DNA from: Pomacea canaliculata
Taxonomy: Eukaryota > Mollusca > Gastropoda > Architaenioglossa > Ampullariidae
Length of the DNA stretch: 64,000 bases
Reading direction: 5' to 3'
Assembly (NCBI RefSeq): GCF_003073045.1
Contig: NC_037590.1
Span: 1,824,016-1,888,015, forward strand
Below the pieces are notes generated by a model. It made no database searches, had not been told where the DNA came from, and worked only from the letters and a program-made list of their open reading frames with translations. The first letter of the stretch is position 1. Each line of letters begins with the position of its first letter. Positions 1 to 64,000 of the stretch are shown here, in pieces. The position numbers and the translations under genes were made by a program.

Positions 1-2098
1 CGTTAGGAGCGTTATCTTAGCTGCGTCGCTTGTTAGTACCACTATGTGTCAGTGTCAGTGACAGTGACAGTGACAGTGACAGTGACACAGTACCGTGTCT
101 AGATGACAGCGCATTCCTTGATGTCGATATCATCTCAATTGTTAATCGAACCTTTACATAGGGGCGATATTGATGCTCGTCTAGATGACGACTGAACATC
201 ATGGTCAACACAGAAACTGCTCGGGCTATGCGTGTGTAGTGCCGGTGGGCGTGCGCGTGCGTGCGTGCATGCATATGTGTGTGTGTGTGCGTGCGTGCAT
301 GTGTGTGTGTACACGCGCGCGCTCGACTCATGAGAGCAAACAGAAACGTAAGAGCCGCTCAAAAAGTTCAGTGTTGCGCTGTTTTCTTTCAAGAGATGAT
401 TGCAAACTGATATTGTCGGAATCAATGTTAATGAGGACAACGGAGATTTCTACACGTCTTCGGCTAATATCATTAGCAGACGTTTGTCGTTTTCTTTTTT
501 CTCCAACATTCTTTTCCTACCCTTTTCTTCTTCTCTAACATACCACGCACGCACACACGCACACACACACACTTTCTAACTCACTCATAGATAGAGAAGA
601 TAGAGAAACATGAGTAAAATGACAAGAATAAGACCAAGAAGAGAACAAACAACAACAGCCCAATATTTTTTCTCATTGTGTAGTGACAAGCCGACAGAGA
701 AGCTGTGCTGAACTCATTCAGTCGGCGCTTCATCCTGCTCATTCGGTCCAACATCATCTAGATGAAACAAGACCAACACCATTTTCAATGCAATAGCTTT
801 TAGTTCAGGACCTAGGTTGTGTTTGACCTTTGACATCAAGCACGTGATCTGTTTACGTTCACTAAAACGTTAATAAACAGATGCTGACCAAATAAATAGG
901 ACTTTTGTAAAGGGAGGTGTTCAGAACTCCTAGAATTGATATTCTCGCCAAAAGACAAGACTCTCTCAAGATTTGATTCTGATGACAAGGAACACACACA
1001 CACACACGAAATCCACACATACACACGCACGCGCGCACACCTACATGCACTATGCGATCAGTCGCTTGTTTTTAAAGTTTTTTCCCAGTTAATCTGAGAT
1101 AATGAACCAACAAGACATTTTGCCGACTGCTGTTTGTTCAAGATTTGCAATTAGTGTTTTTCTCGCAAATATATTCCTAGTGCCACGATAAGACAGTATA
1201 ATTTTCACGCCGCTAGGGGGCAGCCTGTGCAAGATGGCTGCGCAGAAGGTCAGTGGTAACGAGAGTACAGGTGATGCTTGCATAATGAATGAAGAAAAGT
1301 GGATTATTTTCTGACAGTGAAATGTACCCCGCGTGTTATGATGTATAAAACAAGGGCCACAATCAGGTTGTCTTCAGTCATCTCAGGAGTGTCCGCGTAG
1401 TGTGCGCATGCGTGTAGTTCTCCGAGATGTGCGTTAATTCAAAGAGACTTCTAACGGGCTGAGATGTCGATGTGCATGCATGCTTTGATGTATGTTAAAC
1501 ATGCTTTGATGTATGCTAAACATGTTTTGATGTATGCTAAACATGTTTTGATGTATGCTAAACATGCTTTGATGTATGCTAAACATGTTTTGATGTATGC
1601 TAAACATGTTATGCGCATGATAAACATGTTCTGCACATAATACACACATGCTCTGTGCGAGGTTGACGTGCAGCAAAGGTGTTTTCGACACGATTAGGTC
1701 TGATGGCTCTCCTCTCTGTACAAACTATAGTATTTTATACTTTGTATTTTACCTGCATGTTGTTGCTCCATTTTTCCAGAAAGTCCTCTAACCTAAACGT
1801 TGTCAGCCTCTGTACTGCTGCAGGAGCTTTATAAGCCTTCATCAGGTACTTGTGTGATTTATTCAGAATGTTTATACTGCACCTACTATTAAAGCATTCA
1901 ATAAACTTAAGACTATATTTTGCTGTTTAACGACATATTTTGCTGTTTTGCTGATTGTTTCTTTATTGTTTTCTTCATTTATTTACTTTCCGGCTTCATT
2001 CTTTTGAAATGACTTTGCAATGATTTCTGTTTTTATCTCTTTTTTTCTTTCTTCCTCTCTAATCTTTTAATATCATTCAAGTGATTTCAATTTTGCAG
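1..2098. other. Upstream non-coding, low-complexity DNA
   Basis: No convincing gene is visible. The stretch holds a GACAGT-type short repeat (about 50-90), GT/GC-rich microsatellite DNA (240-330), CA-rich tracts (545-575, 990-1045) and a 21-bp minisatellite (listed separately). Open frames here encode only His/Thr/Cys/Val strings from the dinucleotide repeats. A pyrimidine-rich run ending in TTTTGCAG at about 2098 looks like a splice acceptor, so an unrecognised 5' untranslated exon of the GPCR gene may lie within this stretch. Confidence 0.6.
1478..1643. repeat. 21-bp minisatellite, about 7-8 copies
   Basis: Direct tandem copies of a 21-bp unit built on ACATGYTTTGATGTATGCTAA-like sequence begin near 1478. 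The first six units (to about 1603) differ at only a few positions, mainly C/T in ATGCTTT or ATGTTTT. The last copies (1604-1643) are degenerate and slightly shorter. Because 21 is divisible by three, the array is open on the minus strand and gives repetitive peptides that are not genes. Confidence 0.9.
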
Positions 2099-2115
2099 AA
2101 AAAATAAAGGAAAGG

Positions 2116-3420
2116 ATGATTGTCTCGTCAATCCATTCCTGCTTGACTTGTTGGCAGATGAATCTTCGTGGCTTTCTCACAACTTGTCTGCTGATTTCCA
2201 GGACGGTTGGTGAAGTCATTTCAAGACACCCATCCGGTTCCACGACAGCCCCTACAAAAAATACTTTGTTGACCCAAGCTGCTTTTCTAGAAGACACTGA
2301 TAATGAATATTTTATCTTCGCTGACTTGTATAACACCACGCTAGATACGGTAAGCTCTAACCTCAGGGTTACTAAGGATGCCACAAGCTCAGTAACCTTC
2401 TAACCAGAGATGGTACCACCGGAACATCCAGTAATTTCGACATAGTTAAGGCTACAGCAAGTACGGACAACACTGATTCTGTCATAGATAACACTACCAA
2501 AGTCATGGACATTTTTAGCTTAAGGTCTGCCACGAACAGCATTGAAGTCGACAACGGTTATCCCACGAAAGACACCAGTAAAATCCAAGACACTATTATC
2601 GGTTACGATGATGGTAAGACCTTTAGCGTACATGATACAAGCGAAGATGTTTATGATAATGTCAACGTAGAGAAGACTGGCAATAAGGATGACGAAGCTG
2701 TCAGCTTAAAAACAGTTATCAGTGACGATGAAGATGATTATACTAGCGCACTGCTTAGTCTGGCTTCCTCCGCCGGTGATACAGGGGGCGCTGGCATCAG
2801 TCAAAATCGCTCAGTAGATGTCGGGGACAATACAACTCTCGTCCTCAGTGACAAGAAGCCCTCAGGTACCTCTGAACGATGAGGAGTCCTTCGCGCCATC
2901 TTTGCTACAAGCCCGAGGGTTGCCATGGTCCTTGCAAACGATGTTGACAGCACGGGGAACGGTTCAAGTAAATTTTTCACTTTTGGGACGGAGGAGATCA
3001 TGAAATGCCTGTTTCAAAATGGATCTCTGACATCAGCGGAAGAAGAAGGAGCTTTCGTTTTCCAAGTCTCCAGCTTGCAAGCCGCCCAGATGCCCTTGAT
3101 GTCCACCTGCAACATAAAGGTACAAGTTCCTCTGGGCATGGTTGTACAGCTGCATGACATGATGCAGGATAGCACGGTCTGCTCCAACCTGAAGATCCGC
3201 GTGGTGGACACTGGAGTTAGTCCTGAGCAGGAACTCATCTCGTGGACATGCACGTTGTACAATATTTTTGAGATATTCAGCTTGTCCAGCTCCGTGACCA
3301 TCCATCTCACATCAAACATGGCATCGGTGTCAAGGGCCATGTTCCTGAGCTTCCGCTACACGAGCTTGCTTGGTGCCAGCCGGCCAGAACTGGAAGTCAC
3401 TTTTACCTCCTCAGTATCAG
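2116..3420 (+). CDS. GPCR exon 1: signal peptide, acidic linker, first CUB-like domain
   Basis: Preceded by a splice-acceptor-like TTTTGCAG (2098), so an untranslated exon may lie upstream. From Met 2158 a signal-like segment (leucines and threonines, ending near TVGEV) leads into Ser/Thr-rich sequence. Frame +1 stops at 2401-2403 while frame +3 opens at 2376, suggesting a one-base loss between them. The Asp/Ser/Thr-rich part meets a TGA at 2880-2882 and then resumes in the same frame as a CUB-like domain (about 2940-3400, with cysteines at STCNIK, VCSNLK and WTCTL, and the beta-strand FLSFRY). The donor is TCAG|GTATGG at 3420/3421, phase 1. The joins inside this exon are unproven; a small intron could be hidden. 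Confidence 0.65.
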
Positions 3421-6400
3421 GTATGGGACATGGCCGTCAGCCTACACAACAATCCAGCAGTCTCAAGGCAGTCTGTCCATTCATTTGTAACTGTGACTAT
3501 CTGTCAGTTTGAAGGAAATCGGTGAATGAATGATTGAACAACTCTGTAAGCTAACAGTATTTTTATTCTTATGGTCTTTAGATTGATTTTCTCCCCCATT
3601 TTAGGTTACATACAAACACCAGGGTTTGGCCAAGGCATGACAGACTTTCGTACAAACATGGACAGCTGGTTGGAGCTGGCGGTCCCGCCTGATCATTCTG
3701 CAATGATCAGTTTTGGGGTAACTCAATCAGCAACTTCACTTCCAGTTGCACCCTCAAGCGCCTGGACATTCACCTGGACGGCAACACATCCCGGCACCTG
3801 GTGAACAGAATCTGCGAGACCGACTTCTTCCTGCCAACGGTGTATCACGCCAACTCTCTCGTCTTCCACTTCCTGTCCATCACGAAGCTGACGTCCTTCC
3901 GGGTGCAGTTCTCTCTTCACTCTCGCACCGCCATGCCCCAGAAGCTGCCAAACGGCCGGTGGAACTGCTCGGCGGTACCCGACTGGACCCACTTCCACCA
4001 GCACTTCCCATGCAACGTCAGCTGCGACTGCTTGGGGTGTGAAGATGAGGCTCTGTGCCCCTACACCAGCGACGACTGCGGCGTGGGGTTCCTGGCGCTG
4101 GCGGACGGCTGTTTCCTGTACATCAGGGACAAAACAAAAAGCTGGGACCAAGCCAACAGGTATTGCCTGTCCCTGGACCTGAAACTCGCCGCCGTCAACA
4201 CCCCGCAGAGGGTGGAGGCCGTCAGGGACTTGTTCGAGGTGCAGCTGGCCAAGCGGCTTTATTTGTATGTTGGTCTGCGAGCCGGCACAGCACTGCCATA
4301 CATGTGAGTGTTGTAAACATAGGTTCAAATGTCGTTTCGAGTAACTTGTTGAATAATTCGTTAGGACATCATTCTATTTATAGGACCCCTGAATTTCTGA
4401 TCCACTGAGGTAGAGTTACTTCTGCTTCATGACAACGGCCTCAGGCTGCAGCATCTCACCTTACAGAAGGGTGAGCTTTTAAAAACCACTTTAACTGATC
4501 TATTCATTTTCTGTCTCTGAAACACACACAGGTATCGGGGTGCCTTCTATTGGAGTGACCGGTCCATTGCACACAACGCCGACAGCAGCATGCTGACGTC
4601 CTCCGCGCCATGTGGCAAGTGGTACCCGCGCTCCAGCAATAACTTCACCATGTCCAGCTGCGAGAAAACCCCACAGCCGCTCGACATCCTGAGTCATCAG
4701 TTCCTCTGTGAGAAAGAACTGCAGCACAGCAAGGGGTCCATTCTCCCAGAACAGATTCCGGCAATCGTCTCCCCTTCTGCCTCCTACTGGGAGGCGCTGC
4801 CAGCGAGGTTCGTGCAGTGCCCCGCCCGTCACATCACGCACACCTTCCTGACCTGCGATGCCGTCAGCGCCTGCTGGGGTCAAGGCCACGGTTCGGTGAC
4901 GTGCGACTCCCCCGTTACCCCTTCACCGCCATCTTTTTCAGTGCGCTGGCGGCGTGGAGCACGTGCCTTACACCTTGGTGTGCGACCACCGCGCCGACTG
5001 CAAGGACAGCAGCGACGAGGACTTCTGTCAGTTTGCTCTCTGCACCTTCAGCAGGCCCTTCGACTGTGGCAACGGACAGGTAAGGGCTGAGGTCAGACGA
5101 CATGCGTAATACTTGTGAACTGGGGTAAGTTAGTCACAACTTTATTTTTGTGTGTATTGTCTATATCGTGTGTTCATATATAAATATCATTTTTATTTGT
5201 ATGTTCTGATTCTGTGCATGCATGCAGTACATATTCGTGACTGTCAGAGAAGATCTACAGTGTGTGCAGAAGGTAGATGTATTTAGTAAATTATTGAGAA
5301 CATGTAGGTTTTGTGTGTAGCGTGCACTTTCGCATTACTTTGAAAATGTGTCACCTGGTAAATCGTGACAAACTTTGCAGTGCTTGCCCTGGAGCCAGCA
5401 GTGCGATGGCCTGGAGCAATGTCTGAACGGCGTGGACGAGAGGTGCACCAGGTGCACGCAGACAAACGTCAATCAAAACCTCAACTTGCCAACTGAGTCA
5501 GCTGTTATCATGCTAAACGCCAAGGGCCAGCTAATTCTGCAAGTCGTCGCTTTAGAAAAGAGGGAAGATGAACACGTGACCTGCGAGGAGACTCACTTCC
5601 GGTGCCCTCAGTCTGACGTCACGTACTGCCTGCCCGTCTTCCTGCGCTGTAACGGGCTGTACGACTGTCCTGGTCACGGGGACGAGGCGGCGTGTGACAG
5701 CTACACGTGTCCAGGCTTCTACCGCTGCCGCAACTCCCGGGTGTGTGTCCATCCCACACACCTGTGTGACGGCCTGTACCAGTGTCCGCACCACGATGAT
5801 GAGCTGCTGTGTGACCTCACCTGTCCTGACCCCTGTGTGTGTCACGGCCTCGCCTTCTTCTGTTCTCGACCTTTTAATGCCACCAACTTTCCCAGCCTGA
5901 GATTTCTCGAGGCTCGAGGTAGCGGCATGACTCCCGCCGACATGGAGAATAATATCCTTTTGATTCACCTCAGTCTGTCTTCCTGTCACCTCACAGCTCT
6001 GAGCCAGTTCTCGCTTCTTAACCTACGCAGCCTTGACCTTAGTGATAACCTATTGACCGTTTTGGCGGTTCAAGACTTTGAGAAGCTGGGCAATCTCCAG
6101 AAAATCACTTTAGCCAACAATCCTCTCTCGTCTTTCTTTCAAGGCGACATTTCTCGCCTCAGTCCTTTGTCATCGGTGATCTCGCTGGATGTCTCAAATG
6201 TGATCTTAGACGATGTGGACACGAGCCAATTCCACCATCTGTTTCCGGGTCTGCAGGTCTTGAACATGTCCGGTGCTGGCATCAGACGAATTTTGGGTGA
6301 GGGCTTTATGAGGTTCGCGAAGTTACAAACCCTCGGTATGCGAGGCTGCCCGTTGACCACGTTTCCCCGTGAAATGTTTCAGGGTCTGCAAGACTTGACG

Positions 6401-7512
6401 GCATCGATGCTGACAACTACAAAGTCTGCTGCCCGGTGACCCTGCCGCAGGGGTTCAACGTCCTCAACTGCCGCGCTCCGACGGATGACCTGTCGTCATG
6501 TGACGCCTTGCTGCGTTCAGACATCTACCGCACGTTCCTGTCCGTCGCTGCTGCTCTGTCCTTGGTGGCAAACATCGCAAGCACGGTCTACCGATTGTTC
6601 TTCCATAGAAGGACCGTTGCTCTCGGCTTTGACGTGTTTGTCACCAACCTAGCTCTGTCCGACACGCTGATGGGCGTGTACCTAGCCATGATAGGCGTAG
6701 CGGATCGAGTCTACTTGGGTGCATACCTGTGGAAGGAGGAAGAATGGAAAACTAGTTCAGTGTGCAAGTTCGCCGGCTTTCTGTCTATGGTGTCCCGAGA
6801 GGTGTCGGCCATACTTATTTGCCTCATTACCTTGGATCGGTTCTTAGTTCTGCATTTTCCGTTCCGCCGAGTGCATTTTCGCAAGCGTTCTGCACTCGCA
6901 GCCTGCGCGATATCTTGGTTGGTTGGCATCGTTATTGCTGCAGTCCCGTTGTTGCCAGCCATGGCGCACTGGCAGTTTTACAGCCAGACAGGAATTTGCA
7001 TCCCACTTCCCATCACGAGAAGCGACTTCCCCGGTCGAGGCTACTCCTTTGGTGTCATCATAGTTTTAAATTTGGTCCTTTTCCTTCTGATCGCCCTGGG
7101 CCAGGCTTTCATCTTTTGGTCTGTCCGCACCAACAGCATGTCGGCCTGCGACACTTCCAAGAAGAACAAGGACCTGACAGTCGCCCGTCGCCTTATTTCA
7201 GTAGCAGTGTGCAACTTTCTCTGCTGGTTTCCCATCGGTTTTCTTGGTGTGATGGCGTCCAATGGCATGGCAGTGTCAGACGAGGTCAACGTGGCCATGG
7301 CCATCTTTGTCCTTCCTATCAACTCTGCTCTTAACCCCTTTCTGTACACCGTTAACCTGCTGTTGGAGCGCAGAAGGCGCGTGCAAGAGGAACGAATGAT
7401 GAAGCGCATCAAACGCGAGATGCTGATGCCAGCAACAAAACAAGAAAGTCGTTTCAATAAAATCTCTGCTCAAGCCAAAGATTCATTTCGAGCAAAATGT
7501 CATCCTACATAA
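2116..7512 (+). CDS. Mosaic LGR-type GPCR (CUB, C-type lectin, LDLa, LRR, 7TM), GRL101-like
   Basis: A cell-surface, rhodopsin-family receptor with a very large ectodomain. Exons recognised by GT-AG borders: 2116-3420, 3605-4303, 4532-5079, 5381-7512. Order of parts: hydrophobic N-terminus (Met at 2116 or, with a better signal peptide, 2158), a Ser/Thr/Asp-rich linker, two CUB-like domains, a C-type-lectin-like domain, four LDLa modules, cysteine-capped leucine-rich repeats, then seven membrane segments with a DRF motif after TM3 and NPxxY in TM7. LDLa plus LRR plus 7TM is the class C LGR (relaxin-receptor-like) arrangement; GRL101 of the snail Lymnaea is the named relative. Ligand unknown. 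The frame is broken near 2376-2400, at a TGA 2880-2882, near 3712-3722, near 4934-4938 and near 6398-6404, so the gene is either damaged or contains sequencing indels. The exact 5' end is uncertain. Confidence 0.85.
3605..4303 (+). CDS. GPCR exon 2: second CUB domain and start of the C-type lectin domain
   Basis: Acceptor CCCCCATTTTAG precedes 3605; donor CAT|GTGAGT follows 4303 (phase 2). The exon opens with GYIQTPGFGQG, a typical CUB start, and continues to FHFLSITKLTSFRVQFSLH, a typical CUB end. The frame changes by one base near TTTTGGGG (3712-3719): upstream reads in frame +1, downstream (NFTSSCTLKRLDIHLDG) in frame +3. A cysteine-rich join and the first half of a C-type-lectin-like domain follow (ADGCFLYI, then WDQANRYC, then LYLYVGL in place of the usual WIGL). 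Confidence 0.8.
4532..5079 (+). CDS. GPCR exon 3: rest of lectin domain and first LDLa module
   Basis: Acceptor ACACACAG and donor CAG|GTAAGG. The phase-2 join restores Met-Tyr-Arg-Gly and completes the lectin fold (FYWSD, SSCEK, FLCEKEL). No QPD, EPN or WND calcium/sugar motif is evident, so sugar binding is doubtful. The frame shifts at TTTTT (4934-4938): with one T fewer the sequence reads PSFQCAGG and then a perfect LDLa core (CDHRADCKDSSDEDFC). The exon ends inside the second LDLa module, at DCGNGQ, phase 0. Confidence 0.8.
5381..7512 (+). CDS. GPCR exon 4: LDLa modules, leucine-rich repeats and complete 7TM domain
   Basis: The acceptor AACTTTGCAG falls directly before the LDLa half CLPWSQQCDG. 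Two more LDLa modules follow (CEET...DEAAC and CPGF...DELLC), then an LRR N-cap (CPDPCVCHG), about six leucine-rich repeats (to about 6400), and a cysteine cap (YKVCCPV) in the next frame, which needs one missing base at 6398-6404. The 7TM part (about 6520-7400) is intact: TM2 NLALSD, TM3 ending TLDRFLVLHFPF, TM6 FLCWFPIGF, TM7 NSALNPFLYTVN, then a basic tail. The whole LRR-7TM part sits in one exon, unlike vertebrate LGR genes, which split LRRs between exons. The stop is TAA at 7510-7512. Confidence 0.88.
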
Positions 7513-7732
7513 ATCACCAGAGTAGACATTAAACACATAGCCTATACTTATTGACAGTGTCTTATGTTTATGTTTAGATTATTTATGGTCTTTGGTAGAT
7601 ATAAATGTTTGATATTGTTATAAGGGAACTTTTACAAAAATCGCTGATGAGCAGAGTTTTGTTGAAATAGAAATTGCAAACTTATCAGTTGTCCCCTTTT
7701 TTCAATCGTTTGTCGTTTAGTCCTTGTTACTC

Positions 7733-8195
7733 CTCGAGGAGTGCCTGCTTGGTAATGATGTCAGCTGGTTAGTGCAGGGTGTGTCCTGTCCAGCCCCATT
7801 TGCGCCTTTTGATGTCCTGACTAGTGGCATTCTGATTGGTTTTTAACAGGCTGCTGTTGGAGATCTTTTCAAGCCATCTTATTCCCAAAATATGGCGTAG
7901 ACATCGGTTGGTAAAGGTCTGGAGCTTGTTGTTGATAGTGTTTATCACTCTCCAGGTTTCAGAACCATACAGTAGGACTGCCTTCACATTGGTGTTGAAG
8001 ATGCGGGTCTTATTGCTGAAGGAGAATACTCGGGAGTTCCAGATGGGGGGTAGGCTGTTGAAAGTATGCCTGGTCTTGTTGATACGGCTTTTTATGTCAT
8101 CATCCGCTCCACCGTCCTTGTTGACAATGCCCCCCTAGATACGTGAAGCGGTCTGTTTCTAGGATGTTCTCTCCTTGAAGTTGGACCATTTTAAT
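7733..8195 (-). mobile_element. LINE fragment: C-terminal end of a reverse transcriptase ORF
   Basis: Read on the minus strand, from about 8195 downward, a broken frame gives ETDRFTYLGGIVNKDGG, then INKTRHTFNSL, then VKAVLLYGSETWR and CLRHILGIRWLEKISN, ending in RRKWGWTGHTL. These are hallmark phrases of the post-catalytic region of RTE/craniofacial-development-2-like non-LTR retrotransposons common in molluscs. No catalytic YADD/FADD block is present and stops interrupt the frame, so this is a dead 5'-truncated copy lying just past the GPCR stop. Confidence 0.85.
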
Positions 8196-10064
8196 ACGTT
8201 AGTACAGTCCCCACCACTTTGTCAACGGTCGGTATGTTGAAATGACCTTCTGCCCTGTGTCTGCTCAGCGCGACTATTCTGTTTCACGATTTTCTTTCCG
8301 TTATGTGTGAATAGTTGATCATCATACAATGTGATGTCAGTCTATAACAAGTGATATATTTGTAACATTGGCGTTCACCCCATCCCAGTTCTAGGACTAT
8401 CTATGTGCCTTTTTTGGCAAACAGATTATTTTTGATTAGCCAATAGATATCGAGAGAACTCCAACTGAGGCCTGAGCAAGGGAAACGTGAAGTACATCAA
8501 CAATAAACACTTATCCATTACATATCTGAGTCACCTATTTTAAATATAGTAGTCGAGGGAAATGTTTCTCTCTTTATGTCTGCATTTGTGCGTGTTTTCT
8601 TCGTGCGGTTGTGTGTGATCTTAGGTTTACATTGTCATTAAGTTTACATACATTAGACCTACATCAGTCTTTAGATAACACTCTTAGACGAATTCTTAAC
8701 CCCTTGTCTGACTTAGTCAGCTGTAATGTCATTGCCCATGAGACTGTGGTGGGAAATCAGCCGGCTGGTTAGCAACATTTTAAACTGCTTCACTCTTTGG
8801 ACATTCAAGGATTTAAACAAAGTCAAATAAAGATAATCTACAGCAAATTACATTTGTAAAAGTTCAGCTGAAATTAAAAATCTCAAAGTCGTTGTCTGTT
8901 TGAAGACCACGTGTCGTCTACCTACAGGGTGACACACGACGGTTCGTGCGATAAGCTGATAACAGTTATCATCAGAACGAAGAAGAAGTCAGTGGGGAAG
9001 CTGAATGTCGACGATGTTGTAACAACAAGAGCTGTGGTGTTGCGGTCTACCAGCACCCCTTGTCGCATCTTCCCTGACAATTGAAGATGAAAGTTGGGTT
9101 CACATGAAGTCCTGCCCCAGGAACAAGTGAACAGTGAATGACGAGTGATGTGCACTAACTCGAGGAAGCTGCTGGTCAAAGATCGTTTGTTGATAACTGT
9201 ATTAGTCACCTCGCACAGCAGCTGACGATGACAGTTGAACCAAAGATTACAGTGGTGTAGTGGGTTAGTAGGGTTCACTCCACTACTAGAAGCAAGTAAT
9301 GGTACTCAGCTTATCCGGTTTTTAACTCTGCACTTAAAACTCTATTTTTGAATTTTCATTCTTGAACACTTTAATGTAATCCGGTCCGTTTATACAGCAC
9401 ACGGCTTTATTATTCAAAAACTTCTTGTCACCGCACGTGCAACACTTTGTAACGAGAAGTGAAATGTACCAGCAACCTCACAATGCCTCTATTGTATAGT
9501 ACATTTATAATTAATAAATATTTCCTTTTCTCATAACTCCAGTGTGAGCAGCTGTTTGACCCAGTCTCATGTTGCTTGTCTGGCCAAACGATTTTCAAAT
9601 TTATGATTTATCTGACTGAAATAAAATTATTTCAGCAAACAGTCAGTTGTATGGGCGTTATTTCTCATATCACCCAAAATGATGCAGCGATGTTGGTGAT
9701 GTAGTACAGATAGGAAGCGACAGCTTGATCGTGTGTGGACATTTCCTCTCACTTAACGGTACTCGGCGATAGCGCGCGCGCACACACACACAAACACACA
9801 ACACGCGCGCACACACACAAACACACACACCATGCAATAAACACGCACAATGACGACACACATGCGCGCGCTCGCGTGTTACATTGCTACACAGGCTGGT
9901 GTGGCGATAATAGGAACATAGATGGCAGTGAATGTGGAGAGTATGTTGGCAAATAAGGGTAGGAATGAGGAGTGGCATTTTGCCCGCCATGTACAGCGCG
10001 AGGTAACAACCTCTTGTTTGTATATCCGACCTTCGTACTTTAAAGAGGAGAGGGGAGGAGAGTA
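8196..10064. other. Intergenic DNA without a recognisable gene
   Basis: No coding pattern, RNA gene or repeat family is recognised apart from a CA/CG microsatellite at about 9773-9830. AT-rich tracts alternate with ordinary sequence. Confidence 0.5.
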
Positions 10065-10165
10065 CCCGGTAATGTAGTGGTTAAACACTTGCTTGTCACT
10101 ACAGCACTGAGAACCAAGAGGTCCTGGGTTCAAATCTCGTCTGGGGCGATGTGTATGACTGTTCG
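10065..10165 (+). repeat. tRNA-derived SINE head
   Basis: A tRNA-like pol III promoter is visible: an A-box-like TAGTGGTTAAACAC (10075-10088) and a B box GGTTCAAATCT (about 10127-10137) at normal spacing. It shares the run GTGGTTAAA..TTGC..TGTCA...CCTGGGTTCA with the element at 55.0 kb, so the two belong to one family. The 3' boundary is not clear. Confidence 0.7.
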
Positions 10166-11784
10166 CAACATTAGCTGTCGGTGGTGGTGGTGGGGAGGGG
10201 GGAGTTTCCGGTTACCACAATTTCCTACCTTCATCAGGTGCGAAATCATCTCTAAGAGGAAGCACGTTCCTGGCAAATCAACCCCAAACAACCAACCGAT
10301 TGACGAGGTGGTGCACATGTGTTGTAGTAACAGTAGGGAGGAGAGAATTCAGAAGAGTAGAGGAGTATAGAACCTTCATCAACCGTAGCTGGACAGGAAA
10401 GGGAAAAGGGGAGGGGGGTAATTGGTGTTTTACGCCGTGCCAGCAACTGAGGCTATATTACGGCAAGGCAGTCAGCCCTGTAAACAGACGCCACGTGCAG
10501 AGAAGGGAAAGGGAAGAGAATCAGTACAGCAGCCAGAGGTCAGGCAGTGCGATGAGACAAACAAGCAGCTCGGCTCAAAACAGGAACTAATTGATGCTCG
10601 TCCCCCCTTCTCCCAGCCAGCGTCACGATCACGTGGTAGCTCGCAATGAGGACAACGCCGATGACGGTCTATCCTGAATTCAGACTTGTCTGGACGGTGT
10701 CTAGTCCATGTCTGGTTTCTTTCCGTATTTACCGGCATGTTGTCTAGACATCGGCGGTTTGGGGTTCGAGGTCGACAGACTGTACAGCTCCTGTCCGCTG
10801 AGAGGACGGCTCCCCCTCCACAGTCAGGTCTGGAGGTTCACTTCCGATGCACAGAAGCCACCTGCTACCCGGCAAGACTGACGGCGTGGGTTTTGATGTG
10901 GCTTTGTAGTCAGATGTTGATGGCAGCGAAGATAAGAAGTAGGTCGTGTGAGCGGTCTCTACTCCCCACTAACGAGCATTCCCCCATCATGAATATAGAG
11001 CGAGATCGGTAGTAATTATCACAAACGTAGAACAACAAATAAACTCAGGTTCCCCTCAAGCCACACGCACGTAAACAAAAGTTGCAACACCGCTCATAGA
11101 TGTGTGTATGTAAGACAGGGACCAATGACCCTGACAACTTTTTTCGGTTGATTTCGATCAGTAATTGTTTTCAATCACCTTAACCGGCCTGAAAATGAAC
11201 ATTAAGCTGCCATTAAGACAACTACAAAAAGAAAAGAGATGTTTCACACAGAGGGACACGATGCATGCTCGCTGTATCACAGACAACAACTATGTCAATA
11301 ATGAAGACGCAGGTATATAGTCGGCTACCCTTCCTTCGTAAGGGGGGGGTGTGTGTGTTGGGGGATGGAGGGTTAAGATCGATGTGAGGCCTCAATTGAC
11401 TTGGGGGCCAGTTTTGTTGTTTCGTTGGTTTTGTGTGTGTGTGAGACAGAGAGAGAGCGGTACCTTTGTCTTCTCCCTGACTACAGTATCTCTAATTACC
11501 ACTCTTCCAAATATATACTCGGGTACCAATCAGCAACTTTCAGAACGACTGCAGGTACGGGTGTCGAGCCGTTAGCACGCCTCTCGCCTCACATCATGGC
11601 TGTCTACAGTCTACACAACTGCTTGTACAGCGATAAGACCTGTAGATAACACTCCTGACTGTACTACGTACCATGCTTCGCTGATGGTGCAATACACCTG
11701 TCACCTGTCTGCATGCACGTACTGCCTACGTCACGGATGGTGCAATACCCTCACGGAGTTGCTGAAATATTCTGCTTCAAACAA

Positions 11785-11838
11785 CCAATCAGAAGCGGCG
11801 CTGTATTACGTATGCGCTATTTCCGTCTCACTATAAAG
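11785..11838 (+). promoter_or_regulatory. Likely core promoter of receptor gene A (CCAAT and TATA boxes)
   Basis: A CCAAT box (11785-11789, in AACCAATCAG) lies 47 bp before a TATA box (TATAAAG, 11832-11838). The first ATG is 88 bp downstream of the TATA box at 11920, which fits a short 5' untranslated region. Upstream, from 10166 to 11780, no gene is recognised. Confidence 0.65.
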
Positions 11839-11919
11839 GGGCCTTCAGACTGGCTCGCGGCGCAGACGACATTTCATTTGACGACTGACGGTTAACGAGG
11901 ACTGTTACATCTGTCGACA

Positions 11920-13460
11920 ATGAAGACTATTACACGTCTGCTGTGGGCAGCCTCAACATCGGCCTTTGTCGGCGCAATGGCGACGAAGCGTTTTCAATGC
12001 CCTAAGGATGAGTTCTGGGACCTCGGAACCGACAGATGCGAACCCTGCAGCAGCATTTGTGAGAACGCCGTTCAGACGGGCTTCGGCGACTTCTGTCGTG
12101 AGATGTGTCCTGGTAAGAATAGTTACATCATCAACAATGTCACAAACTTAGAACCTCAAAAAATTGGGAGGAAAAAAATGAGTTGCATTTTAAATAATTC
12201 AATAATCAGTTATCATTCATATGGTCTTGACTCAGAGAGCAAGGACATACAGTGATGAAATACTACAATAAAGCTCATTTTATTGTCAACAGTTCCCGTT
12301 CAGTTTAAAGAGTAAAATCAATATTTGTGGAATTTCGATTTGCCATTGCTTATTGATGAGTGTGTTAATACCATGTTTCAGCATATGCAAATGCCATTTG
12401 GGATATAACTGGTGGAAAAAGCACACCAGCAGTTGAGAATAATGACAACAGTGGACTTTCACCAGAGATCATCGCCGCCATTGCTGTTGGGATATCAGCA
12501 TTTGTTGCACTGGCTGTGATTGTTCTTATTATTGTCAAAAGAAAACGTGACTATAGAGATCGCATTCCTGTACCTGTGGTGGAACAGGTCGATCAGCACC
12601 GCATCCAGCAGGAAACACCAGATGGATTCCGGGGCACGAGTGACTTTGTGCTCAGTAAGTCTTATTTCAAGGATTTTAAAAATATATTTTTTCACATTTT
12701 AAATAATTGTTGAATAAATTTGACTGCCATTTTATGTAAAGATTGTTACTACGTTGAATCCTTAGATGGAGTATGAAAGCATTTGACATCCCCTATGAAC
12801 TGTGTCTTGGTGTATGATATAAGCTTGAGTCTTAAACATGCCACATAATACTCATTGCTACTACCACATTTCAGTCTGTGAAAAGGAGATAATCGAACAC
12901 AGATTCATGACTGGAGTATTGTATAGACTTGAAACAGTTAATCGGCTTAAGATATGGCAAGCAGAGATAATGCCCTTTCTCGGTGCATAATGTACAGACC
13001 AAAACACCATAAACGTCAAAAATTAATATTTATTTTTTGAAAACTAAGAATAAATTGTTTGAAGTCATATATTTTGACCTGTGTTGATATTGGCTCAGTA
13101 GCCCACAGCATCAATAATAATAATGCAAAATTTATAAAGCACATATTCACACTCCTAAGGAGTATGCTCTTAGCTCTTAAGAACAAGAACAAACCATGGA
13201 CAGCAGACGAGGCACAGGAAGACAAACAATACATGAACTATAAAAGAATAAACAACAGTATTAATGAAGAATAAAATCAAATACAAAACCAAATAACAAG
13301 AACAAGAGAAAGTAAAAAACAGTAAAATGCAGGTGTTTATGTTTTACAGTCTGGTTTGTATGCTTTGTCTTCTATAGATACCACAGATTGCACTGAGGTC
13401 AAGATTTCTTTGGGCAGTTCTCAGCCTGAAGCCAGTGAAATGCCAGTGAGATGCATCTGA
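11920..13460 (+). CDS. TACI/BCMA-like TNF-receptor family protein A (one cysteine-rich domain)
   Basis: A predicted 182-residue type I membrane protein from three exons: 11920-12112, 12382-12654, 13378-13460; all joins are phase 1 with good GT-AG borders (CTG|GTAAGA, TTTCAG|, CTCA|GTAAGT, TCTATAG|). A hydrophobic N-terminus (residues 4-21) is followed by one six-cysteine domain (Cys27, 40, 43, 47, 59, 63; spacing 12-2-3-11-3) with the core FWD, a short stalk, one transmembrane helix (about 94-116) stopped by KRKR, and a ~60-residue tail. The cysteine spacing matches the TACI/BCMA class of TNF-receptor domains except for a longer fourth loop. It is first of five related same-strand genes. The tail has no clear death domain. 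Ligand unknown; the signalling role is inferred from the family. Confidence 0.82.
13098..13320 (+). repeat. Dispersed repeat copy, inverted relative to the copy at 17.0 kb
   Basis: This lies within the last intron of gene A. It shares ACTCCTAAGGAG.ATGCTCTTAGC, TATGAACTATAAAA, AAGAATAAAATC and CCAAATAACAAGAACAAGA with the reverse complement of 17000-17216. The two copies diverge but keep the same order over about 215 bp, so this is a SINE- or MITE-like interspersed element. No coding capacity. Confidence 0.75.
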
Positions 13461-16400
13461 ACCATCACCAAGTTAAGGGGAAGTAACTTGTATCCACTTC
13501 CCTTCATGAGGATACTGAAACAGCTATTAATGTTGTATATTTGAGATTTAAGATGTTTGTATCATCGTAACGGTTTTTTTTTTTGTTTTTTTTTGAGTAC
13601 CTGTAAAACTTTTTATTTCATATGATGTTTGTAGCAACTTTAGTAGCATACTGGTGTACAGAATAATTGACATTTCACGTCTTGGCAGTCTATTTGTCTA
13701 CCAACATGTGCTTCACTTGGACATGGATAAAATGCATGTGTATATGCACACTGGGATGTACGCATATCTTTACAGGGGGTTTCCTGTTAGTTTGCGTGAG
13801 CTGTGGCAGTAGTTTTGTTTGCCGCTGATGCAGTCGTTCCATGTAAGTGAACATCATATAAGTCTTCTTAAAATGATTTCACCTCTGCTGGATTGAAATT
13901 AGACACCAGCATTATTTGGCTGCTCTTTCACCAGTGCCTTGCTTGTTTTGTTTAAGTAAAACATTGATGAAAGAATGGCAAAATACTACAAGTGTCTTTT
14001 GTAATCCAGCATAGGTATAATCCTTTTTGAGAACACTTTCATGATGTTCGCTTGCATAGAACGACTGTACCAGCGGCAAATAAAACTGCTGCCACAGCTG
14101 ATCTAACCATGAGAATGGTGAAGATCGCCCGACAAATGTCTCTTAGAATTAAGGACATGGTGTTGTGTTATACTATGTTTCTTCCAGTCTATGAAGCTGC
14201 TCTTGAGTATGCTAAATAACAACTGTTTCATTTCGCTCTATTTAGACCAAAATTAATTGATAAAAATGTGGATTTTTGCCTGTATGCAAGGGCTAAAAAA
14301 AAATAGTAACCTACAAAGTCAGCACCACAGCAGAGTTAGTGAGAAAAATTTAAGTACGAGTCATCAGTACAGTAATCAAAATAGGACGGTGCAAGTTTTG
14401 CAACAAAATTATAGATAACAAGTATTTTTTTTTTTAAAATTAACTTTCTGCTAAAAAGACAAGGCTAACACTTGTAATCTAAGACACCTGGAAAACTCCT
14501 GTCAAGTCAGTCTTACATAGTTGTCCAATTTTTCAAACAAGATATAATGACCGTTTTTTACCTTCCTTGCTCTTGATATGGATCGACCAGGTAATGTCAC
14601 CTTTAGAATTTTTAAAAAGTAATGATTGGAGCATGCCAGCAACCACGCAACATTTAGACAGTGTTACAGTCATGCAGATGATACTTGATTATCTTTTTTT
14701 TTAAAAACTAATTTCAGTTTCAATTGAAGGGGTAAAATCAATCCTGATGAAGCATGATTGATTGCAAGGGGATGCTTTAATGGTGTGGTCTAACTCATCT
14801 TCCTGTGTCAAGTGATGTACATAATATCATTATTGTCAGCTGTTCTTAGAGTGGCAAGCAGAGGGCATGTAAATTCAAACATATTTCAGCACTATTTCAA
14901 ATACTTCAAAACTGTTCTTAGATGGCTCTGTGCTGCATTGACTTGGGGAATCCCACCTAACCATCATAGCAATCATTGTACTTATAGTTATCTTTTCTGT
15001 TACATCTGTTGTTGTTTGTTTATCTTAGTGCTTTATAGCAGCTGTTTATCCCATTTGTAAATAAACTTGATTTTACCATCCAGTCCTTCAAACAACAAAA
15101 TTATGTGTTAAAACTTTCTCAGTCTTTATTGTAGATATATCAGTCTGGTTGAGGGCAAAAAACATCAATGCTGATAGAATTTTTTTCCCAGAGAGAATTG
15201 TATAAAATATAAAGTACTATGTGTGGCTTGCTTTCATGTATTCTTTTACATTAATAAAGTATATTGAATGTCTTTTTGGTATCTAAATATTTTCTGTTAT
15301 TTATGAAGATCAAATGCATGCAACAAAAATAAAACCACACTTTGCAAATAAGGAAAATTCACATAATACATTTAGTTTAATATTAATAATGAGGATTTTT
15401 ATAGCTCCTTTCCAAAGATTTGCTCAGAGTGCTTTACATAAATAATATATAAACTAAATCATCAACAAAACATGCACTCATAATCACATATAACAGACAT
15501 ACTCACTTCTACAACGTAAACTCATGAACAAAGTAGTTTACTGGTAATAGTACCAGACCATATGGTTAAAGCATATACATCTGGATCAGTAAAATGTGAA
15601 ATGGACATGATTTTCTCTGAAACTTCAGGTTCACAAGTTGTATTTCCTGACCCCAATCACATAGCCATTACCAGTTGGTGCAACTTACCTTGTGGTGTGG
15701 TGGCTTGTGCACCTTTTCAATCCACTGAGCTATTTTAACCAAGCCAAACAGATCTGTCGGGGTAAAGGCCAGGCTAAAATGTCGCATTGGGTAACAACCC
15801 AGTCAATTAAGAAAAAGGCTGTTACAGAAACTGCATCAGTTCATCAACAGGTGTCTGGTCGGTAAGATTCCTCTCTAGAATAGCTTGTGATACGTTCTGG
15901 TGAAAGCCTTAGGGAAGCCAGCTCATCGACTTCTTTTGACTTTGAAAAGAACAGTAGAGAGCGAGACAAATGACATCGGAACCATATGGGCCCAACTGAG
16001 GGGAGCTGCCCAAAACCAGGTCCACTGGCAAGGGGTTGTTGCAGCTATATGCTCCTTGATGAGTAACAAGGAATAAACTAAACTAATCACATACAGTCAT
16101 GCACGATCGGCTCTTTGCTGTTGGCATGTTGCAGGCAACTGAAAATTTAGAGATATAGGTACTATATGTTGGAAGTGCTTACCACAAACCTCCATATTAG
16201 CATTTCTTTACATAAAAACGTTTTCCCTTTATACTCAGTTCTTATGTTCTGTTGTCTGTGTTTTTCGTCTGATTATTGAACTCGTCAGCAAAAGAGAAAG
16301 CTCGGGGACAGTTCATGTGCACTTTTTGTTTGTTTTTTTGGTCTGGAACAGCATTCCTTTCATTGCCCTACACCCAAATTCTGCAGACTACTTTATATCA

Positions 16401-17320
16401 ACCCCTGTCAGTCATATTACATATTATTGTATGAAATGTGGGTCAGTGATAGTTAATGGTGACTGGATTTGATGTGTACTTTTTATTATGTCAGTGTTGG
16501 CTTTAATTATTCTTGTATAAAATCCATGAGCTACTTATTGTCAGGAAAAGGTTTTGTATCATAAATAATCATTACTATTGACTAAAAAGATGAGTTTTAA
16601 AACAAACATACAACTGAAGTATGATGGCCTGATATATAAATCAGTCTAAACATTAGTTCATGATATACCAAACTGGTGTGAGAGCATGTTTATTGTGCTA
16701 AGCAGCTACTGAATCCATATTCCACTGGTGAGCCAACATTAAATGAAACTCAAAGTATGTCAGCTATGAAACGTTTCATATAAAAAAATCATACACACTA
16801 CCCTATTTTCGCACACACACTCCTATTTTCAGGAAAGTAATTCTTGTGCAATAAATTAAGGTGTATGTCTAGTCTATACTTTTACAGAAGTAAACTCAGC
16901 ATTATAAGCATTTACAAATTATCTTAAATCTACAGAGGTTCTACATACAAACTTTGCTACAAATTTACTAAAAATTCATTACATAGAAACTGGTATGTTA
17001 GTTCTTGTTCTTGTTATTTGGCCCCTCTATGCTTTTTCTGAGATTTTATTCTTTGTTAGAATATTTTTTTTTTATTATTTTATAGTTCATAATGTTATCT
17101 GTTTTTCTGTGACTCTTACGCGGTTTATGTTTCGTTTTTGTTGTTAGGCGCTAAGAGCATGCTCCTTAGGAGTGTGAGTATGCGCTTTACAAATGTTGCA
17201 TTTACAATTATTGTTATAGTGACTCTTAATTCAAGGGAAGTAAACATTGGCACCACTTTACCGGGAGATGTTAGAGTTGTCTGTGTTGTCAGAGTGGGTG
17301 TGCAATAAAGGAAATACCCG
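13461..17320. other. 3' flank of gene A and spacer before gene B
   Basis: AT-rich, with several AATAAA-type polyadenylation signals (for example near 14078). A repeat-like AATAATGAGGATTTTTATAG...AGTGCTTTACATAA segment lies at about 15388-15450. One NF-kappaB-type match, GGGGAATCCC, lies near 14945. No other gene is recognised. Confidence 0.5.
17000..17216 (-). repeat. Inverted copy of the 13.1 kb dispersed repeat
   Basis: The reverse complement of this stretch aligns in order with 13098-13320 (see that entry). The 22-bp block around ACTCCTAAGGAG is the best preserved part. This copy ends about 100 bp upstream of the gene B promoter. Confidence 0.75.
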
Positions 17321-17324
17321 GAGT

Positions 17325-17394
17325 TTTATATAGCATCCAATCACGAGCGTAAATCAATGCGGTCCAATCGCATTCTTTCATCGGATTCATAAGG
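17325..17394 (+). promoter_or_regulatory. Likely core promoter of receptor gene B
   Basis: Two CCAAT boxes (17337-17341 and 17364-17368) precede a weak TATA-like CATAAGG (17388-17394) that is about 81-87 bp from the ATG, nearly the distance seen in gene A. A second TATA-like TTTTATATAG lies at 17325. The arrangement recalls gene A, supporting common descent, but no start site is proven. Confidence 0.45.
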
Positions 17395-17474
17395 TCCCCC
17401 TGGTCAGCCGCAGCTTGCTCAGACTGCTCGAAACCTGTGGTTGTGTTAGATTGTCAGATGTAGTGACTTCAACC

Positions 17475-19374
17475 ATGCTGAGCTTTGATTTACACAAACT
17501 AACGTGTATTCTGATGCTAGTCAGTTGTATAAACAGCGTGATCTCAGCTCCGACATGCCCCGAAGACCATTACTGGGATACTGGTGTTGAGGACTGTGAA
17601 CACTGTCGCGACATTTGCCAGAACGCTCAGCTCCAGAAAACTGTCGAGGCATGCCAGCATAGCTGCCCAGGTAACACACTTCTAAACTTCAAAGTTATGG
17701 AAATAAACATGAAGGTAGATGTTTAGGAAGCCTCACGACGTGTTGACTGTTTACAAACCAGAAAAATGGCCTGAAGTTACCGGTTATGAGTTAATTATAG
17801 AAGTTTACGTCAGGTTTTAGGTTAGGGTTTATGGTATGTACGGTTTCTTCTTCATGGTGTCAGTAACAATATGTCGGTGATGCCACCTGAAATATATTTT
17901 TTATAAAATATAATTATTGTTATTTGATACGAATTTCCTTCATAAAACAGCGCTGTAGATCAAATATGAAATTAACGTTCTCTTTGGCTTACAGTAGCAC
18001 TACGTGGGGCCGGTCGAAAATATTAAATATTTATTTGTTGTTTTGAGTACATCTAATGGTTCCTTCCATGTAGAATCAATTTAAATGTCATTCTTGATGT
18101 TCATTGAATACCGTGATTGAGCTAACCGCAACCGGATGACACCAGTTATGCGGTCATGTGACAATGAACCGATCGAGGAGTGGGGTAGCATAGCAGCGAT
18201 ATAGTCACTTTAGTTTAGTGCCTTTTGTATCGATGTTGTTGTTGTTGTTTTTTTTATAATGCTGATGGCTTTTTTTATAATATTTACAAACATAAAAATA
18301 GATTGATGAATATAATTTGTAGCTGGAGTTTTAGTTCTGTTGTCTTTAACAGTGGATGGGTAGTACTGTACTATAGTTCCTATAAACCATGATTAAAAGT
18401 GAAAATAGTTTCTGTTATGAGTATTGTGTTTTCTTTATTTATTATTTTAATAAAGTTTACAAACACCACATTAGCATTGGCCTTAGATCAAAACACTGAT
18501 CTAAATATTCTTTGATGTGTATACTAGACATACCTTAGTAATAGTTTAAAAATAAAATGTATGGATTCTCTTTCAGCTTACTCCAAGAAGCTACATGATG
18601 GTGCTCAAAAGATTTTAGAGCCTAGCGGTGATAATAAAGGTGTTGCTGGTGCTTCCTCTGAGCCTAGCCAGGATGAACTACCCATTGGGGCTAAGGTTGG
18701 CATTGGTGTAGCATCATGTATAGCCATCGTTGGTATTGTCATTGCCGTCATTGTAGGCAAAAGGAGGATCATACAAAATAGGAGGAAACCTCGTTCTCAG
18801 ACTACATCATCTCAACTTACCTCAAAATTGGTTGGGTTCAAGAGACTCATTCTGGACGACAAGGACAACAAGAAATTGCTCTGCTTGGTAATGATTAACC
18901 ACTATTTTTAATATTATCATCATTATTGTTGTCATCATATTGTTGTCATCAGTTTCTGTTTACCATGGGTCACCAGTAGTAATAACTTCTTTACATTTTT
19001 TATTGCCCTTATAAATTACCTTCTGTTTAATTTTTTGCACTTTTACAATAATTTCAAAGCATTTGGACTTATTCTAGTTTTCTTTATTTGTTAGTCAAAA
19101 ATCAAACTTATTCATTTTGTAAATGATCAGCTGTATAGAGTCAACTTGTACTCAGCTCCACAAAGCGATCACCATAATTAGCCTGGTGTCATTTTGACAC
19201 TTTACATTTAAGCAATAATTTATGTGTTTGTGTGCATTTCCAGGTTCGAGCAGAGGGACAGTTGATGAGGAAGATGAAAATACACTGACGAAAAGCGTTG
19301 GTCCCATTTACATTCCCGCTGGACACCAGGCTGGAGCTCTTGCCACTCCATCACTCTTCAGTACAAGAATATAG
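17475..19374 (+). CDS. TACI/BCMA-like TNF-receptor family protein B (one cysteine-rich domain)
   Basis: Exon 1 17475-17670 (CAACCATGC start context; an in-frame upstream ATG at 17415 gives a poorer signal peptide), exon 2 18577-18887, exon 3 from 19244. Signal-like residues 1-25, then one six-cysteine domain (Cys28 to 64, spacing 12-2-3-11-3, core YWD), a Ser/Glu-rich stalk, a glycine/valine-rich transmembrane helix (about 106-126) stopped by KRR, and a basic tail. Exon 2 as written ends in phase 0. Joined directly, exon 3 stops at 19286-19288 (183 residues). In phase 1, as in genes A and D, exon 3 stays open to TAG 19372-19374, and exon 2 read one frame over ends QEIALL, resembling PIALM at the same point in gene D. 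A one-base loss late in exon 2 is therefore suspected. Intron 1 (906 bp) holds no recognised gene. Confidence 0.78.
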
Positions 19375-20492
19375 TATAATGCACTATTTTGTTGAAAACA
19401 TTCTGTGCTTATGAGTGGTTTTACTAAGTAGATGGTTTTTATTTTTAAAAAATTGTGAGTATTGCAAACATTTTTTCAATCAATATTCTTTAAGGGACTT
19501 GTAACTCAAGTAAAAGGCTGCACTTCATGTCTGTCATCTGTTCCGAGTCTTCGGTGTGAAATATTTACTACAGAAAATCTTGATTTGTCATAGTGATAAT
19601 CATGACTTTCTTTCTTCTTGTCTTAATGTTCTGTCGTATTTGGCACAAGAGAGGTAATGATATCTGTAAAATTTTTATTGTTTTTGGTTGGTTTTTTTTT
19701 ACAAGTTTTAACTTCACCTTTTAATTTCCATCTTTCACTTATGAAAGTATAGAAAATGCTAATAACCATATGTAAATATCATGTTACTGTGCTTTTGTTA
19801 AAAGAGATTTTTACTAAATGAATTTTTTTTTTATTGCTTTCACATTGTATTCTCATGATTGTATCAAAGTTCATTTTGCTTTTAATTGTCAGCTTATTAT
19901 AGAATTAAGGAAATCATTTAGCAATGTCAGTTTTAAATAATATAAAAACTGAAGTTAAATAGCCAGCCACACAGTTCCAGGAGCTACACAACATTTATAG
20001 AAACATTCTTATCAATGCTTTATATTCTTTTTACATTGTAATGTAAAGAAAAAAAGTGGACTTTAGAAACTGGTTGGAATAGACTTTCTGTAGAGCAACA
20101 GACTGATGGCATCAGGCCTTGATTGTTGGCCTTTTTGGTGTGGTTAAAGTCTGTATGGTCTCTAGGCAATTGAAAAAAAAAATAAGACTTAGGTTTGGAA
20201 GTTCATTTGATAAGCTATGGAAAGAGCTGCTGGTAAGCTTTCTCTAAGGAGAATAGGCTGCATTGCGAGAGCAACAGTAGCTGTTTGTGCAGACAAACGC
20301 CTGACAGAGCTAAGGGTAGTTAGGCTGAGCATACATTATGGTTGGCTTAGCATCCTAGCTCTTGTATGTTCAGAGGAATCTTGTTTTCTGACAAAGAGAA
20401 AAAACTGGTTGAAGCTTTTTTTGTATGTCAGAAGCAGTTGTTTTCCTTACTGACTATCAGTGAATTATTTATGTAACAATGGTCTTGTAGTA

Positions 20493-20915
20493 TTCAGAGG
20501 AGCATTTTTCTGGCTGGTGTAGTCAGAATGTGTTGTATTACTTCTGAGTGCTGACAGATTTAAGTTGTGTTGCGAAATGATCTTTCTTAAGTCTTTCGTG
20601 ATCAGAGGAGCATTTTTCTGGCTGGTTTAGTCAGAATATGTTGTATTACTTCTGAGTGCTGACAGATTTAAGTTGTGTTGCAAATGACCTTTCATTAGTC
20701 TTTCATGTTCAGAGGAGCATTTTTCTGGCTGGTATAGTCAGAATGTGTTGTATTACTTCTGAGTGCTGAGAGATTAAGTTGTGTTGCAAAAATGACAACC
20801 TTCTTGAGTTTTTCTGTGTTTAGAGAAGCACTGTTCTCTGGCTGGTGTAGTCAGAATGTCTTGTGTTCTTCTTTGAGTACTGATTGCTTAAAGTTGTCTA
20901 AAATATAATTGCTGC
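20493..20915. repeat. Tandem repeat of about 108 bp, four copies
   Basis: Direct copies start at about 20493, 20602, 20708 and 20820. Each begins TTCAGAGGAGCATTTTTCTG and continues through GTAGTCAGAATGTGTTGTATT and a CTTCTGAGTGCTGA block. The first three are close matches; the fourth (AGAGAAGCACTGTTCTCTGG) has diverged and is truncated. Confidence 0.9.
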
Positions 20916-22696
20916 ATGATGCAGTATATTTGGTGAAGAGGTTGTGAGGGTGCGGTAAGCAGGTGGTCAGGCTGAGAGCTACTGGCATGATGGCCTGTGG
21001 CAGTAAGACTCAGCATATACCCAATGTATTTGGGTAACTGATTTATCTGACTTAAGGAGTCCTTCCCTTTTTCCTTCTACTGTGGCTGAGGAAATCGGCA
21101 TAGTATTTTGCTTGATAATTGGCATAGTGTTTTGCTTGATGAGCAGATCATAGCCCATTTCCTTGCCAGTGTAGGCATCTAGTTTGCCTGCAAATGTCTG
21201 CCATGTTCTTGCAGTGACAGAAATTCAGTATTCCTCAGTTGGCGACCATTTCCTCTTTTGGGCTATTTGAAGGAGCTTCCCATTTGGTGTTATGGTGTTA
21301 CGAGTGTTTCGTGAAGCAGATATATTCAACTAGCTCGATGTGGAGAACAGAACACATGACAGAGGTACTGTTATTTTTAGTGTTTTAGAATAAATACATC
21401 AGAATTTGACAATGGTTAGTCATCTGTCAGTCTGTGGAGTATGGCCAAGTAGCAAAAAGAAACATAAGAACTATACACACATTTATTTTGTTAAGCATGT
21501 AAAAATACTCTTTAGCTCATTTCATTATTTAGAACCAGATTCACACAAACAGCAAGCTGTAACTTAATTGTGAGCATCATCCTACACATTTTGTTTTTAG
21601 GTAATTGTGTCAAGCCTTCCAGATGTGTGTGTAGAGAGAGAGCATGTTTTCTCTTGTAAAGCACATTGGAGAAATGCATTATCTAAACCTATTTTTATTA
21701 TCATTTCTGTATGTCTCTTTCTTGGTGGATCTAGTTTGCTGGTTCTAGCTTTATTCCAAAAAAAGTGTCAATATTTCAGCTCTTAAAAGCAGATGAATTC
21801 CTTGATGTAGTGCATGTACATAGGCAGTGCTTTAAAGACTTGCAGTAATAAAGCTTGAAATAAAACACTTCATTATCAACTTGTTCAACTTGGGGTATGT
21901 GGCTGTGTGTGTATGGTGCATTTAAACTGCTTTTTGAGTCAATTGATATCTAAAGGAAAATGCCTTCAGAAATATAGAAGTACAGGCTATAGTTATACTC
22001 GATTATATAATATGATTATATATGGTTCATATCTCTATTCTACTGCATTGTAATTGTAACGACTTTTTTTTAAAAATATATATTGAAAACAGAGCACACC
22101 TCCCATTTAAATGCCATTGGGACAAATAAAGTTGGTTGTTATTATTGTTATTGTTATAGTTTACAGCACAAGCTTTCAATGAACTGAAAAGTGTATCTGC
22201 AATACATTCCAGCAGCTTTAGAAAAGACCTAATTTAAATCAATTTATCTTGAGCTACAGGGGCAAGTTAGGGAAGAGGATGATCATTAATCTACTCTGAG
22301 CATGGTACTTTCTTAATTAATTGGCATGTGATCAATGTTTACAATTACAACCCATCCCTGCTGGTGGGAACTGTTCAATTTCAAGCAAGTCACTGATGTC
22401 TGGCATGTGTTTAAAAAAAACTACAATGTCCAGAATCTACCCATTATGAGCATTTACGAAAAGAGGATTGGGGTCTGCTTTCTACAGACCAAGCCCACAC
22501 TTGGTAAAAAATTGTTCCAAAACCTTTGATTAATAAATAGACAGAACCATGCTATCTAGTCTATAAATATTGTTATTTCTTCCCTCTCCATCAATCCATG
22601 TCTGGTGAGCGCGTGGAACGAGAGTATATTTGACGTAGCGCGCAAAAGAGGGCGTGGCCATGTAGAGAACTCGGTCACCAGATCAAAACGTCAGAG

Positions 22697-22800
22697 AGTC
22701 TATTTATATGCACCAATTGTATCGTCTATAGAAGACGATGATGTCGATAGTCTGTTTATAGACACCAATGGTATCGTCTCTAGAAGACTGTGATACTGTA
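22697..22800. repeat. Short tandem duplication of about 50 bp
   Basis: Two neighbouring copies share TTTATA.(G/C)CACCAAT.GTATCGTCT followed by .TAGAAGAC.(G)TGAT. Nothing coding is evident. Confidence 0.6.
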
Positions 22801-24415
22801 TCAGTAAACACCGCGTGGGTGTGAGTCATACTACAGTGACTTGCCGGCCTTGCATTTCAAATAAACGGTCGGTCGTTCACTCCCCACCCCAACCTTTTCA
22901 AGTCTTTCGGCTGGGTGGGTGGGTTGGTGGGTAAGGGTGAATAGACTAAGTTTTCCGGGTGGCCAGCATTGTGTGAGGGCGGTGCCCATCTCGTCTCCCT
23001 TCGCTGCCTGTTACCAACCCTCTGTGGAGTCAGGTACCCAGTCCTTGGATACCTTCACAACAAAGCCTTATAATCAGATTCGCTGATTTGTTTCCTACAC
23101 CGCCGTAGAGCCGCTGTTATTCGGTTAACATTAAATAATAGTAAACTTGACACCACCTCTTGTAGCTCCCCCTCCCCTTCATGAGGACATGACCTCATTG
23201 ATGTGTTTATCTTCGCACGCACTCTTCTCTCTTTTCTCATTCTCATACTCGGTTATAACATATACTTGTGATTTGTTCACTCCAATTAGAGAAAGGTATG
23301 TGTATGACAAAAGACAAGCCATCAGTAGCTTGAACAGTTTTTATGAGGTCCCGCAGCAGGGCTTGTCCTAAGAGTTTGATCTTTCGTTCATTTGAGATGT
23401 AACCCTGAGGACAACTTGTCCCTTGACCTCTTGTGCTGGTCTACAGTCTTTCACCCAGACCTGCCTGACTAGAGTTTATATCAAATGGCTAGGTTTGATT
23501 CATAAAAAGTATAGTAATAACAAAAGTTGATCAAGTAAAATAGACATAAAATTAGATGAAGTGTACGGACCATTGCCAATACTTTACAAGACAAAATGTT
23601 GGTCTTCGTGCGACTACTGACTGTGTAGCCATAGTTTTATAAAAGACATTAAGCAACAATGAAGTTTAGGACGCATTATTTTCAATATCATCTTATATTC
23701 ATGACATCCCAGGAATGATAACCAGTTTCAATGATACATCGAATGACATTTGCATCTCTGTGACAGTGTTCAGTTAATCTTTCGTATTTTTAACTGGCAA
23801 AGTTCAAGGACGGTATCACATCACTCTTCTATTTCAATGGTGCAGGGCCTTAGACGAGGGAAAGAGATGAATGTCAATTAAGTTTGGCTGTTGATCCACA
23901 ATAATGCTGCTCGTCTCATCTGCAGATCATCGAGTATGAACACATAACACATAACCATCATATTCTCCTTTCACTGGCTGGCAGTCTCAGATATCATAAC
24001 CTATTCATTTTCAACTGACCACGAATTTGTATCCATACCGCTAGATGTGTAGACATAGAATTCCAGTTTCCCCAAAAGCGTCAGCTGTACTTTGACCTCT
24101 TGACCCACGCTCTAAAGGTTATGGTGCTTTCTTATAACAAAACTAATTCCCTATGTTGTTTTGAGCTTTGGCTCATTTTAATCTTCAAATAAACCTTTCG
24201 GGCTTATTCTGTGATTGGGGCAGACGGAAGATCCGGACCTCGTTTACAAGGGTTTACTCGTCTGCATTTTTTTCCGTTTTGAAAGCAAGAAAAAACAATC
24301 TTGTTAAGATCCGGTCCGGTTGCCTCTAGGTGCAAGGAAGCCTTTAGTGAACTTCAGTACATCGCGGACAAAAAAAACTTGGCTTTGTTATCAAATTCCG
24401 CGTCAAGTACTTCCA

Positions 24416-25123
24416 TGTTTCACAAGTTGTCTGTAGATGGACTACCCCACAGCCAATCAGAGATCAGTGTGTGTGTGTTGGGGTGAGGGTGGGGAACTGT
24501 ATTCGGACTGTTATATAGCCATGTACTGAAGTGATAATAGTAAGACCATGACATGACCGCATAGTCCAATGTCCATAACCACACTAACATCCTGGACATT
24601 TAGTCTGTAACAGTTTCAACATGCAACATTTTAACTGCCCGACAATCAGCCAAAACATCCATTTGTCTGTCTCTCTGTCATCTTGTCCTATTGTCTGTTG
24701 GTCAACCTGTCATGTTGTTTGATTGTAGGTCTGTCAGCGAATCTGCAATGTTATGTACCTGTCGGTCGTATTGTCTGACTGTCTAACCAAATTTCTGCGT
24801 TTCTTGAGTTCTTGCTCCCCCCCCACCCCATTCTACCTGTAAACATAAACTTCAAAACACAGATAATCTATGATGTTAAATAATCCAAATCATTTGTGTC
24901 AGCTTCATGAAGTATCCCCCCGCCTCTCTCTCTCTCTGTTCGTGTGTGTGTGTACTTGTGTTACGTGTGTTGGTGTGAGTGGGTGCGAGAGCTATCCAGT
25001 GCAGCAGGAGATATTAAGTGTTATCGCACTAACAAAAGCAGGCCATTATTTTTGACCTCATTCGTCTGCTGTACACCGGAAGTCACGATCAGCCAGCACG
25101 TGGGCTATTTATAGACTACTTCT
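24416..25123 (+). repeat. Left arm of a large inverted duplication
   Basis: The reverse complement of 28790-29576 follows this stretch in order. Shared landmarks include TTTCACAAGTTGTCTGTA, ATAGCCATGTA.TGAAGTGAT, CATCCTGGACATTTAGTCTG, CATCCATTTGTCTGTCTCTC, AACATAAACTTCAAAACACA and TTTGTGTCAGCTTCATGAAG. The arms differ by scattered substitutions and indels, so the duplication is not recent. Open frames here are mirrored in the other arm but lack coding features. Confidence 0.88.
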
Positions 25124-28100
25124 CTATACACGTCCGTGCTCTGACTTATTTTGTTGTTTCTTGTCCTGGATAACTATCCAAACACTGTAAACACCACTCT
25201 ACCCTCCACCCCACGACTGCTCCGTTCATCCTCTGACACCACGCTTCTTTGAATCGCCAAGACAAAGATGTGTGGACAAAGCCTTCCTCTTATGTCCCTT
25301 CAGCTTGGAACAGCTTTGAGCAATTTATTATTTTGAAAATTGCTTTATATAATTGCTCATTGTTTTGTTGTTGTTATTATTATTATTATTTGTGTATCAT
25401 TGTCTTCATTATTATTGTCATCGGTTTGGTATTAGTTGACATGAAGCCTTTGTTACTGGGCTTTTGTTGCAATGGAAGTTTCTCTGGAGGATGGTTGACT
25501 TCGTTGTCTAGTATATTTTTTATTTGTTTTTGTCTTTGATGTAAGTCTCTGGTATCAATCAGGTGGGGCTTTGTGCTACAAACTGTACAGTCAGTCAAGT
25601 TCTCCTCACCTCTTCTGAGTGAAAAAGAAATCAAACTACAGACTCTACCACCACGACCACTTCCAAAACTGCCGGCAGCACTGTTTTGCGTGCATGTCGA
25701 AGACTCGGAGATCAGTTAATAGATGGCTGATGTCAACGTGGAATTTCGAAAACATTTTCTCAGAAGTTTTCAGTCTTAAAACCATGTTCATATAGAGGAG
25801 GTTACCAGACGGGTACAAGTGCCTCGTCGGGTGTTGACATCAGGCCAGTGACGTCATTGAACTTTTACAAAAATGTTTTTCAACAGGTTGCTCACCTGTC
25901 GGAATTTACATGCCCGTCTCGTCTTCATGGTCCGCTGCGTACCTCAGCGCTGACTAAAATGTCTATATTGATGTAGCATGAATTGCATCAGTGAAATCCA
26001 ATGTTTTCCTTCGAAACTCGCCTCGAGGCTGACTGCGGTCTGGAGCAAAGGGCGAGTTGTCCCGACTTGTTGTTCACACGGTGCTCACAGATGTCGAAGA
26101 GAGTAAAATATTGTATGTGACATGTCCTGCTTTATTTGTCTATCTATCTGTATGTGTCCGAGTCACGCACCAGTAATACACGCTAGGGTACATATGGTAC
26201 CCGTTTATGTTTCCGTTCGAGTACTGGCCGGAAGGAAGGTGCAACTGTTAGTTTCTTCACTGAACCTCAAGGTTGATCATGGGTTCAAATCTCGTCCCCG
26301 GATTCTTCTGTACACAGACGCGATGCTGAGTAGGCTGAAGTTGCTGGTCCTCATACAATGTCCTCTGCTGACTCGGCATCAAAGCATCGACAAGCTTCTA
26401 GAATATCAGTTTCCACAACAAACCCAAGAGACATTTGATTTATCACTAACGCATTCAGTCAACTTCACATTCCATCAGCATTTCACCCCACCCCTCGCTC
26501 CCTACCCCTGGCACCTACCTCTGACATGGTGGAGAAGCCATGCACGCCACCCCATTATGATGTTCACTCTGCGGTGCAAAGCATGACTTCCCGCTTCGTG
26601 TATTCGATGTTAAGGCTTTTGTCGGAGATGTCAATGGCCGGGTATAGTTACAGGTGGCTCTTGACCGCCTTCGTGATGCGTTCCGCCTCGTTAATTTCAG
26701 TGACGTCATAGCAGTATCTGAAAGGGTCATAATGGAGTGTTCTTTTATTCGCCAAAAAGTACGAGAAGCGTCCTGGGTGTCTATTGTAAACAAGGATCGG
26801 GGACGGGGGATACTTAAGTGAGATCGTGCCGTGCCAGCGACGAGGCTACATCACGACGAGCAGTTAAAATTTGAACATCGTCATCCATGTGTAAAGATTT
26901 GGCGATGTGGCGCTTAAATCGTTTCAAACAAATTTTCCAACATCCATATACCTCCTGCTCGACTGTAAAAGGGGGGAATAGCTGTGTCTGACGCTACACC
27001 TGCTGAAAATTGTCTTCAGTACTTTCGGGCTGAGAACACTCACTCTGACCTATGATCTCACCCTTTTGCTGAACTGATTCGCTCCACCAGGGTATGATGT
27101 CATCAAAGTCACTAGGGTATGGTGGTGGTGGGGTGGAGGGTAGATGACGGTAAAGCAGTTTGTCTCGTAAACAAGTACCACACACACACACAGAAAAGAA
27201 CAGTGTGCCCGAGACGAATCACGGCCACCCGACCCTGACTGGATCGCTCAACTTTGCGCTACCGGACATCCCTGGGTGCAGACGAGGTGGTAAACACTCT
27301 CTCCATAACTATATACCTCGTGTTTGACAGTCAACAGAGTCTGTGGTGATGATCAGCGTCAGAAATAGGTATTCCCCACTTTAGTTGTCGAACAGGAGAC
27401 ATATGTGAATAATGATTTTGGGTTCATCCCCAAAATACACAGATATACGCCATTTGTAAACTGAAAAATTGTGTACGCGTCCTTCACAGTTTCGTTCACT
27501 CATTTTATTTATTTGCCAGTAACTCAGGAACATTAATACAAAATATTGCCTCTTATCTTTCTAAAGTTCTACAGGTTAGAGAGTTTATAATTTGCAAATG
27601 TTTGTGCTTTCTCTGTTAGTTACAAAATTTCCTTTGTCCCTTTCGATGCACGTTGTAACTTTAATTAGATTGTGGTATTAGGCTATTTTTTTCTGTACCA
27701 TTGTATTTTAAAACAACAATTAACTTCCCTCTCCTCCCCCAGTGTCGGTTATGGGCGGTTACTGATGATGATCAGCTAGTATCACCTCCTTGACATTTTG
27801 AGGAAAAGAAAATGTCTCTCCGGACATTACCGTAGATCAAAGCAGTCGCTCTGCGTCCTCGGAAAACAGCCGTTAGAGAACGAGAGCAGTTTTTGGAGAA
27901 GGTTGTAAAAGTTACGGAAATGGGATACGAAACTACGAGATTTCATTTTGTAAAACCTCGGAGACGCACGAAGTTGCTTATCTTCCTTCTTTGTCTGCTC
28001 GTCTGTTGATTGGACAGCGACTCGACCTCCCTGGGAGGGTTTTCCCTTGGGCTACGTCACACACACTTACACCCGACCGCAGACATACCCGCTTGGCTTG

Positions 28101-28789
28101 CTGGCTTTAATGTAAACATGTGTGTGTGTGTCGTGTGTGTGTGGTCTGTGTGAGTGTGGTAGTACGAGTGCGTGTAGATAATAAGAACTTTTTTTTCCAA
28201 AGTGAAACAGAAGCCAACAGTTTTCTAAGTGCATCATCGATTGGCTCTCGGTTGACCAATCACAAGCAGTAGTAAAATATCGGTGTTATCTCGGGGTCAC
28301 TAGGTACGTTCACTAAGACAGGCTTTGAGGTTTATTTGGCGCCAAGAGAAAATAGGAAAATGGTATTGTGGTGGGTGTCTAGGTGTGTCTACAACTCGTC
28401 TAGCCATGAACACTGTTAGTCGGAGAGATCGCTGCCTTATCCCGGTTAGCCACCATCTTGTCTAGAGACAGAAGCGAATTAACTTGAAGAGCCTAGTATT
28501 AGTGTAATTAAATAATGATACAAGCTGTTAAAAATTACAAACAGAGAAGAAATAAAAGAAGAGATGACAATAAAAAGGAGAAAAAGAGACAGGTAAGCAA
28601 AGAGAGTTACTGAGACGGACGAGAGAGAGAGAGAGCTGGCACTACATGTGACATGTGTTGATGGGGGAATAATTGTCAGTTAATGATTTTAATAATCAAC
28701 TTGCTGTCCCTTCCGGGGTCAAGTAACGGTAAGCTAATGAGCCACGGTGTCATCGCAACCTTGCAAGGCAAAGTGTTGACAGGTGAGAT
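25124..28789. other. Spacer between the inverted-repeat arms
   Basis: About 3.7 kb without a recognisable gene. A B-box-like GGGTTCAAATCTCGTCC at 26281-26297 suggests a SINE scrap. The 27.8-28.3 kb part has CCAAT/ATTGG boxes and a TACGTCAC element and could be regulatory, but this is weak. Confidence 0.4.
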
Positions 28790-29576
28790 ACTTGCAGGTG
28801 AAGCAGTCTGTAAATAGCCACGTGCAGGTGATCGTGACTTCCGTCTGCAGGGGAGGAATGCGGCAATAAATGCCGGACTTCTTTGTAGTGAGATTACACT
28901 TAATATCTCCTGCTGCCCTGGATATCTCTCGCCCACTCACACCAACACACAGACACACAGAGACGCACGCACCCGCACACTGAGAGAGAGAGTGGGGGGG
29001 GAATACTTCATGAAGCTGACACAAATGAGTCGGATTATTTAACATCTTATCTGTGTTTTGAAGTTTATGTTTAGAGCATTAAACAGGAAGAATGGGGAGT
29101 GGGGAGTGAGAAATTAAGACGCTGGGAAATTTGATTAGACAGTCAGACAACACGACCGACAGTTACATAACATTGCAGACTCACCGACAGACACAAGAAC
29201 ACTAGGACCTACAGACAGACAACACGACAGGTTGACCGACAGACAATAGGACAAGATGACAGAGAGACAGACAAATGGATGTTTTGACTGATCGTCGGGC
29301 AGGATTGCATGTTGAAACTGCCACAGACTAAATGTCCAGGATGTTAGTGTGGCTATGGCATTGGACTATGCGGTCATGTCATGGTCCAACTATTATCACT
29401 TCATTACATGGCTATATAAAGGTCTAGGGTTTACTGGAGAATATACTCAACTGTGAAACTATTTTGTCAATCTGAATACAGTTTCACAGAGAGAGAGAGA
29501 GAGGCGCACATATACGCACTTACACACACATGTCTGATTGGTTGTCGGGTAGTACAGACAACTTGTGTGAAACCAG
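28790..29576 (-). repeat. Right arm of the large inverted duplication
   Basis: Inverted homologue of 24416-25123 (see that entry). It is slightly longer because of extra repeat-like insertions, such as a GA-rich run near 29480-29500. The inner border is near GTAAATAGCCACGTG (28810-28824), the outer near CAGACAACTTGTGTGAAACC (29557-29576). Confidence 0.88.
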
Positions 29577-30902
29577 TGGGAACCAGGGGGGCAGCGGGTG
29601 CAGCTAGGCGTGGTAGAGTGGTCGTGTCCTCCACACAATTAAAGAATCACTGAGAGAAAACCTCTGTAGATGTATAATTAACTTGATCCTAACAGAGAAA
29701 TTTGCATGTTGGCCATTGTCATGAGAAACTCATCCATTAACTTGCCTTTCGAGCACGATTTATTATATGATCGTCACTACAAGAATGCTTTATGATCTCA
29801 AACCAAAGAGTGGGTACGTTTGCACCCTGTGAGGGGCTCCCATACCCAATCGAGAATCGTGCGCGACCTACTGACCGGAAATGATTTGTGTTTCGATGAT
29901 CGTACATGTAAAGCTGCTTTTGGCCATTTCCCGTGTACCAAAGTTATTTTTCCTTGCAGGCTTCGCCATTACACTCATTTCAAACATGACAGTATTTTTT
30001 ACATAATGCGACATGGCACATTCCTTCCACACCAATGTCTCTGGCTGCTTCTCCATTGACGGACAAAGCTTATTAGTTAAATAACCAACTTGTTACTGCC
30101 AAACAAGTGGCAGTCCACAGACATTATCACACAAGATGATGTTGACATGACATTTAAAGGTTTGATGCAGACTGAATATCAGCTGGACCGTTTTCATTCA
30201 TCCTTAATTTAGTATTCCACCACTCCATGAACACTAATCACTCTCGTGCTTTTATGTCAAAAGTTTAGACATTGTTTTCTTTTTTTCCTTTGTTGTTGTT
30301 GTTGTCTGTTTGGCCAAGAGTGTTGATGCACAAAAAATTATTTTTAACTACAAAAGTTCCAATTTTAAATAATCATTATGTTAAAATTAAAATAATACAA
30401 GATATGTAAGTTGCAAAGTCTTTCAGTGGATTAGTAGCAACAACCTCTACCGACAGGACGCCAGATATGACTCCACTTCATGATTTGAGAAATCTGTTTG
30501 ACCAGACGGTTAAACAAAGAAAGTAATAATAAATGAGATTGAGGTATGTCACAAACCTGCTGCGCTATATTTTTTAATTTTTTTTTTTTTTTTTTGAGCT
30601 AGGAAGGAAACAGGGAAAAAGTAACTGGAAGGGGGAGGTTGAAAGACAGCAATTACTGTCTGAGTGCGCGCCACACAGGGATGGCCGGCCGGGCTTTGTT
30701 TTTTTTGTTGTTGTTGTTTTTAATCAACTGGTGTTGATAGGTTGTTTTGTTCGAAGAACAAAGGAAAGAGTGTTTGAGTGTTTGGGGATGTTGCTGTGTG
30801 AGTTTTTCCTTGACGGGGGCGGGAGAAGTAACAGTCTCCTCGGTGTCATCAGTGTGTCCGGACGTTTTGTTTGCAACAAGTCTTGAACCGACTTGGTGTT
30901 GT

Positions 30903-31050
30903 AGTCCTGACCGGACTGTGCACATCCTGACCAGATTTGTGTTATTTAACAAGTCCTGACCAGATTTGTGTTATTTAACAAGTCCTGAACAGAATTGGAA
31001 GTTAGCCTTGACTGGACTGGGCACATCCTGACCAGATTTGTATCAGTTGA
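30903..31050. repeat. Degenerate ~29-bp tandem repeat
   Basis: CCTGACCAGATTTGTGTTAT followed by TTAACAAGT occurs twice in direct succession (about 30926-30983), flanked by diverged copies containing TGACCGGACTGTGCACAT or TGACTGGACTGGGCACAT. Confidence 0.75.
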
Positions 31051-31280
31051 GGTGAGTGTGTATCTTTGTTGATTGTTCGGTGAGCATGTGTTTAATGTTT
31101 GAAGAATGTTAGTTAAGTTTTGAACTTGCCATTTAGCTAAAGACTTTTTTTCTCCAGGTTTTTGTGGGGTTTTTTTTCTCACTTTTGTTGTTTGATCTTC
31201 GCTTATTCATCGTATCCGCCTCGGGCTCACCAACCAGAGCTGAATTAGAAATAACTTCAGGAAGAGCATCGGTGTCAGTG

Positions 31281-31381
31281 AAAACTTTGTGTTACTTTCA
31301 AGTGGACATATTTGTGTTACCTAGAAGTGGAAACTTTGTGTTATATTCAAGTGGAGACTTGGTGTCATTTTTCAACTGGAG
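31281..31381. repeat. Degenerate ~30-bp tandem repeat
   Basis: Three to four direct copies of a unit like AACTTTGTGTTA..TTCAAGTGG are visible, with substitutions in each. No coding evidence. Confidence 0.65.
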
Positions 31382-34032
31382 ATTTTTTTTTAGGGGGAGG
31401 GGGAATTGAATGGTCGGAAGGAACATAAGATGTGTTGTGACAGTGGAAGTGTTCGGACTGTGGGTTCGGAAATTTGGAAAGGTGAAAAGTTCAAGTGTTT
31501 ATACCTTTAAATTAAAAACTGCGGTTGCTGGTGATCCCACAGGGACCCACGGGGCCCTCGCTGCTCATTTGTCACTCCGATCACGTGACCCACCCGCCAC
31601 GCTCCGCCTCGCACCGTTGCGTTAACAACCCTTGTGCGCATGCCCGACCTCACCCAGCTTTGTTGAGCGGGTGGCAGGGCCATCGAATAGCCATTACTGA
31701 TCATTACCCATAATTTGTCACCAAGAGGCTAGCCGGGTGGGAGTACGGAGAAGAAGGTAATAAAAAAAAAAAAGGTGTGTTGGGGACAGGATCTGATCTC
31801 ACGGCTACCGACAACTTATAACTTCAAAGAAAGTCGTTTCCTTGTTGTCCTAACGATGGCGCTGTCAAAGAGGTACTTGGTTTAGAAAAAATCCCGAGAC
31901 TAAGCTAAACATTTGTTGTATCTCTCGCCTACTGGTTGCTAAAGAAAGGAAAGGGTGCTGTACTTTGAAACATTGTCTGACGGGAAAACAGTTCCAGTCT
32001 TGACCCTGGCAGTTCCCCTTCTTCTCCGATTTTATCTCATCGAATGTCTCGCTTCAACAAAGGCTTCATGACAAATTTCCGGTAAGTGGATTATGACAGT
32101 GCTATCTTAGGAAATAACGATGATGATACATTGAGTGGGCTAACTGTGAGTGGTTTACTGGCTCTAGGCTCCTAGAAGAGCTTTTTCTTGTCACTGGGCC
32201 AAGCGAACGTGGAACTGAGAGCTGCTATGAAGTAGTAAGCACAAGGCTTTATATCAGTTTCATAAGGCTTGATGCAATTTATATCAGCTGCAGGTAATTC
32301 TTTTCCGAACTGAAAAGGAAGAAATGAATGTCTCTGCCCTGTGACTTATATGTCCTGCATGTCTCCTTTACAAACATTTCGGAACATCTGACTGCAAAGG
32401 TTCGACAGCCACAAACAAATCGCAAACGTCTCACTTTCGAAGAGACGAACCATCTGTGATGTCATTTGTTTTAAATCGGAGAGGGAATCAACACCACGAT
32501 GCCCAAACAATAAGGAAAGTGGAGAAGAGAATACCGAAGAAGAGGAAAGATACAGGGAGGAGGATACATGGAAAGTGTGGACAGCGCTGGTGTGATTAAC
32601 TCCCCATGGGGCTTTGAGGAACCGTGAAAAATGGACAGAGCTGGTGGCGAGGTCACCGTTGGTCAACGAGCATGAAAGCTGGGGGTCACATGACTGTGAT
32701 TTGTCACTGGCCACCTTACAAACTCAGCTTCATCTCCATGTTCCGGTGAGATGGTCGAGGAACTCGGGAAAATGTGCTTCTGGGGAAGAGATGGAGATGA
32801 GAAATGATGTTACAAAACCAGATGCGTAGGTAGAAATAGTAGGTTGCCATGAGAACGCTGCGGTAGGTAGAAGTGGTATTCGAATATTAACGTCTCTGTG
32901 GTAGACCTGTAAGTCCAGATGTAACTGTGCTTTCAACATGATCATAGACTTACAAAATGGTGGAAGCAGCACACACACACACACACACAAACCCACTTAT
33001 CTTTTTAGTCTCCTTTGTCCTCCTAGTGCCGCAACCATACCACCCAAGCGGATCCGGTTCTGGGAGTCTTTCTTCAGTTGGGTCTGCCTGGCCGAGGATC
33101 GATCTCCTCCTGGTCTGTCTCCGAACCCTGCGTTTCACCTGTGGGTTTAAGTCCAGAACTTGTCTCGTTAAACTCGGTGTCAAATTGCAATAAAATCAAA
33201 TTGTCAACCGTACACTGCAGTCTATGCAAAAACTTATTAAATACATTTTTTACTAAAACAAGGATATCGGCCGACAGCTCTTCCTAGCGATGTAAGTGTA
33301 GAAGCAGGACTGAAGTATCGTTGGAAGTCAGAGAAACATTGCAGTGTACTGCTGACGTCAAGCAATGTCTGTAAGACACAATAACAAACACGTTAATGCT
33401 TTGTACAAAGCCAGGATCGTGTGTTTTCACGAGCAAACCGTCGATGTCGCAGTTGAAGATGTGAAATATTTTCACGGGTGAGTCCCGTGCTGTGTCCTGG
33501 TGACCGTTAGCACGGACACCTCGTGTCGCGTAGTCACTGGGTCAGTGAAACTTATTCTCTCCCTTGTCTTGCTTGTGTCTTGCCGTCCACACAAAGTCCT
33601 CGACATTATGGGATAGCAATTGTCATGAACTGTGGAGGGCCGGGCCATCTTGTCACTTATTTCTTGTTGGTGTTCTTTGTAGGGTACTGTAGTCCGTTTT
33701 CGATGTCCTCCATTGACTGGGCAGACAACTCTGACCACGCGTACAATGATGTCTGGAGGGGAGAGGATCGGGTAGGTTGTTGCCGTCTGTCACTCCGATC
33801 TTGTTCACTCCATTGAGTATGACGTGTGTGTTCCTGGCAGTTGGAGGGACCTAGGGGGACAGTAGCAGGGTGTTCGTGGTCCGTGGTGCACTAGTCATCT
33901 TCGTTAACAGCAGCCTCGTTGTCGATGACGTCACCGGTTCTGGGGCGTGTTCGTCTCGGTTCAGCGGATTTGTTCATTGTTGTAAACGGCGAACTTGACT
34001 TTTTCACGAACTTTAGACACGTTGTTTGCTAA

Positions 34033-34117
34033 CGGCTGTATAGCCTGGTGGCTAAAGACGAGGTCTGAAGACTGAAAGGTGGTGTGTTCAAATCTGACAG
34101 TGACAAATAAAAAAGTC
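34033..34117 (+). repeat. tRNA-derived SINE head joined to the giant microsatellite
   Basis: An A-box-like TAGCCTGGTGGCTAAAGAC and a B-box-like GTGTTCAAATCTG are followed by GACAAATAAAAAAGTC and then directly by (TGAG)n. Short simple repeats are common SINE tails, so the microsatellite probably started as this element's tail. Confidence 0.6.
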
Positions 34118-37104
34118 TGAGTGAGTGAGTGAGTGAGTGAGTGAGTGAGTGAGTGAGTGAGTGAGTGAGTGAGTGAGTGAGTGAGTGAGTGAGTGAGTGA
34201 GTGAGTGAGTGAGTGAGTGAGTGAGTGAGTGAGTGAGTGAGTGAGTGAGTGAGTGAGTGAGTGAGTGAGTGAGTGAGTGAGTGAGTGAGTGAGTGAGTGA
34301 GTGAGTGAGTGAGTGAGTGAGTGAGTGAGTGAGTGAGTGAGTGAGTGAGTGAGTGAGTGAGTGAGTGAGTGAGTGAGTGAGTGAGTGAGTGAGTGAGTGA
34401 GTGAGTGAGTGAGTGAGTGAGTGAGTGAGTGAGTGAGTGAGTGAGTGAGTGAGTGAGTGAGTGAGTGAGTGAGTGAGTGAGTGAGTGAGTGAGTGAGTGA
34501 GTGAGTGAGTGAGTGAGTGAGTGAGTGAGTGAGTGAGTGAGTGAGTGAGTGAGTGAGTGAGTGAGTGAGTGAGTGAGTGAGTGAGTGAGTGAGTGAGTGA
34601 GTGAGTGAGTGAGTGAGTGAGTGAGTGAGTGAGTGAGTGAGTGAGTGAGTGAGTGAGTGAGTGAGTGAGTGAGTGAGTGAGTGAGTGAGTGAGTGAGTGA
34701 GTGAGTGAGTGAGTGAGTGAGTGAGTGAGTGAGTGAGTGAGTGAGTGAGTGAGTGAGTGAGTGAGTGAGTGAGTGAGTGAGTGAGTGAGTGAGTGAGTGA
34801 GTGAGTGAGTGAGTGAGTGAGTGAGTGAGTGAGTGAGTGAGTGAGTGAGTGAGTGAGTGAGTGAGTGAGTGAGTGAGTGAGTGAGTGAGTGAGTGAGTGA
34901 GTGAGTGAGTGAGTGAGTGAGTGAGTGAGTGAGTGAGTGAGTGAGTGAGTGAGTGAGTGAGTGAGTGAGTGAGTGAGTGAGTGAGTGAGTGAGTGAGTGA
35001 GTGAGTGAGTGAGTGAGTGAGTGAGTGAGTGAGTGAGTGAGTGAGTGAGTGAGTGAGTGAGTGAGTGAGTGAGTGAGTGAGTGAGTGAGTGAGTGAGTGA
35101 GTGAGTGAGTGAGTGAGTGAGTGAGTGAGTGAGTGAGTGAGTGAGTGAGTGAGTGAGTGAGTGAGTGAGTGAGTGAGTGAGTGAGTGAGTGAGTGAGTGA
35201 GTGAGTGAGTGAGTGAGTGAGTGAGTGAGTGAGTGAGTGAGTGAGTGAGTGAGTGAGTGAGTGAGTGAGTGAGTGAGTGAGTGAGTGAGTGAGTGAGTGA
35301 GTGAGTGAGTGAGTGAGTGAGTGAGTGAGTGAGTGAGTGAGTGAGTGAGTGAGTGAGTGAGTGAGTGAGTGAGTGAGTGAGTGAGTGAGTGAGTGAGTGA
35401 GTGAGTGAGTGAGTGAGTGAGTGAGTGAGTGAGTGAGTGAGTGAGTGAGTGAGTGAGTGAGTGAGTGAGTGAGTGAGTGAGTGAGTGAGTGAGTGAGTGA
35501 GTGAGTGAGTGAGTGAGTGAGTGAGTGAGTGAGTGAGTGAGTGAGTGAGTGAGTGAGTGAGTGAGTGAGTGAGTGAGTGAGTGAGTGAGTGAGTGAGTGA
35601 GTGAGTGAGTGAGTGAGTGAGTGAGTGAGTGAGTGAGTGAGTGAGTGAGTGAGTGAGTGAGTGAGTGAGTGAGTGAGTGAGTGAGTGAGTGAGTGAGTGA
35701 GTGAGTGAGTGAGTGAGTGAGTGAGTGAGTGAGTGAGTGAGTGAGTGAGTGAGTGAGTGAGTGAGTGAGTGAGTGAGTGAGTGAGTGAGTGAGTGAGTGA
35801 GTGAGTGAGTGAGTGAGTGAGTGAGTGAGTGAGTGAGTGAGTGAGTGAGTGAGTGAGTGAGTGAGTGAGTGAGTGAGTGAGTGAGTGAGTGAGTGAGTGA
35901 GTGAGTGAGTGAGTGAGTGAGTGAGTGAGTGAGTGAGTGAGTGAGTGAGTGAGTGAGTGAGTGAGTGAGTGAGTGAGTGAGTGAGTGAGTGAGTGAGTGA
36001 GTGAGTGAGTGAGTGAGTGAGTGAGTGAGTGAGTGAGTGAGTGAGTGAGTGAGTGAGTGAGTGAGTGAGTGAGTGAGTGAGTGAGTGAGTGAGTGAGTGA
36101 GTGAGTGAGTGAGTGAGTGAGTGAGTGAGTGAGTGAGTGAGTGAGTGAGTGAGTGAGTGAGTGAGTGAGTGAGTGAGTGAGTGAGTGAGTGAGTGAGTGA
36201 GTGAGTGAGTGAGTGAGTGAGTGAGTGAGTGAGTGAGTGAGTGAGTGAGTGAGTGAGTGAGTGAGTGAGTGAGTGAGTGAGTGAGTGAGTGAGTGAGTGA
36301 GTGAGTGAGTGAGTGAGTGAGTGAGTGAGTGAGTGAGTGAGTGAGTGAGTGAGTGAGTGAGTGAGTGAGTGAGTGAGTGAGTGAGTGAGTGAGTGAGTGA
36401 GTGAGTGAGTGAGTGAGTGAGTGAGTGAGTGAGTGAGTGAGTGAGTGAGTGAGTGAGTGAGTGAGTGAGTGAGTGAGTGAGTGAGTGAGTGAGTGAGTGA
36501 GTGAGTGAGTGAGTGAGTGAGTGAGTGAGTGAGTGAGTGAGTGAGTGAGTGAGTGAGTGAGTGAGTGAGTGAGTGAGTGAGTGAGTGAGTGAGTGAGTGA
36601 GTGAGTGAGTGAGTGAGTGAGTGAGTGAGTGAGTGAGTGAGTGAGTGAGTGAGTGAGTGAGTGAGTGAGTGAGTGAGTGAGTGAGTGAGTGAGTGAGTGA
36701 GTGAGTGAGTGAGTGAGTGAGTGAGTGAGTGAGTGAGTGAGTGAGTGAGTGAGTGAGTGAGTGAGTGAGTGAGTGAGTGAGTGAGTGAGTGAGTGAGTGA
36801 GTGAGTGAGTGAGTGAGTGAGTGAGTGAGTGAGTGAGTGAGTGAGTGAGTGAGTGAGTGAGTGAGTGAGTGAGTGAGTGAGTGAGTGAGTGAGTGAGTGA
36901 GTGAGTGAGTGAGTGAGTGAGTGAGTGAGTGAGTGAGTGAGTGAGTGAGTGAGTGAGTGAGTGAGTGAGTGAGTGAGTGAGTGAGTGAGTGAGTGAGTGA
37001 GTGAGTGAGTGAGTGAGTGAGTGAGTGAGTGAGTGAGTGAGTGAGTGAGTGAGTGAGTGAGTGAGTGAGTGAGTGAGTGAGTGAGTGAGTGAGTGAGTGA
37101 GTGA
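34118..37104. repeat. Perfect (TGAG)n microsatellite, about 747 units
   Basis: 2,987 bp of uninterrupted TGAG. No substitution or frame slip is visible in any row. On the minus strand the repeat reads Thr-His-Ser-Leu in all three frames, creating ORFs of more than 1,000 codons that are artefacts. Such purity over this length suggests very recent growth or an assembly effect; the true length may differ. Confidence 0.97.
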
Positions 37105-40100
37105 CGCCAATCACGGGTTCAGCCCGAGAGGTTTATTTGAGGGATTAGACAGACGGGACCAAGATGAAAACAAAATAGGGAACCAGTTAGTTTTAATAAA
37201 TAGGAAAGGGCTAACCTTTAGAATGTGGGTCAAGAGGGTCAAACTACAGTTGAAGCTTTTGGGGGAATTCGAGTTCTTATGTCTACACATCCACGCGGTA
37301 AGGGACAAATCCGCATTTCGATGAATAATTATTTTCCTATTTGTTTAAGCCTTCAAAAGTAAGAAAAAACAGGAAGTGTATTTTACACTCTAGCTCCACC
37401 TATAAGTGGCAGAGCTTCTGCTTACGCAAAAAATTGCGTACAGTACGCATTAAAAGTTCGGAGGACCCCTTCAATTTTCGTCAGTGGGGTCCCATTCAAA
37501 TTCGGGCGAAGAACAGGGACCCCTTAAAAATCTGATGAAGGGGTCCCTGGGACCCCAAAGAATTTAGCCTTAGCAGAAGCCCTGAGTGGTAATATATAAT
37601 AGCAAGCACACACACAAAACAATGGTACAGATTTTGCGGTTCGTTTTGGGAAAAGAAATGCTTCTACTAGTAAAATATTAATGTTGAGTCTCACTCCAGA
37701 CCCCCACCCTTCCTGAAACACAAATCCTGCTATAAATCATTCCTTTCCTTGACTGAAGTACAGCATGATCAAAGACAGTCTTTGATAACAACAGTGTGCT
37801 ATGTTTAGTGAAGGAAAGTATATGACAGAGAATTGAGAATCATTATTATTTCAGAGGAGAGGCGACCTTTCCTCGTGGATTGTGCGCTGGAGGTGCAACA
37901 GAATTTCGCTGGTTCGTGTCTTAACTACAAAACCTTCTACTATCTACCCGGCAACTGCTTAGCAGACAGATGTCCAGTTTAGCAGGAAGATAAAAGTTTT
38001 GGAAGGTTGAGTCTGTCACTTGCCTTGACATAGACACGGTGAACCACTTACATCAACTACCACTGAAACCACCGGGTAAAGGAACACAAATTGTAAATTG
38101 GTAAAGGGGTTGTAGGGCCCAGACGGTAGGGCAGAGACGGTGGTGGGGCCTCTGTCACACTGAATGCACTCAGAGAACTTCTTTCACTGAGGAAGACACT
38201 GGTTGACACTAGATGTATGATGACCGCGCGAATCTCATGGTCCCCACAAAGAGGGCCACACATCACACAATGTGGTGACAAAGACCATATGATCATATGA
38301 CCTGAAGACAGACACTAACGCACGGAGGAGCAGGATAGTAGCAGATGGTGTGAAAACCTTTACACCTGTTATTTACAAACATGTCATCTCATCTCAATGA
38401 CCAAGGAGCGTGCTTCATACTGTTAGCAGACGACTACAAAACGACTCAAAGAGTTGTGTGTATATATTTATAATATTTTATATTTTAATAAACAACTATT
38501 GCACTTACATTAACATTTTAACTTGTTTTTACATTATTGCTTAGTGTTTATTATTTTTTGTTATCTAGATTATTTTGTAGTTCATTTTACATATCTATTT
38601 AGTACGAAGGACGGAAGTGTGCAGAAAACCACATTCTCGTGCATACGCACATCTGGACTTCCTGCAGAGAATAATAAATAAAATATATGCAAACAATAGC
38701 AGCCCCGGTAGAGAATCAGCCTCTTGAAGTGCGCATGTCCTGCAGACCTTATGCCCTCAGGAAAGGGAATCCCCTCCACCCTGTCTTTGTGAACAGCAGA
38801 GCAGACTTGCGAAACCCGCTGATTGTTTGTGGTGTGCAGGACACCCACTGGGTGACTTCCTCATCAAACACCCTGTCATTACACTGTCCTCAGTCCCTGG
38901 TAAACAAGGAATTCCTCACCGTGTGTGATGCAGTTAACAAGGGCTCTTACTGCAGTAAACAAGGGTGTTTTCAATGTATGCAACCACCACTCTCCATAAC
39001 TTATTACAAAAATCGTTGCGAGAATCTGCACCAGATTTCTAGATATTACTTAATTTCAGCGAAGTGAGATGAGAGTTGGGCTCTCTAAGTGTTTCATTCA
39101 CTGTACTGTCCACCTACAGTTTTAGTCCAGTTCTCGTCATTTTACAGAGATATTCGGTTTGTACAAGTTCGTGCGCACTCACTTGCACACGTGCTTATCC
39201 TAAGATGCACGACAAGCAGCCAACCACACATGCAACCAGCACAGACAAATCAGAAGGGTGAGAGGTGAGGACTTGAGGCTGAAAGTTATGGAGAAGGAAT
39301 GTTTCCCTCATTTCAATTTCTCGTGATAGCAAAGCCAGGTCACAGCAAACACATTCAGTTGAGAATAATTAACTCAAGGGCCAATCAGTGTCCCGCCGCA
39401 CAGGTGCGTCATACGGTGTAACGTGAGATGCGCCTGACGCCGAGCCGAACCCTCTTGACGTCAGCACAGTTCAAAGGTCAAAACTCTGAATGCAGTCTCT
39501 TCTGCTCTGCATGCTTCCTTTTTATTTACCTTGAGTTGTTTTGACGCGATCGTTACTGGCAAACAAGTCAGGGAACCACGTGTGAAGCAGAGCGAGACCG
39601 AAGTGAGGAAGGAATTTCCCAACCCACCAAAAAAAAAAAGTTCTTTTATTTTCATTTCTCGCATGCTCCGGCTTCGTGGTTTGGCTTGCTCGTGTTAACA
39701 CGGCGAGAAAGGAGAAAAATAAAAGAACAGACGAACGAACAACACACACACACACGCAGGCACGCACTCACGGAGGGTGAAAGAGAAGGAGTGCAGAGAA
39801 AGAAAAAAAAGATGGGTTGTGAGAAGCAGGTGTGAGATTGGACACCTACAAATATACAATGTCAGCACAGAATGGCTTCAGAGCCTTTATATCACGAAAC
39901 AGTTATTTCTTCTGTCTTTCCTGTTAGAATCATACACCTTCACTGCTGTTATCTTTGTTCATATGAGTCATAGTTACCGGAGGAGGCAAAAAGAAACACA
40001 ATCTAGGCCAGGGTGCGGTGGGTCCGGCCCTCAAGGTATCAACATGCTGCGTATAAACTTGCTTGTCGGCCCTTGTCACACCTCGGTGTGAAGTGATACC

Positions 40101-41515
40101 AGTGAACCGTCTCAGTTTCTCTTTAACTCCTAGGAATTACTTTCAAAACAAATTCAGGATGTCTGTTAATTAAATACAAAGAAAAAGCAAAACAATCCAC
40201 CCGCTGTCCTACCCCCCTCCCTTCTTGACACACACATTCACACATACGTATAAACACACGCACGTACACACGAGCGCACGCGCACATACACATGGTGCAA
40301 GTGAATAGCCGCGTGGTCAGACTGGTAGGAGATCGAAAGTGCACGCACTGTCAGGTTCGATGCCCATGTAGTACAACATACTTTCCCCAACTGACCCAGG
40401 TCGGACACAGAAGTTTCGTTCGTTTGTTTTGTTCTTTTATTCGTTTTTTGTTGTTATTCATTGCTTCGTTCCACGTCTGTATGTCATTTCCTCAATTTTT
40501 CTAATCTCTTCCTCCTTCCACTTGGTCTTGTAAAGCAGCCTACTTACCCAGGGCCCGTTAAAACTCCCATCTATCCTTTTGTGCCCCCCCCCCCAATATC
40601 CCCCGAGAACAGGGATTGGGAGGGTAGCTGCTTTTCTGCCTGAAGAGTTGTAAATCCACCCTAATCGCTTTTTAGTGAAATCTCTTTGTGACGGAAGGGT
40701 TTTGTGTGTTCATGATTGTATAAGAGCTTGCACCCAATTCGCCGCACCCAACGGGACAGGAGACGACATGAACTCGGGGTTAATCTGCTGGGCACTGTGG
40801 AGTCGACATTTCACAGATTGAATGGTGACAAACCCTCTGTGGTTCCCCTCTCACAGAAGACGACAATGTTAGCCCCTTGAGCAGTCATGACTGTCATGTC
40901 CAACCTACAGAACAAAGTTAGGATTTCTAGACACGGTCTGTGTGCAGTTAACGCCAGCTCATGTCGACCACTACTTCGTGGTCACGTGCCTGCTGAAATT
41001 ATGTCGTCCCTCAGGATGTATTTTATTATTTTTCATGGTTGCTTTTCATCAAAAAGTTTGTTCAGAAAGATAAAAAATATAGAAGGTCCTCTGACCAAGA
41101 ACAAGCTTGTACGTGACCCCTCCAGCAGTGGAATGGAAGGTCAAGGCCACAAGGGTCACGGCATGCACGGCACGTGCACCACTTGACTGGCGCGCACGTC
41201 CGGACGGCGGAAGTGGCTACTACGGCGCAACACGTGACGTCGTCTCGACCTCAGCACGCGCTGGCAAGGAGGAGGGGGAAGTGCACGTGACCTCCCGTGA
41301 CCCGTCATGGCGCTGAGCTCGTGACTCCGTGTTGCGGAGGAGGCGGAGCCTCGATCTGGTGAGAGATCCCTCTCGCAGTAGATGGGAGGATGTTCAAGCA
41401 TCTGTGAGCACTCGAAACATTCTGAGAGACAGGCTACTGGATTTCTGAAAACCGTGTTCAGAAAGAGGAAAATTACAGTGAACACACAATTCACGTGGTA
41501 ACAGTGGTTTGAATA
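37105..41515. other. Intergenic DNA without a recognised gene
   Basis: A stretch at about 37440-37570 with repeated GGGGTCCC/GGGACCCC motifs looks like part of an interspersed repeat. An open frame at 38687-39067 (126 codons) has cysteines but no family I know. CA-rich tracts occur at 39740-39770 and 40228-40285. Confidence 0.4.
40296..40390 (+). repeat. tRNA-derived SINE-like element
   Basis: An A-box-like ATAGCCGCGTGGTCAGACTGG and a B-box-like GGTTCGATGCCC (about 40356-40367) at tRNA-like spacing. No tRNA cloverleaf or 3' end can be recognised, so this is a SINE head and not a tRNA gene. Confidence 0.55.
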
Positions 41516-44500
41516 CAGTCACACCTCGAAATCCGTTCCAAAACAATCGGCGAAATCCGAAACAGACGAAAACCGAGACAATTATTTCATATTCAACAAT
41601 ACAAATCCAATTAATTCGTTCTAGGTCAGGTCAGGTCAGTCCCATGCCCGGTCCGGGCGTAGGGGGGACCGTCCGGCAGCAGCAACAGACAGAATTTTCC
41701 ACCCGGTCCTGTCTTGAGCAGATGAGAGCAGGTCTGGCATCTCGCGTTCGGTCCATTCTTTAATGTTGGTGACCCAGCTTTTCCTCGGACGACCACGACG
41801 ACGGCTCCCTTCGAGGTTCCTTGTAGAATCGTCTTGGACCAGGGTGTTGTGGCGGGTGACGTGACCGAACCCAGGCGAGCTTGCGCCGCTTCACTGTTGC
41901 CAGAAGGGCTCATGTGGGCCCACGAGGGAGGTTACGGTGCTCCGTACGTATGCGTTGGTCTTGTGTTCGCGGTACGAGATGCGGAGCAGCTTTTCTCAAG
42001 CACTTGTTCTCAAAGGCCTGGAGCTTCTTTTCCGTTGCGGCAAGCAGCGTCCAAGTCTCGCAGCCGTAGAGTAGGATTGACACTACGAGGGACTTGTACA
42101 GCCTGTGTTGGTACTGAAGCTGATTGGTTGCTTCGCAGATCCTATCCAGCCTGGACATTGCGGATGTTGCCATACCAATCCTGATACGGATCTCTGCTGT
42201 ACAGCAGCCATCTCTAGTCAGGGTGGCACCCAAATACTTGAAGCTGTTGACTCCTCCAGTTTCTGGCCGTTCATGACGATGTTGCTGCTGCTGTCGGTGG
42301 TGGAAATAATCATTACTTTGCTTTTTTCTGAGCTTATTTCCATGCATAGGCCCCGCTCGCCTGGAGAGTCTGTCCGTCAAATCCTGAAGTTCGTTGTTAC
42401 TGCCTGCCATGAGGTCAATGTCATCTGCAAAGCGGAGGTTGCACAGGGGTCTGCCACCAATGGAGATTGAGGTAAGTGGTTGTGGAGGGTGTCTTGCATG
42501 ATTTTTTTCAAGGAAGATGTTAAAAAGGATGGAGAGAGAGGCACCTTGACGGACCCCGATCGTCATCGCGAAGAATCGCCTAGTTGGTTTGTTGAGTAGT
42601 ACCGCGCTGGAGGCGTTCTTGTAGAGTGCTGCTACCATCTGGATCAGTCCTCCTCTATGTTGAATGATCTCATGACCTGCCAGAGTCCATCGTGCCAGAC
42701 ACGATCAAAAGCTTTTTTGAAATCGATGAAGTTATGGTATAGTTGACGTTGATGCTCCAGGTGTTTTTTCTATCATAACACGGCAGTTAAAGATCTGTTC
42801 TACCGTGCTTCTTCCAGCCCTGAAGCCAGCCTGTTCTTCTGCCAGCAGTTCCTCTGCAATAGGTTTTAAGCGGTTGAGGATGATTCTGAGCATTACTTTG
42901 CTTGGTGACTTATCAGACTGATGGTTCTGTAGTTCTGGCACTGCCTCAGGTTCCCTTTCTTAGGGAGTGGGATGATGATAGACTGAGCCCATTCTTTTGG
43001 GCATTTCTTTTCTTCCCATATCTTTTGACACAGTGTGGTGAAGGCCTTGGTTGTTGCGTCTCCTCCATGCTTCAGCAGCTCAGCAGGTACGTTGTCCACA
43101 CCAGGTGACTTTCTCCCTTCAGACTGTGCATAGCTTCTCTCACCTCATCAGTGAGGACTGGCAGGTCTTCAGCTCTCTTGTCCCAGTCTGGTGATGCTGG
43201 AGAATGCTGGTGTCTGGCTCGATCTTGTAGTTGTACAAGTCTTGGCAATTCAGTCCAACGACTTAGTACAGCAGCTTTCTCCGTAAGGAGCTGTCGGCGC
43301 TGTCTTCGATGACTGTGGCTGGTCGCTGCTGAGTCTTGGTGAGGGCCTTCAGTGTTCATATGCCTTCTTGCTGTCTCCGCTTGCCATGCCTATTTCCACG
43401 CTGCAACACTGGTCTTCGATCCAATCTTCTTTTGCCTCCTTCATCCTTGTTCTGATCTGCTGGTTGACAAGTCTGTACTTGTCTGCTGACGTCGGGTCTC
43501 GACCTCTCCCTCTCTTCAAGGCTCTCCTTTCGTCGCAAAGATCAAGGATGTCGTCTGTCACCAGGGTTGTTTGCGCTTCCTCTGCTTCCCCAGCACTTCG
43601 TCTGCAGTAGAGAGTAGCACCTCTTTGATACTTCCAGCAAGGGCGTCTATGTCGCAGTCTATAGTAGCCAGGGCTGCAAATTTGCCCCCCACCTGGGCCT
43701 GGAAGATCCTCTCTGTGTCCGGATCTTTGAGCTTCTCAAGGTTGAATCGGATGCGAGGGCTCTTATTGTTTGTCACGTCTCAACTTCAGTTTCAACTTGA
43801 GGCTAGTGAGGACGAGGTTGTGGGTCGCTGCCTATGTCAGCGCCAGGAAAGGACCTCGTTTGTGCTTTGTTGATGCCTGATTTGAAACGCTGAGGCAGCA
43901 AGATGAAGTCAATCTGGTTATGGACCAGACCTCCCGGCGAATGCCACGTTACAGTTCTTGACTTCTTGTGCGGGTGGAGGGTATTGGCAATGGTGAGACG
44001 GTGACTCTGAGCGAATTCTAGTAGCCGTAGGCCTCTTGCGTTGGTGTTGCCTAGGCCAACTTGCCGACTGTTCCTGCCCATTGTTGGTAAGCGTCAGGGC
44101 CGATCGTAGCATTCCAGTCGCCAAGGACAAGCAAGATGTCTTTCTTCGGAGTTTTCTTGATGATGTTGTCCAGCTCCTCGTAGAATTCCTCAACCTCTTC
44201 ATCTTCGTGTTCTGATGTTGGGGCGTACACTTGTATAATGGTGATGTTGTGCGGTCGAGCAGAGATTCGTTCTAGACATTCCATAAAAAAAAACAACAAA
44301 CAAACCAAAAACACGTTTTATAGAGACTAAATGTAGTTTAATACTAAAAACATTTTTTAAAACATAAAAGACTGATGTAAAGAGCTTAAAACTTTCTTTA
44401 GTCCCATGATGGAGCTGAAACGAAAGGGTTAACTCATCAGCAAGGAAAAGATTTAACAGGGACAATGAGATTTGAACACATGTGATTTTATCTTACATGC

Positions 44501-44709
44501 GTTACCTAGCTTTTGAACACGAAAAACGCAAAGTAAACACGTGACATGTGACACGTGACACGAGGACTGTACACAGCAACCACTGTAATATCGCACACAC
44601 CGCGTGGGTCGCCCTTTCCTTCACAAAATCAGCAACCAAGTCCGAGGCAACCGATCAAAACGGAAAAAATCAACGAAAAGCGAAACCGACGATAACTGAG
44701 GTGTGACTT
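41516..44709. mobile_element. Short inverted-repeat DNA transposon (MITE-like), split by a LINE
   Basis: The left end begins TA|CAGTCACACCTCG and the right end is its inverse, GAGGTGTGACT (44698-44708), followed by weaker matches inward (right end inverted: TTATCGTCGGTTTCGCTTTTCG). This resembles the ends of pogo/Tigger-type elements. Without the LINE (41625-44264) and one target copy the element would be about 540 bp and non-coding. The right-hand TA is not preserved, so the class assignment is tentative. Confidence 0.6.
41625..44264 (-). mobile_element. 5'-truncated, decayed LINE (endonuclease / reverse transcriptase)
   Basis: On the minus strand, from 44264 downward: the C-terminal half of an AP-type endonuclease (TIIQVYAPT, LVLGDWNATIG, QIDFILL), a linker, the reverse transcriptase (PLPKKGNLRQCQNYRTISL, AEEQAGFRAGRST, GVRQGASLS, catalytic FADD at about 42420-42431), and the end region (LLYGCETW, then RGRPRKSW-like). 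At least seven frameshifts or stops separate these blocks, so the copy is dead. The 3' end is (AGGTC)n-like (41625-41640). An 11-bp direct repeat ATTCGTTCTAG flanks it (41614-41624 and 44265-44275), a convincing target-site duplication. Confidence 0.9.
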
Positions 44710-47700
44710 CACAACTTTCCCAAAGGACCGGATGGGGAAGGTCTTAGTACAAGGGAAGATAGCCGAGGACAAGGAGGGTGGACAAGTTTGTTTTTTCTTC
44801 CTCTTTTTTCAATTCTGTCTCTCCCATAGTTTCTTTGTGGATGTCACGGAAATGAAGGTCCGTGATAGATAGGCAGTTAGGTAGGTGTGTGTGGTGGTGT
44901 GGGTTAGGTTGTTGCTGTGTGACTCAGCAAATGTTGATTACTGTTCACACTGTCCTCTTCCTGTCGTTCTTCCTCGCTCGCTCGTGTCGTGTCCTGGAAG
45001 CCTGCCAAGCTGTCTGCCTCTTATTTATGTGGTTATTGTGCAAGTCAGCCACCCACGCATCCGTGGTGTCGACTTCCGGTGGTTGAACCAATCGCAGTGG
45101 GTGAACCAGTCCCGTCCCCCGTCCCTCACATTTCCGAGTCCCCTGTCCTACAACTGTGCAAAACCAAAAATCACCTTTAGGTGAAAGTATACTTCACTCT
45201 CAAACTCAACGACAACAGCAACAACAACACGCAGATTCAGTTTTTAACTGCAACTATAAAAAAAAGCAACTGTGGACAATCTCATAAGCACAGCAAACAC
45301 TGAAACTGGCTGAATGTGTGAAAGTATTAAACTCAGCCGCTGATGATAAACGAGAGAAGGATCAAAAGGAAGACACTAAGAACGGAATAAATAAGTAGAT
45401 ATGTGTAAGTAAATGCTATAGAAAGGAAAATAAATTGCTGTGGTCTCGATGAGAAGCTTGTGTCAATGCGTGACCTCGATTGCGTCAGCGCCCGTCATAG
45501 CACGCGGCGTCTGGCAGGTCACGTGACGTACCCGAAGGAGCGGCCGCGGGTCGCCAGAGGTCACAGACTGCCGCTCAATGAGCAGCGGAGAAAAGATAAC
45601 ACACATACTTGCACCCGCCTACGTACCCACCCATACAACACACCCTGCATCCTGTCATTTGCCAGCAGACATAAAGTTTGCATACAGATACAGGCCAACC
45701 GCCCCTCCTTGACACTCTCACACACACACACAGACAGACAAACACATGAAACGCAACATAACACATGCAGCCATGCTGCTGAATATATAAAACAGATTTT
45801 GTTTCTCGTTATGGTATTGGAAGCTAGTTTGCTGTTTGATTTCTTTCGCTCAGATGTGGAAGTCCTTTAAAGTTGACTTTCATTGTTATTTGAGGAAACT
45901 ATTGCTGTTATTTTCTCTCGACAGTTTAACATTTATTTCGTTAGTCTATCTTTTCTGATGTGTGTATATGTACGTAAAGTTATGTGATCAAACGTAGAGA
46001 AGAGATGGGCCCACGGGGAGTATTTATGAATCGTCTGTTGTTTCTGTCTCAAAAGGTCCCCGGAGTTTAGTGCCCCTGCAAATTGCTCGTTTACTCAAGG
46101 TGAGGGAGCAGCATGTGATGGGGGTCAAGGCTGGGGTCACAAGGACACCCTGCATGCGGCTGGAACGTGTGACTGATTGACTGGACGTGATTAGCGCGTG
46201 CAGAGCAAGTTCGTGCATGTGTGGAAATGTGTGACAGGATGTTGCGACTGCTGGCCATCTGAAAGACTTCCGCAGCATTTGACAGGAATGTGATGTCGGC
46301 TTCCTTTTCTTTTAAGTTGATACTCCATTGGGTAAAATTCTCTTGGAAGGAAAGAAGCAAGGAAGAACAAACTAAGAAAGGAGTGTTGGCGAACCAAAAC
46401 AAAAAACAAAAACACCGCACTCATGAATAATCGACTGTAGCAATCGAAAGAAAGAAGTAATGAATAGTAAGAAGATAACCAGATTGATCAGAAGAATAGC
46501 AGGAAAGAACCAAAAAAAAATGTGTAGTTTTCTTGCAGTAACTTTGTCAGTTTTCACAGCTGTAGTAAGAAGAGTTAGTGAATGTGTGTAATGGCCAGCA
46601 CTCGGCATGACGTCAGCAGTGTACAGAAAGTGACCTTAGTCAGGCCTGACCTCTCTGCTCCGCCACTTTTTCCCCAGAATCACAGGGTGGCAGATGGCTG
46701 TCCTACAATCCTGGCATCCGATTGATCGTCTATGATAAACGGTCACAAAGTGTTCAGAGGCGCGCTGGTGCTTCCTGTTTTTCTTACAACCAAAATACAC
46801 GTTTGAACTTGCAAACGGGGAACCCCCACAACGTGACGATCTGGGTCATGACCCTTCTATAATTAGATCCTAAGCCGGCAGAGTGTCGGCATCCGCACAC
46901 GAGTCCCATGACCACCATGTGTCCTTCTGATGCAACAGAAAGGTCAGCTGTACTCCCATGATTGCTGTTGTTGTGAATGTTGACAATTTTCTTGCGACCC
47001 ACAGTCGAGATTCTACTTTCCTTTTGAGGGTACTTTCAGTATTTGTGTGTGTGTGTAAATGATAGCCTCTAGAGTAAATCGAGAGACGCAGACGTACGTA
47101 TGGACGGGTAGATGGGAGCGTAGCTGTGATTGCGGGTGGGTACAGCCACACGATTCACCTCTCCTCCCCTTCTTCCTGTATTGACCACTCTCCCCGCCCT
47201 CACCTTTTTTTCAGAAGTGGAATTCGTGTCCTTTGACCTTCACAACGGTCACATCCTCAGCTGCGACAGAGAGTGGATTGCACAAGACACGACAACAACA
47301 ACATACTCCATCCCACTTTCAGTTCCTCGCGAAACTTCCTGTTTTGGGGCTAGCTGCACAACCGGGTGGGGGGCTGACCCCTGAGTGAGGTGCGGGGTGG
47401 GGGGGGAGAGTGATAGGAGGCTGACATTCGTTTGATGTCAAATTGCTTCTCCTCAAATTACTTCTCCTTTTTCAATCTGTTTACAATTATCTCCTACTCC
47501 AGAAACTGATTTCTTAGATGAAGTCGTTTGACTGAATAGTGGCTTCACTCCAAGACTGTACAACTGATCTCGTCTAAGTTCAATCCTCATGAAGAAAACT
47601 TTGCCAGGGACCAAAAGGAAACAAACTGTAAAATTCAGTCGTTGACAGGAAGGCGAACTGGCGAAACAGCAAGGTTAGGGTGTTTGGCAATGATATTGAC

Positions 47701-48470
47701 CCTGACCCTCGACCCGACCCCGGCATCTTCGACACTTTCACATCAGAAGTTTACATTTACTAGCGAGACTTTTAACCCCGATAACAAATAAATAGAAATA
47801 TAAATGTGAAATCTATACGGTTACAGACACCTGGACACCTTTCAAAGTATATGAATTTCGAGTAGTGTGTGCTGACTGAGACCAAGGAGTTCATTGTATC
47901 CGAGACAAGGAGACGCCATATTGGTAGCTGACCCGACTTCAACACGTATCCATTAAATGATGAAATCATCTTCGTGGTAATCGTTGATTTCTACTCACTT
48001 TAGGCAGAGGGTGGTTTGGTAGATTTTAAAAATCAAACATAAACACATTCAGTCGGCATGTTGATCACACATTTCGATCGAGAACATGTGCTTGGCTAAG
48101 GATTTTTATTTCCATCAAAAGATGACTCATTTAGAGAACGATCATCGGCGATACTAGTTATCAAACAGACCAGTGAGTCATGCAGTGTACACGCTGATAC
48201 CCTCTACAGGTCACAGTACTAAAGCCAGTCACCACCCGACAGTCGAGGGAATCCCTATCACAAGCTCGTTCTCCATCTGCTGCTACTTTGCTGCCCTTGC
48301 TAAAGTGTCTACAACCCGTTTCCCTACTACAGTAGTCAGTTCAATACGCTTGACAGAACAAAACAAAAGAAATCCATTCAACAGTCATAAATATACCGAC
48401 AGACAATGTACCTAGCTTACAGACAGACCATCACATGACAGAAGTAAAGAGGTTAAAGTAGTCTACTGAC
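44710..48470. other. Intergenic DNA without a recognised gene
   Basis: Contains CA-rich tracts (45715-45740) and GT-rich DNA near 47040. No RNA gene or protein family is recognised on either strand. Confidence 0.45.
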
Positions 48471-48479
48471 CTTTCTAGG

Positions 48480-48700
48480 TTCTTGGGGGGTGAGTTGTAG
48501 GGGTCAGCTTTTGTGAGGGCCCATCTACTCTCCCTCACTGCATGATATTCCTCAACTATAGACTCACATCCAATTCCGGCAACTGAGTCGTGGGAGAAGT
48601 TTTCTGCGCCAATTGGGTATCGAACCTGCCGGCCTCTTGATTCGGACGCTATGCTCTAAGTCTAGTCACTCGGCTGTCCGCTTCCCCATACGAGGAATGA
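48480..48700 (-). repeat. tRNA-derived SINE, minus strand
   Basis: On the minus strand an A-box-like ACAGCCGAGTGACTAGAC (about 48679-48662) precedes a B box GGTTCGATACCC (about 48628-48617), followed by a body ending near CCCTCACAAAAGCTGACCCC. The frame carries no protein. Downstream to 49680 no gene is seen. Confidence 0.65.
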
Positions 48701-49688
48701 GAAGAAGAACAAGAAAAAAAAAGTAAACGATAGTCTCAAAAAATATCGTCTTATAATTAAAGAAGTCATCTCTCATAATTAAATACAACAAAATAAATAA
48801 CATACAAAAACAGCAAAATATCTAACAAGACAATTAGACTAGCAATATCAATATAATTATTATACCATGGTGTGTATGCTATAACTTTGCATATTGTTGT
48901 CTCAACGTGCACACCGTTATTCTTATTTCACAGTGTGTATTTGTGTCTGGTAAAAGACAAGCTACAAAGTGTTCGGTGAATACTCGAACCTGTCCAGGGG
49001 AGAAGTCAGGGATGTGACGTCAGCATGACAAAACATTTGTGGTCACGTGCTCCATCGACGGTAACTACCCTCGACACCTTGTGAGGTAGTCGCGTGTGTT
49101 GGTGGTGTTTGCTGTAAGAAATGTTTCGCCAAACAAGTTGCTCATTAAAACCAGAAAATATATAGCATGTGACCAGAGAAAGAACAGATCAAAAGGGTTG
49201 CGGCGTCTTGTTTTGAAAAAAAAAATGTTACTGTTGATTTAAAATAAAACTAACAGATAAATATTGCCTGTATATTTAATACAGGAAGTATTCGTTTATC
49301 GCCTTCTCCGTTCACGCAGCTATTATCAATTTTACCATCATGAATTTCATCGCCAGAAGCACTACTGGCATCTGGGTCTTCCCCACGACATTCACAACGA
49401 CCACTGCTACCACAGCAAAAACCTTCACAACACCAACAGGCGCTTTCACAACGAAACCGTTAATTTGACCATCGCAGAGGCTAACATATTGACTAACATG
49501 TCAACAATCAATATTATGAGGAAGATGGCGAGTGTGATCACAGCAGATCGAGAGAGAGAAAAAAACAGGAACTCTTCCTATGGGTAATGAATATTTAATT
49601 CGTTTCACTCTCTCTCTCTCTGTGACAGCGGACTGGGCGGTGCCACTAGCAGCTGTACGATTGGCTCGCAGGTCTGGCAGCTAGTGAG

Positions 49689-49698
49689 GGGGAATCCC
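49689..49698 (+). promoter_or_regulatory. NF-kappaB/Rel-type motif upstream of gene C
   Basis: GGGGAATCCC fits GGGRNWYYCC exactly and lies about 290 bp before the gene C ATG. Inverted CCAAT boxes (CCATTGGCT) lie nearby at about 49718 and 49842. Confidence 0.5.
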
Positions 49699-49761
49699 TG
49701 TCAACAAGGACGCCTGCCATTGGCTGATACCGAGAGTGTGTGTGACGGAGGCGATGATATA

Positions 49762-49771
49762 GGGAGATCCC
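49762..49771 (+). promoter_or_regulatory. Second NF-kappaB/Rel-type motif upstream of gene C
   Basis: GGGAGATCCC fits GGGRNWYYCC exactly and lies about 220 bp before the ATG, next to a TATA-like GATATAGG. Confidence 0.45.
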
Positions 49772-49989
49772 TTTTCTTCTCTCGCTCGACGAATGCCTCG
49801 GCCGTGGGAAACAAGCTACCTGTGGTGATAGCAACGTGCACGCCATTGGCTTGGGCCTGCGCACGCGCACTCGCTTATGAGAGCAGGTACCCGCACAGGC
49901 TGTCATTCATAAGGTTGGTTGCGACGGAGCGAGACTGCCAACACCTGCGGACAACAAAAGTTTGAGTAATCAAACAGCGAACAGACACG

Positions 49990-51950
49990 ATGGAGCACGT
50001 GCTGCTTGGCCTGTTGAGCTGCTCACTGATGGTGGTGCAGCCTGCATCCAGCTTCCCGCACCCGTCGCTGCTGCTCGCTCTGAAGTGCCAGGCCATCTCC
50101 GAGTACTTCGATTCCGTCACAGGGTCGTGTGAACCGTGTCGAGAAATCTGTGAACTCGCCCACATCACGAGAACGCAGCAAGAATGTGAAACACAGTGCG
50201 GGGGTGAGTGTCATGGCGAACTGCTTTCCTCTCAACTGTCAACATGTTTGTCTCACCACCATCAACGGGACAAGTCCAGTTACTCATCTTTGACTTTCAA
50301 ACCTGTTTTGTGGTCCTCTTTGGTTTATCATAACTGGGGAAAATGTCTTCCAAATTTCAGTTTGAGCAGGTCGTTTAGTGAGGAGTGCATCTGTTCTTTG
50401 TTTGACTTGTTCTTGAGAACATCACTGCTTCTCTAACCTCGAAGTTCCAATATGATTGATATCCGTGCTTTCCCAGAAAAGACATTTCTTAAGAGCCTAA
50501 GCCATCAGAGTGAGAGGTTTTGGGGATTTCAATTTTGAATAGGTTGTCCGAAATACTCAATTTAAATCTTGAAATCTAAATCAGGAAATGTTTGCCCGCA
50601 GTTAACGCCCACTGTATCTATCTGCACTCAGACAAGTCAATAAGTACATTTAAATGGGGTCGCTGGCGTTCTCAGGAAAAGGGATTCCCCGGAGGTCAGG
50701 TCAAACTATTTTTCTTGTTCGCCTGTTAGGAAGTCCTCACTAGGAAGAGGTTGGTTGGTTGGCTGGTTGGTTGGTTTAATAAAGCGATTTCACATTATTG
50801 GAGGGGGAGGGAGAAGGAAGGAAATAGCCCGACGGCCAGCACTTGTCATACAGTGTTCGAAGAAGAGATCTGAACCCAATGTGTTTTTTGTTTGTTTCTC
50901 TACAGACTATGTCTTAGCCTCGAAGTGCACCAGTGACCAGTACTACGACACTGTGGTGCACAGCTGTGCGCCCTGCTCGGAGCTGTGTGACAGCTTCCAC
51001 GTCACGAACACCAGGGACGACTGCCTCCGCCAATGTCCAGGTTCGCTTGTGTTCACTCCTTGTTGACCAAACACTAACCTGCTCGTGAGTGTCGTGTGCG
51101 TAGTAACGGCGCCAACTGACGTGTGTAAACGTTAATTACTGTCATTTCACGAGCCTGTCCACTCCAGTCACGTGTGCGGCGCCATGACCTCACATCCTGG
51201 ATACGCCATCTCCAAATGTTTGCACGACAATCATATTAGAGACTTGGCAAACTGTCACACACAGTACTTTATGTATCCGGTAAGAATACGAATAACGGCT
51301 CTTGAAACGGATTGTGGGTGGGTCTAGTAGTCTGGACCACTAAATGAACATGTGGGTAAACTCTCCATCGACTGTAAAAACACGGAGGGGGTCTGTGTAC
51401 ACGTACTTGCAGTGGCGTAGGAACCAGGGGGAATGAGGGGGGGGGAGATACTGAGGGAACAAGAATGTGAACATTGTTCACTTTCAGCATGGATCTTTGC
51501 CCCACCCCAACCTCACAAAGCCGAGCATCTTCCTACCCCACTGACTTGTAGAAACATATGACATCCAATAGCTACCCGCTTTATTTATTTATTGTCTTCT
51601 TTATTTCTTGGGACCTCGAGAGCTGTCCTCATGTCATGTTCTCACCTCTTACAGGTTATACTACTATGAGGCTGCCATCTAGCAACGTGTCTGCCACCCC
51701 GAATGGAAATTCTTCAGCAGGGGAACAGGACCCGCCCAGCCAGTCTGACGTAGGCCTGACCATCGCCATCATCATTATCGTGTTGGCAGTCGTTGTTGTG
51801 GGTGTGACGTTGACTGCTGTCGCCGCTGTCGTATGTCGACCCGGAAAGTGTTGCTGGTGGACCAGCCAGGTGATCTACACACCTGTGGTGGAGGGAAGTC
51901 CTGCATCATCAATCACCAAACCGATTCCATGTGCTGCTGATGAGGTGTGA
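49990..51950 (+). CDS. TACI/BCMA-like TNF-receptor family protein C (two cysteine-rich domains)
   Basis: Exons 49990-50203, 50906-51040 and 51655-51950 (phase-1 joins) predict 214 residues. A hydrophobic leader (about 4-20) precedes CRD1 (Cys33 to 70; spacing 13-2-3-11-3; core YFD). CRD2 (Cys79 to 115; 12-2-3-11-3; core YYDTVVHSC) occupies a 135-bp exon of its own. Then comes a stalk with N-glycosylation sites (NVS, NSS), a transmembrane helix rich in Ile/Val (about 151-176), a Cys-rich juxtamembrane CCWW and a short tail with TPVVE. CRD2 is strikingly close to the BCMA core EYFDSLLHAC. The donor after CRD2 (GTTCGC) is weak. The stop at 51948-51950 may be bypassed by splicing GATGAG|GTGTGA to a further exon at about 52453; that exon reads GQTVYDSECDQHTARIG only in phase 1, so the 3' end is unresolved. 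Confidence 0.82.
50681..50690 (+). promoter_or_regulatory. NF-kappaB/Rel-type motif in intron 1 of gene C
   Basis: GGGATTCCCC fits GGGRNWYYCC exactly. Genes D and E have the same class of motif in their own first introns. Confidence 0.5.
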
Positions 51951-52242
51951 CGCTTTTCCTTCATTCATCCCGTCCATCTCCTTCCTTTTTTTTTTTTCTT
52001 TCCCTTATATCCTTCCCTGTTCTCTGTCAACTTTTCTCTTTCATTCTTCCTTCTCTATCTTAAGTGTTTATACACCATTCGCTAGATACACGAAGGCTGT
52101 CTCCGTGTCCACTTCTGCGCAATGAAATGCCTCGTGAGTCCATACAACCGTTAGTCTGACGCCATTTCCGGTTTACACTGGGGTCTGAATGCGGGCGCAA
52201 CTTCCCTGTCGTATGTTTACTATGCGCTCTGTTTGGGCTTAG

Positions 52243-52302
52243 ACTTCAGGTTAAGGTTAGGGTTAAGGCTTAGACTTAAGGTTAAGGTTGGGGTTAAGGC
52301 TC
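52243..52302. repeat. Short telomere-like degenerate array
   Basis: Repeated GGTTAAGG, GGTTAGGGTTAAGG and TTAGACTTMAGG words occur twice in tandem (about 30-bp period). It is too short and impure to be a telomere. Confidence 0.5.
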
Positions 52303-53637
52303 ACGCGTGAGAGTAACAATGTTTGATACAGTGTATATCGCATTTCCTGTCTAGGTAATATTGAGCAGTGTATCTGATGTAAGTGGAAATTGCAGAGAAT
52401 ATATTTGTTTATAAATGCTAACACAACTTTTGGTTTCTGTCTCTGGTCTTAGGTCAAACAGTTTATGACAGCGAGTGTGACCAGCACACGGCCAGGATAG
52501 GTTGACACAGAATGGAGGAAATAAAGGTTCATCCGCAACTTGCAAGACCAGTGATCCTGGAATGCTGATACCTTGGGTGGGGAGCAAATAGCTGGTGGAG
52601 GCGGGTACCCATGACACCCAGAGAAGGTCACGTGATGTGCTTGCAAGTCAAGAGGACGCTCAGGAGATGAAAAAGAATAAGGTTCACCAGGTGTCACTCG
52701 GAAAAAATGGGGAAAACTGTTGGCAAAAACTGTTGGCAAAAGCTGTTACAATTTTAAAAAATTATTATACGGCAGTGGCACCAGGTAAAGAGTATTTTGT
52801 CTGGCGGCAGTGGTGAGACTCGTGGAAATAATTCTTAAATACGAATATCTCTTAGCTCTAAGAAATCACAGCTTTGGATAATTGTATGCTGCCTACAAAA
52901 CTAATTCATCATGAAAGTGTGTTTTCACATTTATTGTTTGCATAGTTTAAACTTTCTTAGTTTGCCATAATAGACTTCACAAATATGTTTCTATCCCAGA
53001 CGATTGCCCGTGTTGTTCACAATGTCATTAAACATCGGCTTATGAATGAAGGCCGGAAAGAAACACAAACAGAACAAGACCGCGAAGAAAAAAAAACAAC
53101 AAAAAACACTCAGTTCTCTTCCGGAAACAAGGAATGGTCATTGTGTTTCTCATGTGCTCTAAACAAAGACTGTGATATTGTGAAAAGTGGTGTGAACACG
53201 TGATTTTGTTTCTTCAATGCGTGAAAATACTTGTCTACTCGTTGTAAATAGTTCATATGTACATTTGTTTATAATTTAATTCACAGGTGGGTTACATTAG
53301 ATTTCAGGCTGTAATATTCTTTCGTATCTACAAATGCGAAATAAGTCAGCAAAATAAAGTAAATAAAAAATCAAACATGAGTGTTTTATATATAAATATA
53401 TTACTCCAGGTTATACGAGACAGCCTTAATCACTGAGTATTTCGTATTGTTTATCGTTTAGTTTTGTCACCATGGAAACAATTTCTCAACGGAGATATCA
53501 AGCTCAAGGCATCTCTGTTTGTAGTTTCTCTCTCAACTTTCAATGTTGTAATTTCCAATAATTCCTGACTGTAAGTTCCCTCTCTCACATCTCAGTGTTG
53601 TGTTTGAGTCAAACTTGTAAGAGGACCGTCCATTCGC

Positions 53638-53697
53638 TGACCAATGACATGGAGGGTTTCATGGCGCCGACCAATGACATGGAGGGTTTCATGAGGT
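53638..53697. repeat. Tandem duplication of about 31 bp
   Basis: GACCAATGACATGGAGGGTT followed by TCATG occurs twice in direct succession, separated by GCGCC. The stretch 51951-55500 otherwise holds only CA/CT microsatellite DNA (53830-53990) and a SINE, apart from the possible last exon of gene C near 52453. Confidence 0.75.
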
Positions 53698-55034
53698 CAA
53701 GTCAAGAAAGTTGAATGGCACTGCTTAACAAAGAGATAAAAAAAAATTGTTTACATGCAACATATAAAACAGTTCGCATTAACTAGAAACTAAAATTATA
53801 TCCTGCCTGCTCTTGTCTATCCAACCCTCCCTCGCACTCTCACACACACATGCATTCGTGCACACACACACATACACATTCTCTCTCTCACACGCACACA
53901 CATTTTCTCTGTCTCTCTTTCTCTCACACATATGCACTCACACACATCTCTCTCTCACACACATGCGCTCACACCCCTACATACAGACCCTCGACTGGAC
54001 ATACACGGGTGTTGTGTGATATTTTGCTTTATCGTGTTTCTCGTTCTGTAACTGTTAGATGATGAGAGTGACTGAACTACAGCAGCAGAAGAAATGTCTC
54101 TGAATGTCACCAGTAGAAAAGTAATTATGTGAATGTAGTTCAGTCGATAAAAACTAGCAAAATGTAGTGTCTCTTGTTCCTCATACCTAACCTGATCACT
54201 CTCGCCTCTAATGTGCGATGTGAGCAATTAAGGAAGCAGAGGTGCAGCACGAAGTGGCAATAATGAGGACTCATGACCGACAGTCAGCTGACTGATGCTC
54301 ATCAGATGAATCAGTCATCATCCGTGTCGGCGTAAAGTGCCCTGTGACCCTGTATCTGCCCTGTGTACGAGCGACTGGCGGTGATATGATGCCTTGCACA
54401 CTTTAAATACAAATAATATTGTTCATACCTCCACTGCTCTTGTGGATGCATTATTATGCATGTTTGTCATTCCACACTCAAAACGGGAGCCATCCATCCG
54501 AAGAGGTCGAGGCGATTCTTGTTTTCACTTCATCTGGCGCGTGCCTCCTCTCGAGATGCTCCTCCCCCTTCCCCACCCGGTATGTCGGCTGTTGTGATCC
54601 CACCCACCCCGCACCCTTTTCTGTTTTGCGTCACAGTGAGCTCTCACGAGGGGTTTGTGTGACGTGTGACCCACTTTCCCTGGGTCCTGGGTGAGTCAGC
54701 CCCACAGAGAGAAGTCAGGTCCCGAGATAATACATATTGTTATTTATAGTCTCTACGATATTTATAGTCTCTGGTCGGGCACAACTTTACTGGTCGTCTG
54801 ATGACATCAGCAAACTTGAGTTCTTAGCTCGAGGTGGGGGTGTTAGAAACTCTGCCTGGACCCACTGTTCGTCACACATACACTATCCAATCCAGCGTAG
54901 CTACAAATACTACCCGGACACAGACACTAGCTTCCTGGATGTTTATTTACTTCGGGAGTAATATATAATAATATCCTGCACTATAAAGCACTAGCAGCCA
55001 CGCCCTGAGGTCAGGTAAATGGGGGGGGGGGGGG

Positions 55035-55150
55035 CGCCCGCTAGCGCAGTGGTTAAAACATTCGCCTGTCATCAGTACAATGAGAAGCCCTGGGTTCACA
55101 TCGTCTCGGGACACTGCATATGACATCTATTCGCATGGCTGTCCGTCAAG
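55035..55150 (+). repeat. tRNA-derived SINE head, same family as the 10.07 kb copy
   Basis: GCTAGCGCAGTGGTTAAAAC (A box region) and CCTGGGTTCACATC (B box region) with a shared intervening TCGCCTGTCATCAGTAC. It is preceded by a 14-G run (55021-55034) and followed by GCATATGACATCTATTCGCA, which resembles the 10.15 kb body. Confidence 0.7.
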
Positions 55151-55449
55151 GGATTTCTTCTTGAACCTTTTTCTCCCTCTCACCTCATTGTACAAAATTA
55201 TTTCTTCTAAATAGAAGCACTTTCCTTCAAAAACACCTGCTCTCCTTTACACACAATTTACATTTAAGGTAATGATCTTTCAAAGTAATAGCAGGGAAAA
55301 AAAATCAGGAGAAGACGAAGGCTATACATGAGTAATTAATATTTGATTTGACGGATTCTGCGTGTCCGGGTAATGTATGTAATATCAACTGTATTTGTGA
55401 GAGTGAGACCATGTGCCACAGCAGGTTCGCTCGTTTAAGGATGGGCTTG

Positions 55450-55457
55450 TGACGTCA
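55450..55457 (+). promoter_or_regulatory. CRE-like palindrome upstream of gene D
   Basis: TGACGTCA, a perfect cAMP-response-element-type palindrome, lies about 100 bp before the gene D ATG in a locally CpG-rich patch. No TATA box is evident. Confidence 0.4.
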
Positions 55458-55552
55458 CGTCTCGCGATACTCAGGCGCGCGCGAGGCGCTGGCACTCACA
55501 CCTACACCTGTACGCTAGTCGGATAGAGGTTATTCACCATCGAGCACCCGTC

Positions 55553-58054
55553 ATGTCCACTGGGCTGAAAGCGAGTGTCGTCTTACTAACCGTTGTTGCT
55601 ATGGTAACAGCAACCGGTGGCTCACCGCCAAGCAAGAAATGTCCGTTTCATCAGTTCTTTGATACGGGACCAACGACTGCGAATCGTGTCGGGAATTCTG
55701 CGATAACATGAATCTCACAAGATCTGAAGAAATGTGCAAGAAAGAATGTCCAGGTATGTCCCTTCTTCTCTAAAAATGTTCAGTCATCGATTAAAAAAAA
55801 AAAAAAAAAAAAAAGAAGAAATGACAGTTCGAGTCTTAAATGAAATAAAGTCAAAGGTGTTATCCTGCCCTCCAGGTTCATTGTCTCTGTTCAGGTGACA
55901 CGTTGACAAAGTTAAGGGTAGGTGTGGGGTAGGGATGTTTGCTTGAAATGTCAGCCGACCGTAGGCACAGTGTCCGATAATCTAATTCTCACTGAACGGA
56001 GGACATGGCAGGAGAGATAATCTGACGGTTAATTTTCTGCCATCAGTTGCACGATGCTTTCCGGTCCTGTGTTCACCAACAGCCTACAACATAAGCTGAG
56101 GTAGTTGTAGTTATGTTTTCTCAAAGAAACATGAGGTGAGGTGGTGGAGGGCGCTTAGTGAGAGGCGAGGTGTTGTTCTCTTCACATCACCGACAAAGGG
56201 AGTGTCTACCTGCGGAATGTAGGGGATTCCCCCTTCACCGCATATCCGTGTCATAGAGCACAGCGCATGCGCAGTGACCCGTTGTTGTGCACGCCGTATT
56301 GCGCAAGGTTCAGAGGGCAAGCCAGACATTACATGTCGTGTTTCACAGCAATATTAACAAAGATCAGGAAGAGATGAAGAGCACGTAGGCGAGATTGGTA
56401 AACTTGTTGACTTGGTGCACTCTGCTTCTTCCGCCTTTAGTTTACAGTTTGATGTGTTGAGTATATATATATGTATGTGTACATGTACATGCTAATGTGA
56501 CCTTTACTTACTGTCTGCTGCGTCCTCTTCCCCTTCACCTACCAGTCACACGACTGGGAGGTATTTATATCTACATCATGTCGTAAACTAAGTAAGAGGA
56601 CAATAAAATCATGTTGTGTAGTAGCGTCACATCACAAAGAAAAATCCTTTGTTTAACTGATGGTCCATCACACTTCACATGAAGTGAAAGGTGGATATTT
56701 TCAAACACGACAAACTGCTCCGTTGATTTACACAAAAAGAAAAACACTATTTTCAAGATGATCTAAATTCTAAACACTTTCGGTCCTTCTAAAGAAAGAA
56801 AACAAATTACAAGAGAAAATAACATTCATCAATGAGCAATGTGAGGATATATTTTATGTGTTTGTGTGTGTGTTTGTGTGTGTGCAGATTATCTCCGGTC
56901 CATGAACTGCAAAGCTGACCAATATTACGATGATGTGGTGCACAACTGTGAGCACTGCTCAGAGCTGTGTGATGACCACATCGTCAAGAAGACGACTGAC
57001 GAGTGTTTCAACAAGTGTCGAGGTCAGTGCCATCAACCTTTTTGGTCTTGCTCACTTCCACATCTTAGAGACCAGCCTCCCTATCCCTCACCCCCTCCAG
57101 TAACAACAGGACTACAGCTGAGTGTACTTTTATGTACACGTTTAGATACCGGGATCTTTTCTGACAAAATTAAATGAAGAAGTCATAAACTACAAACAGT
57201 GGACAGCTCTACGTTTGCTATGTCAGATGGAGCTGATTATGTTGTTTACAGCCTCCTGTCCCTATTTCCAAGGCAGTTTCCCAACTACACTTTAATGATT
57301 TGTACTAGGGGTTGGTGGGGGAAATGAGGGGCTAAACTTAGAAAAAGGTCAGATGCTGACCCCGAAATTTGCCGATGTTCCAGACTACTTCCCGAGAGAG
57401 CAGAATCCGAAGCCAGCAAACAATGAGGTGCACTTGAAGACCGTCTCCAACTCTGAAGGGAAAGGTGGCGGGACCCTGCAGTTGGGTTCTAATAGAGGGA
57501 AATTAGTGGCGATCATCGCCATACCATCTGCTGCAGTCATCGTATTCATCGTGGTGGTCATCACGATTTGGTTTTGGAAACGTCGTCCTCGTCGTCCGGA
57601 CAACAGACTTCCGGAAGTCCTGTACGCGGCTGCCACTCAGGAGGACGGTGATGTTACCAGCGATGATAGGGGTCAGAGGTCACCAATCGCGCTAATGTCA
57701 GGTTTGTCTGGTTTTCATTGTACCTTGCTTTCTTTCTCTGTCATATACAATGTCTTTTATTATTTTTTTTTCGTGCAGTTAATCAATCAATGTAAACATT
57801 AAATTCTTAATTTTAAAATTCCACATCCGAAACATGTTCATCATGCAATCTCTCTTACAATCAATATTTTCAAAATATGAAGCTGAACAGTTTCAAGACC
57901 ATACCGCTTTCCACAGGCAGTAATGTTCGTGTGTTTCGTGTCTCTCACAGGAGAGGCGTATCCTGAAGATTTTGGTCCGTCCTGCCACTCAGTGTGTGAA
58001 GACAGTGGAGCTGATTGCAGATCATCGGTCCCGTCGTCTGTCGTCACATCTTGA
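55553..58054 (+). CDS. TACI/BCMA-like TNF-receptor family protein D (two cysteine-rich domains; frame break in CRD1)
   Basis: Exons 55553-55753, 56888-57022, 57384-57701, 57951-58054, all phase-1 joins. The leader (about residues 6-21) is followed by CRD1. Directly translated, CRD1 runs into a TGA after CPFHQFFDTG, but the other five cysteines (NDCESCREFC, then MCKKEC) follow intact one frame over: a single base is missing near 55668-55673. With that base the exon lengths sum to a multiple of three (252 residues) and the spacing becomes the family's 12-2-3-11-3. CRD2 (core YYDDVVHNC) fills a 135-bp exon. A transmembrane helix (IIAIPSAAVIVFIVVVITIW) is stopped by KRRPRR. The tail contains ATQED (57632-57646), a TRAF-binding-like motif, and an acidic, Cys-containing end. 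Either a recently broken gene or an assembly indel. Confidence 0.8.
56222..56232 (+). promoter_or_regulatory. NF-kappaB/Rel-type motif in intron 1 of gene D
   Basis: GGGGATTCCCC, a near-palindromic Rel-type site, lies in the 1.1-kb first intron. Its placement parallels genes C and E. Confidence 0.5.
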
Positions 58055-61000
58055 TGTTGGCTTCTGTTTTTGTGATGCTGCTATGTCTATTGAAGAGACT
58101 GATCATTTGTAGCTGGCCAGGCTGGAGGACTTTTGTGAGGAGATGAGATACGAGACGAGAGCAATGTTTGTGGGGCTCATGATGACAATGTCTGTATGTG
58201 AGTAAGCCAAGGAGGGGAAAGCAGGATGACCCTGTCATGACACACTGTAATTTAAAAGGGGAAAGGAGGCATGATGTTGTCATGACATACTGTGATGTAT
58301 AAGCCCACAATGATGTCCTATGGGATCAATCATGATGTCTTGCATTGACTTCCCGAGTTCTCTGAAACGCAGGGTGATGTTTGCGCAGGTCCTTTGGCAG
58401 TCATGGTAATGTATCTATCACAGGGTGACAATATAACGATTTTTGGGTAAAATTTGCGTGAATCAAAATGACCGTGTATGAAATCCGTCGTGGATTCAAG
58501 TGCCCCCCCCACTGTTTGATGAAATCTGTTGATGCCCTACTCACCCACTTCCACAAACCTGCTGAGCAGTATTGTAAATATTGAGAGTATATTATGTCAG
58601 AATCCTCTTCCTGCAAGGAAGGTTTTTATGGTTAAATGTTCTTCCTGTACTGGTGAGCCTGAGAACATATCATGAATGTGTGTCAGGAAGGCACTCAGAA
58701 TTGTTTTGTGATTGCAAGTACTCCCCCACACTGTACATACAAAAACAATGCATGAAAAAAATGCATGGGGGAAAAGAAAAAAGAAATAAAAAAACTGACA
58801 ATAAATAAAATAAAATAAGTTAACAACTAAAAAATTCAGTATTGTGCCTGGCGAATTGTACTGCTGAAAATTATTGCCTATCATGTAAATGGTGCTGTTT
58901 GTTAATGGATGTAGTTTATGTGCACAGACATTCAGCTTTGAGAAGTCACGGCTGCAATGAACTGTCTAGTTAGGTACATCTTTGTGGAGATAGAAATACA
59001 GCTTTTAAGTCTAGTAGAGTGCTGTCTCCTCTCAGCCTGTATTCTTGTAATCTCCTATTCCGTAGTTTGAATGTCTAGGCTCACTCCTTTGGACACTAAT
59101 ATTGTTCAAATGTATGTGTTGCTCGATCGTGAGCAGTTTGAATTTGTAACGGCAACTGTGTGTTGGACGGATATCATTGAAAGAAAGGCAGATACATTCT
59201 TTCTGTTGACATTCGCCTCATTGAACCAGTTGAGCCTCCATAGGAATCTGGCCAGTCTGATTTCCTCAAAATGTTATGACAGGACAGCTTGGAGTCTGTT
59301 GTTTCTACTGTGATGTCCACCTTTGTATATCTTACTATTCTGAACACGTAAACAACAAAGTGCATTTCGCGTTTTGTCCAAGTATCAACACATTCCTGCT
59401 CTGACAGTCTGAACTGTTTGTGGATTTTGTGATTTAACTGTTCATGAGCTGTCTGTTGGGCCTTAACTGCACATATCAACTGCTACCTGTCTGTTGATTA
59501 TGTTTTCTTTGTTTTGCATGTTGAACACTCAGATATGTCTGTTAACCTGTTATTTCCTTTGTTGTTGTTGTGCCAGTGGGTGAGTTGTATACATACAACG
59601 TTGTTTGACCAATTGTAGAATAGATTGGTGTTGGTATTTTAATTTCTCTGTTCTTCACCCACTTGTGAAGCACTGTCAGCCACCTAAAGCCAGTCATAGT
59701 TTTGTTTAGTTATAGCACGAACCTATAACCAGTCCGCGGTTATAGACTGAAAACGGCATTATCCATTTGCACTTGCTCAAACATATATTTATGCTAATTA
59801 TGTATGTTTGTACGTGTGTTTGTCTGTGTGTCTGTACAAGAGTGCAAGAAAGGGAAAGATGGGAGAGAGAGATTTTTAATGACGAGTGCCCACACTTTGA
59901 TTGCTTTTTAATTGCTTTAATTGTTGTCCACAATTTGGAGTTGTTTACATTTCAATATATAACTCGTCACTCGGAAGACAGAAGTAAGAAAGAAAGAAAT
60001 TGTTTTAATTATATTAAAGCCATTTTCATCATTTCACTTTGAAGTCATATGGTTATTTTGTGTATGTGTGCGTGTGTGTGTGTGTGTACAAATGTGAAGG
60101 TTATGGTATAGTCTCATATAGTTACGGTCATAGGGAAGTGAAGTGTGAACAGACAGGAGTGTGAGAGCCCTCGCTCTTCTGGAGGCCAGCTTTTGTGTCA
60201 CAGTGGCCATCAGAGAGACAAAGAACGGAGCGAAGACAGACAGTTGCAGTTACTGTTATGTGTGACGTGTGTATAGTTATGTAGAAGGTTCTACATCCTA
60301 AGCGGGCCACCGGTTACAGTATATCATCGCACTTTCAACCTCTTGAGAACTGGAAAGTTAATTATTTAAATGACACTGATTCCTGTTTCATGGTCTGTAC
60401 ATGCGTGGGGAGATTGGGGGACGCAGATCATTCGATCATTTGCTTACACTTCTTGAGTAATTAAGAAAAATAATTAGGTAATTTAATTGATGAGATGAAT
60501 ACGTGTAAATCTGTGAGTAAACATATTGAATAATGCGGACACGCCGTTCTCGTTAGCACGGAGCAGGGGGTGGCCGGGAGGATGAGCCGATATATCGAGG
60601 AGGAAAACCCGTGGAGACACTCCAGGTTGTGGGACAGCGCGCCCTTGCTGCCATCACGTGAGGGGGACCATGCGACCGCTTGGACAGCAGCCAACGACAC
60701 TTGTCGACAGCGGATTGGCTGGGAACGGGAGGAGGGCAGGGAGGATATCACGTTATCACAGCGTGCGTCAAGAGCGTACCCCGCCACCCCACACACACAC
60801 CCCACCACCCGATAAACGTCTTGAACAGTTGCCAAAGTCGTGACTAGCCGGGTGGCAATTAAAGCTGGTGCACGAGGCAGAGGTCACAGGGCGATCTTGA
60901 ATGGGTAGAGTGCCTTGACATGCGCGGGGGATTCCCCCGTCAACAACCTGCGTGTACGTAGTTGTGTGAGGTCACGGCTTTGACTGGTGTGGAATTATGA

Positions 61001-61780
61001 AGGGTATATGGACCTGACATAGCCCCTCCCTGTCTGACACACACACACGTACACACACTAACCTGTTTGTAACCGTCTAGTTTAATTTCCATCGTCAATG
61101 ATTACGAACCTATAGCGCTTTGTAGACTGATCAGCTCATATGTAATAAATCCACAGATAGGTAAAATCTGAGTTAATTACTGCGGGTCATTATTCTCATA
61201 ATTTTTGTGTAAAAATTCACATTCACGTACGTCACATTGAAATTGAATAATGTGGTCATCGCATGAATTAAACGGGTACAATCAAATTAATTAGTGTTAC
61301 ACGTGCATCAAGACTGTAGCCCATCCCTGAAGCGTTTTATCTGTATTAACGTGTACGATATCGTTGGATGTCTCTAACACATAATTTGGGGGAATCGCTG
61401 TTAAATGGGATACTTAGAATTCCTACGAAACAAAAACCCTGTGATAATTAAATAACTGTTTCACGCCGCGTTGAGTAAAGAGCGAGTTCACACCGCGGAT
61501 TACGCAACAGGTGAGTGATGTGTCGCAACTTCCTCTCCTTTCAGAGTTTTCTCGAACTACCACCGTTAGTAAGTCCGGAAATTTCCGATACATGTAAGCC
61601 TCAGACGTCACAGGACAGGAACCAATAATAACCTGACGTTGTTATCCCCACCACCACCACCACTACTACCACCACCACCACTCTCTTTCTCACTCCTTCG
61701 TCCTCCCCTATCAGCTATTTGGTTACACGAAAGGCAGGAGAACACGGCAATCCCATCACACCGCGACCAACCTCCGAGTT
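58055..61780. other. 3' flank of gene D and spacer before gene E
   Basis: Possible polyadenylation signals (AATAAA) occur at about 58802. A diverged duplication containing CTGTCATGACACACTGTAAT or TTGTCATGACATACTGTGAT lies at about 58228-58295. A CCA-rich microsatellite at 61650-61685 sits in the presumed 5' untranslated region of gene E. No further gene is recognised. Confidence 0.5.
60926..60938 (+). promoter_or_regulatory. Palindromic NF-kappaB/Rel-type motif upstream of gene E
   Basis: GGGGGATTCCCCC is a 13-bp near-perfect palindrome containing a canonical Rel site. It lies about 850 bp before the gene E ATG. Confidence 0.5.
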
Positions 61781-61786
61781 TACAGC

Positions 61787-64000
61787 ATGCCTTCCACAAC
61801 CTCTCTGTGTGCTTCCGCCACTGCTGTCGTCCTCGTCGTCACACAGTTGACGTTGTCGTCAGCGAGCACGTCTCAACATTCGTGTGGCGAGAGCGAATAT
61901 TATGATTCTGGCACCGGGAGCTGCGAGCCCTGCTACGACATCTGTCTGTATGCAGCTTACTACAAAACGGTACAGGAATGTAAAGACAACTGTCCAGGTA
62001 AGACAAGCCCATCCTTCAAACTTTTGAGAAAAATTGAGGTTTTCTTTTCACCTAGGTGAGGCCGGTATAGGGCTATATATAGTGGCGTGAGATGTACATC
62101 GTATGTCGTATGTCGTCTGCAACTAGCACCCCATCGCCTCCAAAATCAGATGATAATATATTTCTGAGAGACAAGAGGTTATAGTTAATTTAATTTAACA
62201 TTTCTCTAACTGAATGGTAACTGAACAACGAGGGTCTAGCGATGGGGCAGTGTGTCACCTCTGAGGTGTAACCACAGGTAGACAGCAGGGTGCAGTCAGG
62301 GGATTCCCCGCCTCCTGCACACAGACGACAGCATGACAAGTTTATAGCAAACATTCTAAGGGTGAGGGTGGGACCCTGTTGAAGGGTTAACTGCTACTTC
62401 TTGTGTGTATTTTGCATTCATTATACATCAGTAAAAGGTTCTTTGTCGAATTAATGCTGATAGCTGGTATGTCAGTAGCATCTTAAAAAAATGTTCATCA
62501 CAGATGTTTAAATCAGACCGCGTACATAAGGACAGCTTTCAAAATGGAGATGCAAGTAACATTTTTCTCCCTTGCATAAGTACAACATATGTTTGTACTT
62601 CTGATTCTTAAGTGTGAAAAAGATCATTTTAGTATGATGAAGTGTAGGTGGTGCCTAATATTCTACATTTTAATTTCATGATTGACAATGTCCCACAGAT
62701 TATGACGCAAAAAATGACTGCAAAGAAGATGAATACTTTGATGATGTGGTTCACAGCTGCACCTCCTGTTCAGAAATTTGTGATCATCATACACTGACTG
62801 ACAGTACAACACAGTGTTATGAAAAGTGCAAAGGTGAGGTAGAAAAATGTACCTAATTATTTGTAAAATTATATATAATTGTTTTGCTGTGTTTTCATGT
62901 GGAAATGGTAAAGGCAGTTAAAAAATATTAAATATAAATATCAATTCAGACATAATAAGTTACATAACCTTCAGTTCTTTAGAAATACAAAACAGAAAAG
63001 TGGCCACTTCTCAAATCATATACAAGTAGATCTCAACATTATTAGCCGTGACTCTGAACATTCAAAACAATTTTTTTAATGTCATCTCTATTTAATTTGG
63101 TTTTATTTTAATGTGTTTACAGATTACATTGAGAAGAAACCACCAGAAGTTGTGTCAAACAGGAAGTCGGATGCTCTGAAAGCATCAGCAACTCTTGATG
63201 GGGGCAACAATAAGTTGTCCTCAGAAGATCCCAGCAGTACCAGCAGTTTTAGCCTGGCTAACCCTGGATGGGTGACAGCCCTGGCTTTGGGTATTTTGTG
63301 CTTCATCTTAGTCATCGTTGTCATTGCTCAACTTTGGAAAAACAGAAGTTCCTACAATCCTGTCAACAAAGAAGACATAGAGCCTGGTGCAGTTCCTGAC
63401 AACCCACAAACACCGGCACGTCCTGTAGAAGAGACCAGCAGTAATGGATCAGACCATTTTGCATTTCCAGGTAAGCAAACTGTAAAGCTATTAAATACTG
63501 CAAACAATAAGGCATCTGCTTGAAAAGTATTTTTTTTACATACATATATCTCCAGATTTACAACAGGACTGTCAGATTTCATAGTGGGGTTGAGATTGGC
63601 AGGTTAGTGAAGAAGGGGAGGTAATATAGGCAATGCAGTATGCACTGGTCGTATGGAATACAACGGTCAAACAAGAAATTTTCTGCTAAAATTAAGGTAG
63701 TTGCATGTCTTGTATGCTTAGAATCACCCATAGTTATATACTCTTTTAAGTGAAGTTTGTATTTTGTGACAGTGTAGGCACTGAATATATAGGAGCTTTG
63801 GAAGTCAAGCATGAAAGTTTTATCCTGGGTTTAGCTTTATAATGTTTCTAGCTTATGGTCCCTTTACATGTATTTTAAACTTTTTCCTGTGTCACCCCAG
63901 ATTCTGAACCATTTTTTTATTTATTTATTTATTTTTTTTTTTTAAATCTTTTTCAGGATGCCAAAGGGTTGCTTTCAGTGAACTTTCACGGGATCAAGAA
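61787..64000 (+). CDS. TACI/BCMA-like TNF-receptor family protein E (two cysteine-rich domains), 3' partial
   Basis: Exons 61787-61997, 62699-62833, 63123-63470 and 63957 onward; the last runs off the window. All joins are phase 1, and the donors (GTAAGA, GTGAGG, GTAAGC) are good. The leader (about residues 8-26) precedes CRD1 (Cys33 to 69; core YYDSGTGSC; 12-2-3-11-3) and CRD2 (core EYFDDVVHSC, nearly the BCMA core) in its own 135-bp exon. A Ser-rich stalk, a transmembrane helix (ALALGILCFILVIVVIAQLW) and a tail with PVEET (63422-63436), matching the main TRAF2-type consensus (P/S/A/T)x(Q/E)E, follow. The last visible residues are GCQRVAFSELSRDQE. No frame break is seen, making this the best-preserved two-domain member here. 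Confidence 0.85.
62299..62309 (+). promoter_or_regulatory. NF-kappaB/Rel-type motif in intron 1 of gene E
   Basis: GGGGATTCCCC, the same 11 bp as in intron 1 of gene D, lies 300 bp after the exon 1 donor. Confidence 0.5.

Follow-up and report, generated by a model that had tools for sequence, protein, structure and literature searches.

A tandem cluster of five candidate TNF-receptor genes with BCMA/TACI-like cysteine-rich domains in the snail Pomacea canaliculata

Introduction

The receptors of BAFF and APRIL are usually discussed in the context of B cells. A stretch of 64,000 nucleotides from the genome of Pomacea canaliculata (hereafter the window), in which a first-pass annotation had read five genes related to BCMA and TACI, raises the question of whether this type of receptor exists outside vertebrates, and with which partners it would act. 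Among the papers retrieved by literature searches, no title or abstract opening mentions BCMA/TACI-like receptors in a mollusc. In two published surveys, invertebrate TNF receptors were counted by the signature cysteine-rich domain in one (PMC4979521) and by the entry IPR001368 in the other (PMC9334734).

Results

Organization of the locus

Five gene models were built on the same strand (+), spanning 11.9 to 63.5 kb of the window (Table 1). The six-cysteine domain (CRD) is present once in genes 1 and 2 and twice in genes 3, 4 and 5, giving eight CRDs in total. Each CRD has its own phase-1 exon and, in every model, the CRD exon(s) are followed by a membrane exon with a 19-residue hydropathy peak comprised between 2.84 and 3.24 (5/5). 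The donor of the seven intact CRD exons is always a phase-1 GT located just past the last Cys, and phase-1 AG acceptors, identified by eye, open the three second-CRD exons and the five membrane exons. The models and the hydropathy bear out the initial description of a same-strand cluster of five genes with one or two CRDs and one membrane helix. By hydropathy, the leader that had been attributed to all five genes stands out in genes 2, 3 and 5 but is weak in gene 1; in gene 4, of which the part scored starts at CRD2, it was identified by eye. The short tail also described is unproven: a possible splice donor ends four of the five membrane exons and a doubtful one the remaining exon. No additional tail exon was found downstream of the five genes by blastp of the open segments; the 60 best matches were just short, low-complexity or repeat-like, with no conserved tail among the paralogues. 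Gene 5 may continue past the phase-1 donor of its membrane exon, perhaps outside the window.

Table 1. Exons of the five gene models (positions in the window).
Feature	Position	Strand	Content
Gene 1 exon 1	11920..12112	+	Weak leader; single CRD 11998-12108; hairpin FWD-LG; left-out profile score 46 bits
Gene 1 membrane exon	12382..12654	+	Stalk, helix, start of cytoplasmic tail; phase-1 acceptor/donor by eye; hydropathy peak 3.15
Gene 2 exon 1	17475..17670	+	Leader; single CRD 17556-17666; hairpin YWD-TG
Gene 2 membrane exon	18577..18887	+	Hydropathy peak 2.84; 3' end uncertain
Gene 3 exon 1	49990..50203	+	Leader; CRD1 50086-50199; hairpin YFD-SV
Gene 3 exon 2	50906..51040	+	CRD2 50926-51036; hairpin YYD-TV; weak donor GTTCGC; best PF09257 stretch
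Gene 3 membrane exon	51655..51950	+	Hydropathy peak 3.24; stop at 51950, or doubtful donor shortly before
Gene 4 exon 1	55553..55753	+	Leader by eye; CRD1 55640-55749, broken by internal frame change
Gene 4 exon 2	56888..57022	+	CRD2 56908-57018; hairpin YYD-DV
Gene 4 membrane exon	57384..57701	+	Tail with ATQE (TRAF2-type motif); weak donor GTTTGT, 3' end uncertain
Gene 5 exon 1	61787..61997	+	Leader; CRD1 61883-61993; hairpin YYD-SG; model pLDDT 82.8
Gene 5 exon 2	62699..62833	+	CRD2 62719-62829; hairpin YFD-DV; model pLDDT 70.8
Gene 5 membrane exon	63123..63470	+	Tail with PVEE (TRAF2-type motif)

Conservation of the cysteine-rich domain

The signature C-x12/13-C-x2-C-x3-C-x11-C-x3-C is common to the seven intact CRDs. 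The statement that all eight domains share it holds for these seven and fails for gene 4 CRD1, where a frame change interrupts the domain. The exact pattern occurs seven times in the six frames of the window, against none in 100 simulated windows (first-order Markov model). The CRDs of a gene withheld from the profile are nonetheless recognized by it, at 46 to 62 bits (7/7). Over the 21 pairs of CRDs, identity averages 58% at codon positions 1 and 2 and 36% at position 3.

The frame change of gene 4 CRD1 lies between the conserved Asp and the second Cys (14 nucleotides vs 15 in the paralogues); the part of the domain downstream of it alone matches the CRD profile with an E-value of 3.2e-10, and gene 3 used as query of the genome meets this CRD at E 0.076. 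Together with the lack of further tail exons and of a tail conserved among the paralogues, this lesion could indicate a partly degenerate cluster, in which some copies are pseudogenes or decoys devoid of signalling tails. We judge this very improbable: the seven other CRDs are open, with the same placement of splice sites and with constraint on the first two codon positions, and gene 4 CRD2 remains near gene 3 CRD2 (dN 0.31, dS 0.69). Moreover, the P. canaliculata assembly is PacBio-based (PMC6129957), so that a sequencing error could account for this one frame change.

As queries of the whole genome, genes 1, 3 and 5 recovered the cluster and, outside it, just weak matches (best E 0.30); two of the latter, at L042 and L056, read on the matching strand, contain stops or miss the pattern. 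The CRD profile detected nothing better than E 5.6 in the 40 kb on each side of the cluster.

All eight CRDs carry the motif aromatic-aromatic-Asp at the tip of the hairpin. None of them has the Leu of the DxL motif known from vertebrates: four CRDs read DxV and four DxG. The three CRD2s display DxVVH, close to DSLLH of BCMA, and four of the five CRD1s display DxG. This split of the tip sequences suggests that CRD2 may be the main binding unit of the two-domain genes.

Sequence similarities with BCMA and TACI

The Pfam family BCMA-Tall_bind (PF09257) matches gene 3 with 27.8 bits over two stretches (cut-off 27). In the profile search advocated earlier for the five spliced proteins, gene 3 alone just exceeds this cut-off, and the four other models stay below it (20.7 bits for gene 5). 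TACI-CRD2 reaches 12.0 bits on gene 4 (cut-off 22.9), for which PRIMA1 ranks highest in Pfam at 22.5 bits, short of its cut-off of 38.6. Gene 1 shows a weak match to Fn14 (17.9 bits, below the cut-off of 24.9) and gene 2 no TNFR match. None of the five models has a listed Pfam match to the canonical TNFR_c6 domain (PF00020), in a search in which the HMMER filters drop most matches above approximately E 0.1. In the whole genome, PF09257 recovers CRDs of the window with 16.8 to 18.3 bits (4 of 18 matches, E 1.5 to 4.6), no single one passing the cut-off; seven places elsewhere outscore them, one of which passes with 27.7 bits, its match being limited to the profile's second half. With TACI-CRD2, one CRD of the window is found (16.4 bits, twelfth of 15 matches), none of the matches being above the cut-off. 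PF00020 recovers 26 places with an E-value of 0.001 or less, all outside the window. As PF00020, which is included in IPR001368, misses the genes of the cluster, counts of mollusc TNF receptors may be too low.

The profile of the seven CRDs was compared with the sequences of the PDB. It gave 17 matches, of which the first 12 belong to BCMA (10) and TACI (2), with a best E-value of 2.8e-4, and no other TNF receptor, including Drosophila Grindelwald, appears up to E 10. Gene 5 CRD2 as single phmmer query retrieves BCMA or TACI in 12 of 12 matches, BCMA at E 9e-4. Against human sequences, the profile scores highest with TACI CRD1 (29.4 bits), then BCMA (19.4) and TACI CRD2 (17.2); Fn14 obtains -3.2 bits, under the mean of the shuffled profiles. 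In 300 profiles with shuffled columns and fixed cysteines, the maxima are 15.3 (TACI CRD1), 14.3 (BCMA) and 13.6 (TACI CRD2), so that every shuffle falls short of the actual profile on all three domains.

BCMA (TNFRSF17), the best match among both PDB sequences and solved structures, likewise displays the first half C-x12-C-x2-C-x3-C and a Tyr-aromatic-Asp hairpin, but differs by eight residues instead of 11 between the fourth and fifth cysteines, by the DxL tip, and by its CRD number, the snail genes having up to two. TACI (TNFRSF13B) has a tandem pair of CRDs, as in genes 3 to 5, and one CRD per exon, as in the snail genes. Its spacing between the fourth and fifth cysteines is 7 in CRD1 and 6 in CRD2 (11 in the snail), and its tip contains the Leu that the snail CRDs lack. 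The snail genes apparently encode a leader (hydropathy), unlike vertebrate BCMA and TACI, which are type III proteins (PMC6001812).

Predicted structures

The AlphaFold models of gene 5 CRD1 and CRD2 display a hairpin followed by two helices; seven sequences stand behind each of the two models, and the pTM values are low (0.47 and 0.39). When both were compared by Foldseek with solved structures, BCMA occupied ranks 1 to 13, with weak E-values (best 0.43 for the first model and 0.17 for the second). The structure prediction that had been called for therefore agrees with the initial reading in the ranking, BCMA being first for both models, and falls short of it in the E-values. In the list of the first model, Grindelwald appears at rank 15, with an rmsd of 1.0 over 22 columns, ahead of Fn14 (16) and TACI (28). 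The second model gave 31 matches, and ranks 1 to 20 comprise exclusively BCMA, TACI, BAFF-R and Grindelwald, with Grindelwald below TACI, Fn14 at rank 30, and many aligned pairs at an rmsd of 4-5. Modules of CD320 occur among the matches of both models. An LDLa domain was rejected, the LDLa cysteine spacing being unlike that of the snail CRDs and its fold matches ranking lower. A comparison with viral structures gave 196 matches up to E 10, the best at E 0.51, and none of the 50 listed was convincing.

A domain of just 37 residues, weak structure E-values, the CD320 modules, and the short peptides Tk-hefu-11 (E 0.27) and OmTx1 (E 1.5), whose similarity in the PDB search is to the profile's second half, would also be expected from a short cysteine-rich module that arose by convergence in an unrelated family of membrane proteins. 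This explanation seems improbable to us, since the matches span the hairpin and the central cysteines, beyond the cysteines alone, the cysteine-fixed shuffles never reach the real scores, and BCMA/TACI lead the PDB sequence searches as BCMA leads both fold searches. The BCMA/TACI-like reading thus held in Pfam for gene 3, in the PDB sequence ranking and, with weak E-values, in the fold matches.

Comparison with Grindelwald

Grindelwald is a protostome receptor with a single CRD, a class that also includes Fn14 (TNFRSF12A), whose single CRD contains a C2 module (PMC8024323). The spacing of the Grindelwald C2 module given in the same source, C-x3-C-x11-C-x3-C, is present in all seven intact snail CRDs; the longer fourth loop, previously considered specific to the snail family, is consequently shared. 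A hairpin resembling that of BCMA/TACI and a C2 module with the published x11 spacing of Grindelwald are united in the snail CRD.

The five genes might accordingly be molluscan counterparts of Grindelwald, receptors for an Eiger/EDA-like ligand, in which the BCMA-like hairpin was retained or arose by convergence and has no bearing on a BAFF/APRIL axis. Besides the identical C2 spacing and the shared single-CRD class, Grindelwald is the best receptor after BCMA in the first fold search, above Fn14 and TACI. We nevertheless regard this as unlikely. Grindelwald has an X2 hairpin with two intercalated disulfides and eight cysteines, and no DxL-type motif (PMC8024323), while each snail CRD numbers six cysteines and bears the aromatic-Asp tip; Grindelwald is also missing from the PDB sequence matches mentioned above, and TACI ranks higher in the second fold search.

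TNF ligands, TRAFs and death domains

A search for TNF ligands in the same genome, as recommended at the outset, was positive: 13 of the 16 places listed pass the cut-off. In BAFF, APRIL and EDA, a pair of cysteines lies in the loop that precedes the strand equivalent to ASGMFLLEKGD; by eye, only L027 of the 13 places has such a pair. Against single chains of the PDB, L027 is nearest to TRAIL (E 0.0017), then BAFF (0.009) and APRIL (0.025). Its first-ranked match is a BAFF-APRIL fusion, boosted by three summed domains. The nearest matches of L019 are TRAIL and RANKL, and those of L023, a tandem C6 ligand, are RANKL and FasL, setting aside the BAFF-APRIL fusion. No clear BAFF/APRIL-type ligand was recognized among these three of the 13 places, which were compared with the PDB.

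TRAF2-type motifs occur in two of the five incomplete tails, ATQE in gene 4 and PVEE in gene 5, with probabilities of 0.05 and 0.11 in shuffled tails, and the genome contains TRAF MATH domains at nine places. Death domains were detected at 38 places at E 1 or better, none of them within 1.78-1.93 Mb of C1, in an exon-by-exon search that a divergent or split domain could escape. At the canonical TNFR places C1:15.39 Mb and C2:3.78 Mb, Death matches lie 13 and 5 kb downstream.

Discussion

We favour, with a probability of roughly 0.6, the reading of the cluster as a tandem family of the A1-C2, single-domain class of the TNF receptor superfamily, to which the canonical TNFR_c6 receptors also belong, coupled to TRAFs and recognizing a TNF ligand of the snail. 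These small members would consist of a hairpin and a helix-loop-helix (A1-C2). The aromatic-aromatic-Asp tip of each CRD would plug onto a TNF-homology ligand of the genome, by analogy with BCMA/TACI on BAFF/APRIL and with the Grindelwald hairpin on Eiger. Ligand trimers would gather the receptors, and the cytoplasmic tails of genes 4 and 5 may recruit TRAFs via ATQE and PVEE. The outcome would then be a signal for survival, stress or immune activation, as opposed to killing directly through a death domain.

As the domain numbers 37 residues, the likeness of the CRDs does not settle orthology. More tentatively, the snail CRD could be close to an ancestral single-domain TNF receptor from which BCMA/TACI and Grindelwald both descend, the branch of the BAFF/APRIL receptors then predating the protostome-deuterostome split. 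Vertebrate BCMA/TACI would have shortened the C2 loop, gained the DxL tip and lost the leader, and in arthropod Grindelwald the hairpin would have been remodelled to X2 and the tip lost. If this ancestral scenario is true, molluscs expanded a branch that has been overlooked by censuses based on TNFR_c6-type profiles.

Our results suggest that receptors of the BCMA/TACI type possibly arose before the vertebrates. The presence of this kind of hairpin and C2 fold, combined with the Grindelwald spacing, in a family of protostomes would link the single-domain receptors of vertebrates and flies, and such a link would make the origin of the BAFF/APRIL ligand-receptor axis testable.

Cluster organization and gene models

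A six-frame translation of the window (G000:C1:1824016-1888015, in an assembly of 440,159,624 bases) gave seven exact matches to C-x12/13-C-x2-C-x3-C-x11-C-x3-C, all on the + strand, and 100 first-order Markov simulations gave none. The seven matches are distributed over five gene models, each with one strong membrane helix. The six-cysteine domain (CRD) occurs once in genes 1 and 2 and twice in genes 3 and 5. Gene 4 contains an intact CRD2, whereas the reading frame of its CRD1 shifts in the stretch from the conserved Asp to the second Cys (14 nt vs 15 in the paralogs); the part of this CRD1 downstream of the change is alone detected at E 3.2e-10 by a profile built without that sequence. The first-pass annotation had attributed the cysteine pattern to eight domains, which holds for the seven intact CRDs and fails for this frame-broken one. 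In the gene models, a phase-1 donor closes every CRD exon, and phase-1 acceptors open the second-CRD and membrane exons, with the residues (A/D/G)Y in 8/8 cases. Weak donors are present in the second-CRD exon of gene 3 (GTTCGC) and in the membrane exon of gene 4 (GTTTGT). Leave-one-gene-out profiles recovered all seven intact CRDs with 46-62 bits which, together with the five + strand models, bears out the proposed same-strand cluster of five genes. The cluster is real, ordered, conserved and informative.

Genome searches using genes 1, 3 and 5 as queries all returned this same cluster, with no match outside it better than E 0.30, and no hit of the CRD profile in the 40 kb flanking each side had an E-value below 5.6. 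The CRD2 of genes 3, 4 and 5 share 46-57% identity, and the identity of CRD2 with the CRD1 of the same gene is 43% in gene 3 and 32% in gene 5. Since the CRD2 are closer to each other than to their own CRD1, the sequences suggest that the domain duplication preceded the gene duplications, with a small margin for gene 3. The synonymous distance is undefined in 15 of the 21 CRD pairs and above 1.4 in five; the CRD2 pair of genes 3 and 4 displays a dN of 0.31 and a dS of 0.69. Mean identities at codon positions 1, 2 and 3 are 0.58, 0.58 and 0.36. The copies thus look like old, constrained duplicates rather than recent assembly copies.

Neighboring features of the window
Feature	Position	Strand	Characteristics
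C-type-lectin-like stretch	3693-5090		Detected by eye only; just upstream of the next gene
Neighbor gene	5369-7512	+	LDLa modules, leucine-rich repeats, rhodopsin-type 7TM domain
DUF6451 match	7769-8134	-	Over cut-off
Tandem repeat	20493-20872		108-base unit, 3.5 copies
(TGAG) array	34118-37104		Between genes 2 and 3; about 747 copies, 100% matches, 3 kb
Reverse-transcriptase match, weak	41910-42704	-	20.4 bits, under cut-off 29.6

The neighbor gene resembles snail receptors of the GRL101/LGR type. Pfam gives no family for the C-type-lectin-like stretch. The reverse-transcriptase and DUF6451 matches are perhaps old retroelement pieces.

Similarity to BCMA and TACI

The TACI/BCMA assignment of the first-pass annotation was upheld in part by Pfam: gene 3 passes BCMA-Tall_bind (27.8 bits, cut-off 27), but gene 5 reaches 20.7 bits, TACI-CRD2 on gene 4 (12.0 bits) is outscored by PRIMA1 (22.5 bits, under its cut-off of 38.6) and by two further sub-threshold families, and gene 2 has no TNFR match. 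On gene 1, the Fn14 family scores 17.9 bits, under the cut-off of 24.9. When 177,635 PDB sequences were searched with a profile of the seven CRDs, 17 matches were obtained, headed by ten BCMA sequences (best E 2.8e-4) and two of TACI, with no other TNF receptor up to E 10. As a single query, gene 5 CRD2 gave 12 matches, all BCMA or TACI. The profile was also compared with 300 profiles in which cysteines were fixed and the other columns shuffled, using human target segments entered by hand; none (0/300) reached the real score for BCMA, TACI CRD1 or TACI CRD2, and the Fn14 segment, likewise entered by hand, scored -3.2 with the real profile, below the shuffled mean of -0.3.

Two whole-genome searches count against the BCMA/TACI reading. 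PF09257 gave 18 matches, where four window CRDs reach only 16.8-18.3 bits and seven places elsewhere score higher; the highest of these (27.7 bits) aligns with the second half of the profile alone and lacks in-frame first-half cysteines. With TACI-CRD2, a single window CRD was found, at rank 12 of 15 (16.4 bits).

AlphaFold models, built from seven sequences each, predict a beta-hairpin followed by two helices for both gene 5 CRD1 (mean pLDDT 82.8, pTM 0.47) and CRD2 (70.8 and 0.39). In Foldseek searches of the PDB, BCMA occupies ranks 1-13 for both predicted domains, in favor of the BCMA/TACI reading, with weak best E-values (0.43 and 0.17, respectively). As the domain comprises only 37-44 residues, weak E-values are expected and the rank carries the evidence. 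Among the best 50 of 77 matches of CRD1, Grindelwald is found at 15 and 18, Fn14 at 16 and TACI at 28, 36 and 40, interspersed with unrelated chains; the first 20 of 31 matches of CRD2 are BCMA, TACI, BAFF-R and Grindelwald.

Comparison with Grindelwald and single-CRD receptors

Grindelwald, a single-CRD TNF receptor of Drosophila, is described as an X2 hairpin and a C2 module Cys57-x3-Cys61-x11-Cys73-x3-Cys77 (PMC8024323). Its x11 spacing is identical to that of the snail CRDs, so the longer fourth loop is shared with arthropods and not, as had been claimed, family-specific. The snail hairpin is A1-like, in contrast to X2. The same description reports the DxL-type hairpin motif of BCMA/TACI as absent from Grindelwald. 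In the snail, the aromatic-aromatic-Asp of the hairpin is kept in 8/8 domains and the Leu of DxL is missing, replaced by Val in four and Gly in four. An arthropod Eiger is reported to cluster structurally with EDA, BAFF, APRIL and TWEAK, the last three being described as engaging receptors via a single CRD (PMC6684607). Because of this grouping, a shared single-CRD ancestry is plausible.

The snail loop is three residues longer than the C4-C5 loop of BCMA, and the snail genes apparently have leaders, whereas BCMA, TACI and BAFF-R are given as type III (PMC6001812). On account of the leaders, the missing Leu and the longer loop, we name these proteins BCMA/TACI-like single-CRD-class TNF receptors, not BCMA or TACI.

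Candidate ligands and signaling partners

Death domains were detected at 38 places (E 1 or better), none in or near the receptor cluster; two canonical TNFR_c6 places, C1:15.39 Mb and C2:3.78 Mb, have a Death match downstream, at a distance of 13 kb and 5 kb. Separately, loci L002-L008 (G000:C3:37796784-37797944 and 37837823-37838986) form two adjoining genes with ten TNFR_c6 matches each, each a single open frame (427 and 426 residues). TRAF MATH domains are present at 9 places. TRAF2-type motifs, found in two of the five tails, which are incomplete, are only suggestive.

TNF-superfamily ligands, expected from the first reading, were found: PF00229 matches 16 places, 13 over cut-off. Comparison of three of the ligands with the PDB showed no clear BAFF/APRIL type; L019 (G000:C14:14728431-14728835) is nearest TRAIL and RANKL, and its Cys-Trp falls where TRAIL has its zinc-binding Cys. 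Six TNF-homology exons (L020-L023, L025, L026) are in tandem on one strand (G000:C6:16151921-16190842), an expansion on the ligand side in the genome that also carries the receptor cluster. The best-supported mechanism would be signaling via a TNF ligand and TRAFs.
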